In this document: positions 1 to 39,311 of the stretch, in pieces
Layout of the letters: every line of letters begins with the position of its first letter
Position numbering within the stretch: position 1 is the first letter of the stretch
Source: Candidatus Vecturithrix granuli
Lineage (GTDB): Bacteria; Moduliflexota; Moduliflexia; Moduliflexales; Moduliflexaceae
NCBI GenBank assembly: GCA_000739535.1
Contig: DF820464.1
Span: 590,997 to 630,307 of the forward strand
DNA length: 39,311 nucleotides
Direction: 5' to 3'
The notes under the pieces: generated by a model
The model's database searches: none
The model's input: the letters and a program-made list of their open reading frames with translations, nothing else
What the model was told of the DNA's origin: nothing
Program-made: the position numbers and the translations under genes

Positions 1-59
1 AACTCCAGTTTCGCGGCTATCAACGATGCGCGAAACTGGAGTTTCGCGCTACATTTTCA
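1..59. repeat. REP-like palindromic repeat, copy 1
   Basis: Bases 28-59 are identical over 32 bases to 22479-22510. The core CGCGAAACTGGAGTTTCGCG is a palindrome with 9-base arms. Bases 1-15 carry part of another copy of the core in the same window edge. Both copies lie shortly upstream of transcription units for envelope proteins. Probably a dispersed hairpin-forming repeat; its function is unknown. Confidence 0.75.
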
Positions 60-85
60 GGGGAGAACATTATGTCAGGCAGTTG

Positions 86-189
86 TGCCACTTATGACGA
101 AACATGTCATAAGTGGCAAACGCTATTTTCTCTTGTTTTATGAGGTGACCGGTGAATTGAGAGAAGGGTTTTTTGTCATTTATGACAAA
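86..189 (+). promoter_or_regulatory. Paired palindromic upstream activator sites (promoter A)
   Basis: Two palindromes lie upstream of the -24/-12 element. The first is a perfect 13-base inverted repeat (86-98 with 106-118; arm TGCCACTTATGAC). The second, at 172-189, is TTTGTCATTTATGACAAA, a perfect 8-base palindrome around TT. They share the half-site TTTGYCA/TGRCAAA with sites in front of the clusters at 18694 and 21049. The second site ends about 88 bases before the -24 box, a usual distance for a sigma-54 enhancer-binding protein. The identity of that regulator is not visible here. Confidence 0.7.
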
Positions 190-276
190 TTCTCCTGCTC
201 GTTCATACATCTTTCAGGAGATCTCTATTTTCATAACCCCAACAAATATAAGGCGTTATCAGGAATGTCGCACTGG

Positions 277-291
277 TGGCATATTCTATGC
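277..291 (+). promoter_or_regulatory. Sigma-54 (-24/-12) promoter A
   Basis: TGGCATATTCTATGC fits the sigma-54 consensus TGGCAYR-N4-TTGC with a single change in the -12 block and exact GG-to-GC spacing. It lies about 120 bases before the radical-SAM gene at 412 and is the only promoter-like signal seen there. It resembles three other promoters at 18558, 20909 and 25155, which match even better. Confidence 0.75.
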
Positions 292-350
292 AGAGACATT
301 TAATTGAGAATTGTCTTGGCTCGTGAACATTTTAGAAAGGAACCGTCGCG

Positions 351-391
351 CAATTGTGCCGTTTGAGCATTTTCGGCAAACGAGACAATTG
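351..391 (+). promoter_or_regulatory. Hairpin in 5-prime leader of the radical-SAM gene
   Basis: CAATTGT (351-357) pairs with ACAATTG (385-391), and inside it CGTTTG (360-365) pairs with CAAACG (377-382) around an 11-base loop. The hairpin lies between promoter A and the start codon at 412, where no good ribosome-binding site is seen, so a role in translation or mRNA stability is possible. The leader of promoter B has a hairpin in the equivalent place (18588-18610). Confidence 0.45.
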
Positions 392-411
392 AACAATCGC
401 ACTGTATAGTC

Positions 412-2391
412 ATGAAAGTTTATCTGATTAATCCAAAGTTCCCGGTCACGTATTGGGGCTTTGAATATGCCGCAGATTTAAGCGGGATCAAATACACCTC
501 GCCTCCTCTGGGCTTAGCAACCGTCGCCGCATTGACGCCCCGCGACATTAAGGTTGAGATTTGCGATGAAAACATTGAGGAGGTCAATTTTGACACTGAC
601 GCCGATATTATCGGCCTGACCGCCTATCTTGTGCAAGGGCCGCGCGCGTTTCAGATTGCAGCGGAATTTCAACAGCGTGGGAAACTCGTTGTCTTAGGTG
701 GCCCGATCACAAGTTTAGATCCTGCCGGCTGTCAGGGAAAGGCGGATATCCTCTTTCGCGGCGAAGCAGAATATACCTGGCCGCAATTTCTCGCAGATCT
801 TCAGGCCGGCTCGCATCACCCAGAGTATGTTCAAACAGAAACCGTTGATATGCGCGATTCACCGATTCCGCGCTTCGATCTGCTCAAATTCGACCAGTAT
901 CACAAAGCCAGCATTCAAACCACTCGCGGCTGTCCGTTTAACTGCGAATTTTGCGATATTGTCGTGTTATTCGGACGTAAAGTGCGCTGCAAGGCCGTCT
1001 CGCAGGTGATCAACGAACTGCGGGAAGCCGCCAAATATCACGCGCATTCCATTTTTTTTACTGATGATAATTTTGTCGGCAATCCGGCATACGCCAAACA
1101 ACTGCTGCGGGCCATGATCGAATTTCACAAAACGGAACACCTTAGCTTTGATTATATGACGCAGGCGTCGATCAATCTGGCCCGAGATGAGGAACTGCTC
1201 CAATTGTTGTACGAGGCGCACGTCACGAAAGTGTTTGTCGGCATCGAGTCGCCGCGCAAAGAAAGTTTGCAAGAGACCAATAAAGGCCAGAATCTGCACT
1301 ATGATCTCGCGGCGGATGTCAAAAAGATTCAGTCTTACAATATCGGCGTTGCGGCCGGCATGATCGTCGGGTTTGATCATGATGATGTGCATATCTTTCA
1401 GGAACATTTCGAGTTTATGATGACATCCCATGTGGCCTGGGTTATGACCGGGCTGCTGCAAGCGTTCCCCAATACGCCGTTATACGAGCGGATGGCACGG
1501 GAGCATCGGCTGGACAACGCATTTGCCACCGACGGGAATAACACCTCGCTTAACTCGAATATTCTGCCGAAAAGCATGAGCAAAGAGGAACTGATTTCAG
1601 GCTATATCTGGCTGTTGAAACAACTGTACAGTTATGAAAATTACGCCAAACGCGCCATCGGGGCGCTGCATGACTATGCCAAACGTCCGCACATCAGCTT
1701 ATCCTGGCCGAAATTTTCCGAACTCAAAATTGTGCTGCGAACGCTCCGCTATTATCTGCTGACCTTTGATCGGCAACGGCGAGCATTTTCCTTCAAGATT
1801 CTCAAATATGTCTTTCTGCACAAACCACATACGTTTTATGCAGCGATGAGCCACCTGGTCGGGTTTAAACATTTCCATGCCTATGTGTATGACCAACTAG
1901 AAAAAGCGAACGATCTGCGAGCGAGCTTTTTCGGAAAATTCGGCGATTCTGTGAACAGCAACGCCGATGCTCTCAGTCAACATGCGATCTCTGTGTACGC
2001 CGAGCTCAAAAAACAGGCGCTGGCTGTCAGTCGCCAGGCCGCGGCCGCGCGTGAGGAGTTGGGCAAACAAGCGACAGCGGTCAGTCATCACGCCTCGGAA
2101 ACGTATGATGGCGTCAGCCAGCAAGCTGCGGCGTTAATCGCCCAGGCGGCAATGGCGTATGATGCCCTGGGAAAACAGATCGGCCATCACGCAGCGGCAG
2201 CGTATGCAGAGTTGGCGCAGCAAGCAGTGCTGCTAAGCCAGCAAGTCTCTGCGCTGAGCCAGCACATCGCCGCCTATTATGTAGAACTGGGGCAGCAAGC
2301 CGCTGCAATCAGTCAGCAAGCGGCATTGATCGCAGAGACGCTTGAACAACAGGGGGCCTTGCGTTCACCCGGCGCAGGCGATGAGGCTTGA
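412..2391 (+). CDS. B12-binding/radical-SAM protein with repetitive helical C-terminal tail
   Basis: The protein has 659 residues. Residues 1-130 look like a cobalamin-binding-type Rossmann domain. Residues 165-400 are a radical-SAM barrel with the iron-sulfur motif CPFNCEFC (cysteines near 174, 178 and 181) preceded by TTRG. Residues 400-510 resemble the DUF4070 region that follows in this family. Families of this build do methyl transfers or C-C chemistry on lipids and secondary metabolites; the substrate here is unknown. Residues 525-650 are odd: alanine- and glutamine-rich units of about 18 residues, each starting like [AEDV]xLxxQA, predicted to form long amphipathic helices. The usual family length is about 450-520 residues, so this looks like an added tail. 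It is the first gene behind sigma-54 promoter A. The ATG at 412 has no clear ribosome-binding site. Confidence 0.8.
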   Translation: MKVYLINPKFPVTYWGFEYAADLSGIKYTSPPLGLATVAALTPRDIKVEICDENIEEVNFDTDADIIGLTAYLVQGPRAFQIAAEFQQRGKLVVLGGPITSLDPAGCQGKADILFRGEAEYTWPQFLADLQAGSHHPEYVQTETVDMRDSPIPRFDLLKFDQYHKASIQTTRGCPFNCEFCDIVVLFGRKVRCKAVSQVINELREAAKYHAHSIFFTDDNFVGNPAYAKQLLRAMIEFHKTEHLSFDYMTQASINLARDEELLQLLYEAHVTKVFVGIESPRKESLQETNKGQNLHYDLAADVKKIQSYNIGVAAGMIVGFDHDDVHIFQEHFEFMMTSHVAWVMTGLLQAFPNTPLYERMAREHRLDNAFATDGNNTSLNSNILPKSMSKEELISGYIWLLKQLYSYENYAKRAIGALHDYAKRPHISLSWPKFSELKIVLRTLRYYLLTFDRQRRAFSFKILKYVFLHKPHTFYAAMSHLVGFKHFHAYVYDQLEKANDLRASFFGKFGDSVNSNADALSQHAISVYAELKKQALAVSRQAAAAREELGKQATAVSHHASETYDGVSQQAAALIAQAAMAYDALGKQIGHHAAAAYAELAQQAVLLSQQVSALSQHIAAYYVELGQQAAAISQQAALIAETLEQQGALRSPGAGDEA

Positions 2392-2702
2392 ATCAATTCA
2401 GAAAGATTTCGGACGTCGCCAGGATCGTGATTCCGGCGAACACCGAACTCGTGAATGTCATCGGGGAACTGGCGGGGATACTGCCCTTGTCGCGGAAACG
2501 TCGAGATGCGAACGGGGGTTGACAAACACGCGTACCAGTTGTCCGCAGGACGCCGGGTATGCTGTGCACAAGGAGTTGATGGGTGGGTATCAGAGCATGG
2601 CTGGAGTTCGTGAAACACGAGAGGGGACCGGGATTGAGGATCGCTGGGATCCCTATCAGCAGGTGGATAGTCATTAACAACATATCACAGAGGAGATACA
2701 TC
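2392..2702. other. Non-coding gap between radical-SAM gene and small-protein cluster
   Basis: Over about 310 bases I see no convincing gene, terminator with a U-tract, or correctly spaced promoter. Open frames here lack ribosome-binding sites and have skewed composition (rich in R, T, G). A TTGACA at 2519 has no -10 box at the right distance. A strong ribosome-binding site, GAGGAG, appears at the end for the gene at 2703. Confidence 0.5.
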
Positions 2703-3023
2703 ATGAAAAATACAGAAGACAAAATCGCGAGTGCAAAAGAACAATATGTCGAAAAACGTCAGGCTGAAATTGACAAATGGAACACTGAGCTTGAGGACTT
2801 AGAGGCCAAAATCACGGCGGCTGGAGCAGATGCCAAAGCGAAACTCGAACACGAAGAGCATATCAGCGCGCTGCGTCAAAAGCGTGATGAAGCCAAAGCG
2901 AAGCTGGCAGAGATTCAAGCCGCAGGGGATGACACGTGGGAAGGTCTCAAGGATGGCGTGGAAGGTATTTGGACGAGTATTAAGGACGGCTTCGATAAAG
3001 TCGCATCGAAATTTAAATCATAA
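2703..3023 (+). CDS. Small coiled-coil protein
   Basis: The product has 106 residues and starts at ATG 2703, about 8 bases after GAGGAG. Residues 1-75 are highly charged (K, E, A-rich) with heptad-like spacing and should form a long coiled coil. Residues 76-106 hold W-rich amphipathic segments (WEGLKDGVEGIWTSIKDGF) that could lie on a membrane surface. There is no signal peptide. It precedes the GlsB/YeaQ-like membrane protein by 21 bases, so the two are probably cotranscribed. Similar short coiled-coil proteins occur beside stress membrane proteins in environmental bacteria; no biochemical function can be given. Confidence 0.75.
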   Translation: MKNTEDKIASAKEQYVEKRQAEIDKWNTELEDLEAKITAAGADAKAKLEHEEHISALRQKRDEAKAKLAEIQAAGDDTWEGLKDGVEGIWTSIKDGFDKVASKFKS

Positions 3024-3044
3024 ACCTCAAAAGGAGAACATATT

Positions 3045-3296
3045 ATGGAAATAGGATTAATTCTGTTCATTTTGATTGGCCTCGCGGCCGGATGGCTGGC
3101 AGGGCAAGTGGTGAAGGGCGGCGGTTACGGCGTCGTCGGAGACATCATTGTTGGCGTAATTGGCGCATTGATTGGCGGGTTTCTGTTTCAACGGTCAGGC
3201 GTGTTTGCCGGAGCCGGGCTGCTTGGGAGTCTCATTGTCGCGACCATTGGCGCCATTATCTTGTTATTTGTGTTACGTCTGATCAAAAAGGCGTAA
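3045..3296 (+). CDS. GlsB/YeaQ/YmgE-family stress-response membrane protein
   Basis: The 83-residue protein consists almost entirely of three hydrophobic segments (about 2-20, 28-48 and 52-78) with the family's glycine pattern: GLAAGWLAGQVVKGGGYG, then VVGDIIVGVIGALIGG. This is the transglycosylase-associated (YeaQ/YmgE) family, short inner-membrane proteins induced in general stress. Despite the family name no enzyme activity is established. AAGGAG lies 8 bases before the ATG. It is 12 bases from the next small membrane gene, in a run of small genes on the same strand. Confidence 0.88.
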   Translation: MEIGLILFILIGLAAGWLAGQVVKGGGYGVVGDIIVGVIGALIGGFLFQRSGVFAGAGLLGSLIVATIGAIILLFVLRLIKKA

Positions 3297-3308
3297 GGAG
3301 GAAAAATT

Positions 3309-3458
3309 ATGAATCTTCAACTGCATTTCTCCATTGAATATGCGCTCGCAATTATTGCGGGGATTGCCATTCTCATCACGCCAAAGTTATTAAATTACAT
3401 TGTCGCAATTTACCTGATCGTGGTTGGTGTGATTGGGATTATGGGGCTGAAAATCTAA
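3309..3458 (+). CDS. DUF3096-family small membrane protein
   Basis: This 49-residue protein begins at ATG 3309 after AAGGAGG. It has two hydrophobic stretches, residues 11-23 (ALAIIAGIAILI) and 28-46 (LNYIVAIYLIVVGVIGIMG). The segment TPKLLNYIVAIYLIVVGVIG matches what I know of DUF3096, a family of about 50 residues found in stress-gene clusters. Its function is unknown. A decayed second copy of its C-terminal half lies at 6658-6760, so this family has been duplicated locally. Confidence 0.8.
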   Translation: MNLQLHFSIEYALAIIAGIAILITPKLLNYIVAIYLIVVGVIGIMGLKI

Positions 3459-3534
3459 ACCCTGGGGAGCGGCGCGCGGCGCGCAGATAACAGGCGCGTG
3501 GCGCGTCACCCGCAGAGAATGGGAGGAGAGGGAG

Positions 3535-3648
3535 ATGAACGTGGTTCAAAAAATCGTGAAGGCCGCGAAAAAGGGAGCTCACAAGACCGTCAAAACGGCT
3601 CAAAAGGCTGTTGAGGCTACCAAAAGGGGTATCAAAAAATACCGCTGA
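3535..3648 (+). CDS. Highly basic 37-residue peptide, histone-H1-like composition
   Basis: ATG 3535 follows GGAGGAGAGGGAG. The 37 residues include about 12 lysines or arginines and many alanines, in the pattern VKAAKKGAHKTVKTAQKAV, ending in KKYR. There is no signal peptide and no membrane segment. The composition recalls the K/A-rich tails of bacterial H1-like proteins, and it could also form an amphipathic cationic helix binding membranes or RNA. It fits the operon spacing on both sides (76 bases after the DUF3096 gene, 21 bases before the next gene). I do not recognise a named family. Confidence 0.55.
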   Translation: MNVVQKIVKAAKKGAHKTVKTAQKAVEATKRGIKKYR

Positions 3649-3669
3649 CATGAAGGGAGGAATACGTCT

Positions 3670-4023
3670 ATGCAACTACCTGCACCTAAAAAAACTGACG
3701 CACAGAACGAAGAAGATCTTTTCCGATTGTTTGATCAGGAGGGGATCGAGTTCTGGAACTTTCTGAAACAGCATAAAGACGAGATCGTGACCATGGTCCA
3801 GGGCTATCACGCCGAGACACTGTTAGGTCAACACGAGGCCAGAGTAGAAACCGTTCACACCGATCCGCTGTCGAACAAACAATACACCGCCGCAGAAAAA
3901 AAAGAACTGGATCGCCTGCGTCTGTTTGTGAAGGACTACTTTGCAGAATTTTTCCTGGCGAGCATGTTTATCATCGGAATGATTCTGGCGGTGCTCTACA
4001 TGCTTGCGCATACCTGGCGTTAA
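3670..4023 (+). CDS. Small protein with C-terminal membrane anchor, unknown function
   Basis: The 117-residue product starts after AAGGGAGG. Residues 1-90 are soluble, charged and probably helical (QKHKDEIVTMVQGYHAETLL is followed by a K/E-rich stretch). Residues 93-113 are one hydrophobic segment (FFLASMFIIGMILAVLYML) ending in HTWR. That makes it a tail-anchored inner-membrane protein with a cytoplasmic N-terminal domain. The gene is 20 bases from the next one, which also encodes a membrane protein. I do not recognise a family. Confidence 0.7.
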   Translation: MQLPAPKKTDAQNEEDLFRLFDQEGIEFWNFLKQHKDEIVTMVQGYHAETLLGQHEARVETVHTDPLSNKQYTAAEKKELDRLRLFVKDYFAEFFLASMFIIGMILAVLYMLAHTWR

Positions 4024-4043
4024 GTCCGAAGGGAGGAGCGACT

Positions 4044-4532
4044 ATGCCGCAATCAGTCAAAATAATCGTGATTCTTATTTTAGGAGTAGCGGCCTTATGG
4101 GATGGTTTTACAACTGTCTATGGGACGGCCAAAATTTTTGGGGTGAAAATCGTGTTCAGTGACGCGCCGCCGCTGACCCTGGACGACCAATCTACGCCCG
4201 AGCGAGCTGAACCAACCGGTGAACGCAAGTTTTTTGTGCTGTTCGCGTCCGTGTTATTCGGCGCGCTGATTTTAGGGCTGATCATCTCCAGCGGCTTGAT
4301 TTTTACCGGGCCGAATAAGTGGTTAAAATTCCTGTGCGGCCTGGCCATCGCGTATGATCTCTTAACGGCCTTCATCGGGAACCTGGATTTGATCTATTAC
4401 GGGCATGTGGTCGGGTTTTTAGGGTGGCTGGTGTTACTCGGATTAACGCTTTTTATGTCTGGTTCGTCGGTGATCTTAGCATTATTATCAAAACGGACCA
4501 GGCTGAAAGTCCTCTCAAAACTGGCCGTCTAA
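4044..4532 (+). CDS. Multi-pass membrane protein, unknown function
   Basis: The product has 162 residues and starts 6-7 bases after GGGAGGAG. Hydrophobic segments lie near residues 6-28, 64-88, 94-112 and 122-147, so about four membrane passes. A polar loop at 38-60 is rich in P, E and D. There are no catalytic motifs. It belongs to the small-membrane-protein run at 2703-4976, which suggests a role in envelope stress; this is inference from position only. Confidence 0.7.
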   Translation: MPQSVKIIVILILGVAALWDGFTTVYGTAKIFGVKIVFSDAPPLTLDDQSTPERAEPTGERKFFVLFASVLFGALILGLIISSGLIFTGPNKWLKFLCGLAIAYDLLTAFIGNLDLIYYGHVVGFLGWLVLLGLTLFMSGSSVILALLSKRTRLKVLSKLAV

Positions 4533-4563
4533 TCCGGCCGTTTCGAAAAAAGGCATGTCAACA

Positions 4564-4758
4564 ATGAAAACAAAAAAGAAGAAACGCAACGCATTAAAAA
4601 TAGCTGTGATACTGACTATCGCGGCCGCAAAGGGCGGCGCGAAAAATGCGACGCCGACGATTTTGCAAGAAAGCTATCACGCGGCCCTGGCCGTACTTAA
4701 TGAAATTGACCACGATCAGCATGGCGACAACAAGGCGCATGAGGAGGAGAGAATATGA
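4564..4758 (+). CDS. Small basic protein, unknown function
   Basis: About 64 residues. I prefer ATG 4564 to ATG 4555 because AAAAAAGG ends only one base before 4555. The N-terminus is very basic (MKTKKKKRN) and is followed by a short hydrophobic alanine stretch, then a segment ending in HDQHGDNKAHEEER that is rich in H, D and E. Its stop TGA overlaps the next start (ATGA at 4755-4758), so translation of the two is likely coupled. I see no family resemblance. Confidence 0.5.
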   Translation: MKTKKKKRNALKIAVILTIAAAKGGAKNATPTILQESYHAALAVLNEIDHDQHGDNKAHEEERI

Positions 4759-4976
4759 GTACAATGAAAATCGCAGCAATCGTATTGATTGCAGCCGGCG
4801 TCCTGGGGCTGGTGTATGGTAGTTTCAGCTATACCAGGGAAACTCATGAACTTAAAGTCGGTCCGGTGGATGTATCGGTGAAGGACAAACAGACGGTCGC
4901 CATCCCGATCGGGGCCGGCGTGGGGGCCATCGCCGTTGGCGCGATCCTTCTGATGCTTGAGCGCAAGAAGAGCTAG
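4755..4976 (+). CDS. Two-pass small membrane protein
   Basis: The 73-residue protein starts at ATG 4755 behind GAGGAGGAG, overlapping the upstream stop by four bases. Residues 5-24 and 48-68 are hydrophobic. Between them is a polar segment with the pattern YTRETHELKVGPVDVSVKDK. I have the impression of a family common beside stress genes in environmental bacteria, but it has no established function. Both ends are probably cytoplasmic, with the loop in the periplasm. It ends the run of small membrane genes; YqgF begins 39 bases later. Confidence 0.72.
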   Translation: MSTMKIAAIVLIAAGVLGLVYGSFSYTRETHELKVGPVDVSVKDKQTVAIPIGAGVGAIAVGAILLMLERKKS

Positions 4977-5015
4977 TGCCTGTATCAGAGCTGTCTGTAA
5001 AAGGAGGGATTTGAG

Positions 5016-5462
5016 ATGATAAAAGCATTGGGACTTGATGTCGGTGGGGCAAAGATTGGGGTAGCAGTCAGTGATGGGCTTGGCTATACTGCTCAGGGAA
5101 TGACAACGTTCACCCGGAGATCTTTACAACACGATTTGAAAACGATTCGGCAGTTGATTCATGAGAATGACATTGGCGAAGTGGTGATTGGTTTACCATT
5201 GCACCTGAATGGACATTATAGCGCACAGACCAAAAAAGTGATGTCATTTTGCCGGTATCTTTCGCAAAATTTGCATGTACCGGTGCGGACATGGGATGAA
5301 CGTTTGACCACGGTACAGGCAATTAACATCTTGAAAACAGGGCATGTTCGTTGGAAAAAACGGGCGCCCCTGGTTGATAAAGTTGCGGCCATCATCATCT
5401 TGCAGGGCTATTTAGACTGGAAAAATATCATGCAAGATACCAACGTTGCCGTGAGCGGTTAA
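5016..5462 (+). CDS. ruvX: YqgF/RuvX family RNase H-fold nuclease
   Basis: The 148-residue protein has the usual YqgF length and all three acidic motifs of the RNase H-like fold: GLDVGGAKIG near residue 6, WDERLTT near residue 93, and DKVAAIIILQGYLD near residue 121. The loop VVIGLPLHLNG is also typical. Members are Holliday-junction-resolvase-like and process the 5-prime end of pre-16S rRNA. AAAGGAGGG lies just before the ATG. It begins a stretch of nucleic-acid genes, although the next genes downstream are remnants. Confidence 0.92.
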   Translation: MIKALGLDVGGAKIGVAVSDGLGYTAQGMTTFTRRSLQHDLKTIRQLIHENDIGEVVIGLPLHLNGHYSAQTKKVMSFCRYLSQNLHVPVRTWDERLTTVQAINILKTGHVRWKKRAPLVDKVAAIIILQGYLDWKNIMQDTNVAVSG

Positions 5463-5469
5463 CAATGAG

Positions 5470-5760
5470 GGAGGGCCATTCTCCAGCTTGCCACTACCAT
5501 TGCCGATACTCATATTAATTCCAGGGTCATGATTGATACGCGCAAGACACACTCGACATTGTCTGTCACGAATCTCTGGTACCTTGTCGCTGAATTCTGG
5601 CAACACCTCTTCGCAGTTAGGCGGCAAGATCGCAGTGCTTTGTCCACCTGACCGGTTTGATCTGGCCACGTTCCTTGAACTATGCAGCCAGAACAGAGGT
5701 CTCAATGTTCTCGCGTTCACGTCCTTTGAAGAAGCCCTGGACTGGCTACTCGTGCCATAG
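5470..5760 (+). pseudogene. Frameshifted and truncated SpoIIAA-like (STAS-fold) gene
   Basis: Two reading frames together look like the C-terminal two thirds of a SpoIIAA-like protein. Frame one (5487 to about 5625) reads ATTIADTHINSRVMIDTRK, matching the family's strand with VxxDLR. After a frameshift near 5620-5632, frame two (to the stop at 5758) reads GKIAVLCPPDRF and later FTSFEEALDWLL, matching the family's closing VAIVAP...FxxxEEALxWL. No start codon or N-terminal strand is present. I infer a dead gene. The alternative is two unrelated open frames. Confidence 0.45.
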
Positions 5761-5783
5761 GAGGTATTCTCAAGCAGAAAATT

Positions 5784-6287
5784 ATGAAGCATTCAAAGTG
5801 TATGTTCGTATTGGTGATGTTCTTAGGGGGGATGACAATCTCTGTGAATGCCGCCCAATTCCTGAGCGCAGATTTTGCGCTCCTCCGGTATGATTCGCAT
5901 GTTTTTGAATCCCTGTGGATTGAGGGCGGAGCATTTTCCGACGTGTTGCAGCGCGATTGTCAGGAACGCCAACGTGTTTTTTTGCCCGATCCAAAGAACG
6001 ATTTCGTCAGGGATGATCTGAAACAGGGAGTAAGAAAAAAAGGCAAACTGATGCTTAGCCCGAAAGTCTTTATTAGACCGGTCATTATTGTTGAAGAACT
6101 GCAAACGTTCTTCAAAGCTCACCAATCGGAGAAAACCATGCCTTTTGACGAAAATGTGCGGGTCAAAGCGATACTGCCGTTGGATGATCTGGCTCATGTG
6201 CAACCGGTCGTCACCAGCGCCAGAATATTTTCATTCATGCCCTATTATCATAAGGTGTACGGAATATATTTACAAATCATCTGGTGA
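5784..6287 (+). CDS. Secreted protein of unknown function
   Basis: The product has 167 residues. Residues 1-23 form a signal peptide (KCMFVLVMFLGGMTISVNA, cut after VNA). The mature part is mixed in charge, with no membrane segment, lipobox or recognised motif. GGAGG appears about 20 bases upstream, further away than usual, so the start is not certain. It lies between the SpoIIAA-like remnant and a zinc-ribbon gene. Codon use and composition look normal for the window. Function unknown. Confidence 0.55.
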   Translation: MKHSKCMFVLVMFLGGMTISVNAAQFLSADFALLRYDSHVFESLWIEGGAFSDVLQRDCQERQRVFLPDPKNDFVRDDLKQGVRKKGKLMLSPKVFIRPVIIVEELQTFFKAHQSEKTMPFDENVRVKAILPLDDLAHVQPVVTSARIFSFMPYYHKVYGIYLQIIW

Positions 6288-6324
6288 CATGACGATGACC
6301 AATGTGTACAAGGAGGTGATGATT

Positions 6325-6552
6325 ATGAGTCAGTCGAAATGTGCAAAATGTGGTCACTCAACATTTGAAATGGTTGAGAATACCCCGGAAAGATCGCAAT
6401 TTCCAGTCATGTTTATCCAGTGTGCACAATGTGGGACAGTGATTGGGGTGCAGCCTAATGAAAATATTCCCGCACTGTTACATTTTATCAAAGGCATGCT
6501 GGTAGAAATGATGCAGAAATCAGGTCTTTCAACGCGTTACATAGAGGATTAG
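6325..6552 (+). CDS. Small zinc-ribbon protein
   Basis: ATG 6325 is 8 bases after AAGGAGGTGAT, a near-perfect ribosome-binding site, and fixes the start. The in-frame ATG at 6319 lies inside that site. The 75 residues contain two CxxC pairs, CAKC near residue 6 and CAQC near residue 35, spaced as a zinc ribbon. The second half is a predicted helix (LLHFIKGMLVEMMQKSG). It could be a nucleic-acid-binding or redox-sensing ribbon. No family is recognised beyond the fold. Confidence 0.75.
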   Translation: MSQSKCAKCGHSTFEMVENTPERSQFPVMFIQCAQCGTVIGVQPNENIPALLHFIKGMLVEMMQKSGLSTRYIED

Positions 6553-6657
6553 ATTGCCGTATCGAAAACGGATCATTTCTGCAAACGCCTTTTCAGTGGC
6601 ATTTCGGAAGTGATCCGTCAGAGTATACGGTAGATTTGTAGATTGACTATCAGATTA

Positions 6658-6760
6658 GCATTCTCGTCAGGCCAAAGTTATGAAATGACATTGTCGCAAT
6701 GTATCTGATCGTCGTTGGTGTCATTGGACTGGTGGGGATCATAATGATAGTCATGGAACG
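6658..6760 (+). pseudogene. Decayed copy of the DUF3096 gene
   Basis: Bases 6658-6745 align with the second half of the DUF3096 gene at 3309-3458. The string CCAAAGTTAT is followed by a close match to the DNA encoding LNYIVAIYLIVVGVIG, with an in-frame TGA after PKL. The first half is gone. The remaining frame, MYLIVVGVIGLVGIIMIVM, still encodes a hydrophobic helix but has no ribosome-binding site. It is evidence that the small-protein cluster was duplicated and then eroded. Confidence 0.65.
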
Positions 6761-6830
6761 CGACCGTACCATGCATGTCAAACATGTGGGGTACATCATT
6801 CATAGAGGACGAGAGAAAGGAAATTCGAAG

Positions 6831-7217
6831 ATGAAAACAACAGTGGGAGTATGGATTGATCATCGCAAGGCCATTATTGTGGTCAGTACGGACAATGGGG
6901 AAGAAGTCGTACTGATCATCTCAAAGGTTGAAAAACAGCTTCGCCGCTCTGGCGATTCATCATCGCAAGCGCCGGCGGATGATAGCCGTCAGAGAGCATT
7001 GACGGGGCATCTCAACCGTTACTACGATGCAGTCATTGCCTGTATTCGTGAGGCTGAATCTATTCTGATATTTGGGCCAGGCGAGGCAAAAGGCGAACTG
7101 CAAAAACGTCTTGAGCACAACAACCTCGGTGAACGCATCGTCGAGGTTGAAACCGTTGACAAAATGACCGATCGGCAGATTGCGGCCAAAGTTCATCAGT
7201 ACTTTCTCGTAGATTAG
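6831..7217 (+). CDS. Bacterial eRF1-like (baeRF-type) protein
   Basis: ATG 6831 follows GAGAAAGGA. The 128-residue protein begins VGVWIDHRKAIIVV and later has ESILIFGPGEAKGELQKRL, the two most recognisable segments of short bacterial proteins related to archaeal/eukaryotic release factor eRF1 domains 2/3. A divergent loop separates them (about residues 35-60, rich in S, R and Q). Members are thought to act on ribosomes or peptidyl-tRNA, but their roles are unproven. It is followed 71 bases later by an RNB exonuclease, consistent with a translation-quality or RNA-decay theme. Confidence 0.75.
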   Translation: MKTTVGVWIDHRKAIIVVSTDNGEEVVLIISKVEKQLRRSGDSSSQAPADDSRQRALTGHLNRYYDAVIACIREAESILIFGPGEAKGELQKRLEHNNLGERIVEVETVDKMTDRQIAAKVHQYFLVD

Positions 7218-7288
7218 GCCGCAAAATTCAATAACTTGCCAATAGGATCTTTTCAGTTGGCGAGGATTTTTTACAACAAGGTGACATG

Positions 7289-8764
7289 ATGACAAATAGA
7301 GACGACCGACACCACCGCGCGCGTTTACAACGCATTGCCCGCCTGGCGATGCTTGAACGCGGACTGCTGCCCGATTTTTCACCCCAGGCGCTGGCCGAGC
7401 TTAATGAAATCCGTGAGCCTGCTGCACAAACTGACGCCGCGATGCGTGATCTCCGACACCTGATCTGGTGCTCCATCGACAACGATGATTCGCGCGATCT
7501 GGACCAATTGACTGTCGCTGAAGCCCTGCCTGCTGGGAACGTGAAGATTCTGGTTGCCATTGCCGATGTCGCTGCGCTCGTCAAGAAACTATCTGCCCTT
7601 GATGAACATGCGCAGCACAACACCACCTCAGTCTATACCGCAGCCGAAATCTTTCCGATGCTGCCTGAGCGGCTCTCGACCGATCTGACCTCGCTGAATG
7701 ATGCCTCAGACCGCCTGGCCATTGTTGTTGAAATGATTATCGCCGAAGATGGATCGCTGCAAAGTTCGGACATCTATGCCGCAACCGTCCATAACCATGT
7801 CAGGCTGGCCTACAACAGCGTGGCCGATTGGCTAAATGGGAACGGGCCGCTGCCGCCAGGGATCAGCGCGGTGGACGGTCTCGACGAGAACCTCCGGCTT
7901 CAGGATCATGTAGCCCAGAAACTAAAGACCCTCCGGCATACGCACGGCGCACTGAATCTCGAAACCATCGAAGCGCGTCCGGTGTTTGACGGAGACGAAC
8001 TCAAGGATTTAGCCGCCGAACGCAAGAACCGGGCCAAAGATATTATTGCAGACTTCATGATCGCGGCCAACGGCGTGACCGCCCGTTACCTTGCTTCCCA
8101 CAAGTTTCCGTCGCTGCGGCGGATTGTCCGCACACCCAAACGTTGGGACCGGATCGTCGCGCTGGCCGCAGAGCGGGACTTCACGCTGCCCCAGGAACCG
8201 GACTCACAGGCGTTGGAGCAATTCCTGACAGCCGCCAACATCGCTGATCCGCTCCGTTTTCCCGATCTGTCCCTCAGCGTCATCAAATTGCTGGGATCCG
8301 GAGAATACGGCGTCGAATTGCCGGGCGGCAGCGCGCCCGGACACTTCGGGCTGGCGGTCAAGGACTATTCGCACTCCACCGCCCCGAACCGCCGTTACCC
8401 CGATCTGATCACACAGCGATTGCTGAAAGCTGCAATAGCGAAACGGGAAGTGCCCTACACGACCGAGGAATTGACGGCGCTTGCCACGCACTGTACGGCA
8501 ATGGAGAATGCTGTGAAGAAGGTCGAACGACAGGTCGAAAAATCCGCCGCCGCGATGCTGCTGGAATCACGGATCGGGGAGCGGTTTGAGGCCATCGTGA
8601 CTGGCGCATCTGCGAAAGGTACATGGGTTCGTCTGCTGCATCCGCCGATTGAGGGCCGATTGGAGCGCGGTTTTGAAGGTCTGGATGTCGGCGACAAGCT
8701 CCGTGTGCAGTTAACCAGCACAGATGTGGAGCGCGGCTACATTGACTTGAAGAGGGTAGAGTAA
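7289..8764 (+). CDS. RNB-domain exoribonuclease (RNase II/R superfamily)
   Basis: The protein has about 491 residues. ATG 7289 is best spaced from AAGGTGA; ATG 7286 is also possible. Residues 55-400 are an RNB catalytic domain with the metal-binding motif SIDNDDSRDLDQL at about 62-73, then VAIADVAALV and TSVYTAAEIFPMLPERLS. The usual DFDDA is DLDQL here, so the last of the four aspartates is Q; I recall this from a subgroup of bacterial RNB proteins. The C-terminal 75 residues resemble an S1/OB fold (GTWVRLLHPPIEGRLERG). N-terminal cold-shock domains are missing, so it is shorter than RNase R. It degrades RNA 3-prime to 5-prime. Confidence 0.88.
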   Translation: MTNRDDRHHRARLQRIARLAMLERGLLPDFSPQALAELNEIREPAAQTDAAMRDLRHLIWCSIDNDDSRDLDQLTVAEALPAGNVKILVAIADVAALVKKLSALDEHAQHNTTSVYTAAEIFPMLPERLSTDLTSLNDASDRLAIVVEMIIAEDGSLQSSDIYAATVHNHVRLAYNSVADWLNGNGPLPPGISAVDGLDENLRLQDHVAQKLKTLRHTHGALNLETIEARPVFDGDELKDLAAERKNRAKDIIADFMIAANGVTARYLASHKFPSLRRIVRTPKRWDRIVALAAERDFTLPQEPDSQALEQFLTAANIADPLRFPDLSLSVIKLLGSGEYGVELPGGSAPGHFGLAVKDYSHSTAPNRRYPDLITQRLLKAAIAKREVPYTTEELTALATHCTAMENAVKKVERQVEKSAAAMLLESRIGERFEAIVTGASAKGTWVRLLHPPIEGRLERGFEGLDVGDKLRVQLTSTDVERGYIDLKRVE

Positions 8765-8814
8765 ATTCAGATTGCCGCGACCTGTTGCGCTTCATGAAGA
8801 TGAAAGGAGGTCTC

Positions 8815-9441
8815 ATGGCAGCATATCATAAAATCCAGACGGTTTTTCTGAGAGATCCGGCCGCGCACTATGCAACCGTCCTGGAAGGACAGTTTGTAAC
8901 GCCGGAGTTCGAATATCTCAAGCAGAATACCTGGATGTTTACGGAGAAGGTTGATGGGACAAATATTCAAGTACAGTGGAATCGCGAGTCTGTGGAATTT
9001 GCCGAAAAAACAGATCGTGTAGATATTCCAACATGCTTACGTGAAAAACTCCAGGAAATGTTCGCGCCGGAAGTCTTTTTACCCTGGGAAGCTCCAGCAT
9101 TAACGCTGTATGGCGAGGGATACGGAGCCAGAATACAAAGAGGCGGAGGAACGTATATTCCGGATGGGTGCAGTTTCATCCTGTTTGACGTGCTGGTGAA
9201 GGGAATCTGGCTTGAACGACAGGATGTCGAGGACATTGCCAATAAATTACATCTTCAGGTGGTCCCGCTGGTTGGCAAGGGGACGCTTTACAAGGCGATA
9301 GAGATGGTCAAGCGCGGCTATCCATCCCAATTGCGCCGCACCCCGCCAGAAGGAATTGTCATGCGGCCGGAGGTCGAACTGCGTGACCGGCACGGTGAAC
9401 GGATCATTACCAAGCTTAAAATGAAGGATTTTGCCCGTTGA
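8815..9441 (+). CDS. RNA ligase, T4 Rnl2-like nucleotidyltransferase
   Basis: ATG 8815 follows AAAGGAGG and gives 208 residues. The superfamily motifs are clear: motif I EKVDGTN with the AMP-accepting lysine near residue 45, motif III-like LYGEGYG, FILFDVLV, motif IV PPEGIVMRP, and motif V ITKLKMKDF at the end. The protein stops right after motif V, so it is a minimal ligase core without the C-terminal domain of T4 Rnl2. It should seal nicks in RNA using ATP. It lies directly downstream of the RNB exonuclease (50 bases) and upstream of a DNA ligase, suggesting an RNA/DNA repair neighbourhood. Confidence 0.88.
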   Translation: MAAYHKIQTVFLRDPAAHYATVLEGQFVTPEFEYLKQNTWMFTEKVDGTNIQVQWNRESVEFAEKTDRVDIPTCLREKLQEMFAPEVFLPWEAPALTLYGEGYGARIQRGGGTYIPDGCSFILFDVLVKGIWLERQDVEDIANKLHLQVVPLVGKGTLYKAIEMVKRGYPSQLRRTPPEGIVMRPEVELRDRHGERIITKLKMKDFAR

Positions 9442-9458
9442 CCAGCATGAAGGAAATC

Positions 9459-9572
9459 GGTAGTGGTTAAATAGTCAGTGATGCGTTCCCTGAGCGAAGT
9501 CGAAGGAAACGGTAAGCGGCTCGTTTCGACTTCGCTCAACGAGCGGGCATCACTGACTATTTAACCACTACC
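9459..9572. mobile_element. Miniature inverted-repeat element, copy 1 (intact, with 8-bp target duplication)
   Basis: A 114-bp element has perfect 26-bp terminal inverted repeats (9459-9484 and 9547-9572, starting GGTAGTGGTTAAATAG). It is flanked on both sides by AGGAAATC (9451-9458 and 9573-9580), a perfect 8-bp target-site duplication. The interior holds inverted copies of TTCGACTTCGCTCA. It has no coding capacity, so it must be moved by a transposase elsewhere. Copy 2, in the opposite orientation, is at 16393-16506. The insertion lies between the two ligase genes. Confidence 0.92.
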
Positions 9573-9643
9573 AGGAAATCTTATGAGTATATGCGCACAA
9601 GTCGAGATGGTACATCCCGATAAGAAAACATAAAGGAGGTCCT

Positions 9644-10690
9644 ATGACATCTGAACATATCACCTTGTATTTCAAGCAAGGCGGCAGCGATAAAGTATAT
9701 AATGCGTCTTTAGAAGAAGTTAAAGACAACCGGTTCGTGGTGAACTTTGCGTATGGCCGCCGGGGCGCGACGCTGACCACAGGAACGAAAACGAACACGC
9801 CGCTGGATTACGATTCAGCAAAAAAAATCTATGCCAAACTGGTGAAGAGTAAAACCTCGAAAGGCTACGTTCCCGGCGCAGAGGGCCCGCAGTATGTGCA
9901 TACCGACGCGGATACGCGGGACACGGGCGTCCAGTGTCAATTATTAAACTTCATTGAAGAAGCCGAAGCCGAACGACTCATCAAGGCCCCTGATTGGTGG
10001 GCCCAGGAAAAATATGACGGCAAGCGTATGCTGCTCCGCAAAACGGAGACGGTGACCGCGATTAACCGGCAAGGGTTGTCGGTCGACGCGCCGGATGCGA
10101 TCATCACGAGTGCGGGCAGTATTGACCAGTCATACTTAGTGGATGGCGAGGCCGTGGGGGACACCCTGTTTGTCTTTGATCTTTTAGCAATTGACGGAAC
10201 GGATCTCAGGTCAGCGCCCTACGGCCAGAGGCTGGCGCAGCTTGAAATCCTGGGGTTCGGCGAGGCAGTTGTTGTGGCCGAAACCGCCAAAACACCGCGC
10301 GAGAAACAACAATTTTATGATCGGTTACGCGCCTCGGGCGCAGAGGGGATCGTCTTCAAACAGCATGTTGCTCCCTACACGACCGGCAGACCAAACAGCG
10401 GCGGAACACAGGTCAAGTTCAAGTTCTATGCCACCGCCTCGGTCGTGGTCACACAGATCAATGCGAAACGCAGCGTGGCGGTAGCGGTACTTGACGGAGA
10501 ACAATCCATCGAAATCGGGAATGTCACCATTCCTCCCAATAAAGACATTCCAGCGGTGAATGCGATCATTGAAGTGCGTTATCTGTATGCCTATCCGGGC
10601 GGGAGTCTATATCAGCCCACGTACCTCGGCCCACGAGATGACCTGCACGTGCAAGATTGTGTCATCGCCCAGTTGAAATATAAGAGCTAA
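9644..10690 (+). CDS. WGR domain fused to ATP-dependent DNA ligase
   Basis: The 348-residue protein starts after AAAGGAGGTCCT. Residues 5-80 are a WGR domain (VVNFAYGRRGATLTTGTKT; YGRRG replaces WGRxG), known from poly(ADP-ribose) polymerases and DNA-break proteins. Residues 100-260 are the ATP-ligase nucleotidyltransferase core: motif I EKYDGKRML with K123, motif III LFVFDLLAIDG, motif IV AEGIVFKQ, motif V QVKFKFY. Residues 265-345 fit an OB fold. It should seal nicked DNA, with the WGR domain binding ends. It is separated from the RNA ligase only by the miniature element, so the two ligases may once have been cotranscribed. Confidence 0.9.
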   Translation: MTSEHITLYFKQGGSDKVYNASLEEVKDNRFVVNFAYGRRGATLTTGTKTNTPLDYDSAKKIYAKLVKSKTSKGYVPGAEGPQYVHTDADTRDTGVQCQLLNFIEEAEAERLIKAPDWWAQEKYDGKRMLLRKTETVTAINRQGLSVDAPDAIITSAGSIDQSYLVDGEAVGDTLFVFDLLAIDGTDLRSAPYGQRLAQLEILGFGEAVVVAETAKTPREKQQFYDRLRASGAEGIVFKQHVAPYTTGRPNSGGTQVKFKFYATASVVVTQINAKRSVAVAVLDGEQSIEIGNVTIPPNKDIPAVNAIIEVRYLYAYPGGSLYQPTYLGPRDDLHVQDCVIAQLKYKS

Positions 10691-10708
10691 CGGAAAACCT
10701 CACCCCTT

Positions 10709-10733
10709 CCCCTCTCCTAATTTAGGAGAGGGG
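10709..10733. repeat. Perfect 11-bp-stem palindrome
   Basis: CCCCTCTCCTA and TAGGAGAGGGG form an 11-bp stem around ATT, in a longer pyrimidine/purine-rich setting (10701-10745). It follows the DNA ligase stop by about 20 bases but no U-tract follows, so it is more like a dispersed palindromic repeat than an intrinsic terminator. It may still protect or end the transcript. Confidence 0.6.
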
Positions 10734-10774
10734 GACAGAGGGGGAGTGGTTCAATTGTATCGAAGGAGATGTTC

Positions 10775-13069
10775 ATGATGGAAAATGGATCAACCGATTC
10801 AATGCTCAAACGGATTGCCTTTATCGGCAATTACTTGCCGCGTCAGTGCGGCATTGCCACATTCACCACCGACTTATGCGAGGCCATTGCCGCTGAATAC
10901 AGTGAAACAACGTGTATTGCCCTGCCCGTGAACGACAACGAGAGCGGCTACGCCTATCCGGCCCGCGTGCGCTTCGAACTCAAAGAGAAGGATATTGATT
11001 CCTATCGCCGCGCCGCCGACTTTTTGAATATCAACAACGTGGACCTCGCGTGTCTGCAATTCGAATATGGTATCTTCGGGGGGCGGACGGGCAGTCACAT
11101 CCTGGCCCTCTTGCGTGAATTGCGCATGCCCATCGTCACCACCCTGCACACTATTCTGCGCGACCCCGACCCCGATCAGCTGCGGGTCTTGAAAGCTGTC
11201 GCAGCTCTGTCGGATCGGGTGGTTGTGATGAGCGCGCGCGGCGTGGACTTTTTGCAAGAGGTCTATCATGTGCCGCCGGAGAAAATTGATTTCATCCCCC
11301 ACGGCATTCCCGATGTGCCGTTTGTCGATCCGAGTTTTCATAAAGACCTGTTTGGCGTCGAGGGTAAATTTGTCTTACTCAGCTTTGGCCTGCTCTCGGC
11401 AAACAAAGGCATTGAGACGGTGATCGCGGCCCTGCCGGCGATTGTCGCCCGCTATCCGCACGTCGTGTACATCATCCTCGGCGCAACCCATCCGCACGTG
11501 TTGCAACACGAAGGTGAGACCTATCGTTTATCGTTGCAATGGCTGGCCCAGGAGCAAGGTGTGGAGGGTCACGTCATCTTCTACAATCGCTTTGTCAGTT
11601 TGGAGGAACTCGTGCAGTTTATCAGCGCGGCGGATATTTACATCACGCCTTATCTCAACCCGGCGCAGATTACCTCTGGCACATTGGCTTACACATTAGG
11701 GGCAGGGAAGGCGGTAATTTCGACCCCGTATTGGTATGCGCAAGAGATGTTGGCCGAAGAACGGGGCGTGCTGGTACCGTTTTTCGATTCGGCGGCGTTG
11801 GCCGGGCAAGTGCTGAATCTGTTGGAAAACGAGGCCCAACGCCACGCCATGCGCAAACGGGCCTATCTATTTGGGCGCGCGATGATTTGGCCGCAGGTAG
11901 CGCAGCGTTATATGGAGAGTTTCGAACGCGCTCGCGTTGAACGCCGACATCTCACATCGCCCGGCTTCACGGCCAAATCGCTTGACAAACGGTTAGGCGA
12001 CCTGCCCCCGCTCAAACTCGATCACTTATACCACATGACCGACACGACTGGCATGTTACAACACGCCATTTTCACGGTACCCAACTATTGCGAAGGCTAC
12101 GCCACCGACGACAATGCCCGCGCGCTGATGGTGAGCGTACTGCTGGAAGCTCTGGGCAATAAAGAAGCATTGGCGCTGGCCTCCCGGTATCTTGCCTTCA
12201 TCTGGTATGCCTTTAATAGTGAAACCAAACGCTTTCGCAACTTTATGAATTACCAACGCGACTGGCTGGAAGATAGCAGTCCAGACGACAGCCATGGCCG
12301 CGCATTGTGGGCGTTGGGTACAGTGCTGGGTCGCTCGAACTCACTAGCGATGCAAAGTATGGCGGGCCGGGTGTTCGAACAGGCCTTGCCCGCGATTCTC
12401 GACACAACCAGTCCTCGCGCCTGGGCCTTCGCGCTCATCGGCATTCACGAGTATCTGCGGCGCTTTGACGGCGACCGGCGAGCCGGCCAGGTCAGGGAAG
12501 AATTGGCCGGGCGGCTACTGGCGTTGTATCAACGTCACCGCACAGATGAATGGCGCTGGTATGAAATCGGACTGACCTATTGCAACGCCGCACTGCCGCA
12601 GGCGATGCTCTTATGCGGCCAATGGATGCCGAATAACGCCATGAAGGAGGCCGGGCTGGAGTCGCTCGCCTGGCTGACGGATTTGCAGCACACGGACGCG
12701 GATGAGGGACATTTTATCCCCATTGGTTCCAATGGCTTTTATCAGCAGGGCGGTGAGCGCGCGCAGTTCGATCAACAACCCGTCGAGGCGCAAGCCATGG
12801 TCTCCGCCTGCCTCGAAGCCTACCGGAGTACGGGAAACATACGCTGGCGCAAAGAAGCCCGACGCGCCTTTGAGTGGTTCCTCGGGCGTAACGACCTGAA
12901 CCTGCCGCTGTACGATCCAAGCACTGGTGGTTGCCGCGATGGTCTGCATCCCGATCGACCGAACGAGAATCAGGGCGCGGAATCTACTCTGGCCTTTCTG
13001 CAGGCCTTGCTGGAACTGCGCCTGTCTGAACATACCCTGTTGTTATCTGAGGAGGAACAATCATCATGA
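10775..13069 (+). CDS. Glycosyltransferase (GT4-like) fused to an alpha/alpha-barrel domain
   Basis: The protein has about 764 residues. ATG 10775 is 6 bases from AAGGAG; ATG 10769 abuts it. Residues 10-390 are a GT-B glycosyltransferase: N-terminal GNYLPRQCGIATFTTDL, then a C-terminal half with LLSFGLLSANKGIETVI and the nucleotide-sugar region ITPYLNPAQITSGTLAYTLG. Residues 400-755 have repeated helical features of an (alpha/alpha)6 barrel, such as YATDDNARALMV and GRALWALG. The next gene is a GH130 protein whose ATG overlaps this stop (ATGA). This arrangement suggests synthesis and phosphorolysis of a mannose-type glycoside, perhaps a storage or stress sugar; the substrate is inferred only. 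Confidence 0.85.
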   Translation: MMENGSTDSMLKRIAFIGNYLPRQCGIATFTTDLCEAIAAEYSETTCIALPVNDNESGYAYPARVRFELKEKDIDSYRRAADFLNINNVDLACLQFEYGIFGGRTGSHILALLRELRMPIVTTLHTILRDPDPDQLRVLKAVAALSDRVVVMSARGVDFLQEVYHVPPEKIDFIPHGIPDVPFVDPSFHKDLFGVEGKFVLLSFGLLSANKGIETVIAALPAIVARYPHVVYIILGATHPHVLQHEGETYRLSLQWLAQEQGVEGHVIFYNRFVSLEELVQFISAADIYITPYLNPAQITSGTLAYTLGAGKAVISTPYWYAQEMLAEERGVLVPFFDSAALAGQVLNLLENEAQRHAMRKRAYLFGRAMIWPQVAQRYMESFERARVERRHLTSPGFTAKSLDKRLGDLPPLKLDHLYHMTDTTGMLQHAIFTVPNYCEGYATDDNARALMVSVLLEALGNKEALALASRYLAFIWYAFNSETKRFRNFMNYQRDWLEDSSPDDSHGRALWALGTVLGRSNSLAMQSMAGRVFEQALPAILDTTSPRAWAFALIGIHEYLRRFDGDRRAGQVREELAGRLLALYQRHRTDEWRWYEIGLTYCNAALPQAMLLCGQWMPNNAMKEAGLESLAWLTDLQHTDADEGHFIPIGSNGFYQQGGERAQFDQQPVEAQAMVSACLEAYRSTGNIRWRKEARRAFEWFLGRNDLNLPLYDPSTGGCRDGLHPDRPNENQGAESTLAFLQALLELRLSEHTLLLSEEEQSS

Positions 13070-14055
13070 ATACACACTATCCCGAACTCTTGCGCCGGCA
13101 TAAACTGAATCCGATCCTGACCGCGGCCGATTGGCCGTATCCGGTGCATAGCGTATTTAACCCCGGCGCAACGCTGCTGCCCGATGGTACAACGTTGCTC
13201 TTGTGCCGCGCGGAGGATCGGCGCGGGCATTCTCACCTCTGCGTGGCCCGTTCTGTCAATGGCCTGGATGGTTGGCAGATCGACCCGCAGCCCACCCTCA
13301 TGCCTGATCCCGAACATTTCCCTGAAGAAGCGTGGGGCGTTGAAGACCCCCGCATCACCTATATTCCAGAATTAGGCCGGTATGCGGTCGTATATACGGC
13401 CTACACCCGCGACGGGCCGGGTGTGGCGTTAGCGCTGACGGAGGACTTCCACCAGTTCGAACGGTATGGCCTGATCATGCCGCCGGAAGATAAAGATGCG
13501 GCCCTGTTACCACATCGGATTGGCGATTATTGGGCGTTGATCCATCGTCCGGTCAGCAATCCCAGCGCGCATACCGGTGCGCATATCTGGATTTCTTACT
13601 CAGCCGATCTGTGGCACTGGGGCAGCCAAAAGCAGATTCTAAAAGCCCGGCGGGGTGGATGGTGGGACGCGAATAAAATCGGTCTTTCGCCCCCACCCAT
13701 CGAAACCCCGCAGGGCTGGCTGATGCTGTATCACGGGGTGCGCCAGAACGCTGCCGGCTGCCTGTACCGTATAGGACTGGCGCTATTTGATCTGCACACC
13801 CCGGAGCATTGCCTGCAACGCAGCGATGAGTGGGTTTTCGGCCCGCAAGAACCGTACGAACAAGCCGGGGATGTCGGGTATGCCGTCTTTCCGTGCGGCT
13901 ATACCATTGCGCCTGATGGCGATACGATTCACCTGTATTATGGCGCGGCCGATACAAGCATTGGCCTGGCCACAGGCAGTGTGCGCGCAATGTTGGCGTG
14001 GCTTGAGCAGCACAACGAAAGAAGGGAGCTTATACGCCCTCCTGAAGGCGAGTAA
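13066..14055 (+). CDS. GH130-family glycoside phosphorylase/hydrolase
   Basis: The 329-residue protein starts in an ATGA overlap with the glycosyltransferase stop, and GAGGAGG lies inside the upstream gene. GH130 five-bladed propeller signatures are visible: FNPGATLLPDGTTLLLCRAED, WGVEDPRITY, LIHRP, and GYAVFPCG near the end, with DTIHLYYGAAD as the last blade. Family members are phosphorylases or hydrolases acting on beta-mannosides. Length fits the family. It probably works on the product of the coupled glycosyltransferase. Confidence 0.88.
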   Translation: MNTHYPELLRRHKLNPILTAADWPYPVHSVFNPGATLLPDGTTLLLCRAEDRRGHSHLCVARSVNGLDGWQIDPQPTLMPDPEHFPEEAWGVEDPRITYIPELGRYAVVYTAYTRDGPGVALALTEDFHQFERYGLIMPPEDKDAALLPHRIGDYWALIHRPVSNPSAHTGAHIWISYSADLWHWGSQKQILKARRGGWWDANKIGLSPPPIETPQGWLMLYHGVRQNAAGCLYRIGLALFDLHTPEHCLQRSDEWVFGPQEPYEQAGDVGYAVFPCGYTIAPDGDTIHLYYGAADTSIGLATGSVRAMLAWLEQHNERRELIRPPEGE

Positions 14056-14121
14056 ATGCCACAGTAAAAGAACCTGATAAGGATCGCTTGCAAGCCTGTC
14101 GCAAAACCAAAAGGTGATGCT

Positions 14122-14271
14122 ATGAAAATAGAACAATGTACGCAACGAAAACGGTCTATTCTTGAACGGTGGCGATACAAGTTTTTCATGAAGCGCGACT
14201 GGCGCGTGGGATTCAATGTGACCAGCGCGGTTTTGATGGTGCTGTTGACGGGCTGCACGCCGCTGTGGTAA
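14122..14271 (+). CDS. Tiny lipoprotein with only about five mature residues
   Basis: This 49-residue frame is preceded by AAGGTGA 6 bases before the ATG. It ends NVTSAVLMVLLTGCTPLW. VLLTGC is a lipobox, so signal peptidase II would leave a diacylated pentapeptide CTPLW. A second in-frame ATG before KRDWRVGF would give a conventional 27-residue signal peptide. It could be an entericidin-like or lysis-like lipopeptide, or the start of a gene lost by nonsense mutation. It lies 66 bases after the GH130 gene. Confidence 0.5.
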   Translation: MKIEQCTQRKRSILERWRYKFFMKRDWRVGFNVTSAVLMVLLTGCTPLW

Positions 14272-14303
14272 GGAACACGTGCTGACGTGTCGAAAGGGGG
14301 GGA

Positions 14304-14405
14304 ATGTATGGCATCGACAACGGTCTGAATACTGACAGGAAACATGTTCGGCTGGCTTTTGGAAACAGCCGAAGATACTATGAACAAACCAATGAGAGAG
14401 TCTGA
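14304..14405 (+). CDS. Putative 33-residue leader peptide upstream of wrbA
   Basis: ATG 14304 follows AAAGGGGGGG, a strong purine ribosome-binding site. Its stop (TGA 14403-14405) lies two bases before the wrbA ATG, which has only a weak GAGAGAG of its own. That geometry suggests translational coupling. A hairpin inside it (TTCGGCTG 14347-14354 with CAGCCGAA 14366-14373) could couple ribosome movement to structure. The peptide [19 protein letters not shown] has no recognisable features. It may be only an unselected short frame. Confidence 0.35.
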
Positions 14406-14407
14406 AC

Positions 14408-15019
14408 ATGAAAATACGTGTTGTGTATTACTCAATGTACGGCCATGTCCACCAGATGGCCGAAGCGATTGCCGAAGGCGCCAGAGAAGTCAGCGGCGCA
14501 GACGTCGCCTTGCGACGCGTGCCGGAAACCCTGTCGGGCGATATTCTCAAGGCGATGGGGGCGATTGACGCGCAAAAAGCCTTTGCGCAAATCCCAATCT
14601 GCACAATTGATGAGTTGGCCGCCGCGGATGCCATCATTTTTGGGACGCCAACCCGTTTCGGCAATATGTGCGGACAAATGCGCCAATTTCTGGATGCGAC
14701 CGGCGCATTGTGGTCGCAAGGGGCCTTAGTTGGCAAGGTTGCCAGTGTGTTTACTAGTACGGCCACGCAGCATGGCGGGCAAGAATCCACCATTCTCAGT
14801 TTTCATGTGACCTTGCTCCACCAGGGGATGATTGTCGTTGGGCTTCCGTATGCCTTTCAAGGACAAACGAGGATCGATGAGATCACCGGGTGCTCGCCAT
14901 ACGGGGCATCAACGATTGCGGGTGGAAAGGGCGAACGCATGCCCTCTGAGAATGAATTGGCGGGCGCCCATTTTCAGGGCAAACATGTGGCGACAATTGC
15001 ATCAAAACTGTTCCGCTAA
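14408..15019 (+). CDS. wrbA: NAD(P)H:quinone oxidoreductase, WrbA type
   Basis: The 203-residue flavodoxin-fold protein has the FMN phosphate loop [19 protein letters not shown] at the N-terminus and the WrbA signatures [18 protein letters not shown] and [30 protein letters not shown] near the end is also diagnostic. It reduces quinones by two electrons with NAD(P)H, avoiding semiquinone radicals, and acts in the cytoplasm as a tetramer. With the superoxide reductase and bacterioferritin downstream it forms an oxidative-stress group. Confidence 0.93.
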
Positions 15020-15030
15020 AGGAACCGTAC

Positions 15031-15104
15031 CTGTGAACAGCCGTGTTCACAGACGCGGGAATGAACATACTCATATAGGATCGTGTAAACACGGCTGTTT
15101 GCAC
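15031..15104 (+). promoter_or_regulatory. Two hairpins with mutually complementary loops, upstream of superoxide reductase
   Basis: Hairpin 1 (15031-15052): CTGTGAAC and GTTCACAG enclose AGCCGT. Hairpin 2 (15083-15104): GTGTAAAC and GTTTGCAC (one G-U pair) enclose ACGGCT. The loops are exact reverse complements, and the two halves are inverted copies, so in RNA they could form either two hairpins with kissing loops or one long stem. Hairpin 2 ends 7 bases before the ribosome-binding site AAAGGAGG of the next gene. It may be regulatory or simply a degenerate palindromic repeat. Confidence 0.5.
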
Positions 15105-15123
15105 GTACAAAGGAGGAATACTG

Positions 15124-15558
15124 ATGAAGATTTTTATCTGTGGAAAGTGTGGACACCTGGCCTTCGATGCAGCCCCGGAAGCGTGCCCCGTCTGTGGGGC
15201 CAAAAAAGAGGAGTTTACGCAGAATGACCGCATTTTCGAGGAATCACGGGCCAACAGCCCGGAAGCGGAAGTGAAACATGTGCCGTTCGTGCAGGTCAAT
15301 AAGGAATGTGGGCTGGTGCCTGACAAAGGGTGTACGGATATTCTGGTGCGGATTGGCAAAACCTTGCATCCTTCGGAAGACAAGCATTTCATTCTGTTCA
15401 TTGATTGTTACCAGAATGGCGCCTACGTGGGACGAGCCCAGCTCTCGCCGGGTCTCTATCCAGCCGCGTGTTTCCATCTCAAAACACCGACCGGCACAGT
15501 GACGATCACGGAACACTGTAATCTGCACGGCTACTGGAAAACGGAGATCATACTGTAA
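15124..15558 (+). CDS. Superoxide reductase (desulfoferrodoxin-like) with N-terminal zinc/rubredoxin-like knuckle
   Basis: The protein has 144 residues. Residues 6-24 carry two CxxC pairs (CGKC and CPVC) like a rubredoxin or zinc knuckle. From residue 55 the neelaredoxin domain shows the superoxide-reductase iron ligands: KHVPFV, then the histidines in KTLHPSEDKHFI, and C plus H in EHCNLHGYW. The lysine before the first histidine, important for catalysis, is present. It reduces superoxide to peroxide without making oxygen, typical of anaerobes and microaerophiles. AAAGGAGG is well placed before ATG 15124. Confidence 0.92.
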   Translation: MKIFICGKCGHLAFDAAPEACPVCGAKKEEFTQNDRIFEESRANSPEAEVKHVPFVQVNKECGLVPDKGCTDILVRIGKTLHPSEDKHFILFIDCYQNGAYVGRAQLSPGLYPAACFHLKTPTGTVTITEHCNLHGYWKTEIIL

Positions 15559-15593
15559 CGAGAGTCGAACATGAAAGCAAGGAGTCGCCCATG

Positions 15594-15689
15594 ACACCCC
15601 GGTTGTCTTCCGAAACACCGGGTGTGGCGGCGTGACAGACGCACGAATAAACCTCACACCCCAGGTATCTCGGAAGACAACCGAGGTGT
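15594..15689. repeat. Long inverted repeat between superoxide reductase and bacterioferritin genes
   Basis: Arms of about 20 bp (15594-15613 and 15670-15689, one mismatch; core GGTTGTCTTCCGA) enclose a smaller inner palindrome (ACACCGGGTGT and relatives). A ribosome-binding-site-like AAGGAG and an ATG at 15592 precede it. No U-tract follows. It is similar in build, but not in sequence, to the palindromes at 15031 and 22313. It could limit read-through between the two genes. Confidence 0.6.
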
Positions 15690-15710
15690 GACATACATTG
15701 GAGAAATAGT

Positions 15711-16178
15711 ATGCAAGGCAATGAAAAAATGATCGCGAAACTCAATGATCTGTTAGCGGATGAATTGACGGCCATCAGCCAATATATCGTCCATTCCGAA
15801 ATGTGCGCGAATTGGGGATACGAACGACTCCATACGGCTGACGAAAAACGGGCGATTGACGAAATGAAACATGCCGAAACGCTCATTGGCCGTATCCTCT
15901 TTCTGGAAGGGATCCCCATCGTCAGCAAGTTGAACCGTATGACCATCGGTGCGGATGTGGAAACCCAACACAAGAATGACCTGACAACCGAGGGTGAAGC
16001 CATCAAATCGTATAATGACGGGATTCGCCTGGCAACAGAGGTCGGCGACAACGGAACCGGTGAGATGCTGAAAGCGATTCTCAAAGATGAGGAAATCCAT
16101 CTCGACTGGCTGGAAGTCCAGCGTGATCAAATCACTCAAGTGGGGATCCAAAATTACCTGGTCGAGCAGATTGGTTAA
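15711..16178 (+). CDS. bfr: Bacterioferritin
   Basis: The protein has 155 residues, the usual length. All ferroxidase ligands sit at canonical positions: E18, E51, H54, E94, E127 and H130. The haem-binding methionine is M52 in DEMKHAE. It should form the 24-subunit iron-storing shell with haem between dimers, storing Fe(III) and removing peroxide. The ATG lies after TTGGAGAAATAGT. It follows WrbA and superoxide reductase, consistent with peroxide made by superoxide reductase being consumed during iron oxidation. Confidence 0.95.
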   Translation: MQGNEKMIAKLNDLLADELTAISQYIVHSEMCANWGYERLHTADEKRAIDEMKHAETLIGRILFLEGIPIVSKLNRMTIGADVETQHKNDLTTEGEAIKSYNDGIRLATEVGDNGTGEMLKAILKDEEIHLDWLEVQRDQITQVGIQNYLVEQIG

Positions 16179-16392
16179 GAGGCCGTCTAAAAAACGGATC
16201 GTCAGCATCTTTGCTAGCATTCCGAGAGAATCTCCAGCATCTTGACTGGCTTTCGCCATGCCTGGAATCGGACTTACCGCCGGCAGATACCAGCGATCCA
16301 ATCAGATTCAGACAGCCTTTAAGCTCGGAGGGCTGCATCAGAACGATTTTATCATGGCGGCCAAAACCAATTACTTGTTATGAAAAAAGGAA
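16179..16392. other. Gap with possible decayed coding sequence
   Basis: I see no complete gene here. One frame (about 16220-16255) reads ENLQHLDWL, faintly like the end of bacterioferritin (EEIHLDWLEVQ). Another (about 16255-16383) reads without stop to LLHQNDFIMAAKTNYLL-like text, but has no start. These may be remnants of genes destroyed when the element at 16393 and the gene fragment at 16507 came together, or chance. Confidence 0.3.
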
Positions 16393-16506
16393 GGCAGTGG
16401 TTAAATAGTAAGTGATGCCCGCTCGTTGAGCGAAGTCGAAACGAGCCGCTCACTGTTCCCTTCGACTTCGCTCAGGGAACGCATCACTTACCATTTAACC
16501 ACTACC
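16393..16506. mobile_element. Miniature inverted-repeat element, copy 2 (inverted, no target duplication)
   Basis: This 114-bp copy is nearly the reverse complement of copy 1 (9459-9572). Its 26-bp terminal repeats differ from each other at two positions. Unlike copy 1, its flanks (AAAAGGAA on the left, AATCAATT on the right) do not match. The right end abuts a duplicated gene fragment at 16507. The lack of a target duplication suggests recombination or deletion at this copy after insertion. Confidence 0.88.
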
Positions 16507-16625
16507 AATCAATTTTGATACTACCGTAAGCCTGAACCATCTTGGTGATGGCCGTGACGACAATGGGAATGATGACCTGGAAACGACAATTTTTGCCGGC
16601 ATCACCTATCGGATCAGGTAACAGG
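16507..16625 (+). pseudogene. 119-bp duplicated 3-prime end of the outer-membrane protein gene
   Basis: Bases 16507-16625 match 22173-22291 at all but two positions, including the codons for the C-terminal 38 or so residues of the protein at 21049-22287, its stop codon and four bases beyond. There is no start codon or ribosome-binding site. The left edge is exactly the end of the miniature element, so a former paralogue was probably cut away by an element-mediated deletion. The near identity implies a recent event or gene conversion. Confidence 0.9.
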
Positions 16626-16652
16626 AAATCACACGTATCGTGTGCGTGTTGC

Positions 16653-16695
16653 CCACCCCAGACACCGTCCTTCGATGTCTGGGGTGGTTTATTGT
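16653..16695 (+). terminator. Intrinsic terminator-like hairpin
   Basis: CCACCCCAGACA (16653-16664) pairs with TGTCTGGGGTGG (16676-16687), a perfect 12-bp stem, followed by TTTATTGTT. It sits just after the duplicated outer-membrane gene end, as if it were the terminator of the lost paralogue. A small CACACG/CGTGTG hairpin (16629-16643) precedes it. Confidence 0.6.
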
Positions 16696-16700
16696 TACGG

Positions 16701-16741
16701 AGAAAAATACGATCATTAAGAATAGGCCGAAATTACCAGAG
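16701..16741 (+). promoter_or_regulatory. Leader segment shared with sigma-54 transcripts C and D
   Basis: AGAAAAATACGATCATTAAG and the following GAAATTACCAGAG align with the leader after promoter D (about 25184-25223), and more weakly with the leader after promoter C (about 20936-20962, GAAACACGATCAGCAAGA). No -24/-12 element remains here. It is probably the leftover leader of a former sigma-54 unit. Confidence 0.45.
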
Positions 16742-16905
16742 TCGGGGGGCATCATGACAGAAGGCGTCTCTTCCGGTCAGACCGGGTGGACAAATTCACT
16801 GAGAATCCTTTTCGTTTCAAGACTGATAAGGGGAAAGTGCGCAGGTAACGATACGTCTCGTCGAATTTTTGACGATCACGGTCGGGCTTGTTCGGATGGG
16901 AGAAT

Positions 16906-18300
16906 ATGGTACACATTCATTGGATTCTTGCGAATTTCCTGACCATTCTGGGGTTTGTTCTCGCGCTTCTTTTTTTGGTTCAAATCTTGAGAGAACAGCG
17001 ACGATCTCCATCAAGCGTCATGGCCTGGCTTCTCGCGATATTTCTTGTTCCGTACATCGGCGTTCCCCTGTACATCATCTTTGGCGGCCGGAAAATGCAG
17101 CGCATGACGGAGAAAAAACCCAGTTTATTCAACCGCTCTCAGGACATCTCCGGCGCATACGATGATCAACAGAAACAGGTCTCCCGACTTGTGAGCAGTG
17201 GGTTTCCTCGGCGGGAACGAAATCATTTCACCATGCTCCCGACTGGCGAAGACGCTTTCCGAACGCTTATTCAGGAGATCGAACGCGCACAGCAGAGCAT
17301 TTATATCACCACCTTTATCCTTGGCAAAGATGTGACCGGGCAAGCGATTCTCAATGCCCTGATCCGAAAAGTAAAAGATGGTGTTGAGGTGTGCCTGCTC
17401 CTTGACGCCCTGGGGTCATGGAACATTTCCGGGCGTTTTCTCGCTGCGTTTCAAGAGGCCGGGGGCAAATATGCGTTTTTTATGCCAATCATCCATCTCC
17501 CCTTTCGAGGTCGGGCCAATCTGCGCAACCATCGCAAAATCGTATTGATTGACCGGACAATAGCGATTGTCGGCGGCATGAATCTGGCTCAGGAATATAT
17601 GGGGGCTGTCAATCATGCGCAGCGTTGGTACGATCTCTCGATCATGGTGCAAGGCCCCATCGTCTCTGATCTGGACACGGTTTTTCGTTCAGACTGGACA
17701 TTTGCCGCAAAAGAAGCGTTGAGCGTGCCGCCGGAACAGCCAATTGTGACGGAATGCGACGATTCGGTGGCCCTGCAAGTGGTTCCGAGCGGACCCGATG
17801 TTGCCGGCGATCCCCTCTATGATACCATTGTGACCTCACTGTTCAGCGCGCAACAGCGCATTTGGATTGTGACGCCGTATTTCATCCCGGATGACGTGTT
17901 GGTGAAAGCCCTGTGTATCGCTGCCCGGCGCCACGTGGATGTGAGCATCGTGATTCCCCTGGTATCCAACCACCGCCTTGCGGATATTATTCGGCAGAGC
18001 TATGTACGACAAATTCAGGAAGCCGGCGCGAAAATATTTCAATTGACCCCCGGCATGATGCACGGGAAGGTCATTCTTATTGACGATTCACTCGGCATTA
18101 TCGGTTCGATGAACATGGACATGCGGAGTTTTTTCCTGGACTATGAGATCGCGCTGTTTATCGATTCCAAACAGGCCATTCCTCTGTTAGACCGGTGGAT
18201 TCGTGATGTGATGGCGCACTGCACGATCGGAGTGGGTAAGGTTTCCGGCATAGTAGAATTTTTTGAAGGCATCGGTCGGCTGTTTGCGCCGCTTTTATAG
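16906..18300 (+). CDS. cls: Cardiolipin synthase (phospholipase D superfamily)
   Basis: ATG 16906 follows GGGAGA and gives about 464 residues; the TTG at 16888 is an unlikely start. Two membrane segments (about 6-26 and 38-58) anchor the protein, with the typical linker GVPLYIIFGGRKM. Two HKD motifs lie near residue 208 (HRKIVLIDRTIAIVGGMN) and residue 385 (HGKVILIDDSLGIIGSMN), the catalytic pair of this family. It makes cardiolipin from phosphatidylglycerol or phosphatidylethanolamine in the inner membrane. It lies between rearrangement debris and a sigma-54 unit of membrane proteins; envelope stress is a plausible shared theme. Confidence 0.93.
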   Translation: MVHIHWILANFLTILGFVLALLFLVQILREQRRSPSSVMAWLLAIFLVPYIGVPLYIIFGGRKMQRMTEKKPSLFNRSQDISGAYDDQQKQVSRLVSSGFPRRERNHFTMLPTGEDAFRTLIQEIERAQQSIYITTFILGKDVTGQAILNALIRKVKDGVEVCLLLDALGSWNISGRFLAAFQEAGGKYAFFMPIIHLPFRGRANLRNHRKIVLIDRTIAIVGGMNLAQEYMGAVNHAQRWYDLSIMVQGPIVSDLDTVFRSDWTFAAKEALSVPPEQPIVTECDDSVALQVVPSGPDVAGDPLYDTIVTSLFSAQQRIWIVTPYFIPDDVLVKALCIAARRHVDVSIVIPLVSNHRLADIIRQSYVRQIQEAGAKIFQLTPGMMHGKVILIDDSLGIIGSMNMDMRSFFLDYEIALFIDSKQAIPLLDRWIRDVMAHCTIGVGKVSGIVEFFEGIGRLFAPLL

Positions 18301-18372
18301 CCGTCGACCGGGAATATTAAGCGCGTCAGGAAACGAGAACTGGCTGACGAGGCCGTCTCATGCGAACATGGG

Positions 18373-18478
18373 TTTGCCAGAGTGGCAATATATGCCAAAT
18401 CTTGCAAGATGCTGCTTTCTCCTGTGTTCTGAATACGTTACAACGAATCAAGGAGAATTTTTTGTCATTTCTGGCAAA
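18373..18478 (+). promoter_or_regulatory. Paired palindromic upstream activator sites (promoter B)
   Basis: Site 1 (18373-18388) reads TTTGCCAGAGTGGCAA. Site 2 (18461-18478) reads TTTGTCATTTCTGGCAAA. Both fit TTTGYCA-N3/4-TGRCAAA. Their starts are 88 bases apart, almost the same as at promoter C (89), and site 2 ends 80 bases before the -24 box. DNA between and after the sites also aligns loosely with promoters A and C, so these are duplicated promoters rather than chance. Confidence 0.75.
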
Positions 18479-18557
18479 TGCACACCTCATCAAATGACAT
18501 TCTCTTCATGCCAAGAAGTCAAACAAACACAATATGTTACATAAAATACAGAGGCGT

Positions 18558-18572
18558 TGGCATGTTCTTTGC
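18558..18572 (+). promoter_or_regulatory. Sigma-54 (-24/-12) promoter B
   Basis: TGGCATGTTCTTTGC matches the sigma-54 consensus at every conserved base. The start site should be near 18584. A hairpin, GTTCTTT (18588-18594) with AAAGAAC (18604-18610), begins the leader. The first gene of the four-gene YqjD/YqjE-like set starts at 18694. Confidence 0.88.
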
Positions 18573-18693
18573 TATAAAATATTAGACGTTCTTTGGAATT
18601 CCGAAAGAACGGCGAAAACGTGGGCAGGAAGAGTATCGGAACGAGCTTTACGACAATGATGAAAACACGAATACAGTATCACAGGAGGCAACA

Positions 18694-18972
18694 ATGATGA
18701 ATAATGTGAAGAATGTTATTGCTGATACGTTGCATAGTGTTGCCGAAGGTCTAGGCGAAAAGGCGGCAGATCAGGACGCGCAATCCGGCATGGCTCAGTA
18801 TGGCAAACACGCATCCGAGTGGCTGGACCATTCAGCCGAGTACGTTCGGCAATTCGACTATAAGAAGGCAGATGCCAGTGTCCGAGAATACGTCAGGCAG
18901 AACCCGGGGCGCAGCCTCTTGATAGCAGGAGGCGTCGGCCTGATGATCGGAGTTATTTTACGACGCAGGTAA
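18694..18972 (+). CDS. YqjD/ElaB (DUF883)-like membrane-anchored protein
   Basis: The protein has 92 residues and starts after CAGGAGG. The N-terminal two thirds are hydrophilic and helical; the C-terminus is VRQNPGRSLLIAGGVGLMIG followed by VILRRR. The NPGRSLLIAGGVGLMIG-plus-arginines ending is the hallmark of the DUF883 family (YqjD, ElaB, YgaM), inner-membrane proteins that in E. coli bind stationary-phase ribosomes at the membrane. It is the first gene behind sigma-54 promoter B, 17 bases ahead of a YqjE-like gene, the same pairing as E. coli yqjD-yqjE. Confidence 0.82.
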   Translation: MMNNVKNVIADTLHSVAEGLGEKAADQDAQSGMAQYGKHASEWLDHSAEYVRQFDYKKADASVREYVRQNPGRSLLIAGGVGLMIGVILRRR

Positions 18973-18989
18973 GGAGGAGGTTTTTTTCA

Positions 18990-19346
18990 ATGAACAACAA
19001 CGTGGTCAACAAGGACGATACATTACAACGCGATTCCTTTACTGAACTGTTGGGACAGCTTGCCAGCAACTCGTCCGCTGTGGTTCACGACGAAATTGAG
19101 CTTGTGATCCAGGGAATTCGAGAACAGGTGACGGCTGCCCGCAGCGGAGTCGTAACCGTCGTGACAGGCGCGGCCATCAGTTTTGCCGCATGCATGGCTC
19201 TTTGCGCGGCCTTGATCCTCGGGCTCACGTCGTATATGACCCCGGTCATGGCGGCGCTTGTCACCGGATCGGCGCTCGCTGTCATCGGTGTCGTGATTGT
19301 CTTCATCGGCTACAAGCAATTGAAGAAACCGATCCTGAAAACATAG
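18990..19346 (+). CDS. YqjE-like/phage-holin-fold membrane protein
   Basis: The product has 118 residues. Residues 14-50 form an amphipathic helix (ELLGQLASNSSAVVHDEIEL), then two membrane helices (about 54-78 and 84-108). This is the pattern of the YqjE/DUF1469 'phage holin' family, chromosomal in most hosts and not evidence of prophage. AAGGAGGAGG precedes the ATG. It lies in the YqjD-YqjE-like order seen in many Gram-negative genomes. The function is not established; it is likely an envelope-stress partner of the YqjD-like neighbours. Confidence 0.8.
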   Translation: MNNNVVNKDDTLQRDSFTELLGQLASNSSAVVHDEIELVIQGIREQVTAARSGVVTVVTGAAISFAACMALCAALILGLTSYMTPVMAALVTGSALAVIGVVIVFIGYKQLKKPILKT

Positions 19347-19381
19347 GCGACAATGCAAACATTGAAAAAGGAGGACAGGGA

Positions 19382-19858
19382 ATGGCTGAAAGAGAGTACC
19401 TGACGAACGAAAAGGAAGCGGATGTCGAGCGCAGTTCCGAAAATATCCTTCAGGACATCGCGGAAGGAAAAGAGAACCTTTCCCAGACCGTCGATCAAAT
19501 CGGCGAGCGGATCAAAGAGAAACTGGATTGGCGCGAATATGTGAAGGATTCTCCATACTGGGCGATAGGGGCTGCCGCCGGCCTGGGCTATCTGGCCTCA
19601 CGGGCGTTCCCAACACGCACCACGCCCATGGAGCGCATCATGGGTTCCATGACCGGGCACGTTCGCAACTCACTCGGCGGTCTGCTTGTCGGAGTTGTTG
19701 GGCCCAGCCTCATCAAGGGAGCCCTGCTGAGTATCGCCACGAAGACGGCCGCCGGTTGGATAGAGAATGCCATCTCGACAGACGGGACAAGCGGTGACGC
19801 CGGCTCGCGACCGCAGACAGGACGTGATTCGACCAGTGACCCGAGCACAGATACGTAA
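19382..19858 (+). CDS. DUF3618/YqjD-like membrane protein
   Basis: ATG 19382 follows AAAAAGGAGG, giving 158 residues. Residues 22-45 (ILQDIAEGKENLSQTVDQIG) match the I-x-x-T-R/x-x-N-L-S-x-T-V-D-x-I signature of DUF3618-type proteins. Residues 55-75 (SPYWAIGAAAGLGYLASRAF) are one membrane span, and 92-118 are a second, weaker one. The tail is S/T/D-rich and probably disordered. It is the third gene in the promoter B unit. Confidence 0.72.
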   Translation: MAEREYLTNEKEADVERSSENILQDIAEGKENLSQTVDQIGERIKEKLDWREYVKDSPYWAIGAAAGLGYLASRAFPTRTTPMERIMGSMTGHVRNSLGGLLVGVVGPSLIKGALLSIATKTAAGWIENAISTDGTSGDAGSRPQTGRDSTSDPSTDT

Positions 19859-19895
19859 AAAATGACGAACAATCATCTTTTTTAGGAGGATATCC

Positions 19896-20249
19896 ATGGA
19901 TACTAATAAGAGTAAACCTAAGACCCCCAAACAGCAAACGGCAGAAGAGCCTGCCAGCGCCAGTGCGACAGCTCAAAACATCGTGGAGCAAGGCGCCGAG
20001 GCTTACGGGCAAGCGGAGCAGGCGGTCAGTGATGTGTATGATAAAACGACCCAGAAGGTCAACGAAACGTATGCGCAGGCCAAGAGTTATAGTCACGAAA
20101 ATCCGGGCAAGACAATCCTGATCGCATTAGGGATCGGAGTAGGCCTGGGTCTTCTCCTGGGTGCAAGCACTCATCGCTCGCGTACCAGTCGGTTTGCCCA
20201 ACCCGTGGTCAATGCGCTCTCCGACATTGCGCTGGAGTTGTTCCGGTAA
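19896..20249 (+). CDS. YqjD-like (DUF883) membrane-anchored protein, second copy
   Basis: The protein has 117 residues. It has a disordered N-terminus, a helical region (AEAYGQAEQAVSDVYDKTTQ) and the family ending SHENPGKTILIALGIGVGLG followed by LLLGASTHRSR, then an extra 15-residue tail (RFAQPVVNALSDIALELFR) past the usual end. TTAGGAGG lies before the ATG. It is a distant paralogue of the product at 18694, so this unit encodes two DUF883 proteins around a YqjE-like and a DUF3618-like protein. Confidence 0.8.
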   Translation: MDTNKSKPKTPKQQTAEEPASASATAQNIVEQGAEAYGQAEQAVSDVYDKTTQKVNETYAQAKSYSHENPGKTILIALGIGVGLGLLLGASTHRSRTSRFAQPVVNALSDIALELFR

Positions 20250-20714
20250 CATAGACTGTTTACCGGAAAAAGCATTCAAGGTGTGGATGCCTGCGACAAT
20301 GATGCTTTTATTGCGGCGGCCAAGACACGGCAATGGGACCGAGAAAAACTCGTTCGAACATTGGCCTAATCGATAGTCCCATTGGCTTGTTCTACCTGGT
20401 CGCTAACAACAGGAGAAAAACGTCCAATCCAGTGATCTCCCGGATGCGGGCTTTGACAGATAACAGAAAAGCAGCAGCGGGGCCGGTCGCGGGAGGTTTC
20501 GTCGCAGTCATTGTCTTTGACGGGTTGCGCTTTCTTCCCACCGTAACGGACGCAAACCTGGATCGTCTGGCAGGAAACGCCCTGCACGAAAAGCCGTCTG
20601 TGAGCACATGACCGGGGTATGTCATGAAAAACAGAAATTCACTCACCGTCACATTCAACTGAATGACAGCCGCTCGTGACCATTGACGTGTGGGAACACG
20701 CCTATTATCACCGG
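20250..20714. other. Gap with no recognisable gene
   Basis: One frame continues directly after the stop at 20249 and reads IQGVDACDNDAFIAAAKTRQ plus 11 more residues to a stop near 20369. Its composition is plausible for protein, but it has no start codon or ribosome-binding site. A second open stretch (20333-20611) is not convincing. No terminator with a U-tract is seen after the promoter B unit. Confidence 0.35.
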
Positions 20715-20821
20715 TTTGCCAGAATGTCAAATTGCGCCATATCTGGCAATATGCTGTGTTCTCTGGTGTTATGAGCATATAACGGATATTCGAGAAACAG
20801 TGTTTTGTCATTTTTGGCAAA
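20715..20821 (+). promoter_or_regulatory. Paired palindromic upstream activator sites (promoter C)
   Basis: Site 1 (20715-20731) is TTTGCCAGAATGTCAAA. Site 2 (20804-20821) is TTTGTCATTTTTGGCAAA. Starts are 89 bases apart. Site 2 ends 88 bases before the -24 box. Downstream of site 2 the sequence aligns with the DNA upstream of promoter D over about 45 bases (TTCTG-TC-A-GCACC-TCACA pattern). Confidence 0.75.
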
Positions 20822-20908
20822 TTTTTCTGTTCTATGCACCATCACATGACAGGCCATACGTTCCAGAAGACAAGCCAACACAAGACGTTGGTGGACATAA
20901 GGAGGCGT

Positions 20909-20923
20909 TGGCATGTTTGTTGC
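20909..20923 (+). promoter_or_regulatory. Sigma-54 (-24/-12) promoter C
   Basis: TGGCATGTTTGTTGC matches the consensus at every conserved position and is preceded by GGAGGCGT, as promoter B is by GAGGCGT. It should drive the outer-membrane-type gene at 21049 with a leader of about 115 bases. Confidence 0.88.
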
Positions 20924-21048
20924 TTTAGAACCATAAGTGAAACACGATCAGCAAGAGCAGACAGCCATGATCACGCAGTCAGCGCGCTCACGGCGGACGA
21001 GGAAGAGTCTAACATGGTGCAGTAAAACTAAACAATATGGAGGTTACA

Positions 21049-22287
21049 ATGATGAAAAAATTGAGTGTATGGGTGTTCCTGGGTTTCATCGCATTACCAA
21101 TCTCGGCATTCGCGATTAGTCTGCGCGACTATACCAATCCGGACACGTCGTATCAAGAGGCGTATCTTTCCGGACGATTGAACTTTCAGGATAAGGGGGA
21201 TAATCGCCTGTCGGCAGAAGATTGTGATGAGGAAGATGAAGAATGTACAGGAGGCCAGGCCAGTTACAATGGGACGGCGTTAGCAAATTATGAAATGTAC
21301 TATAGCACCTTACCATTTAGCTGGATTTTCCAGGTTGATGGAACTTTTGATTTCGAACGCAGTGCGGAAAAAGAAGCAGATTCACAAGAAGGGTATGAAA
21401 TCGCTGCTCGCACCGTTGCGGATAAATACTACAAAGACACCAAATTTTTAGGGTATGGTTCAGGAGATTTTACGTATCGAAAACTCATGGGGTCCGATGA
21501 TGCCGACGATCCGTATGCCAAACTTGGAATAGGAGTTGGTTATGGCCGGGTTATTGACGCCACCGTATTAGCCAAAGCAATGCGGAGCATTGAGGATTTG
21601 CAGAAATATGGCGTGATTACCCGGGAGTTATCGGATCAGGGATACTTGAAATTTGCAGAACTTATTGATAAAGAAAAAGAATTCAAGAGTGAATATGGGG
21701 CGGTCGAATATGAGAAGTATTGGTTCGAAGCCATGGAAGAGGTCCTCCGGGCAGAAGGGATTCTCGCTGAGGACGCCCTCGGCGCAATGGGAGTAATCAG
21801 AGTGCGTGAAATTCTGATCAATGAACCGTTTAGCGTTCGCAAGCATGGATGGATTGCGCGAGGAGGACTCGGGTTCGTGCTCTCCAATTTTGATGGAAGT
21901 GATAGTGATCCATCGCTCGATGCCTCGTTCGAGTATGCGTATCCCTATACATATCGGCTTCAACTTATTGAGCGAGCTACGTATTCAACGATTTTGAGCG
22001 ATGACATTGTGCATCAAATTAATAACGCGGTGTCGGCGACGTATGAAGTCTCGGATCGGATTGATTGGGAAAATCGCTGGACGGTCGGTCTCACCCTTCC
22101 GACAGAGAGTGGGGCGAAAAACCTGATTTCGAATAATCTTTCGACCACGTTCCGCTACTATATCTCGAATAAAATCAATTTTGATACTACCGTAAGCCTG
22201 AACCATCTTGATGATGGCCGTGACGACAACGGGAATGATGACCTGGAAACGACAATTTTTGCCGGCATCACCTATCGGATCAGGTAA
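21049..22287 (+). CDS. Outer-membrane beta-barrel-type protein of unknown function
   Basis: About 412 residues. GGAGG at 21039-21043 fits ATG 21049 or 21052 and excludes 21037, which overlaps it. A signal peptide (KKLSVWVFLGFIALPISAFA) is followed by a mature protein rich in acidic residues. The central part (about 165-245) is helical and charged. The last 150 residues alternate polar and hydrophobic residues, with aromatic strand ends (RLQLIERATYSTI, WTVGLTLP, STTFRYYI, FDTTVSLNHL), closing ETTIFAGITYRIR, as in barrels that insert into the outer membrane. It is directly behind sigma-54 promoter C. Its 3-prime end is duplicated at 16507-16625. Confidence 0.7.
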   Translation: MMKKLSVWVFLGFIALPISAFAISLRDYTNPDTSYQEAYLSGRLNFQDKGDNRLSAEDCDEEDEECTGGQASYNGTALANYEMYYSTLPFSWIFQVDGTFDFERSAEKEADSQEGYEIAARTVADKYYKDTKFLGYGSGDFTYRKLMGSDDADDPYAKLGIGVGYGRVIDATVLAKAMRSIEDLQKYGVITRELSDQGYLKFAELIDKEKEFKSEYGAVEYEKYWFEAMEEVLRAEGILAEDALGAMGVIRVREILINEPFSVRKHGWIARGGLGFVLSNFDGSDSDPSLDASFEYAYPYTYRLQLIERATYSTILSDDIVHQINNAVSATYEVSDRIDWENRWTVGLTLPTESGAKNLISNNLSTTFRYYISNKINFDTTVSLNHLDDGRDDNGNDDLETTIFAGITYRIR

Positions 22288-22312
22288 CAGGTATTTCGAG
22301 AGAAGGGTGAAC

Positions 22313-22363
22313 AGGAGTGTCAAAGCTCGTCTTTGATCGTCAAAGCCGAGCTTTGACACTCCT
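22313..22363. repeat. 17-bp-arm inverted repeat after the outer-membrane gene
   Basis: AGGAGTGTCAAAGCTCG (22313-22329) pairs perfectly with 22347-22363, enclosing a second palindrome CTTTGATCGTCAAAG. It begins 26 bases after the stop. No U-tract follows, so it may be a factor-independent pause, an mRNA 3-prime stabiliser, or a dispersed palindrome. Confidence 0.65.
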
Positions 22364-22442
22364 CACCGACAAACTTTTAAAACAGTTTCTAAGGTGATTG
22401 TGTGTCATGTAATATTGTGAATGCAGAATGAAAAACAGATGT

Positions 22443-22510
22443 ACCGCGAAACTGAAGTTTCGCGGGCGTAGTAATGGTGCGCGAAACTGGAGTTTCGCGC
22501 TACATTTTCA
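22443..22510. repeat. REP-like palindromic repeat, copy 2 (tandem pair)
   Basis: Two units lie side by side: an imperfect one (CCGCGAAACTGAAGTTTCGCG at 22444-22464 has one central change) and one at 22479-22510 identical to window bases 28-59. Both copies in the window end ...CTACATTTTCA and are followed by a purine-rich AGG sequence. Confidence 0.75.
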
Positions 22511-22521
22511 AAGGAGTCTGC

Positions 22522-22602
22522 ATGTATCCCGGACGGTACGCGCCAATATCCTGGACAGTCAAACCAGGCGAGACGCCTGGGGTACATGCGAGCAATGAAT
22601 GA
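22522..22602 (+). CDS. Putative 26-residue leader peptide coupled to the OmpA-type gene
   Basis: ATG 22522 has AAGGAG five bases upstream, the best ribosome-binding site in this region. The frame runs 26 codons (MYPGRYAPISWTVKPGETPG, then six more) and its TGA overlaps the next gene's ATG (ATGA, 22599-22602). The downstream gene has no good ribosome-binding site of its own. The leader DNA folds: CCAGGCG pairs with CGCCTGG (22564-22580), and GCATGTATCCC pairs with the GGGGTACATGC near 22579-22589. The peptide itself may have no function. Confidence 0.45.
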   Translation: MYPGRYAPISWTVKPGETPGVHASNE

Positions 22603-23825
22603 TGAAAACACGTTATGCCATCGCACATATTATGTTCGTGATGTTTTGTACGATGTTGCTTGCAGCCGCAGTCGTTGGGCAGGCGCAACCCGCGCCTTCG
22701 GAAACTCGCAAAATCGTCCCGGTACCGCGAGAAAATATTGAAGTAACCGCCTGGTTCGACAAACAATGTGGCGCGCCCTATACGCAGGGCGAAAAAATTA
22801 TGATTAATTTCCGCGCCAATAAAGATGCGTATATCACCGTGTACGATATTGATACCAGAGGACAGGTTTCAGTGTTGTTCCCAAATAAGATGATGCCTGA
22901 CAACCTGGTACGCGGCAATCAGACGTATTCCATGCCAAACCCATCCTATACGTACGATCTCGTCGTTGAAGGTCCGGAAGGCATTGAATATGTGGATGTG
23001 GTGGCTTCGTCCGATCCCTACTATCAATGGAACTATAATCAAGGAGAACCGCCCTGGCTGCAAGAATGGGGCTTGAAAGGCCAACAGCAGCGAAGTATCA
23101 GCAGTCAGTCTGACTCAACATACAAACAAAGCTCCGAATTTCAAAATCGCCCGTCACAACTGAGTCCTGAAGGAGAAAAGAATTTGGCGCGGAATTTTTC
23201 GCTTTCCCAGGGTTTACGTAAACAGATTCAATCAAAAATGGTTGTGCAGCCGCGCGTCGTTGAACAGCCCAAGTCACAAGATTATGGCACGGCGACCTGT
23301 TATTTTTACGTGGTCTCTGCCCAACTCAAACCGAATCCCACTCGGCCGCCACAGTCGTATCCGACGCCGTTACCCTCTGATGAACAGTATTTACAGCAGT
23401 TACAGCAGACGTTGCAACAACGTACGCGGTATAACATCACCCAATCAGGGAAGCGTTTAATCGTTAAGATTCCGAATGAAATCAATGGTCGCACCTTCTT
23501 GTTCGAGTTTGATTCGTATGCCCTGCGCAATGGAGCCAGACAAGATCTGGATATGATCGCCGATATCCTCATGCAATACCCGGCCACTAAGATTGTTGTC
23601 GCCGGGCATACCGACAATATCGGCTCGGCAGAATACAATCAACGGCTGTCCAAACATCGCGCCAAAGCGGTGGCCGATTATCTCATCAATCGAAGCGTTC
23701 AACCATCTCGCATCAGCCGTGTCGGGTATGGCGAATCACGACCGGTTGCGTCAAATTCGACAGAGCAGGGGCGACGGTTGAATCGGCGGATTGAGCTTGT
23801 AATTCGGGTCAACACGCAACGTTAA
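22599..23825 (+). CDS. DUF4384-like plus OmpA-domain outer-membrane/periplasmic protein
   Basis: The protein has 408 residues (ATG 22599 or 22602). A signal peptide ends near residue 30 (AAAVVGQAQ). Residues 45-135 look like DUF4384, with NFRANKDAYITVYDIDTRGQVSVLFPN being characteristic. A Q/S/P-rich linker follows (about 140-280). Residues 295-405 are an OmpA-like peptidoglycan-binding domain: FEFDSYALR, VAGHTDNIGSAEYNQRLSKH RAKAV and the closing RRLNRRIEL. It should tie the envelope to peptidoglycan. Translation is probably coupled to the leader frame at 22522. It shares the region with the sigma-54-driven outer-membrane gene but is separated from it by palindromes. Confidence 0.87.
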   Translation: MMKTRYAIAHIMFVMFCTMLLAAAVVGQAQPAPSETRKIVPVPRENIEVTAWFDKQCGAPYTQGEKIMINFRANKDAYITVYDIDTRGQVSVLFPNKMMPDNLVRGNQTYSMPNPSYTYDLVVEGPEGIEYVDVVASSDPYYQWNYNQGEPPWLQEWGLKGQQQRSISSQSDSTYKQSSEFQNRPSQLSPEGEKNLARNFSLSQGLRKQIQSKMVVQPRVVEQPKSQDYGTATCYFYVVSAQLKPNPTRPPQSYPTPLPSDEQYLQQLQQTLQQRTRYNITQSGKRLIVKIPNEINGRTFLFEFDSYALRNGARQDLDMIADILMQYPATKIVVAGHTDNIGSAEYNQRLSKHRAKAVADYLINRSVQPSRISRVGYGESRPVASNSTEQGRRLNRRIELVIRVNTQR

Positions 23826-23973
23826 CGGAAGAATGGGGGATTGGAGTTGGATGAACGGTTGCCTGTTGACAGAAGATCGCTTCGTGCAAGGCAACAGTTG
23901 GGGAGAGCGTCACTCCTGAAAAAAGGAAAAGAGGTCATCACTAACCATGTATCTTATGAAAGGAGGCCGTGCT

Positions 23974-24348
23974 ATGTTTTGTCCTCAATGTCAAAGTGAG
24001 TATGTCGAAGGCATAACGGAATGTGCAGAGTGCCAGGTCCCGTTAGTAGAAGCACTCCCGGAAGATGATGTTGAATACCGGCCGTTTGTCACGGTGCAGA
24101 CCTACCATTCGAGACAGGATGCTGAATTAGGCAAAGGTTTTTTGGCAGACAGGGGCATTGACGCCGTGGTTGAGACTGATGATGCCGGCGGTGCCAGTCC
24201 AGGATTAGCGTTTACACAAGGGGTGCGGTTGTTGGTCAAAACAGAAGACGCCCAGAAGGCAGCAGAGTTATTCAAAGAGTCGGAGAAGGGCGATTTCGTT
24301 GTCAAAGACGATGACCAGAAGGTCGAAGAAGGGAGTAAAGATTTCTGA
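23974..24348 (+). CDS. Zinc-ribbon plus DUF2007-like protein
   Basis: ATG 23974 is 7-8 bases after AAAGGAGG, giving 124 residues. Residues 3-20 form a zinc ribbon with two CxxC pairs (CPQC and CAEC). Residues 45-105 fit DUF2007 (VQTYHSRQDAELGKGFLADR, then GVRLLVKTEDAQKAAELF), a small signal-transduction-like domain of unknown ligand. The C-terminus is acidic and lysine-rich. It is cytoplasmic and lies alone between an OmpA-type gene and a repeat-rich gap. Confidence 0.8.
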   Translation: MFCPQCQSEYVEGITECAECQVPLVEALPEDDVEYRPFVTVQTYHSRQDAELGKGFLADRGIDAVVETDDAGGASPGLAFTQGVRLLVKTEDAQKAAELFKESEKGDFVVKDDDQKVEEGSKDF

Positions 24349-24480
24349 ATATTGGATAGATAACGCGGAGATGATGGGTAGGGAAGATTCAGAACATGTC
24401 TGTGGTTCGGGAAGCATGGTCTGTGAGAAGAGGAGCGTCTCTTCGGAACCGATCAACAGGTGAATAGGCATGAACAACAT

Positions 24481-24715
24481 CTAACGCAATCCCCCCTCAA
24501 TCCCCCTGTAAACGGCAGAGCTGTTAAGTTTTCACCTGGCAGGCCGTCTGGACTCCGCTCGACGTGCGGTGTTCCGGTCATCGAGCGAAGTCGAGATGAC
24601 AAACGTCCGCAGAAGTTAACAGCCCTGCCCGTAAACGGGGGGAAGTTCACAAAAGAGCGTAACATCTCTTCCCCCCGCTTGCGGGGGGATAAAGGGGGGT
24701 GCATAAATCCTGATC
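24481..24715. repeat. Palindromic element type P, copy 1, interrupted by another element
   Basis: This is the same element as 34865-34969 (CGCAAT-CCCCCCTCA-TCCCCC-GTAAACGGGGGGAAG ... CTTCCCCCCGCTTGCGGGGGG ... GTGCATAAxTCCTG). Here the outer left end is decayed and 116 bp are inserted in the middle (24514-24629). It sits in the gap after the DUF2007 gene, where no other gene is seen between 24349 and 24912. Confidence 0.75.
24514..24629. mobile_element. Miniature inverted-repeat element nested in element P
   Basis: Terminal repeats of 17 bp (GGCAGAGCTGTTAAGTT at 24514-24530; its inverse with one change at 24613-24629) enclose an interior with CGAGCGAAGTCGAGATGAC. GTAAAC is present on both sides (24508-24513 and 24631-24636) but only once in the uninterrupted copy near 34900, which supports insertion with a short target duplication. 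Confidence 0.75.
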
Positions 24716-24912
24716 CCTTATAAAAAGTGTAGAAGACAATCTGAAAAATGCAAAAGACGAATAGGTGAAGCGGAAGGCTCAAACCAGGAAAGGAGTCTGC
24801 CTGTCGCGTACCCGCCTCGATTGTGCCGCCCACGCTTAGGATCAACGTGTTGACGCTGTTGCCGGGCATAGATCGTCACACGAGACGGATGACGGACAGG
24901 TCAGGATATGTT

Positions 24913-25023
24913 ATGTTGGAAGTAATTGCTGCTGTTTTGGTCATATTGGGGGTACTGGTCAGCGGCGTTATCGTGGCCGTGATCGAGCTGATAGGAATGT
25001 GGCAGGATGCCAAGAAAGGTTGA
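24913..25023 (+). CDS. 36-residue single-pass membrane peptide
   Basis: The frame from ATG 24913 reads MLEVIAAVLVILGVLVSGVI, then VAVIELIGMWQDAKKG. It is one hydrophobic helix with an acidic start and basic end. Only a weak AGGAT precedes the ATG. It is the last frame before promoter D. It would fit the many tiny membrane proteins of this window, but it could be non-coding. Confidence 0.42.
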   Translation: MLEVIAAVLVILGVLVSGVIVAVIELIGMWQDAKKG

Positions 25024-25154
25024 GCGGGTTGCCCCGTGTGTGCCCATTGTTCCCGTTTGCCACTCAATGCTTCTGCTCCACGCACCCTCACACGACGAGC
25101 CTTAATGTTCAGAAGCCTTGCAAAAACAATGAGTTGATGAACATGGGGCAATGT

Positions 25155-25169
25155 TGGCATGGTTGTTGC
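25155..25169 (+). promoter_or_regulatory. Sigma-54 (-24/-12) promoter D
   Basis: TGGCATGGTTGTTGC matches every conserved sigma-54 base. The upstream 100 bases align with promoter C, but the activator palindromes have decayed: only a half-site TTTGCCA near 25058 remains. The leader (25184-25223) shares its sequence with promoter C's leader and with 16701-16741. Confidence 0.85.
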
Positions 25170-25232
25170 TGTAATATCCTTAATAGAAATGCGATCACCA
25201 AGAACAGGCAGAAATTACCAGAGGAGAATGCT

Positions 25233-25769
25233 ATGCAAAGAATTGTTTGGGGAATGCTTTGGGTTCTGTGTCTGGGAGGACATGTGGTCTTTGCTGACAG
25301 CCAGACATACGATTTCCATCGGACGCAACTCCAGTCCGCCGCGATTTCAGTAGATACAATCACGCTCAAGAATGTCTTGCTCGCCGAAAAGAAACGCCTC
25401 TTCGGGAAGAGATTTTTACGCGTCAAGGCGACTGTAAGTAATGCAGGGTCAGTGGATAAAAATGTCGCTGTGTTTCTGGCAGGCTACAACCAGGATTGGC
25501 AAAAGGTCATTTTCGTGGCGGGCCTCAAGCCCCCGCGTGATACCGTGCCGAAAAATGGCAGCGTGCAACTGGAGAGAAACTATTACATAAAAAAAGATAA
25601 CTTGAGCAAAGTCGAACATGTGACCATCCGGCTCATTGTTCGTCACCCCCCAAATATAGGAGAGATTCCTCTGTGTCAGTCCGACCTGCTCAGATCGAAC
25701 GAGCGGAGAGATATGGTGTTGTCATCAGTTCAAAGGATGCGCTTTTTTAATCATGCGCAGCATCTCTGA
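25233..25769 (+). CDS. Secreted protein of unknown function
   Basis: ATG 25233 follows GAGGAG by 6-7 bases, giving 178 residues. A signal peptide (MQRIVWGMLWVLCLGGHVVF, cut after FA) leads a mature domain of alternating strands. The text LFGKRFLRVKATVSNAGSVDKNVAVF looks like an immunoglobulin-like or FxLYD-type beta sandwich, as found in periplasmic proteins. The end is basic. It is the first gene behind sigma-54 promoter D, 63 bases before hflK. Confidence 0.68.
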   Translation: MQRIVWGMLWVLCLGGHVVFADSQTYDFHRTQLQSAAISVDTITLKNVLLAEKKRLFGKRFLRVKATVSNAGSVDKNVAVFLAGYNQDWQKVIFVAGLKPPRDTVPKNGSVQLERNYYIKKDNLSKVEHVTIRLIVRHPPNIGEIPLCQSDLLRSNERRDMVLSSVQRMRFFNHAQHL

Positions 25770-25832
25770 ATAAGATTTGTCCGCAGCATTCATGCGCGCC
25801 ATGAATGGCTGTGGGCGTAAAGGAGGGAAATT

Positions 25833-26882
25833 ATGCCTGAATCGAATCAATTCCCAGAGGAATTGCAGCAATTGTTGAACGGCATGTTGGAGAACATTCG
25901 ACGAACGTTCAAGAAGTTCACTGGCGGCCCAATGCTGATCCTCATCGCCGCTGTGGCGGTGGTGATAATCTTCTGGACCGCCTGGTTCACCATCCAACCG
26001 GAAGAGACAGGGATTGTGCAGCGCTTTGGAAAAGTCGTACGCACGGCCAGCCCGGGACTGCACTTCAAACTCCCGTTCGGCGTTGAAACGATCCGCGTGT
26101 TACCAACGGCCCGCGTGCTCAAAGAGGAGTTCGGCTTCCGGACCCTGGTCAGCCGGCCCGGTGAGAAGACGCGGTATGATCCGGGCAGCGCGTATACGGA
26201 CGAGTCGCTGATGCTCACCGGCGATTTGAACGTGATTGATGTCCAGTGGATCATCCAGTACCGCATCGAAGATCCGATCAGCTACCTGTTCAACTTACGC
26301 GACACGCCGAAAACGATCCGCGATACCACCGAGGCGATCATGCGCCGCGTGGTCGGCAATCGCCTCGGCAGCGATGTGCTGACCACCGGACGGGTGGCGG
26401 TGGCCAGTGAAGCGCGCGATGAAATCCAGAGCGTGCTGACGGCCTATGGGGCCGGAGTGCGGTTAGTCACGGTGGAACTTCAGGATGTGACCCCGCCGGA
26501 TACCGTGAAACCCGCATTCAATGAAGTCAATGAGTCGCGCCAGGACAAAGAACAAACCATCAATAAGGCGCAGGAGCAAGCCAATCAGGAAATTCCCAGA
26601 GCCAGGGGCGTGGCGACGCAGAGTATCAGCGAAGCCGAGGGCTACGCCCTTGAGCGCGTCAACCGCGCCCAAGGCGAGGCGACCCGCTTTGAGGCCATTC
26701 TGGACGAGTACGAAAAAGCGTCGGAGGTCACGCGCCGGCGCCTGTATCTGGAGGCGATGACGGGTTTGCTGGCGGGGATGAAGGGACTGTATATCGTGGA
26801 TCAGGATCAGAAGGCCATGGTGCCCTGGCTCCCACTGGAGTCCAGTGGGCCATCATCAACAGAAGGAGGACAACAGCCATGA
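25833..26882 (+). CDS. hflK: HflK-type membrane protease modulator (SPFH)
   Basis: The protein has 349 residues and starts after AAAGGAGGG. One membrane helix (about 34-54) is followed by FTIQPEETGIVQRFGKVVRTASPGLHFKLPFG, the SPFH domain of HflK. A long coiled-coil region (about 230-300; rich in Q, E, A and R) precedes the end. HflK and HflC form a cage around the FtsH protease in the inner membrane and modulate its access to membrane substrates. Its stop overlaps the hflC start (ATGA at 26879). Confidence 0.93.
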   Translation: MPESNQFPEELQQLLNGMLENIRRTFKKFTGGPMLILIAAVAVVIIFWTAWFTIQPEETGIVQRFGKVVRTASPGLHFKLPFGVETIRVLPTARVLKEEFGFRTLVSRPGEKTRYDPGSAYTDESLMLTGDLNVIDVQWIIQYRIEDPISYLFNLRDTPKTIRDTTEAIMRRVVGNRLGSDVLTTGRVAVASEARDEIQSVLTAYGAGVRLVTVELQDVTPPDTVKPAFNEVNESRQDKEQTINKAQEQANQEIPRARGVATQSISEAEGYALERVNRAQGEATRFEAILDEYEKASEVTRRRLYLEAMTGLLAGMKGLYIVDQDQKAMVPWLPLESSGPSSTEGGQQP

Positions 26883-27877
26883 AATTTATTGTGAAAGCAA
26901 CTATCACCGTCGTCGCGGCGGCGCTCGTGCTCATACTCACCGGTACACTGTACACGCTGGAAGAGGGACAACAAGCGATTGTCGTGCAGTTCGGACGACC
27001 GGTGGGGGACACGGTGACGGAGGCGGGACTGCATGTGAAACTGCCCTTTGTGCAAGAGGTGCGGCGCTTCGAAAAGCGCCTGCTGATCTGGGATGGCGAT
27101 CCGAACCAGATTCCCACCAAGGGGCGCGAGTTCATCTGGGTGGACACCACCGCGCGCTGGCGGATTGCCGACGCGAAAAAATTCCTTGAAAATGTGGCCA
27201 GCGAAGAGGGCGCCCAGTCGCGCTTGAACGATATCCTCGATTCCGTGGTGCGCGACCAGGTGTCGAGCAGCGAACTCGTGGAACTCGTGCGCAGCGCATC
27301 GTGGGTAGTGCCTGAAGACGACGTGTTGAAGGAGGTCCCGAAGGAGCAGGAAGCAGAGCTCAAGCGCGAGATCGCCCGTGGCAGGGAGGAAATCACCCGC
27401 ACGATCCTGCTGGAAGCGCAAAGGATCATCCCGCAGTACGGCATCGAACTGGTGGATGTGCGCATCAAGCGCCTCGATTACGTCGAAAGCGTACGCGAGA
27501 AAGTCTATGAGCGCATGATCTCCGAACGCAAACGCATCGCCGCGCAGTTCCGCTCCGAGGGCGAGGGCCGCAGCGCGGAGATTCTGGGGACGATGGAAAA
27601 AGAGCTGCGCCAGATCCGCTCCACCGCGTACCGCCGCGTCCAGGAGATCCAGGGCCAGGCCGACGCGGAGGCCACACGCATCTACGGCAACGCCTACAAT
27701 CGCAATCCCGAATTCTATGCCTTCTTGCGTACCCTGGAAAGCTACAAAGAGAACCCGAATCCGAATTCCGTGATGATTCTCACCACGGACAGCGACTTCT
27801 ATCAATACGTCAAACAAGCAATTCCAGCCGAAGCGCAGGGACTGCCGGCTCCGGTTTCACAAGAGAGAACGCCATGA
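26879..27877 (+). CDS. hflC: HflC-type membrane protease modulator (SPFH)
   Basis: The protein has 332 residues. One membrane helix (5-25) is followed by YTLEEGQQAIVVQFGRPVGD and LHVKLPFVQEVRRFEKRLL, the HflC pattern, then IELVDVRIKRLDYVESVREKVYERMISER and the coiled-coil stalk. The end, FYAFLRTLESYKENPNPNSVMI, is typical. It overlaps hflK by four bases and the P-type ATPase start by four bases, so the three are probably translated as a coupled set. Confidence 0.94.
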   Translation: MKFIVKATITVVAAALVLILTGTLYTLEEGQQAIVVQFGRPVGDTVTEAGLHVKLPFVQEVRRFEKRLLIWDGDPNQIPTKGREFIWVDTTARWRIADAKKFLENVASEEGAQSRLNDILDSVVRDQVSSSELVELVRSASWVVPEDDVLKEVPKEQEAELKREIARGREEITRTILLEAQRIIPQYGIELVDVRIKRLDYVESVREKVYERMISERKRIAAQFRSEGEGRSAEILGTMEKELRQIRSTAYRRVQEIQGQADAEATRIYGNAYNRNPEFYAFLRTLESYKENPNPNSVMILTTDSDFYQYVKQAIPAEAQGLPAPVSQERTP

Positions 27878-30636
27878 AAGCATCGAAATCCGTGACAATT
27901 GTTGTCGAACCACCAACCGGCGCAGCTTGGCATAGCCAGTCGGCTGAGGCCGTGCTGGCACAGCTTGCTTCCACTGCGGAAGGACTCTCGGCGCAGGAAG
28001 CCGCGCAACGGCTCGCAGCTAACGGCCCGAACGAACTGAAGGAAGGTAAGCCCATCAGCCCGCTCCGGATTTTGCTCAGCCAGTTTAAGAGCCTCATCAT
28101 CTGGATTCTCATCGCCGCCGGCGTCATCTCCGGTCTGCTGGGCGAACGGGTGGACGCCATCGCCATCCTCGCCATCGTTATCCTCAACGCCGTCATTGGC
28201 TTCTACCAGGAATTCAAGGCCGATAAGTCCATCGCCGCGCTCAAGAAAATGACTGCGCCCCAGGCCAGTGTGCGGCGCGACGGACAGGTCGCGTCGCTTT
28301 CCGCCGCGGACATCGTCGCGGGCGACATCCTCGTGCTGGAAGCTGGCGATCTGGTCGCGGCCGATGCCCGGCTCCTGGAAGCGGCCTCGCTCAGGTGCAT
28401 CGAGTCCGCGCTGACCGGCGAATCGGAGACGGTGACAAAGCAGGTCGCAACGTTGGAGCAGAGCGACATCCCGCTCGCTGACCGCGCAAACATGGTGTTC
28501 ATGGGCACCAGCGTCGCCGCCGGCACGGCCCGGGCTGTCGTTGTGGCCACGGCGATGAATACGGAGTTAGGCCGCATCGCCAGTCTGATTGTGGCGGCGG
28601 GCGGGGAGGAACGCACCCCGCTGGAGCAAAAGCTCGAGTCCTTCGGGCGGGTGCTCGTCTGGGCGACGCTGGGCATCGTCGCGTTACTGTTCGGCCTGGG
28701 GTTCCTGCGCGGGACGAAACTTCTGGAGTTGTTCATGACGGCGGTGAGTCTTGCCGTAGCGGCTGTGCCGGAAGGACTTCCCGCCGTCGTGACCGTTTCG
28801 CTCGCACTCGGCGTGTTGCGCATGTCGCGCCGCCGCGCGCTCGTGCGCAAACTGCCCGCAGTCGAAACGCTTGGCTCGACGACGGTGATTTGCACCGACA
28901 AAACCGGGACCTTAACCGTCGGCGAAATGACCGTGCGGACGCTTTACGTGGCGGGCCAACGCTACGAAGTCACCGGCGAAGGCTACGGGCCGGACGGCGA
29001 TGTGCGTTTCGAAGGCCAGCAGTTGGAGCCAGCGCGCGCGGCGCCGTTGCTCGAACTTGCGACCATTCTCATCGGCTGTAACAATGCGCATCTCGTCCAG
29101 GAAGAAGGCGTGTGGAAAGTCATTGGCGCCCCCACAGAAGGCGCCTTGCTCGTCGCCGGACGTAAAGTCGGCGGCGACCGGGAGCGCATCGAGGAGGATC
29201 TGCCGAAGCAGCACGAAAATCCGTTCGACTCTGACCGCAAACTGAGTTCGGTCATCCGCCGAATGCCGGACGGCAAGCTGCGCGTCTTCATCAATGGCGC
29301 GTCCGACGTGCTATTAGCACGCTGCATAAACCTTTACACGATGACCGGGGTCCGCTCCATGACCGATGAGGATCGCCAGACCATTGTGGCGGAAAACACC
29401 GCACTGGCACAGCACGCTCTGCGCGTACTCGGCTCGGCCTATCGTGACCTGGACGGCGGCCCCGACACCGACCTCACGGTCGATGCCGTGGAGCGCGACC
29501 TGGTGTTCGTGGGTTTATCGGGAATGTATGATCCGCCGCGTCAGGAGGCCAAAGCGGCGGTCGCAACCTGTCGCGCCGCCGGTATTCGCGTGGTGATGAT
29601 TACGGGCGACCACCCACAAACCGCGACGGCGATTGCGCGGGAAATCGGTATCGCTTCAGATGACGACCTGGCGATCACGGGCGTCGAGGTGAACAAACTG
29701 TCCGATGACGAACTCCGTGAACGTGCGCCCAGGATTGCGGTGTACGCCCGCGTCACTGCCGAGCACAAACTGCGCATCATCCACGCCTGGAAAGCGAACG
29801 AGGCGGTGGTGGCAATGACGGGCGACGGCGTCAACGACGCTCCGGCGATCAAAGGGGCCGACATCGGCATCGCCATGGGGAAATCAGGGACGGAAGTCAC
29901 CAAACAGGCGGCGGACATGATCATCACCGATGACAACTTCGCTACGATCGTCGCCGCCGTCGAAGAGGGGCGCGGCATCTACGATAACATCCGCAAGACG
30001 CTCCAATACCTTCTGGCAGGCAACACCGGCGAACTCCTGCTCATGACCGTCTGCGTGATCATTGGTTTCCCTGTGCCGCTGCTGCCCATTCATCTGCTCT
30101 GGATCAACCTCGTCACCGACGGCTTACCCGCCCTCTGCCTGGCCACCGACCCCATTGACCACGATGTCATGCAGCGTCATCCGCGCCTCTCGTCTGAGCG
30201 CATTACGAACCGCAGCTTCCTCTGGACGATGTTCCTCACCGGTTTCCTCACAGCGGGTGTCGCGTTCGTGGTGTACGCCTATGGCTTGCAGACGGGAACC
30301 ACCGCCACCGCCCGCGCGGCCGCCTTTGCCGTACTGGTTTTTGCCGAACTCTTGCGATCTTTCGGCGCCCGCAGTGAAACCAAACCGGTCTGGCGCGTCG
30401 CTCTTTTCACGAATATCAACCTGGTTGTCGTGGTTCTCATTTCGTTCGGCCTCCAGGTGTGGAGCCAACACAACGCGACGCTGGGTCGCTTTCTGAAGAC
30501 GTCATACATGTCGTTCACCGATTGCTGCCTGCTTCTCGCCGTGGGCACAATCCCGCTCTTGATTTTGGAACTGGTGAAGGTGGTGCGGCACGCCTATCAG
30601 CAAAAAAACACGAATCAACCAGAGGTGAAAATATGA
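27874..30636 (+). CDS. P2-type cation-transporting ATPase (Ca2+-ATPase-like)
   Basis: This 920-residue P-type ATPase has all core motifs: TGES near 181 (actuator), PEGLP near 299 (M4), DKTGTLT with the phosphorylated aspartate near 342, and GDGVND near 650. M6 has WINLVTDGLPAL, as in P2A Ca2+ pumps, and the length fits. The N-terminal region begins with a cation-ATPase domain (WHSQSAEAVLAQLASTAEGL). It probably exports Ca2+ or a related cation from the cytoplasm; Mn2+ or Na+ cannot be excluded. It overlaps hflC (ATGA at 27874) and the small frame at 30633 (ATGA), an unusual partner for hflKC. Confidence 0.92.
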   Translation: MKASKSVTIVVEPPTGAAWHSQSAEAVLAQLASTAEGLSAQEAAQRLAANGPNELKEGKPISPLRILLSQFKSLIIWILIAAGVISGLLGERVDAIAILAIVILNAVIGFYQEFKADKSIAALKKMTAPQASVRRDGQVASLSAADIVAGDILVLEAGDLVAADARLLEAASLRCIESALTGESETVTKQVATLEQSDIPLADRANMVFMGTSVAAGTARAVVVATAMNTELGRIASLIVAAGGEERTPLEQKLESFGRVLVWATLGIVALLFGLGFLRGTKLLELFMTAVSLAVAAVPEGLPAVVTVSLALGVLRMSRRRALVRKLPAVETLGSTTVICTDKTGTLTVGEMTVRTLYVAGQRYEVTGEGYGPDGDVRFEGQQLEPARAAPLLELATILIGCNNAHLVQEEGVWKVIGAPTEGALLVAGRKVGGDRERIEEDLPKQHENPFDSDRKLSSVIRRMPDGKLRVFINGASDVLLARCINLYTMTGVRSMTDEDRQTIVAENTALAQHALRVLGSAYRDLDGGPDTDLTVDAVERDLVFVGLSGMYDPPRQEAKAAVATCRAAGIRVVMITGDHPQTATAIAREIGIASDDDLAITGVEVNKLSDDELRERAPRIAVYARVTAEHKLRIIHAWKANEAVVAMTGDGVNDAPAIKGADIGIAMGKSGTEVTKQAADMIITDDNFATIVAAVEEGRGIYDNIRKTLQYLLAGNTGELLLMTVCVIIGFPVPLLPIHLLWINLVTDGLPALCLATDPIDHDVMQRHPRLSSERITNRSFLWTMFLTGFLTAGVAFVVYAYGLQTGTTATARAAAFAVLVFAELLRSFGARSETKPVWRVALFTNINLVVVVLISFGLQVWSQHNATLGRFLKTSYMSFTDCCLLLAVGTIPLLILELVKVVRHAYQQKNTNQPEVKI

Positions 30637-30755
30637 AAACACATTCAACGACGTTCACGCCGGAACTGTTCCACGTGCAAAAGCCTGACGCGAACATCTT
30701 GCGTGTGACGCTCGATATCGTTCAGGCTCAGGCCAATCAGGAGGTGGTAGAATGA
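30633..30755 (+). CDS. 40-residue protein in an ATGA-linked chain, possibly a truncated gene
   Basis: ATG 30633 overlaps the ATPase stop (ATGA), after AGAGGTGAAA, and its own stop overlaps the next start (ATGA at 30752-30755). The sequence (MKTHSTTFTPELFHVQKPDA, then NILRVTLDIVQAQANQEVVE) has no recognised family. GGAGGTGG near its end serves the next start. It could be a coupling peptide, or the N-terminus of a gene deleted like the adjacent acetate kinase. Confidence 0.5.
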   Translation: MKTHSTTFTPELFHVQKPDANILRVTLDIVQAQANQEVVE

Positions 30756-30958
30756 CAAACCCGTCATCCGCACAACCGACTTACGCTGACGTGTTGACGA
30801 TCAATGGCGGTTCATCGAGCATCAAGTTTGCATTGTATCACACCAGCGAAGCGCTGGAACAACGTTTTCGCGGAAGCAAGGAGAAAATCGCACACGGGTC
30901 GCGCGGGGCTGTCGCAGAAGTGAACCGTTCGCCGTGTTCGCTAAAAACGAGGTGTCAC
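30752..30958 (+). pseudogene. ackA: Truncated acetate kinase N-terminus, open in frame into GrpE
   Basis: From ATG 30752 the frame reads DVLTINGGSSSIKFALYHTS, the first strand and phosphate-binding loop of acetate kinase (usual NxGSSSxK). Homology fades after about residue 48 (GSKEKI). The following 20 residues look like noise, but the frame stays open and runs into GrpE at 30959. The other 350 or so residues of acetate kinase are missing. Since acetate kinase normally partners phosphoketolase, which is encoded at 31765, a deletion has probably removed most of the gene. Confidence 0.75.
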
Positions 30959-31456
30959 ATGAAAACATTTGCGCGAGAGAATGAACAGAACTGGCTGCCA
31001 CCGACTGATCCGGCCGGAGAACTTGAAAGCGTACGAGCGGAACTGCGCGATGAGCGTGACCGGTACATGCGCTTGTTGGCGGACTTTCAGAATTATCGTC
31101 GTCGGATTGAACGCGAGGGTGAGAAGTTTGCTGCGGAAGGCAAACGTGAGGTGATCGTTCCGCTCCTGAGCGTGCTCGACGACCTGGAGAGGGCGTTACA
31201 GTGGGCAAGCGATGGGGAGCAACCCCTTGTGCAAAGCATGCGCCTCATCTATAAAAAGCTGCTGGCGTTGTTGGAGACCCAAGATGTGCGCCCCTTCGAC
31301 AGTGTGGGTAAGCAATTTACTCCTGATCTGCACGAAGCCGTTGCCGTCGTGGATGACGAAGATGTTGAATCGGGAACCATTGTTGACGACCTGCGTCGTG
31401 GCTATCTCTGGAAAAATGAATTATTGCGTCCAACGCAAGTGCGCGTTGCCACATAA
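30959..31456 (+). CDS. grpE: GrpE nucleotide exchange factor
   Basis: I place the start at ATG 30959, after GAGGTG by about 5 bases, giving 165 residues; the frame is also open from 30752 through the acetate kinase remnant. Residues 20-60 form the GrpE coiled coil (RDERDRYMRLLADFQNYRRR is the family signature). The C-terminal beta domain has FTPDLHEAVAVVDDEDVESG and ends GYLWKNELLRPTQVRVA. GrpE releases ADP from DnaK. No dnaK or dnaJ lies beside it, so this may be a second grpE tied to the stress operon. Confidence 0.92.
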   Translation: MKTFARENEQNWLPPTDPAGELESVRAELRDERDRYMRLLADFQNYRRRIEREGEKFAAEGKREVIVPLLSVLDDLERALQWASDGEQPLVQSMRLIYKKLLALLETQDVRPFDSVGKQFTPDLHEAVAVVDDEDVESGTIVDDLRRGYLWKNELLRPTQVRVAT

Positions 31457-31555
31457 CACGTGATAAAAATCGTGGGCAGCTTCACTCGCAGCCCGTTCGA
31501 TGGTTTTTGCACGGCATCAGCAAAGCCGATGCCGATGACGAACGGAGGTACATGT

Positions 31556-31744
31556 ATGGAAGGAAAATGGAGTGGCTATCAGATTACGGTGAAATATGCA
31601 GGTAAAACGTTCAGCATCACAACACAGAATGGCGTGAGAGGGCTGGATATACCTGTGACGGTCTCTGTCGTTGATGGCACATGGAAAGCAGAGCAAAAGG
31701 GCAAAGAGATCAAAATTACAGGAGTCGTTGAAGATAAAACATAA
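31556..31744 (+). CDS. Small protein of about 62 residues, unknown
   Basis: ATG 31556 is 7 bases after GGAGG. The 62 residues alternate polar and hydrophobic as in a small beta protein (WSGYQITVKYAGKTFSITT, then IPVTVSVVDGTWKAEQKGKE). No signal peptide or cysteine is present. It sits between grpE and phosphoketolase, 20 bases from the latter, so it is probably cotranscribed. I do not recognise a family. Confidence 0.62.
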   Translation: MEGKWSGYQITVKYAGKTFSITTQNGVRGLDIPVTVSVVDGTWKAEQKGKEIKITGVVEDKT

Positions 31745-31764
31745 TAGGATAAGGAAATTAAAAT

Positions 31765-34140
31765 ATGAATACACATGTAAAGACACTCACTCCGGACTTG
31801 CTCCACAAGATGGACGCCTACTGGCGCGCCGCTAACTATTTGTCGGTCGGTCAAATTTACCTGTACGACAATCCCTTGCTGCGGGAGCCGTTGAAACAGT
31901 CGCACGTGAAACCGACACTGCTCGGGCATTGGGGCACAACGCCGGGGCAGAACTTTATCTACGTCCACCTGAATCGGGTCATCAAAAAGTATGATCTGGA
32001 TATGATCTACATTTCCGGTCCCGGTCACGGGGGCCCGGCGCTGGTGGGCAATACTTACCTGGAAGGCACGTACAGCGAAGTGTACCCACACATCACGCAG
32101 GATGAAGCCGGGCTGAAGAAGTTGTTCACCCAGTTCTCGTTTCCCGGCGGGATTCCCAGTCATGTCTCACCAGAGTGTCCGGGGTCGATTCACGAAGGGG
32201 GCGAGTTAGGCTATTCACTCAGCCATGCCTTCGGCGCCGCGTTCGACAATCCGGACCTGATCGTCGCCTGCGTTGTCGGCGACGGCGAAGCGGAGACCGG
32301 CCCGTTAGCCACGGCCTGGCACTCCAATAAATTTCTCAATCCGATCACCGATGGCGCCGTGTTGCCGATCCTGCACCTCAACGGCTATAAAATCGCCAAC
32401 CCAACCGTGCTGGCGCGCATCACCTATGAAGAATTGGACCAATTGTTCCGCGGTTATGGCTGGAAGCCGTACTTTGTGGAAGGCGATGAGCCGGAAGAGA
32501 TGCATCAACTCATGGCCGCTGCTTTGGAAGATGCTATTGTGGAAATCCGGCGTATCCAACGCCAGGCGCGCGACACACACGATGCCACGCGACCGCGCTG
32601 GCCGATGATCGTCCTCAATTCACCCAAGGGCTGGACCGGACCGAAAGTCATTGACGGACTCCCGAATGAGGGCACGTTCCGGGCGCACCAGGTACCGCTC
32701 CATCCGGATGCCGCGCACCCCGATCATCTCAAGCAGCTTGAAAATTGGCTGAGAAGCTACCGACCGAAGGAACTCTTCGATGAACGCGGCGGTCTCATCC
32801 CCGAACTGGCCGAACTCGCGCCCCAGGGCGCACGACGGATGGGCGCGAATCCGCACGCCAATGGCGGGCTGCTGCTACGCGATCTGATCATGCCCGACTT
32901 CCGAAACTTCGCGGTGAATGTGCCGTCGCCGGGATCAGTTCTGGCCGCTGACACGCACGTGCTCGGCGAGTTTCTGCGCGAGGTGATCGCGCTCAACCAG
33001 GAACAACGGAATTTCCGCATCTTCGGCCCCGATGAAACGCTATCCAACCGCTTGAACGCTGTTTTCGAAGTGACCAACCGGCAGTGGAACGCCCGGACGG
33101 AAGCGCACGATGAGTTTTTGGCAGCCGACGGCCGAGTGATGGAGATGCTGAGCGAGCATCAGTGTCAGGGGTGGCTCGAAGGCTATCTGCTTACGGGTCG
33201 GCATGGCCTGTTCAATAGTTATGAGGCGTTTATTCACATCATTGATTCAATGTTCAACCAGCACGCCAAGTGGCTGAAAGTGACCTCGGAACTGCCGTGG
33301 CGGAGGGAAATCGCATCACTCAACTACCTGCTCGCCTCGCATGTGTGGCAGCAAGCGCATAACGGTTTCACCCATCAAGACCCCGGTTTCATCGATCATG
33401 TGACCAACAAGAAGGCCGCCATCGTGCGCGTGTATCTTCCGCCCGACGCCAACTGCCTGCTGTCGGTTTGGGATCATTGCCTGCGAAGCCGGCATTACGT
33501 CAATGTCGTGATCGCGGGCAAGTACCAGGCCCCCCAATGGTTGACCATGGAGGCCGCCATCGCGCATTGCACGCAGGGCATTGGCGTCTGGCCCTGGGCC
33601 GGCAGCGATCGGGGCGCGGAACCGGATGTGGTGATGGCCTGCTGCGGCGACGTGCCCACGCTGGAAACGCTCGCCGCCGTGTCCCTCCTCCGTCACCATC
33701 TGCCCGACCTGAACATTCGGGTGATCAATGTTGTCGATCTGATGAAACTGGTCCAGGAGACGGAACATCCGCACGGATTGAGCGATCACGACTTCGATGC
33801 GCTTTTCACGCAAGACAAACCGATCATCTTTGCGTTCCACGGCTATCCCTCGCTGGTACACCAGTTGACGTACCGGCGCACCAATCACGCCAACCTGCAC
33901 GTTCACGGGTATAAGGAGGAAGGCACGATCACAACGACCTTCGACATGACGGTGTTGAATGCGCTGGACCGCTTCCACTTAGCGCTGGATGTGATCAAGC
34001 GCCTGCCGCAGTTGGGTGAACGCGGCGCGAAACTGAAGCAGGTGATACAGGACAAGCTCGTCGCGCACAAACACTACATTGATCAACACGGTCAGGACAT
34101 GCCGGAAATCCGCAACTGGACATGGCGCAACCCCCAATGA
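31765..34140 (+). CDS. xfp: Xylulose-5-phosphate/fructose-6-phosphate phosphoketolase
   Basis: The 791-residue length is standard. Phosphoketolase signatures are clear: [60 protein letters not shown], and the thiamine-diphosphate motif [19 protein letters not shown] near residue 172. Later come HANGGLLL and [10 protein letters not shown]. The enzyme splits xylulose-5-P (or fructose-6-P) with phosphate into acetyl-phosphate and a shorter sugar phosphate. Acetyl-phosphate would normally go to acetate kinase, but the copy next door is only a remnant, so phosphotransacetylase or a distant kinase must serve. Confidence 0.96.
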
Positions 34141-34145
34141 ATGCA

Positions 34146-34173
34146 GGAGAGACGCACGGCCGTGCGTCTCTCC
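34146..34173 (+). terminator. Perfect 14-bp palindrome after phosphoketolase
   Basis: GGAGAGACGCACGG and its exact reverse complement meet without a loop (34146-34173), five bases after the stop. A strong hairpin here probably ends or protects the transcript, but it is not followed by a U-tract, so intrinsic termination is not assured. Confidence 0.5.
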
Positions 34174-34196
34174 CAGGGGTGCGGGTGTCGAATTTA

Positions 34197-34274
34197 TTCT
34201 CACGCAAAGCCCGCGAAGCTCGCAAAGCGCATGAATATTCATTCTTTGCGGGCTTTCCGAGCGTTGCGTGAAAC
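34197..34274. repeat. CACGCAAAG/CGCGAAG-type dispersed repeat
   Basis: TTCTCACGCAAAGCCCGCGA with a following CTCGCAAAG on the left, and CTTTGCGGGCTTTCCGAGCG with TTGCGTGAAA on the right, form an imperfect inverted repeat around ATGAATATTCATT. This CACGCAAAG...GCGAAG pattern is a common intergenic repeat of environmental bacteria. No gene is seen between 34174 and 34348. Confidence 0.6.
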
Positions 34275-34348
34275 TCAAAATAATTATTTACATCATGTGC
34301 AACCTGGAACAGGGATGGAGGTGTTTGCCCTGAAAGGGCGGAACAGCT

Positions 34349-34402
34349 CACAAGGGCGATTTCTTCCTCGGTTACGCCATGCAGCGCGTACGCCAGCCGG
34401 TT
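34349..34402 (-). pseudogene. Remnant of a restriction-modification gene 3-prime end, copy 1
   Basis: On the minus strand one frame reads RLAYALHGVTEEEIALV, matching the last residues of the large protein at 35913-39311 (DRLVYALYGLTEAEITIVEG). It overlaps the end of the CopG-type antitoxin gene in another frame. It is a fragment only, without a start. Confidence 0.75.
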
Positions 34403-34599
34403 TGTAAATGGAGTTGTTTTGCCTGTGCGGTAATTCTGGTATATAAATCCAGGTCAATCCCCAGATATTTCTTGCGTTTCAAGGCAAATTGCACATCATG
34501 CACTTCGACAACATCGGAAAACTCGTCAAATTGATGTTCATCCCAAAACTCTGACGCCTCCGCAATGGTCATCTCAGAACTCCGTTTATCGTTTGCCAT
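34372..34599 (-). CDS. CopG/BrnA-like antitoxin with replaced C-terminus
   Basis: The 75-residue protein starts at 34599 on the minus strand. MTIAEASEFWDEHQFDEFSD and VQFALKRKKYLGIDLDLYTR are the known antitoxin pattern of CopG-like partners of BrnT-like toxins. Relatives end with a helix such as LHxxxExLINxWLxEK. Here the end is QTGWRTRCMA, encoded in a different frame of the restriction-enzyme remnant at 34349-34402. A recombination has therefore swapped the last residues. The upstream toxin gene (34586-35043), which it overlaps by 14 bases, is disrupted. Confidence 0.75.
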   Translation of the reverse strand: MANDKRSSEMTIAEASEFWDEHQFDEFSDVVEVHDVQFALKRKKYLGIDLDLYTRITAQAKQLHLQTGWRTRCMA

Positions 34600-34654
34600 G
34601 CTGTCTCTTTTCCTGCTTTGTAACGTGAGCTCGAGATAAGAAAAACGCCGTAAA

Positions 34655-34860
34655 CGTCCCGAAGGGACGGGATATGGTAGCCCAGGGTGTCAACCCTGGG
34701 GCTGAACATCCGACGTGTATGCCCTCCCCTCCCCGCGTTCCGCCGCCGCTCGCGGCGGCGGAACGCGGGGAGGGGAGGGGGGAATCCGCTTCTTGTCCCA
34801 GGGCTGACACCTGGGCTACCAGATTCCGCCCCGTTGGGGCTTACAAGCTTATCCCGAACT
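34655..34860. repeat. Composite nested palindrome inserted in the toxin gene
   Basis: A 27-bp perfect stem (34722-34748 with 34753-34779, core CCGCGTTCCGCCGCCG, loop CTCG) is nested inside outer arms 34677-34700 and 34797-34819 (GTAGCCCAGG type). A small CGTCCCGAAGGGACG hairpin lies at 34655-34669. The DNA is far more GC-rich than its surroundings and non-coding. Confidence 0.85.
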
Positions 34861-34864
34861 CACG

Positions 34865-34969
34865 CAGGACTTACGCAATACCCCCCTCAGTCCCCCCGTA
34901 AACGGGGGGAAGCTCGCAGAAGAGCGTCACGTCTTCCCCCCGCTTGCGGGGGGCTGTGCATAAGTCCTG
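34865..34969. mobile_element. Palindromic element type P, copy 2, in the toxin gene
   Basis: A 105-bp element has 13-bp terminal repeats with one mismatch (CAGGACTTACGCA and TGCATAAGTCCTG) and two internal GC hairpins (CCCCCCGTAAACGGGGGG and CCCCCCGCTTGCGGGGGG). Its right end exactly borders the coding sequence of the toxin N-terminus. Copy 1 is at 24481-24715. Confidence 0.82.
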
Positions 34970-35047
34970 TCGCGTTTTGTATTGTGCTTCCATGCCAATT
35001 TTTCAACAATAGATTCCAGCCAAATTAAATCATCAAGGATCATATCG

Positions 35048-35185
35048 TTATTTCCCTCCTTCCACATGGGCAATTTCTTCCTCGGTTACGCCATACAGCG
35101 CGTACACCAGTCGGTCAAGCTCCGCTTCCAGGGTGCGAGGTCGGGGCGGAGTGCGCTGTGTGTTGAGTTGTTCAACACGAGGGGA
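35048..35185 (-). pseudogene. Remnant of a restriction-modification gene 3-prime end, copy 2
   Basis: The minus strand encodes RTLEAELDRLVYALYGVTEE followed by EIAHVEGGK and a stop, matching the C-terminus of the protein at 35913-39311 (RALEAELDRLVYALYGLTEA...). The frame is open upstream as far as PRVEQLNTQ, overlapping the vapC end. No start codon. The fragment abuts the disrupted toxin gene, its AAGGAGGG being the toxin's ribosome-binding site. Confidence 0.8.
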
Positions 35186-35564
35186 ACACATTCACCTGAT
35201 AGTTTTTGATCACGGGGTCATCCGTAATGAGTACCATTTCTTCAAAGATTGTCTGAGCAATCAACATGCGATCAAACGGATCTTTATGGATCATAGGTAA
35301 GGTTGCCAGGGTCAATGAATGTTCAATTGTGATGGGGAGAGGGAGCATACGATTGATGCGCAGTTGATCCCTGATAAATTCTTCCGGCGACGGCGGCAGC
35401 GAGAGTTTTCCGATCACCGACTTAATGATCATTTCCCAGGTACTTGCCGCGCTCACATACATTTCGTGGTCAGGTGCAGCAATCACGCACTTCGCCGCCG
35501 CAGATAATTTCGGCTGATCAACGATCCACCATAAAAAGATGTGCGTATCTAACAAATATCTCAT
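35172..35564 (-). CDS. VapC-type PIN-domain toxin
   Basis: The protein has 130 residues. PIN-domain features: N-terminal YLLDTHIFLWW (first acidic residue), then SAASTWEMIIK with E, and HKDPFDRMLIAQ with D, ending VLITDDPVIKNY. This is the DTHxxLW subclass of PIN ribonuclease toxins, which cleave tRNA or rRNA. Its ATG overlaps the antitoxin stop (ATGA, 35561-35564). The gene appears intact, although its last few codons run into the restriction-enzyme remnant. Confidence 0.9.
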   Translation of the reverse strand: MRYLLDTHIFLWWIVDQPKLSAAAKCVIAAPDHEMYVSAASTWEMIIKSVIGKLSLPPSPEEFIRDQLRINRMLPLPITIEHSLTLATLPMIHKDPFDRMLIAQTIFEEMVLITDDPVIKNYQVNVFPSC

Positions 35565-35776
35565 TGGTAAAATGCCTCCAGCGCCTCGCCATCCAATGGG
35601 GCCGCAAAGTCGTCAGCGATCCGGATTTGTCCCCTGGCTGAACCTGGAACTCTGGGGCGAACCTCGACCGGTTCATCTTCTAAAAACGTGACGATCACGC
35701 GGATATTCGGACGGACATGAATCTCTTCTAAAAACTGAATGTTGTTGCCGGTATAAATGCCGCGAATAGCAAGCAT
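35561..35776 (-). CDS. VapB-type antitoxin
   Basis: ATG 35776 (minus strand) lies behind AAAGGAGG; the longer frame from 35851 lacks a site. The 71 residues begin MLAIRGIYTGNNIQFLEEIH and VRPNIRVIVTFLEDEP, a beta-hairpin antitoxin N-terminus, and end with an acidic helix (DFAAPLDGEALEAFYQ) that would block the toxin's active site. Its stop overlaps the toxin start, so translation is coupled. Confidence 0.82.
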   Translation of the reverse strand: MLAIRGIYTGNNIQFLEEIHVRPNIRVIVTFLEDEPVEVRPRVPGSARGQIRIADDFAAPLDGEALEAFYQ

Positions 35777-35912
35777 ACGCTTTTCCTCCTTTCGATTCGC
35801 TCGATAGGGCGCAACATCACGTTTCCGGGCGGACATTGCACCGATGCACACAATTGAGAATGCTCATCGTGCTCTTTTTTTGTCAAGCATTCGCTGCTGT
35901 ATTATTGGTATC

Positions 35913-38900
35913 TTATGCGTTTTTCCCCTCCACAATGGTAATCTCGGCCTCGGTTAAGCCATACAGCGCATACACCAGCCGGTCAAGCTCCGCTTCCAGG
36001 GCGCGGGTGTCGGCGGCGGGATTCTGCTGTTTGGCTGCGAGGATGTGGTCAACCAATACCTCGAACGGTTGTTGCTCCGCAGGAGAAATTCGTTTGATCG
36101 GCATTTGTTCGATTTTGTATTTTAACCACCGATTTGTCCCCATGCCAGACGTGGTTGAAATTTGCTCAAAATACCATTTCGACAGGCGTGAATTTAAGAT
36201 CGCAAGTAAATACTTCAAACATTCGCCTGTTATCATAAAAACAGTGTTATTCAAAAAATGCTTCTGTTCATCATAAGCAAACTTGGGTTCATTTGACAAT
36301 TCTCCCCAAATAATTTTCGGTTTTTCAAAATCATCATAATAAGCGCATTTTCTTAATTCCCACCAATAATCTCCCTGATCATCCCTATCAAACAACCCTT
36401 TTCCTTTTCCTGTTACAGTTAATCCAATGTGTTTTAAATGGTTATACAATTCAGGTAACATACTGGCGATAAACGTTTGAGGTGCAGTTGTTCCTCTATG
36501 TTGATTTGTCCATCCTGATTTGATTACGATAAGATAACAATCATCCCATTTATAGAAGAATTTCTGTACATCTTTACCACGTAAAAGAGGTTTTATGTAA
36601 TTTCGATTATTAGAATTTTTAAGAAATTCCTCTTTTCGTTTGGTATTGATGATAAAAGCATCGGAAAATCCAAGAGTTAAACCACGATTTATTTCTATAT
36701 TCCATTCTTTCAACAAAACGGAGTCATGTTCAATCTTTTGTTTTAGGACAAGAGTATCAGTATCCCCAACAATCCATCCGTTTTTATCCAATGCTATCAG
36801 GGTAATATGCTTTTGTTGAAAATAATCGGCCAGAAGCGTTGTTTTATCAAAATCATCTGTAACGGTAACGGCTTTGAGTTGGTTTTGAAATCGGGTTTTT
36901 TGCGTCAGCAGAATATTACTTTCCACAATCGCGGATTCGAAAATTTGAGCATTCTCGAAATTTAGCAATTGCAACGGGTTGGTGTGTTCGGCAAAATACG
37001 TCCGCAACAATTCGCCGTATTGGGTGCGCATCCAGGAATTTGACGTAATGTAACACAAAATGCCGTTCTCTTTCAACACGTGTAAGCCTTTTTCATAAAA
37101 CAGGCAATACACGTCGGATAATTTCGAGTAGGTTGCAAAACCTTGTTTCGCCAAAAGCGAGGATTGCGTTTTCATTTTCTGCAATTGTACATACGGCGGA
37201 TTGCCGATCACAATATCAAATCCTTCTTTCAGGCCAAACATCCATTCCGGGTCGAAAAAATCGGCTTTGGCGTTCTGGTCGTAGGGGTCAAACGATACAA
37301 GCTGTCTGGCTGATTCAGGCGTCCATTGGTTGTCATGCACGAGCAGTTGGGCGATCTGCTGCCGGAGCGCGCGATCCGCGTGCTGGCAGGCCATTTTTGC
37401 TTTGCGGGTTTTCGCGCTGAAATAGCGATGGCGCAGGTCTTTCAGTTGTTCTTCCAGGGCCATGATGGCCTTGTTTTCGAAAAGATTGGCCTGGGCCGGC
37501 GGCTTTTCCAATCCGATCAGCGTATTGGCCGCCACAAACTTGGTTTCTAAATTGGGCAGGGCGCGAACGCCCAGGTTCTCTTTGGCGGGATTGACCTGTT
37601 GGTCAACAATCAGCGAAATGAACACGCGCAGTTTGCTGATCTGAATGGCAATCGGCTGAATGTCCACGCCGTAAATGCCGTTTTCAATCAAATACAGCTT
37701 GCGGCCGTAATCCGAGGCGTTTTCTTCGAAAACGTCGTTAATCTCCAGCAGGCGTTTATCGCGTTCCTCTTTGTTACCCAGCAAAAACGCCTGCTCCGTC
37801 TCTTGAATGGCTTGCCGGCGTTGGGTTTCGCGCCAGCGGACATTGGCAGGGTCGAGTTTCGTGAGAATGTGCACCATTTTGTGCAGCATTCCCATCGGGA
37901 ACGCGCCGGAGCCGCAGGCCGGATCAAGAATTTTGGCCGCGTGCAAGGCCGTGATCAGGGTCGCGACTTCGGCATCGGTGAATTGGTGCGGCGCGTCGGT
38001 GTAAGCGAGCAGATGGCGCAGACGGTCTGAACTGTGATTTATGTGATTTTCATGATGACTCTGATAAGAGGGAATTGTCGCTAAATCATGGGAATCATGC
38101 CCATCACAGGAATCACAGTTCAGACAGTTGCCCAAATACGCGATCAAACTTTCATCTACCATGTAATTGACGATTTCGCGCGGGGTATAAAAACTGCCGG
38201 TCTGCTTGCGCGCGGTGGTTTGCGTTTCGGGGTTGTAGCTGGCTAACAGGTTTTCGAACACCTTGCCCAACAGTTCCGGGTCCAACGCGATTTCTTCTTC
38301 AATCGGCGTGTTTTCGGCAATCGTAAATTTGTAAGCGGCCAGAATATCGAACAGCCCTTTCACCGTGTAGGTTTTATTTTTCGTGCCGTACAGGGCGTTC
38401 AGGTCCCAGGTCGTTTCATCCCGGAAGAACAGCAGATCGGGCACGATAGCCCGTTTGGCGGCGTTCCGCGTAAAGCCGTCCACAAAAACATGTTTGCCGG
38501 TATCCACGGCGTCTTTGTCCAGGCAATCAAACAGACCGCCGTTTAAAAACGGAATGTTCGCAAACAAGGCTAAGACCTCAGGCGCGCTGATGCTGAATAA
38601 TTCCTTGTAGCGCAGCAGGTTTTTCACGCCGTGATCGGCTTTCACATAATGCTGCGTGTCTTCTGCGAAGCGGCGTTCGTTCATTTTCTGGTTGAGCGTG
38701 CCGAAAAAGAGATTTTGCAAGATGGCGTTATAATAGCTGTGCGCGTCGGGCGTGTCGGCAAACGTTTTCAGGATGCGGCGCATTTCCCGGCGGTCGAACA
38801 GGATGTCTGGCACAAGCTGTTTTTCTTTGATAAACCAGATAAAGATCACGCGGGTAATGAGGCGGATCAGGCTGGTGGCGTTGCGAATTGCGGTGTTTTT

Positions 38901-39311
38901 TTCCACATCATCCGGGAACGACACCTGATCCATGGCCCAGAAATACCAGTTGGCAAGTTCCTGATAAAAGCGTTTATTCAGCAGGGCCACGCTGAAGACG
39001 CGCTGCCAGTATTGGTAGAGCGACTCAAAGGACGTAATCGCCTGTTTGCCGCTGCGCTCAATTTTCAACGTCTCTAAAATTTTCAGGTGCCCGATGTGCG
39101 GATGCGCCGGGTCAACATCTTTAAGAATAGAGACTTTGCCGGTTTTTTCGCCTTCGCGCCAGGTTTGCTTGTAGGGCAGTCGCTCGCAACTGGCAAAGGA
39201 GAGGAGAACCTCCCCCCGCCCCCCTCCGAAGGAGGGGGAGTCGCTCCCCTCCCCTTCGGGGATGGGTTGCGGGTGGGGTGTTCCGGGCCGAGGGTGGGGT
39301 TGCTTCTGATA
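35913..39311 (-). CDS. Type IIG restriction-modification protein (Eco57I-like), 5-prime end outside window
   Basis: The frame is open from the stop at 35913 to the window edge (1133 codons). TTG 39068 is only the first internal start-like codon, because conserved-looking text (LLSFASCERLPYKQTW, VSILKDVDPAHPHIGHLKIL) precedes it. Methylase motifs: QTGSFYTPREIVNYMVDESL, LDPACGSGAFPMGML near 37915, and IVIGNPPYVQL near 37200 (N6-adenine type). The C-terminal third is a TaqI-like target-recognition region (LLRGKDVQKF, YWWELRKCAYYDDF, IIWGELSNEPKFAY) ending LEAELDRLVYALYGL. The nuclease domain would lie beyond the window. Two repeat-derived segments are inserted in frame. It should modify and cut DNA as one polypeptide. 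Confidence 0.88.
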   Translation of the reverse strand, partial: YQKQPHPRPGTPHPQPIPEGEGSDSPSFGGGRGEVLLSFASCERLPYKQTWREGEKTGKVSILKDVDPAHPHIGHLKILETLKIERSGKQAITSFESLYQYWQRVFSVALLNKRFYQELANWYFWAMDQVSFPDDVEKNTAIRNATSLIRLITRVIFIWFIKEKQLVPDILFDRREMRRILKTFADTPDAHSYYNAILQNLFFGTLNQKMNERRFAEDTQHYVKADHGVKNLLRYKELFSISAPEVLALFANIPFLNGGLFDCLDKDAVDTGKHVFVDGFTRNAAKRAIVPDLLFFRDETTWDLNALYGTKNKTYTVKGLFDILAAYKFTIAENTPIEEEIALDPELLGKVFENLLASYNPETQTTARKQTGSFYTPREIVNYMVDESLIAYLGNCLNCDSCDGHDSHDLATIPSYQSHHENHINHSSDRLRHLLAYTDAPHQFTDAEVATLITALHAAKILDPACGSGAFPMGMLHKMVHILTKLDPANVRWRETQRRQAIQETEQAFLLGNKEERDKRLLEINDVFEENASDYGRKLYLIENGIYGVDIQPIAIQISKLRVFISLIVDQQVNPAKENLGVRALPNLETKFVAANTLIGLEKPPAQANLFENKAIMALEEQLKDLRHRYFSAKTRKAKMACQHADRALRQQIAQLLVHDNQWTPESARQLVSFDPYDQNAKADFFDPEWMFGLKEGFDIVIGNPPYVQLQKMKTQSSLLAKQGFATYSKLSDVYCLFYEKGLHVLKENGILCYITSNSWMRTQYGELLRTYFAEHTNPLQLLNFENAQIFESAIVESNILLTQKTRFQNQLKAVTVTDDFDKTTLLADYFQQKHITLIALDKNGWIVGDTDTLVLKQKIEHDSVLLKEWNIEINRGLTLGFSDAFIINTKRKEEFLKNSNNRNYIKPLLRGKDVQKFFYKWDDCYLIVIKSGWTNQHRGTTAPQTFIASMLPELYNHLKHIGLTVTGKGKGLFDRDDQGDYWWELRKCAYYDDFEKPKIIWGELSNEPKFAYDEQKHFLNNTVFMITGECLKYLLAILNSRLSKWYFEQISTTSGMGTNRWLKYKIEQMPIKRISPAEQQPFEVLVDHILAAKQQNPAADTRALEAELDRLVYALYGLTEAEITIVEGKNA
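38025..38125. mobile_element. Repeat element inserted in frame within the restriction-modification gene
   Basis: Perfect 15-bp terminal repeats (GTCTGAACTGTGATT at 38025-38039 and its inverse at 38111-38125) enclose DNA with ATGATTCCCATGATT-like repeats. On the coding strand it reads NCDSCDGHDSHDLATIPSYQ, then SHHENHINHSSD, a composition quite unlike the protein around it. The reading frame is kept, and the insertion lies in a linker after motif QTGSFYTPREIVNYMVDESLIAYL. Confidence 0.8.
39205..39300. repeat. GC-rich palindromic repeat inside the restriction-modification frame
   Basis: CCCCCCTCCGAAGGAGGGGG (about 39222-39242) and CCCCTCCCCTTCGGGGATGG (about 39246-39266) are hairpin-forming units of a common dispersed-repeat type. 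Read on the minus strand they encode PHPRPGTPHPQPIPEGEGSD and SPSFGGGRGE without a stop, directly before the conserved LLSFASCERLPYK. The outer end is close to the window edge. Confidence 0.6.

Follow-up and report, generated by a model that had tools for sequence, protein, structure and literature searches.

Nine homologous sigma-54 promoters very probably control membrane and stress-survival genes jointly in Candidatus Vecturithrix granuli

Genes and sigma-54 elements of the window

The window, that is the whole stretch of 39,311 nucleotides analysed here, carries four -24/-12 elements of sigma-54 type, all on the + strand and followed by + strand genes. Downstream of promoter 1 (TGGCATATTCTATGC, 277..291) the first gene encodes a B12-binding radical SAM protein with DUF4070 (412..2391), a paralogue of which is found downstream of a further promoter at C20:588250. 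It is followed by genes for a 106-aa helical protein with weak coiled-coil matches only (2703..3023), a GlsB/transglycosylase-associated small membrane protein (PF04226; 3045..3296) and a small membrane protein matching the DUF3096 family (3309..3458). Four small proteins of 117, 162, 67 and 73 aa, mostly with hydrophobic segments, are encoded at 3670..4976 and presumably belong to the same operon. Promoter 2 (TGGCATGTTCTTTGC, 18558..18572) precedes a YqjD/YqjE-like set (18694..20249) comprising a DUF883_C protein of 92 aa, a holin superfamily III/YqjE-like protein of 118 aa and two DUF883_C-like proteins of 158 and 117 aa, with the DUF883_C matches scoring under the curated cut-off. After promoter 3 (TGGCATGTTTGTTGC, 20909..20923) lies the gene for a 416-aa exported protein (21037..22287), a putative outer-membrane barrel for which no match was found in Pfam or NCBIfam. 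Promoter 4 (TGGCATGGTTGTTGC, 25155..25169) is followed by a gene for a 178-aa probable exported protein without family match (25233..25769), and by hflK, which scored over the curated equivalog cut-off, with the hflC-type gene, both for Band_7 proteins (25833..27877). Genes for a P-type cation ATPase, GrpE, a small protein and a phosphoketolase (27874..34140) are possibly reached by read-through from promoter 4, as suggested by their co-orientation and tight spacing.

The four elements match TGGCAT-N5-WTGC at the positions given by the first-pass annotation, which had also correctly described three of them as having every conserved base (TTGC in three, ATGC at 277); the measured gaps to the next start codon, 120, 121, 113 and 63 bases, agree with its range of 62-125. 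The core motif by itself exceeds chance only modestly in the window, with four observed against 0.5 expected and four reached in 1 of 100 shuffles. In the whole genome of 8.38 Mb, 115 matches to TGGCATN5WTGC were found versus 19 for a reversed-pattern control. The motif is thus enriched genome-wide, and what is confined to the island of about 55 kb around the window, described below, is a common operator context. A search of the genome for rpoN and enhancer-binding-protein genes, as had been proposed, found one intact rpoN copy and about 45 sigma-54 activators.

Promoter copies and their upstream operators

Comparison of the promoter regions revealed nine homologous copies of about 240 bp each in an island of some 55 kb (C20:584.6-639.5 kb), four in the window and five adjoining it at C20:584638 (- strand), 588250, 636183, 636715 and 639479; some stretches upstream of the window read N in the sequence. 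All nine have TGG and TGC, hence the GG/GC at -24/-12 that mark a sigma-54 promoter, at exact spacing. When single copies were held out, profiles of the others regained every one with E values of 2e-12 to 4e-56 (272 kb searched), the 25155 promoter over its proximal 104 bp only, and the ninth copy, which was not part of the profile model, was detected at E 3e-10. This, and the alignment of the surrounding DNA, bears out the earlier view that the promoters are duplicated and not chance matches. The proposal of a multi-operon sigma-54 regulon is also supported, while its extent is nine promoters over 55 kb and not four over 25 kb; the spacing, rpoN, the complement of about 45 activators, the alignable promoter DNA and the exclusive operators described below together point to a multi-operon regulon made by duplication.

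Upstream of the -24/-12 elements, seven of the nine promoters have an ordered array of three inverted-repeat operators, TTTGYCA-N3/4-TGRCAAA. In promoter 1 these are UAS1a TGTGCCACTTATGACGAA (84..101), UAS1b CATGTCATAAGTGGCAAA (103..120) and UAS2 TTTGTCATTTATGACAAA (172..189); in promoter 2, UAS1a TTTGCCAGAGTGGCAAT with UAS1b TATGCCAAATCTTGCAAG (18373..18408) and UAS2 TTTGTCATTTCTGGCAAA (18461..18478); and in promoter 3, UAS1a TTTGCCAGAATGTCAAA with UAS1b TGCGCCATATCTGGCAAT (20715..20750) and UAS2 TTTGTCATTTTTGGCAAA (20804..20821), all on the + strand. No operators were recognisable at the 25155 promoter, which is therefore the weakest of the four. The full palindrome has only three matches in 8.38 Mb, UAS2 of promoter 1 among them, all on the island; the combined operator-plus-promoter pattern has seven, again all on the island, with none for the reversed control. 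Apart from the 25155 promoter, the operators are accordingly limited to the target promoters, as in a regulon under a single activator (bEBP). The spacing within the array is rigid (UAS1a-UAS1b 17-19 bp, UAS1b-UAS2 69-72 bp), whereas the operators lie at variable distances (92 to 106 bp) from the -24 element, a pattern that an enhancer array would show.

A second element, an IHF-like CAA-N4-TTR box, is located 27-28 bp ahead of the -24 element in eight of the nine promoters and in none of 30 other motif matches. The window holds four, all on the + strand: TAAGGCGTTA (249..258, 28 bp before the TGG at -24 in promoter 1), CAATATGTTA (18530..18539), CAAGACGTTG (20881..20890) and CAATGAGTTG (25127..25136). 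Of the IHF consensus WATCARNNNNTTR the box agrees with the 3′ half only and has no match to the 5′ half; it is a candidate site for an IHF- or HU-type protein, of which family the genome has four genes. The upstream operators, the box and the five further promoter copies had all escaped the first-pass annotation.

Identity among the copies is 0.99 in the -24/-12 element, 0.88 in UAS2 and 0.54-0.61 in the flanks, so that the putative functional positions are the conserved ones. This distribution bears on the alternative of a dispersed non-regulatory repeat, present in nine copies, that contains a sigma-54-like sequence by accident. The copies are indeed duplicated DNA, and other short repeats (of the GCGCGAAACTGGAGTTTCGCGC type) are common on the island; but in a repeat, change would not gather outside the motifs, and here it is the operators, the box and the -24/-12 element that are conserved, with the remainder diverged. 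Moreover, eight copies lie on the + strand ahead of genes in the same orientation, and the ninth, on the - strand, lies ahead of a gene on that strand. Matches at random positions inside genes had been named beforehand as evidence against the promoters, and no copies of the island type were found elsewhere in the 8.38 Mb, either within genes or in random orientation. We regard such a repeat as extremely improbable. Chance occurrence is ruled out by the exclusivity of the combined pattern, the leave-one-out recovery and the distribution of conservation. The promoter profile gave nothing convincing in 58 other genomes (best E 0.004) and the three nearest genomes yielded no orthologous system, for which reason cross-species conservation cannot serve as evidence here.

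The adjacent activator and the AAA-less regulator

The gene of a candidate activator lies 3.8 kb to the left of the window. The protein has the architecture REC-PAS-PAS-AAA+-Fis, with both the GAFTGA-bearing AAA+ domain and the DNA-binding HTH expected of the activator (bEBP) of such a regulon. Its receiver has EA in place of the usual acidic DD pair, which makes phosphorylation doubtful. The ninth promoter begins at the stop codon of the activator gene, and downstream of it, at the edge of the island, are genes for a small membrane protein and a 210-aa receiver-HTH regulator that has no AAA+ domain. In this AAA-less regulator the receiver is canonical, and the HTH, of Fis type, contains the recognition helix of the activator. 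The two HTH are 69% identical and the next best-scoring match in 240 genomes is 52%, so the regulator looks like a local offshoot of the activator's DNA-binding domain.

The association of activators with sigma-54 sites is general in this genome. Among the matches listed (100 of the 115), 10 of 93 lie within 1.5 kb of an activator gene versus 1.5 expected (p 3e-6), and a strong site is present within 500 bp on the 3′ side of 12 of 31 activators, against a null of 5.5%. A search of genome contigs with the activator returned only distant receiver matches; no orthologue of it was found in the three nearest genomes, where the best-scoring match has 44% identity.

One could suppose that the promoters are real sigma-54 promoters served by a different one of the roughly 45 activators (e.g. 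those at C17 316.9 kb, C20 262 kb or C10 130 kb) and that other genes are the targets of the adjacent one. Cross-recognition is conceivable, since a clade of about ten related activators of PAS type, with 44-57% identity, exists in the genome. However, the C17 activator, whose HTH is the next most similar among the activators scored, adjoins promoters of its own with equal layout but the half-site TTTGCCATTTNNTGCAAA, and another paralogue has GGCCAAAAATGGCC at -92 and -164. Operator and HTH thus appear to vary together, paralogous activators keeping the layout and changing the half-site. As the 3′ end of the adjacent activator gene also abuts a promoter of the island family, and the AAA-less regulator beneath that promoter has this activator's HTH, a different activator is unlikely. 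The adjacent protein is the best candidate for binding the island operators, judging from its position and the paralogue comparison.

The palindromes might instead belong to another regulator, either the AAA-less protein alone or a repressor, with the sigma-54 elements answering any activator free in solution. Sigma-54 activators are able to act without specific DNA sites, and the AAA-less regulator combines a canonical receiver with a Fis-type HTH. Against this, activator enhancers typically show such operator positions (-92..-106 and -164..-194) and such an ordered array, and the array recurs with changed half-sites beside full-length paralogous activators next to which no AAA-less partner was detected. 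We therefore consider separate ownership of the palindromes still less likely than a different activator.

Proposed mechanism and relation to known systems

We propose that a signal leads to modification of the REC-PAS-PAS-AAA+-Fis activator, which would dock on the UAS1a-UAS1b-UAS2 array, while RpoN-RNA polymerase is positioned on the -24/-12 element. An IHF/HU-type protein would bend the DNA at the CAA-N4-TTR box so that the activator meets the polymerase, and ATP hydrolysis would open the promoter. The output (small membrane proteins, HflKC, chaperone and envelope genes) would constitute a stationary-phase/envelope-stress programme. The ninth promoter would supply the AAA-less regulator, which would be expected to bind the same operators without activation and so provide feedback or signal integration. 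We are fairly confident that the nine duplicated promoters, four of them in the window, form one chromosomally local regulon working in this manner; very probably, as far as can be judged from sequence, these switch regions turn on membrane and stress-survival genes jointly through sigma-54 RNA polymerase, the nearby activator and its shortened relative.

The Psp regulon of E. coli, with sigma-54, PspF, two UASs and IHF (PMC3709507), resembles the island in its sigma-54 promoters, tandem upstream operators, DNA-bending help and envelope-stress response, but has two promoters and not nine, and PspF, which is inhibited by PspA, lacks the REC and PAS domains of the island activator. Scored as PspF the activator reached 239 bits against a cut-off of 443.55, and no PspA/B/C-family match was found among the island proteins scanned. 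PrsK-PrsR/RpoN governs PEP-CTERM genes in a floc-forming wastewater bacterium (PMC9850573) and likewise combines sigma-54 and a Fis-type activator with several envelope-related genes under a common enhancer; the activator is rejected as PrsR (TIGR02915; 309 bits versus 502.6) and no PEP-CTERM sorting match was found among the proteins scanned. The sigma-54 regulome of Desulfovibrio vulgaris likewise has many activators, often beside their own sigma-54 promoter, and includes envelope- and general-stress regulons (PMC4641369). In the parts of that source consulted, the regulons mostly comprise one to a few operons, compared with nine clustered promoters here, and no AAA-less regulator with an activator's recognition helix is noted, whereas the island has one.

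The targets are reminiscent of RpoS-type stress genes of E. coli, with YqjD/YqjE-like, GlsB-like and CbpA/CbpM-like proteins, HflKC and GrpE. In E. coli, genes of the GlsB and CbpA/CbpM types are linked to RpoS. YqjD/ElaB-type C-tail-anchored proteins require RpoS there (PMC6389858). The target sets overlap, but the island promoters are of sigma-54 type, and no protein in the genome reaches the cut-off for RpoS (TIGR02394; best 261.9 bits versus 378.7). In our reading, the set is probably a single local sigma-54 regulon for envelope and general stress, with a possible feedback branch of an unusual kind. The earlier statement that such control of envelope genes is undescribed holds for this gene set and circuit in the literature found; the general theme of sigma-54 control of envelope functions, and the switch type, are known (PMC3162934, PMC4641369).

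Like the 210-aa regulator, the response regulators RegA, ActR and PrrA combine a receiver with a Fis-type HTH and lack an AAA+ domain; the island protein differs in that its HTH is 69% identical to that of a neighbouring activator. A literature search found no AAA-less regulator with an activator's operators, which is weak evidence of absence. Tentatively, the AAA-less protein could be a dedicated operator competitor that is phosphorylated by a kinase, occupies the arrays and throttles or times the regulon, an RpoS-like programme run via sigma-54; we rate this as possible rather than probable. Such a competitor, with the recognition helix of the activator but not its ATPase, would answer to a separate kinase, occupy part of the three-operator arrays and form a built-in incoherent feedback loop.

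The host is an uncultured filamentous wastewater bacterium of KSB3/Modulibacteria, a poorly known phylum that causes wastewater bulking, for which the island provides a concrete, testable envelope-stress regulon. It suggests that, in the absence of RpoS, sigma-54 together with a single activator can run genes that are under RpoS in E. coli. The paralogous activators, with constant operator positions and altered half-sites, offer a natural data set for the recognition code of the Fis-type HTH, and an AAA-less partner of this sort could be a simple route to feedback in sigma-54 control.

Nine homologous sigma-54-type promoters

A motif scan of the window placed four sigma-54-type sites at 277, 18558, 20909 and 25155, exactly as in the first-pass annotation, and the surrounding DNA could be aligned between copies as it had stated, with homology over about 240 bp. 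The four sites are real and homologous, but the set was too small: there are nine copies, five of them outside the window on the same contig, at C20:584638 (minus strand), 588250, 636183, 636715 and 639479. Taken alone, the motif exceeds chance only modestly within the window (0.5 matches expected; 4 reached in 1 of 100 shuffles). Profiles trained without the held-out copies recovered them with E values from 2e-12 to 4e-56 (272 kb searched), and the ninth copy, at C20:584638, was detected at E 3e-10 by a model not containing it. The searched genome comprises 8,384,694 bases in 21 contigs, with the window at C20:590997-630307, and the bare -24/-12 pattern gave 115 matches in it versus 19 for the reversed control. 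It is population genome UASB270, 'Candidatus Vecturithrix granuli' of candidate phylum KSB3/Modulibacteria; the word 'sigma' is absent from the main text of its genome paper (PMC4312070).

Operator layout of the promoters

In seven of the nine promoters, the order from far to near is UAS1a, UAS1b, UAS2 and -24/-12, the first three being inverted-repeat operators. UAS1a, the farthest, reads TTTGCCA-N3/4-TGRCAAA; UAS1b lies 17-19 bp beyond it on the promoter side, and UAS2 (TTTGTCATTTNTGGCAAA) 69-72 bp past UAS1b. UAS2 itself stands 92 to 106 bp from -24, depending on the promoter, and an IHF-like CAA-N4-TTR box is found 27-28 bp 5' of the -24 TGG in eight of nine promoters. The promoter at C20:636715 keeps UAS2 and has one more operator at a different position; that at window 25155 retains the box and -24/-12, without a clear operator. 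Conservation among copies falls on the elements (UAS2 0.88, -24/-12 0.99, versus 0.54-0.61 for the flanks). All three genome matches to the full operator palindrome lie inside the window, and all seven matches to the combined operator and promoter pattern lie in the island, the roughly 55 kb carrying the nine promoters (reversed control, 0).

Candidate activator and AAA-less regulator

The genome has one copy of rpoN and about 45 full sigma-54 activators, as the annotation's proposal called for. The nearest activator (C20:584835-587201, minus strand) is a REC-PAS-PAS-AAA+-Fis protein with GAFTGA present and EA in place of the usual DD in its receiver; by curated cut-offs it is neither PspF nor PrsR. 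The ninth promoter starts directly after its stop codon, and is followed by two genes, one for a small protein of ~138 aa containing a single hydrophobic segment, the other for a receiver-HTH protein of 210 aa that lacks an AAA+ domain. The HTH of this AAA-less regulator is 69% identical to that of the activator over 49 residues, with LGIPLRTLYRKIKKY unchanged; the next best-scoring HTH match in 240 genomes (52%) was an activator on contig C17 of the same genome. The AAA-less regulator would most simply be a competitor or co-binder at the activator's operators.

A sigma-54 site beside an activator gene is a general feature of this genome: 10 of 93 sites among the matches listed were within 1.5 kb of one (1.5 expected), and a strong site was found within 500 bp after 12 of 31 activators. 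The same co-location is reported in Desulfovibrio (PMC4641369). Genome-wide, many activator genes have a strong site 3' of the stop codon, often about 190-230 nt away (e.g. C17:458154, C11:273697, C20:293112 and C20:723856), often with inverted repeats between the two, a modular 'activator plus own promoter' arrangement.

Promoters adjoining the C17 activator (C17:317928, 322706 and 331747) form a paralogous sigma-54 regulon with the island layout and half-site TTTGCCATTTNNTGCAAA. For another paralogue (C17:457 kb), the repeat at -92 is GGCCAAAAATGGCC, and one like it lies at -164; half-sites therefore change with the activator while the layout stays. Neighbours of the TTTGCCATTTNNTGCAAA regulon include C-type lectin, 5'-nucleotidase-like, large hybrid sensor and CHAT-domain genes.

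Putative target genes and proposed regulation

Within the window, the promoter at 277 precedes genes for a radical SAM/B12 protein, a GlsB-like protein, DUF3096 and other small proteins; 18558, a YqjD/YqjE-like set; 20909, a 416-aa exported protein without a family match; and 25155, a probable exported protein, HflK and HflC, perhaps also a P-type ATPase, GrpE and phosphoketolase. Putative targets outside it are a second radical SAM and GlsB-like pair; a tiny membrane peptide; a DUF883-like peptide followed by rhomboid, CbpA-like DnaJ and CbpM-like proteins; and a gene without a family match with a GlsB-like gene, whose operon, if continuous, also holds glycosyl enzymes, a GGDEF protein and a hybrid kinase. 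The two radical SAM and GlsB pairs and other repeated stretches indicate that the island grew by duplication. In E. coli, several of the target families are part of the RpoS regulon. Membership of the YqjD/ElaB family is reported in PMC6389858. A search of the source genome for RpoS found no protein above the RpoS cut-off.

Other features were seen in the same region. A short repeat family built on inverted repeat GCGCGAAACTGGAGTTTCGCGC is intergenic in the island (window 28-49 and 22440-22515; C20:589900, 590364 and 648298). Adjacent flavodoxin-like, desulfoferrodoxin-like and ferritin-like genes form an oxygen-defence cluster (window 14408-16178) between two sigma-54 operons. RNase II-type exonuclease, RNA ligase-family and WGR-DNA/RNA ligase-family genes in a row (window 7286-10690) are possibly a nucleic-acid repair cluster. 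An Eco57I-type restriction-methylase fusion (window 35913-39068, minus strand) and, to its right on the same strand, a large 1255-aa frame, helicase-like by eye (L066:1607-5374, L066 being the DNA right of the window), may constitute a defence locus within the regulon island.

The best reading is a local single-activator sigma-54 regulon, in which the activator, bound at the three-operator enhancer, would loop the DNA to reach the sigma-54 promoter, probably with help from a protein that bends the DNA at the CAA-N4-TTR box. RpoN promoters typically carry IHF between enhancer and promoter (PMC7962754), and the genome has four HU/IHF-family genes. The identities of the activator and bending protein, the signal and the feedback are what we infer. 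Promoters of the sigma-54 type, activators, tandem operators and control of the cell exterior have all been described before (PMC3162934), so that sigma-54 control of envelope genes is not new as a theme. The annotation knew of no description for this combination of envelope genes, and the present target set under sigma-54 does appear undescribed, as do the nine clustered duplicated promoters and an AAA-less regulator putatively sharing the operators.

Follow-up and report, generated by a model that had tools for sequence, protein, structure and literature searches.

Two palindromic elements lying in frame within one restriction-modification gene raise the question of whether genomic repeats are turned into protein here and, if so, how they came to occupy their places. 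The window, a stretch of 39,311 nucleotides from Candidatus Vecturithrix granuli, ends in this gene (35913..39311, minus strand), which the original prediction had taken to encode a Type IIG enzyme. That identity is upheld, since a single chain carries an Eco57I-type methylase domain (PF07669, 36939..37682, minus strand, E 7.6e-39) together with a TaqI-like C-terminal specificity domain (PF12950, 36096..36593, minus strand, E 1.8e-20), the combination that defines the predicted enzyme as Type IIG, and PADLOC calls the gene REase_MTase_IIG (E 5e-132). The motif-X region (GSFYTPREIVNYMVDESL; 38154..38279, minus strand), an N6_Mtase match, forms the upstream border of a linker that leads to methyltransferase motif I, ILDPACGSG (37905..37931, minus strand), which was read in the translation and in the alignment of homologues.

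That the gene appears truncated, at 1132 amino acids, is due only to the end of the window at a scaffold gap whose two sides overlap. Directly beyond position 39311 come 253 N (L093 3809-4061) and then, in an exact 61-nt overlap, the window's last bases again, which is probably an assembly artefact. Once the overlap is collapsed, a single open frame of 1260 amino acids results, and over residues 1-130 this protein shares 66% identity with a paralogue encoded on contig C17. Directly downstream (35172-35851, minus strand) lies a toxin-like gene with a PIN domain, preceded by a small ORF that probably encodes the antitoxin, and CGCAAAG-type hairpin repeats are found closely upstream of the start of the IIG gene (L093 4521-4629, 5021-5102). 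The intergenic stretch at 34658-34969, 3' of a phosphoketolase gene, is also rich in repeats, with several hairpins and a perfect 28-nt inverted repeat (34722-34749/34752-34779).

The first element (38025..38125, minus strand) lies in the linker that joins the motif-X helix to motif I. Its predicted extent of 101 bp was exact, as were its perfect 15-bp inverted repeats (GTCTGAACTGTGATT/AATCACAGTTCAGAC), and the predicted stop-free translation was also borne out, as the element is open in the minus-strand frame of the gene and reads CLNCDSCDGHDSHDLATIPSYQSHHENHINHSSD. Its extended 44-nt arms are 77% complementary, and on both strands it folds as RNA far better than shuffled sequences (z about -7, 0/200 as good). 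The arms consist of 9-nt TGTGATNNN units of three codons each, so that gain or loss of a unit would preserve the frame. Its termini (GTCTGAACT...) bear no CGTC or GTAG tag, which sets it apart from the REPs so tagged. A genome search of the kind originally proposed returned three copies in all, the second in a paralogous gene at the same site (C17:472121, 87%) and the third intergenic (C16:315054; L095 2055-2159), upstream of an hsdM-like gene, 7 bp from its start, and beside another restriction-modification locus. Because one copy is intergenic, the element is independent of the IIG gene. A pattern match in a nadB-like gene (L121) was left out of the count, as its inverted repeat was not evident. 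The ends of the element also turn up at several places outside this organism, in G058, a distant genome, and in G069, a Flammeovirgaceae genome, so the repeat is common to distant bacteria. In G069, copies of TCTGGACTGTGATT are densely clustered (G069:C14:59973-60724; L127, L131).

The second insert (about 39207..39303, minus strand) follows the FQYQ strand near the N terminus and reaches the scaffold gap, which sits inside it. It had been described as a GC-rich palindromic repeat near 39205-39300. The in-frame insertion stood, and with 15 matches at about a dozen distinct places in the genome it is a dispersed repeat; the term palindromic fits it less well, its hairpin being no stronger than composition predicts (z -0.07 and -1.86). 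The second IIG paralogue of this organism has both insertion sites in common with the window gene. In a third Type IIG gene (C20:535453) both inserts are absent, the linker is ordinary, and the N-terminal site reads FRYAQ-FISIANAERMPY, compared with FQYQ-[insert]-LSFASCERLPY in the window gene. The two insert-bearing paralogues (L094 235-3780 and window 35913-39311, both minus strand) are mosaic: blocks of 75-87% DNA identity alternate with diverged ones (residues 301-450 and from about 721), and the shared insert may thus come from duplication or gene conversion.

Comparison with homologues extends the observation well beyond one genome. The 80 homologues, which are the best matches to an insert-containing query, all align through the site between the motif-X helix (GSFYTPREIVNYMVDESLIAYL) and RLRHLLAYND...ILDPACGSG, and all but two (L079 and L090, which have stops) are open through the region. 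When linker inserts are defined as lying between AYLxxxL and RLRHLLAYND, repeats are found in 19 of the 81 genes, and they belong to roughly ten types and about eight phyla. The host groups are Nitrospirota and relatives, Bacteroidota, Poribacteria, Anaerolineae, Kiritimatiellia, Elusimicrobia, Desulfobulbaceae and the window's own group. Genes free of repeats mostly have 12-20 residues between the motif-X helix and RLRHLLAYND. The inserts might have proved to be conserved domains shared among homologues; the alignment revealed short linkers or unrelated inserts instead. The long linkers of L088, of L154 and of the L015/L023/L027 type were rejected as repeat inserts, being non-palindromic natural variants.

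The linker inserts include a GTCATTCCCGCG REP with a CGTC tag (L020, L022, L025, L080), a GTAGGAGCGAGC REP with a GTAG tag (L043, L050, L052), CCCCCTT..AAGGGGG types (L048, L053, L072), GGGAGAGGG types (L019, L020), CACGGATGA and CACGAAA repeats (L047) and others seen as an inverted repeat or motif (L026, L028, L040, L041, L062). The CGTC REP has 67, 33, 5 and 21 copies in the genomes of L020, L022, L025 and L080, respectively (control 0), and the GTAG REP has 29, 7 and 5 in those of L043, L050 and L052 (control 0). In these seven genomes the inserts combine a hairpin, a CGTC or GTAG tag and multiple copies, as REPs, hairpins of 20-40 bp, do, the CGTC tag being imperfect in L020 and L080, where the base before GTC is not C. 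The GGGAGAGGG type is present in 16 copies in L020's genome (control 1) and 25 in G278 (control 9); in L019's genome only its own copy was found and it is not multicopy there. For L026, L028, L040, L041, L047, L048, L053, L062 and L072, the inserts were assigned by motif or visual inspection, and the zero genomic matches of the L047 CACGGATGA type carry no information, since the pattern had a 10-nt period and the repeat has one of 9. The CGTC REP is read in two frames, as HSREGGNP and as VIPAKAGIQ. In the L020 linker a GGGAGAGGG type, a CGTC REP and a CCCCCTCTTAAGATAAGAGGGGG type lie adjacent and together amount to about 60 amino acids. In-frame repeats also occur elsewhere in these proteins, in loops at residues about 155, 199, 315, 340 and 398, so the linker is the most used site and not the sole one.

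Because linker inserts had themselves supplied part of the repeat library, it is biased, and an inverted-repeat scan with a lax threshold and shuffled controls served as the unbiased test. The linker, 2.2% of the sequence, contained the centres of ten inverted repeats, and 45 lay elsewhere (binomial p 4e-7), whereas shuffled linker codons gave 0.65. A strict scan (score 14) had only four matches, three of them in the organism's own genes. On a gene tree built without the linker, inserted and empty states require at least 14 changes, of which supported branches impose 9; with repeat families kept apart the number is 18. A search of 385 other genomes with an insert-free query found a homologue in 23. 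Among about 26 genes from outside the own genome one more repeat insert appeared, a GGGAGAGGG palindrome in L155, which indicates that the insertion rate varies with lineage. Linker inserts are thus frequent in near relatives and uncommon across the family at large. A list of best hits would tend to lose genes with out-of-frame insertions, and the perfect in-frame record is therefore partly a product of search selection.

The best explanation, and a likely one, is that abundant repeats land by chance and are retained where the enzyme tolerates them. Dispersed palindromic repeats would insert at almost any place in the genome. Those that reach the IIG linker in frame and free of stops would add a disordered loop to the protein, would persist because the enzyme can accommodate it, and would drift once acquired. 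From the motif-X helix to the helix before motif I, sequence and length would be little constrained, so that lineage after lineage could take up whichever repeat family abounds in its own genome. The AlphaFold model of the window protein, of moderate quality overall (pLDDT 73.8, pTM 0.52), has pLDDT under 50 at residues 404-425, between two helices, as expected if the linker is a disordered, flexible loop. The model resembles CamA, BseCI, BrxX and BpuSI in structure comparison, and sequence and structure together indicate that the window protein has the fold of Type IIG enzymes and relatives, namely BpuSI (3s1s), BrxX/PglX (8c45) and CamA (7lni). We infer the route of movement of each repeat, as we do the untargeted nature of insertion; the insert-bearing protein is presumably made and active.

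A real target preference, or a benefit to the enzyme, would be of high interest if true. We nevertheless consider it unlikely that the linker is a preferred or selected docking site across phyla and that in-frame repeat capture recurrently retunes a defence enzyme. Rather unlikely, too, is a true insertion hot spot, in which the sequence or structure of the linker DNA would attract repeats beyond what tolerance allows, for example through RAYT-type tyrosine transposases. In many lineages the insertion points do lie only a few codons apart, and Y1/RAYT-type transposase genes are present in the organism's own genome. Moreover, in a sample of 48 REP copies from two genomes, the copies in the IIG linker and in Cas10 alone are clearly deep in known genes. 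Five of the 48 are in open frames with 60 amino acids on both sides: these two, one in a methyltransferase-like frame past the recognised domain, and two in frames under 150 amino acids, which look non-coding. In the best-match sample from eight genomes, REP loci deep in a long frame on both sides were the IIG gene every time. However, CGTC REPs, GTAG REPs, GC-rich repeats and palindromes of 9-nt period are unrelated, and one common transposase for all of them is unlikely. In addition, the window copy inspected by eye, in a comparison that had no closely related empty allele, displays no clear target duplication, and no Y1 gene of the own genome (the one family checked) adjoins a copy of either repeat. 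The Cas10 case is a CGTC-type REP in frame in a CRISPR type III gene (L168 2-1438, plus strand, about 1032-1056), just past the second palm domain. As the second clear intragenic REP, it could hint at a general uptake of repeats by defence genes.

More doubtful still is the proposal that the inserts are adaptive, a longer linker or an mRNA hairpin tuning the enzyme by, for example, lowering restriction or pausing translation between domains. It could draw on the recurrence, on the maintained frame and on the state of the flanks, which in the two own paralogues differ by 97 synonymous and 30 non-synonymous changes over 227 codons; the gene therefore remained under selection while holding the insert. 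Within the palindrome insert, however, the same pair has 5 synonymous and 8 non-synonymous differences (Fisher p 0.007 versus flanks), so amino acids change freely there. By these counts purifying selection acts on the flanks but not on the insert. The hairpin also decays: 27 pairs are kept between the two copies, 10 are paired in one copy only, and none is compensatory. In the GC-rich insert, indels between the paralogues shift and then restore the frame within the insert, and across homologues both frames and peptides differ. With free amino-acid change, uncompensated pair loss and internal frame shifts, neither peptide nor hairpin is visibly conserved, while the surrounding enzyme is.

In mitochondrial byp elements, inserts are skipped and the protein is made without them. 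As hairpins within a coding sequence, the present inserts could in principle be skipped or spliced out before or during translation in the same way, but those examined are open in frame and free of stops, which skipping would not need, and we regard this as very improbable. Least credible is the idea that the inserts are debris in a decaying gene, a doubt voiced in the original prediction and fed by the window copy being cut at the edge and by the stops in L079 and L090, given that collapsing the scaffold overlap restores an intact frame and that synonymous differences prevail in the flanks.

Tolerated chance insertion can be set beside several known systems. Rickettsia palindromic elements (RPE; Ogata 2000) are palindromes of about 100 bp with terminal inverted repeats that lie in frame in many genes, and an RPE-bearing guanylate kinase is translated and active (PMC2229807). 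The likeness to RPE drawn originally fits: the window element, with its length, perfect ends and stable stem-loop, falls within the terminal-repeat, stem-loop form of about 100-150 bp, and it too is inserted in frame in a protein gene that has empty homologues. The likeness is one of description and not of class, the element occurring in phyla other than that of Rickettsia, in its own genome, in G058 and in Flammeovirgaceae G069. Furthermore, RPE are one genus's family spread over many genes, whereas here many families meet in a single loop of one enzyme family. REPs with a GTAG or CGTC tag that lie within genes are also inserted in frame, many of them in DNA repair genes, with one same-site case (recB of two Xanthomonas species, with different REPs) and differing sites in the other genes (PMC3733652). 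Several of the homologue inserts bear such tags (CGTCATTCCCGCG, GTAGGAGCGAGC); the main text of that paper makes no mention of restriction enzyme or methylase genes. The enterobacterial RU-1/RU-2/RU-3 elements (ERIC-type MITEs) are open-frame mobile repeats fused in frame to genes and proposed as a source of new peptides, but they are of other families and hosts, and the parts of that report consulted describe no recurrent target (PMC2759123). Nothing relevant came up when the literature was searched for the terminal sequences of the 101-bp element or for peptides encoded by repeats, REGGNP among them, and searches for this linker as a repeat site found no report. Palindromes in frame within proteins are thus already known; what is new within the literature searched is that unrelated repeat families appear to converge, across phyla, on a single loop.

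The suggestion that repeats can create new protein segments holds in a restricted sense, for added and weakly constrained linker length, with no evidence of new function. When such proteins are annotated, odd segments rich in H/S/D or in G/P should be taken as translated repeats and not as domains. As far as sequence comparison can tell, the linker is a recurrent landing pad for unrelated repeats in about eight phyla, at which genomic repeats would repeatedly become protein. What was an anecdote of a palindrome within a protein becomes a replicated natural experiment, with one loop, many unrelated inserts, many phyla and empty homologues as controls. With it one can test directly how noncoding repeats come to be protein, what amount of insertion a large enzyme can bear and whether defence genes are targeted in particular.
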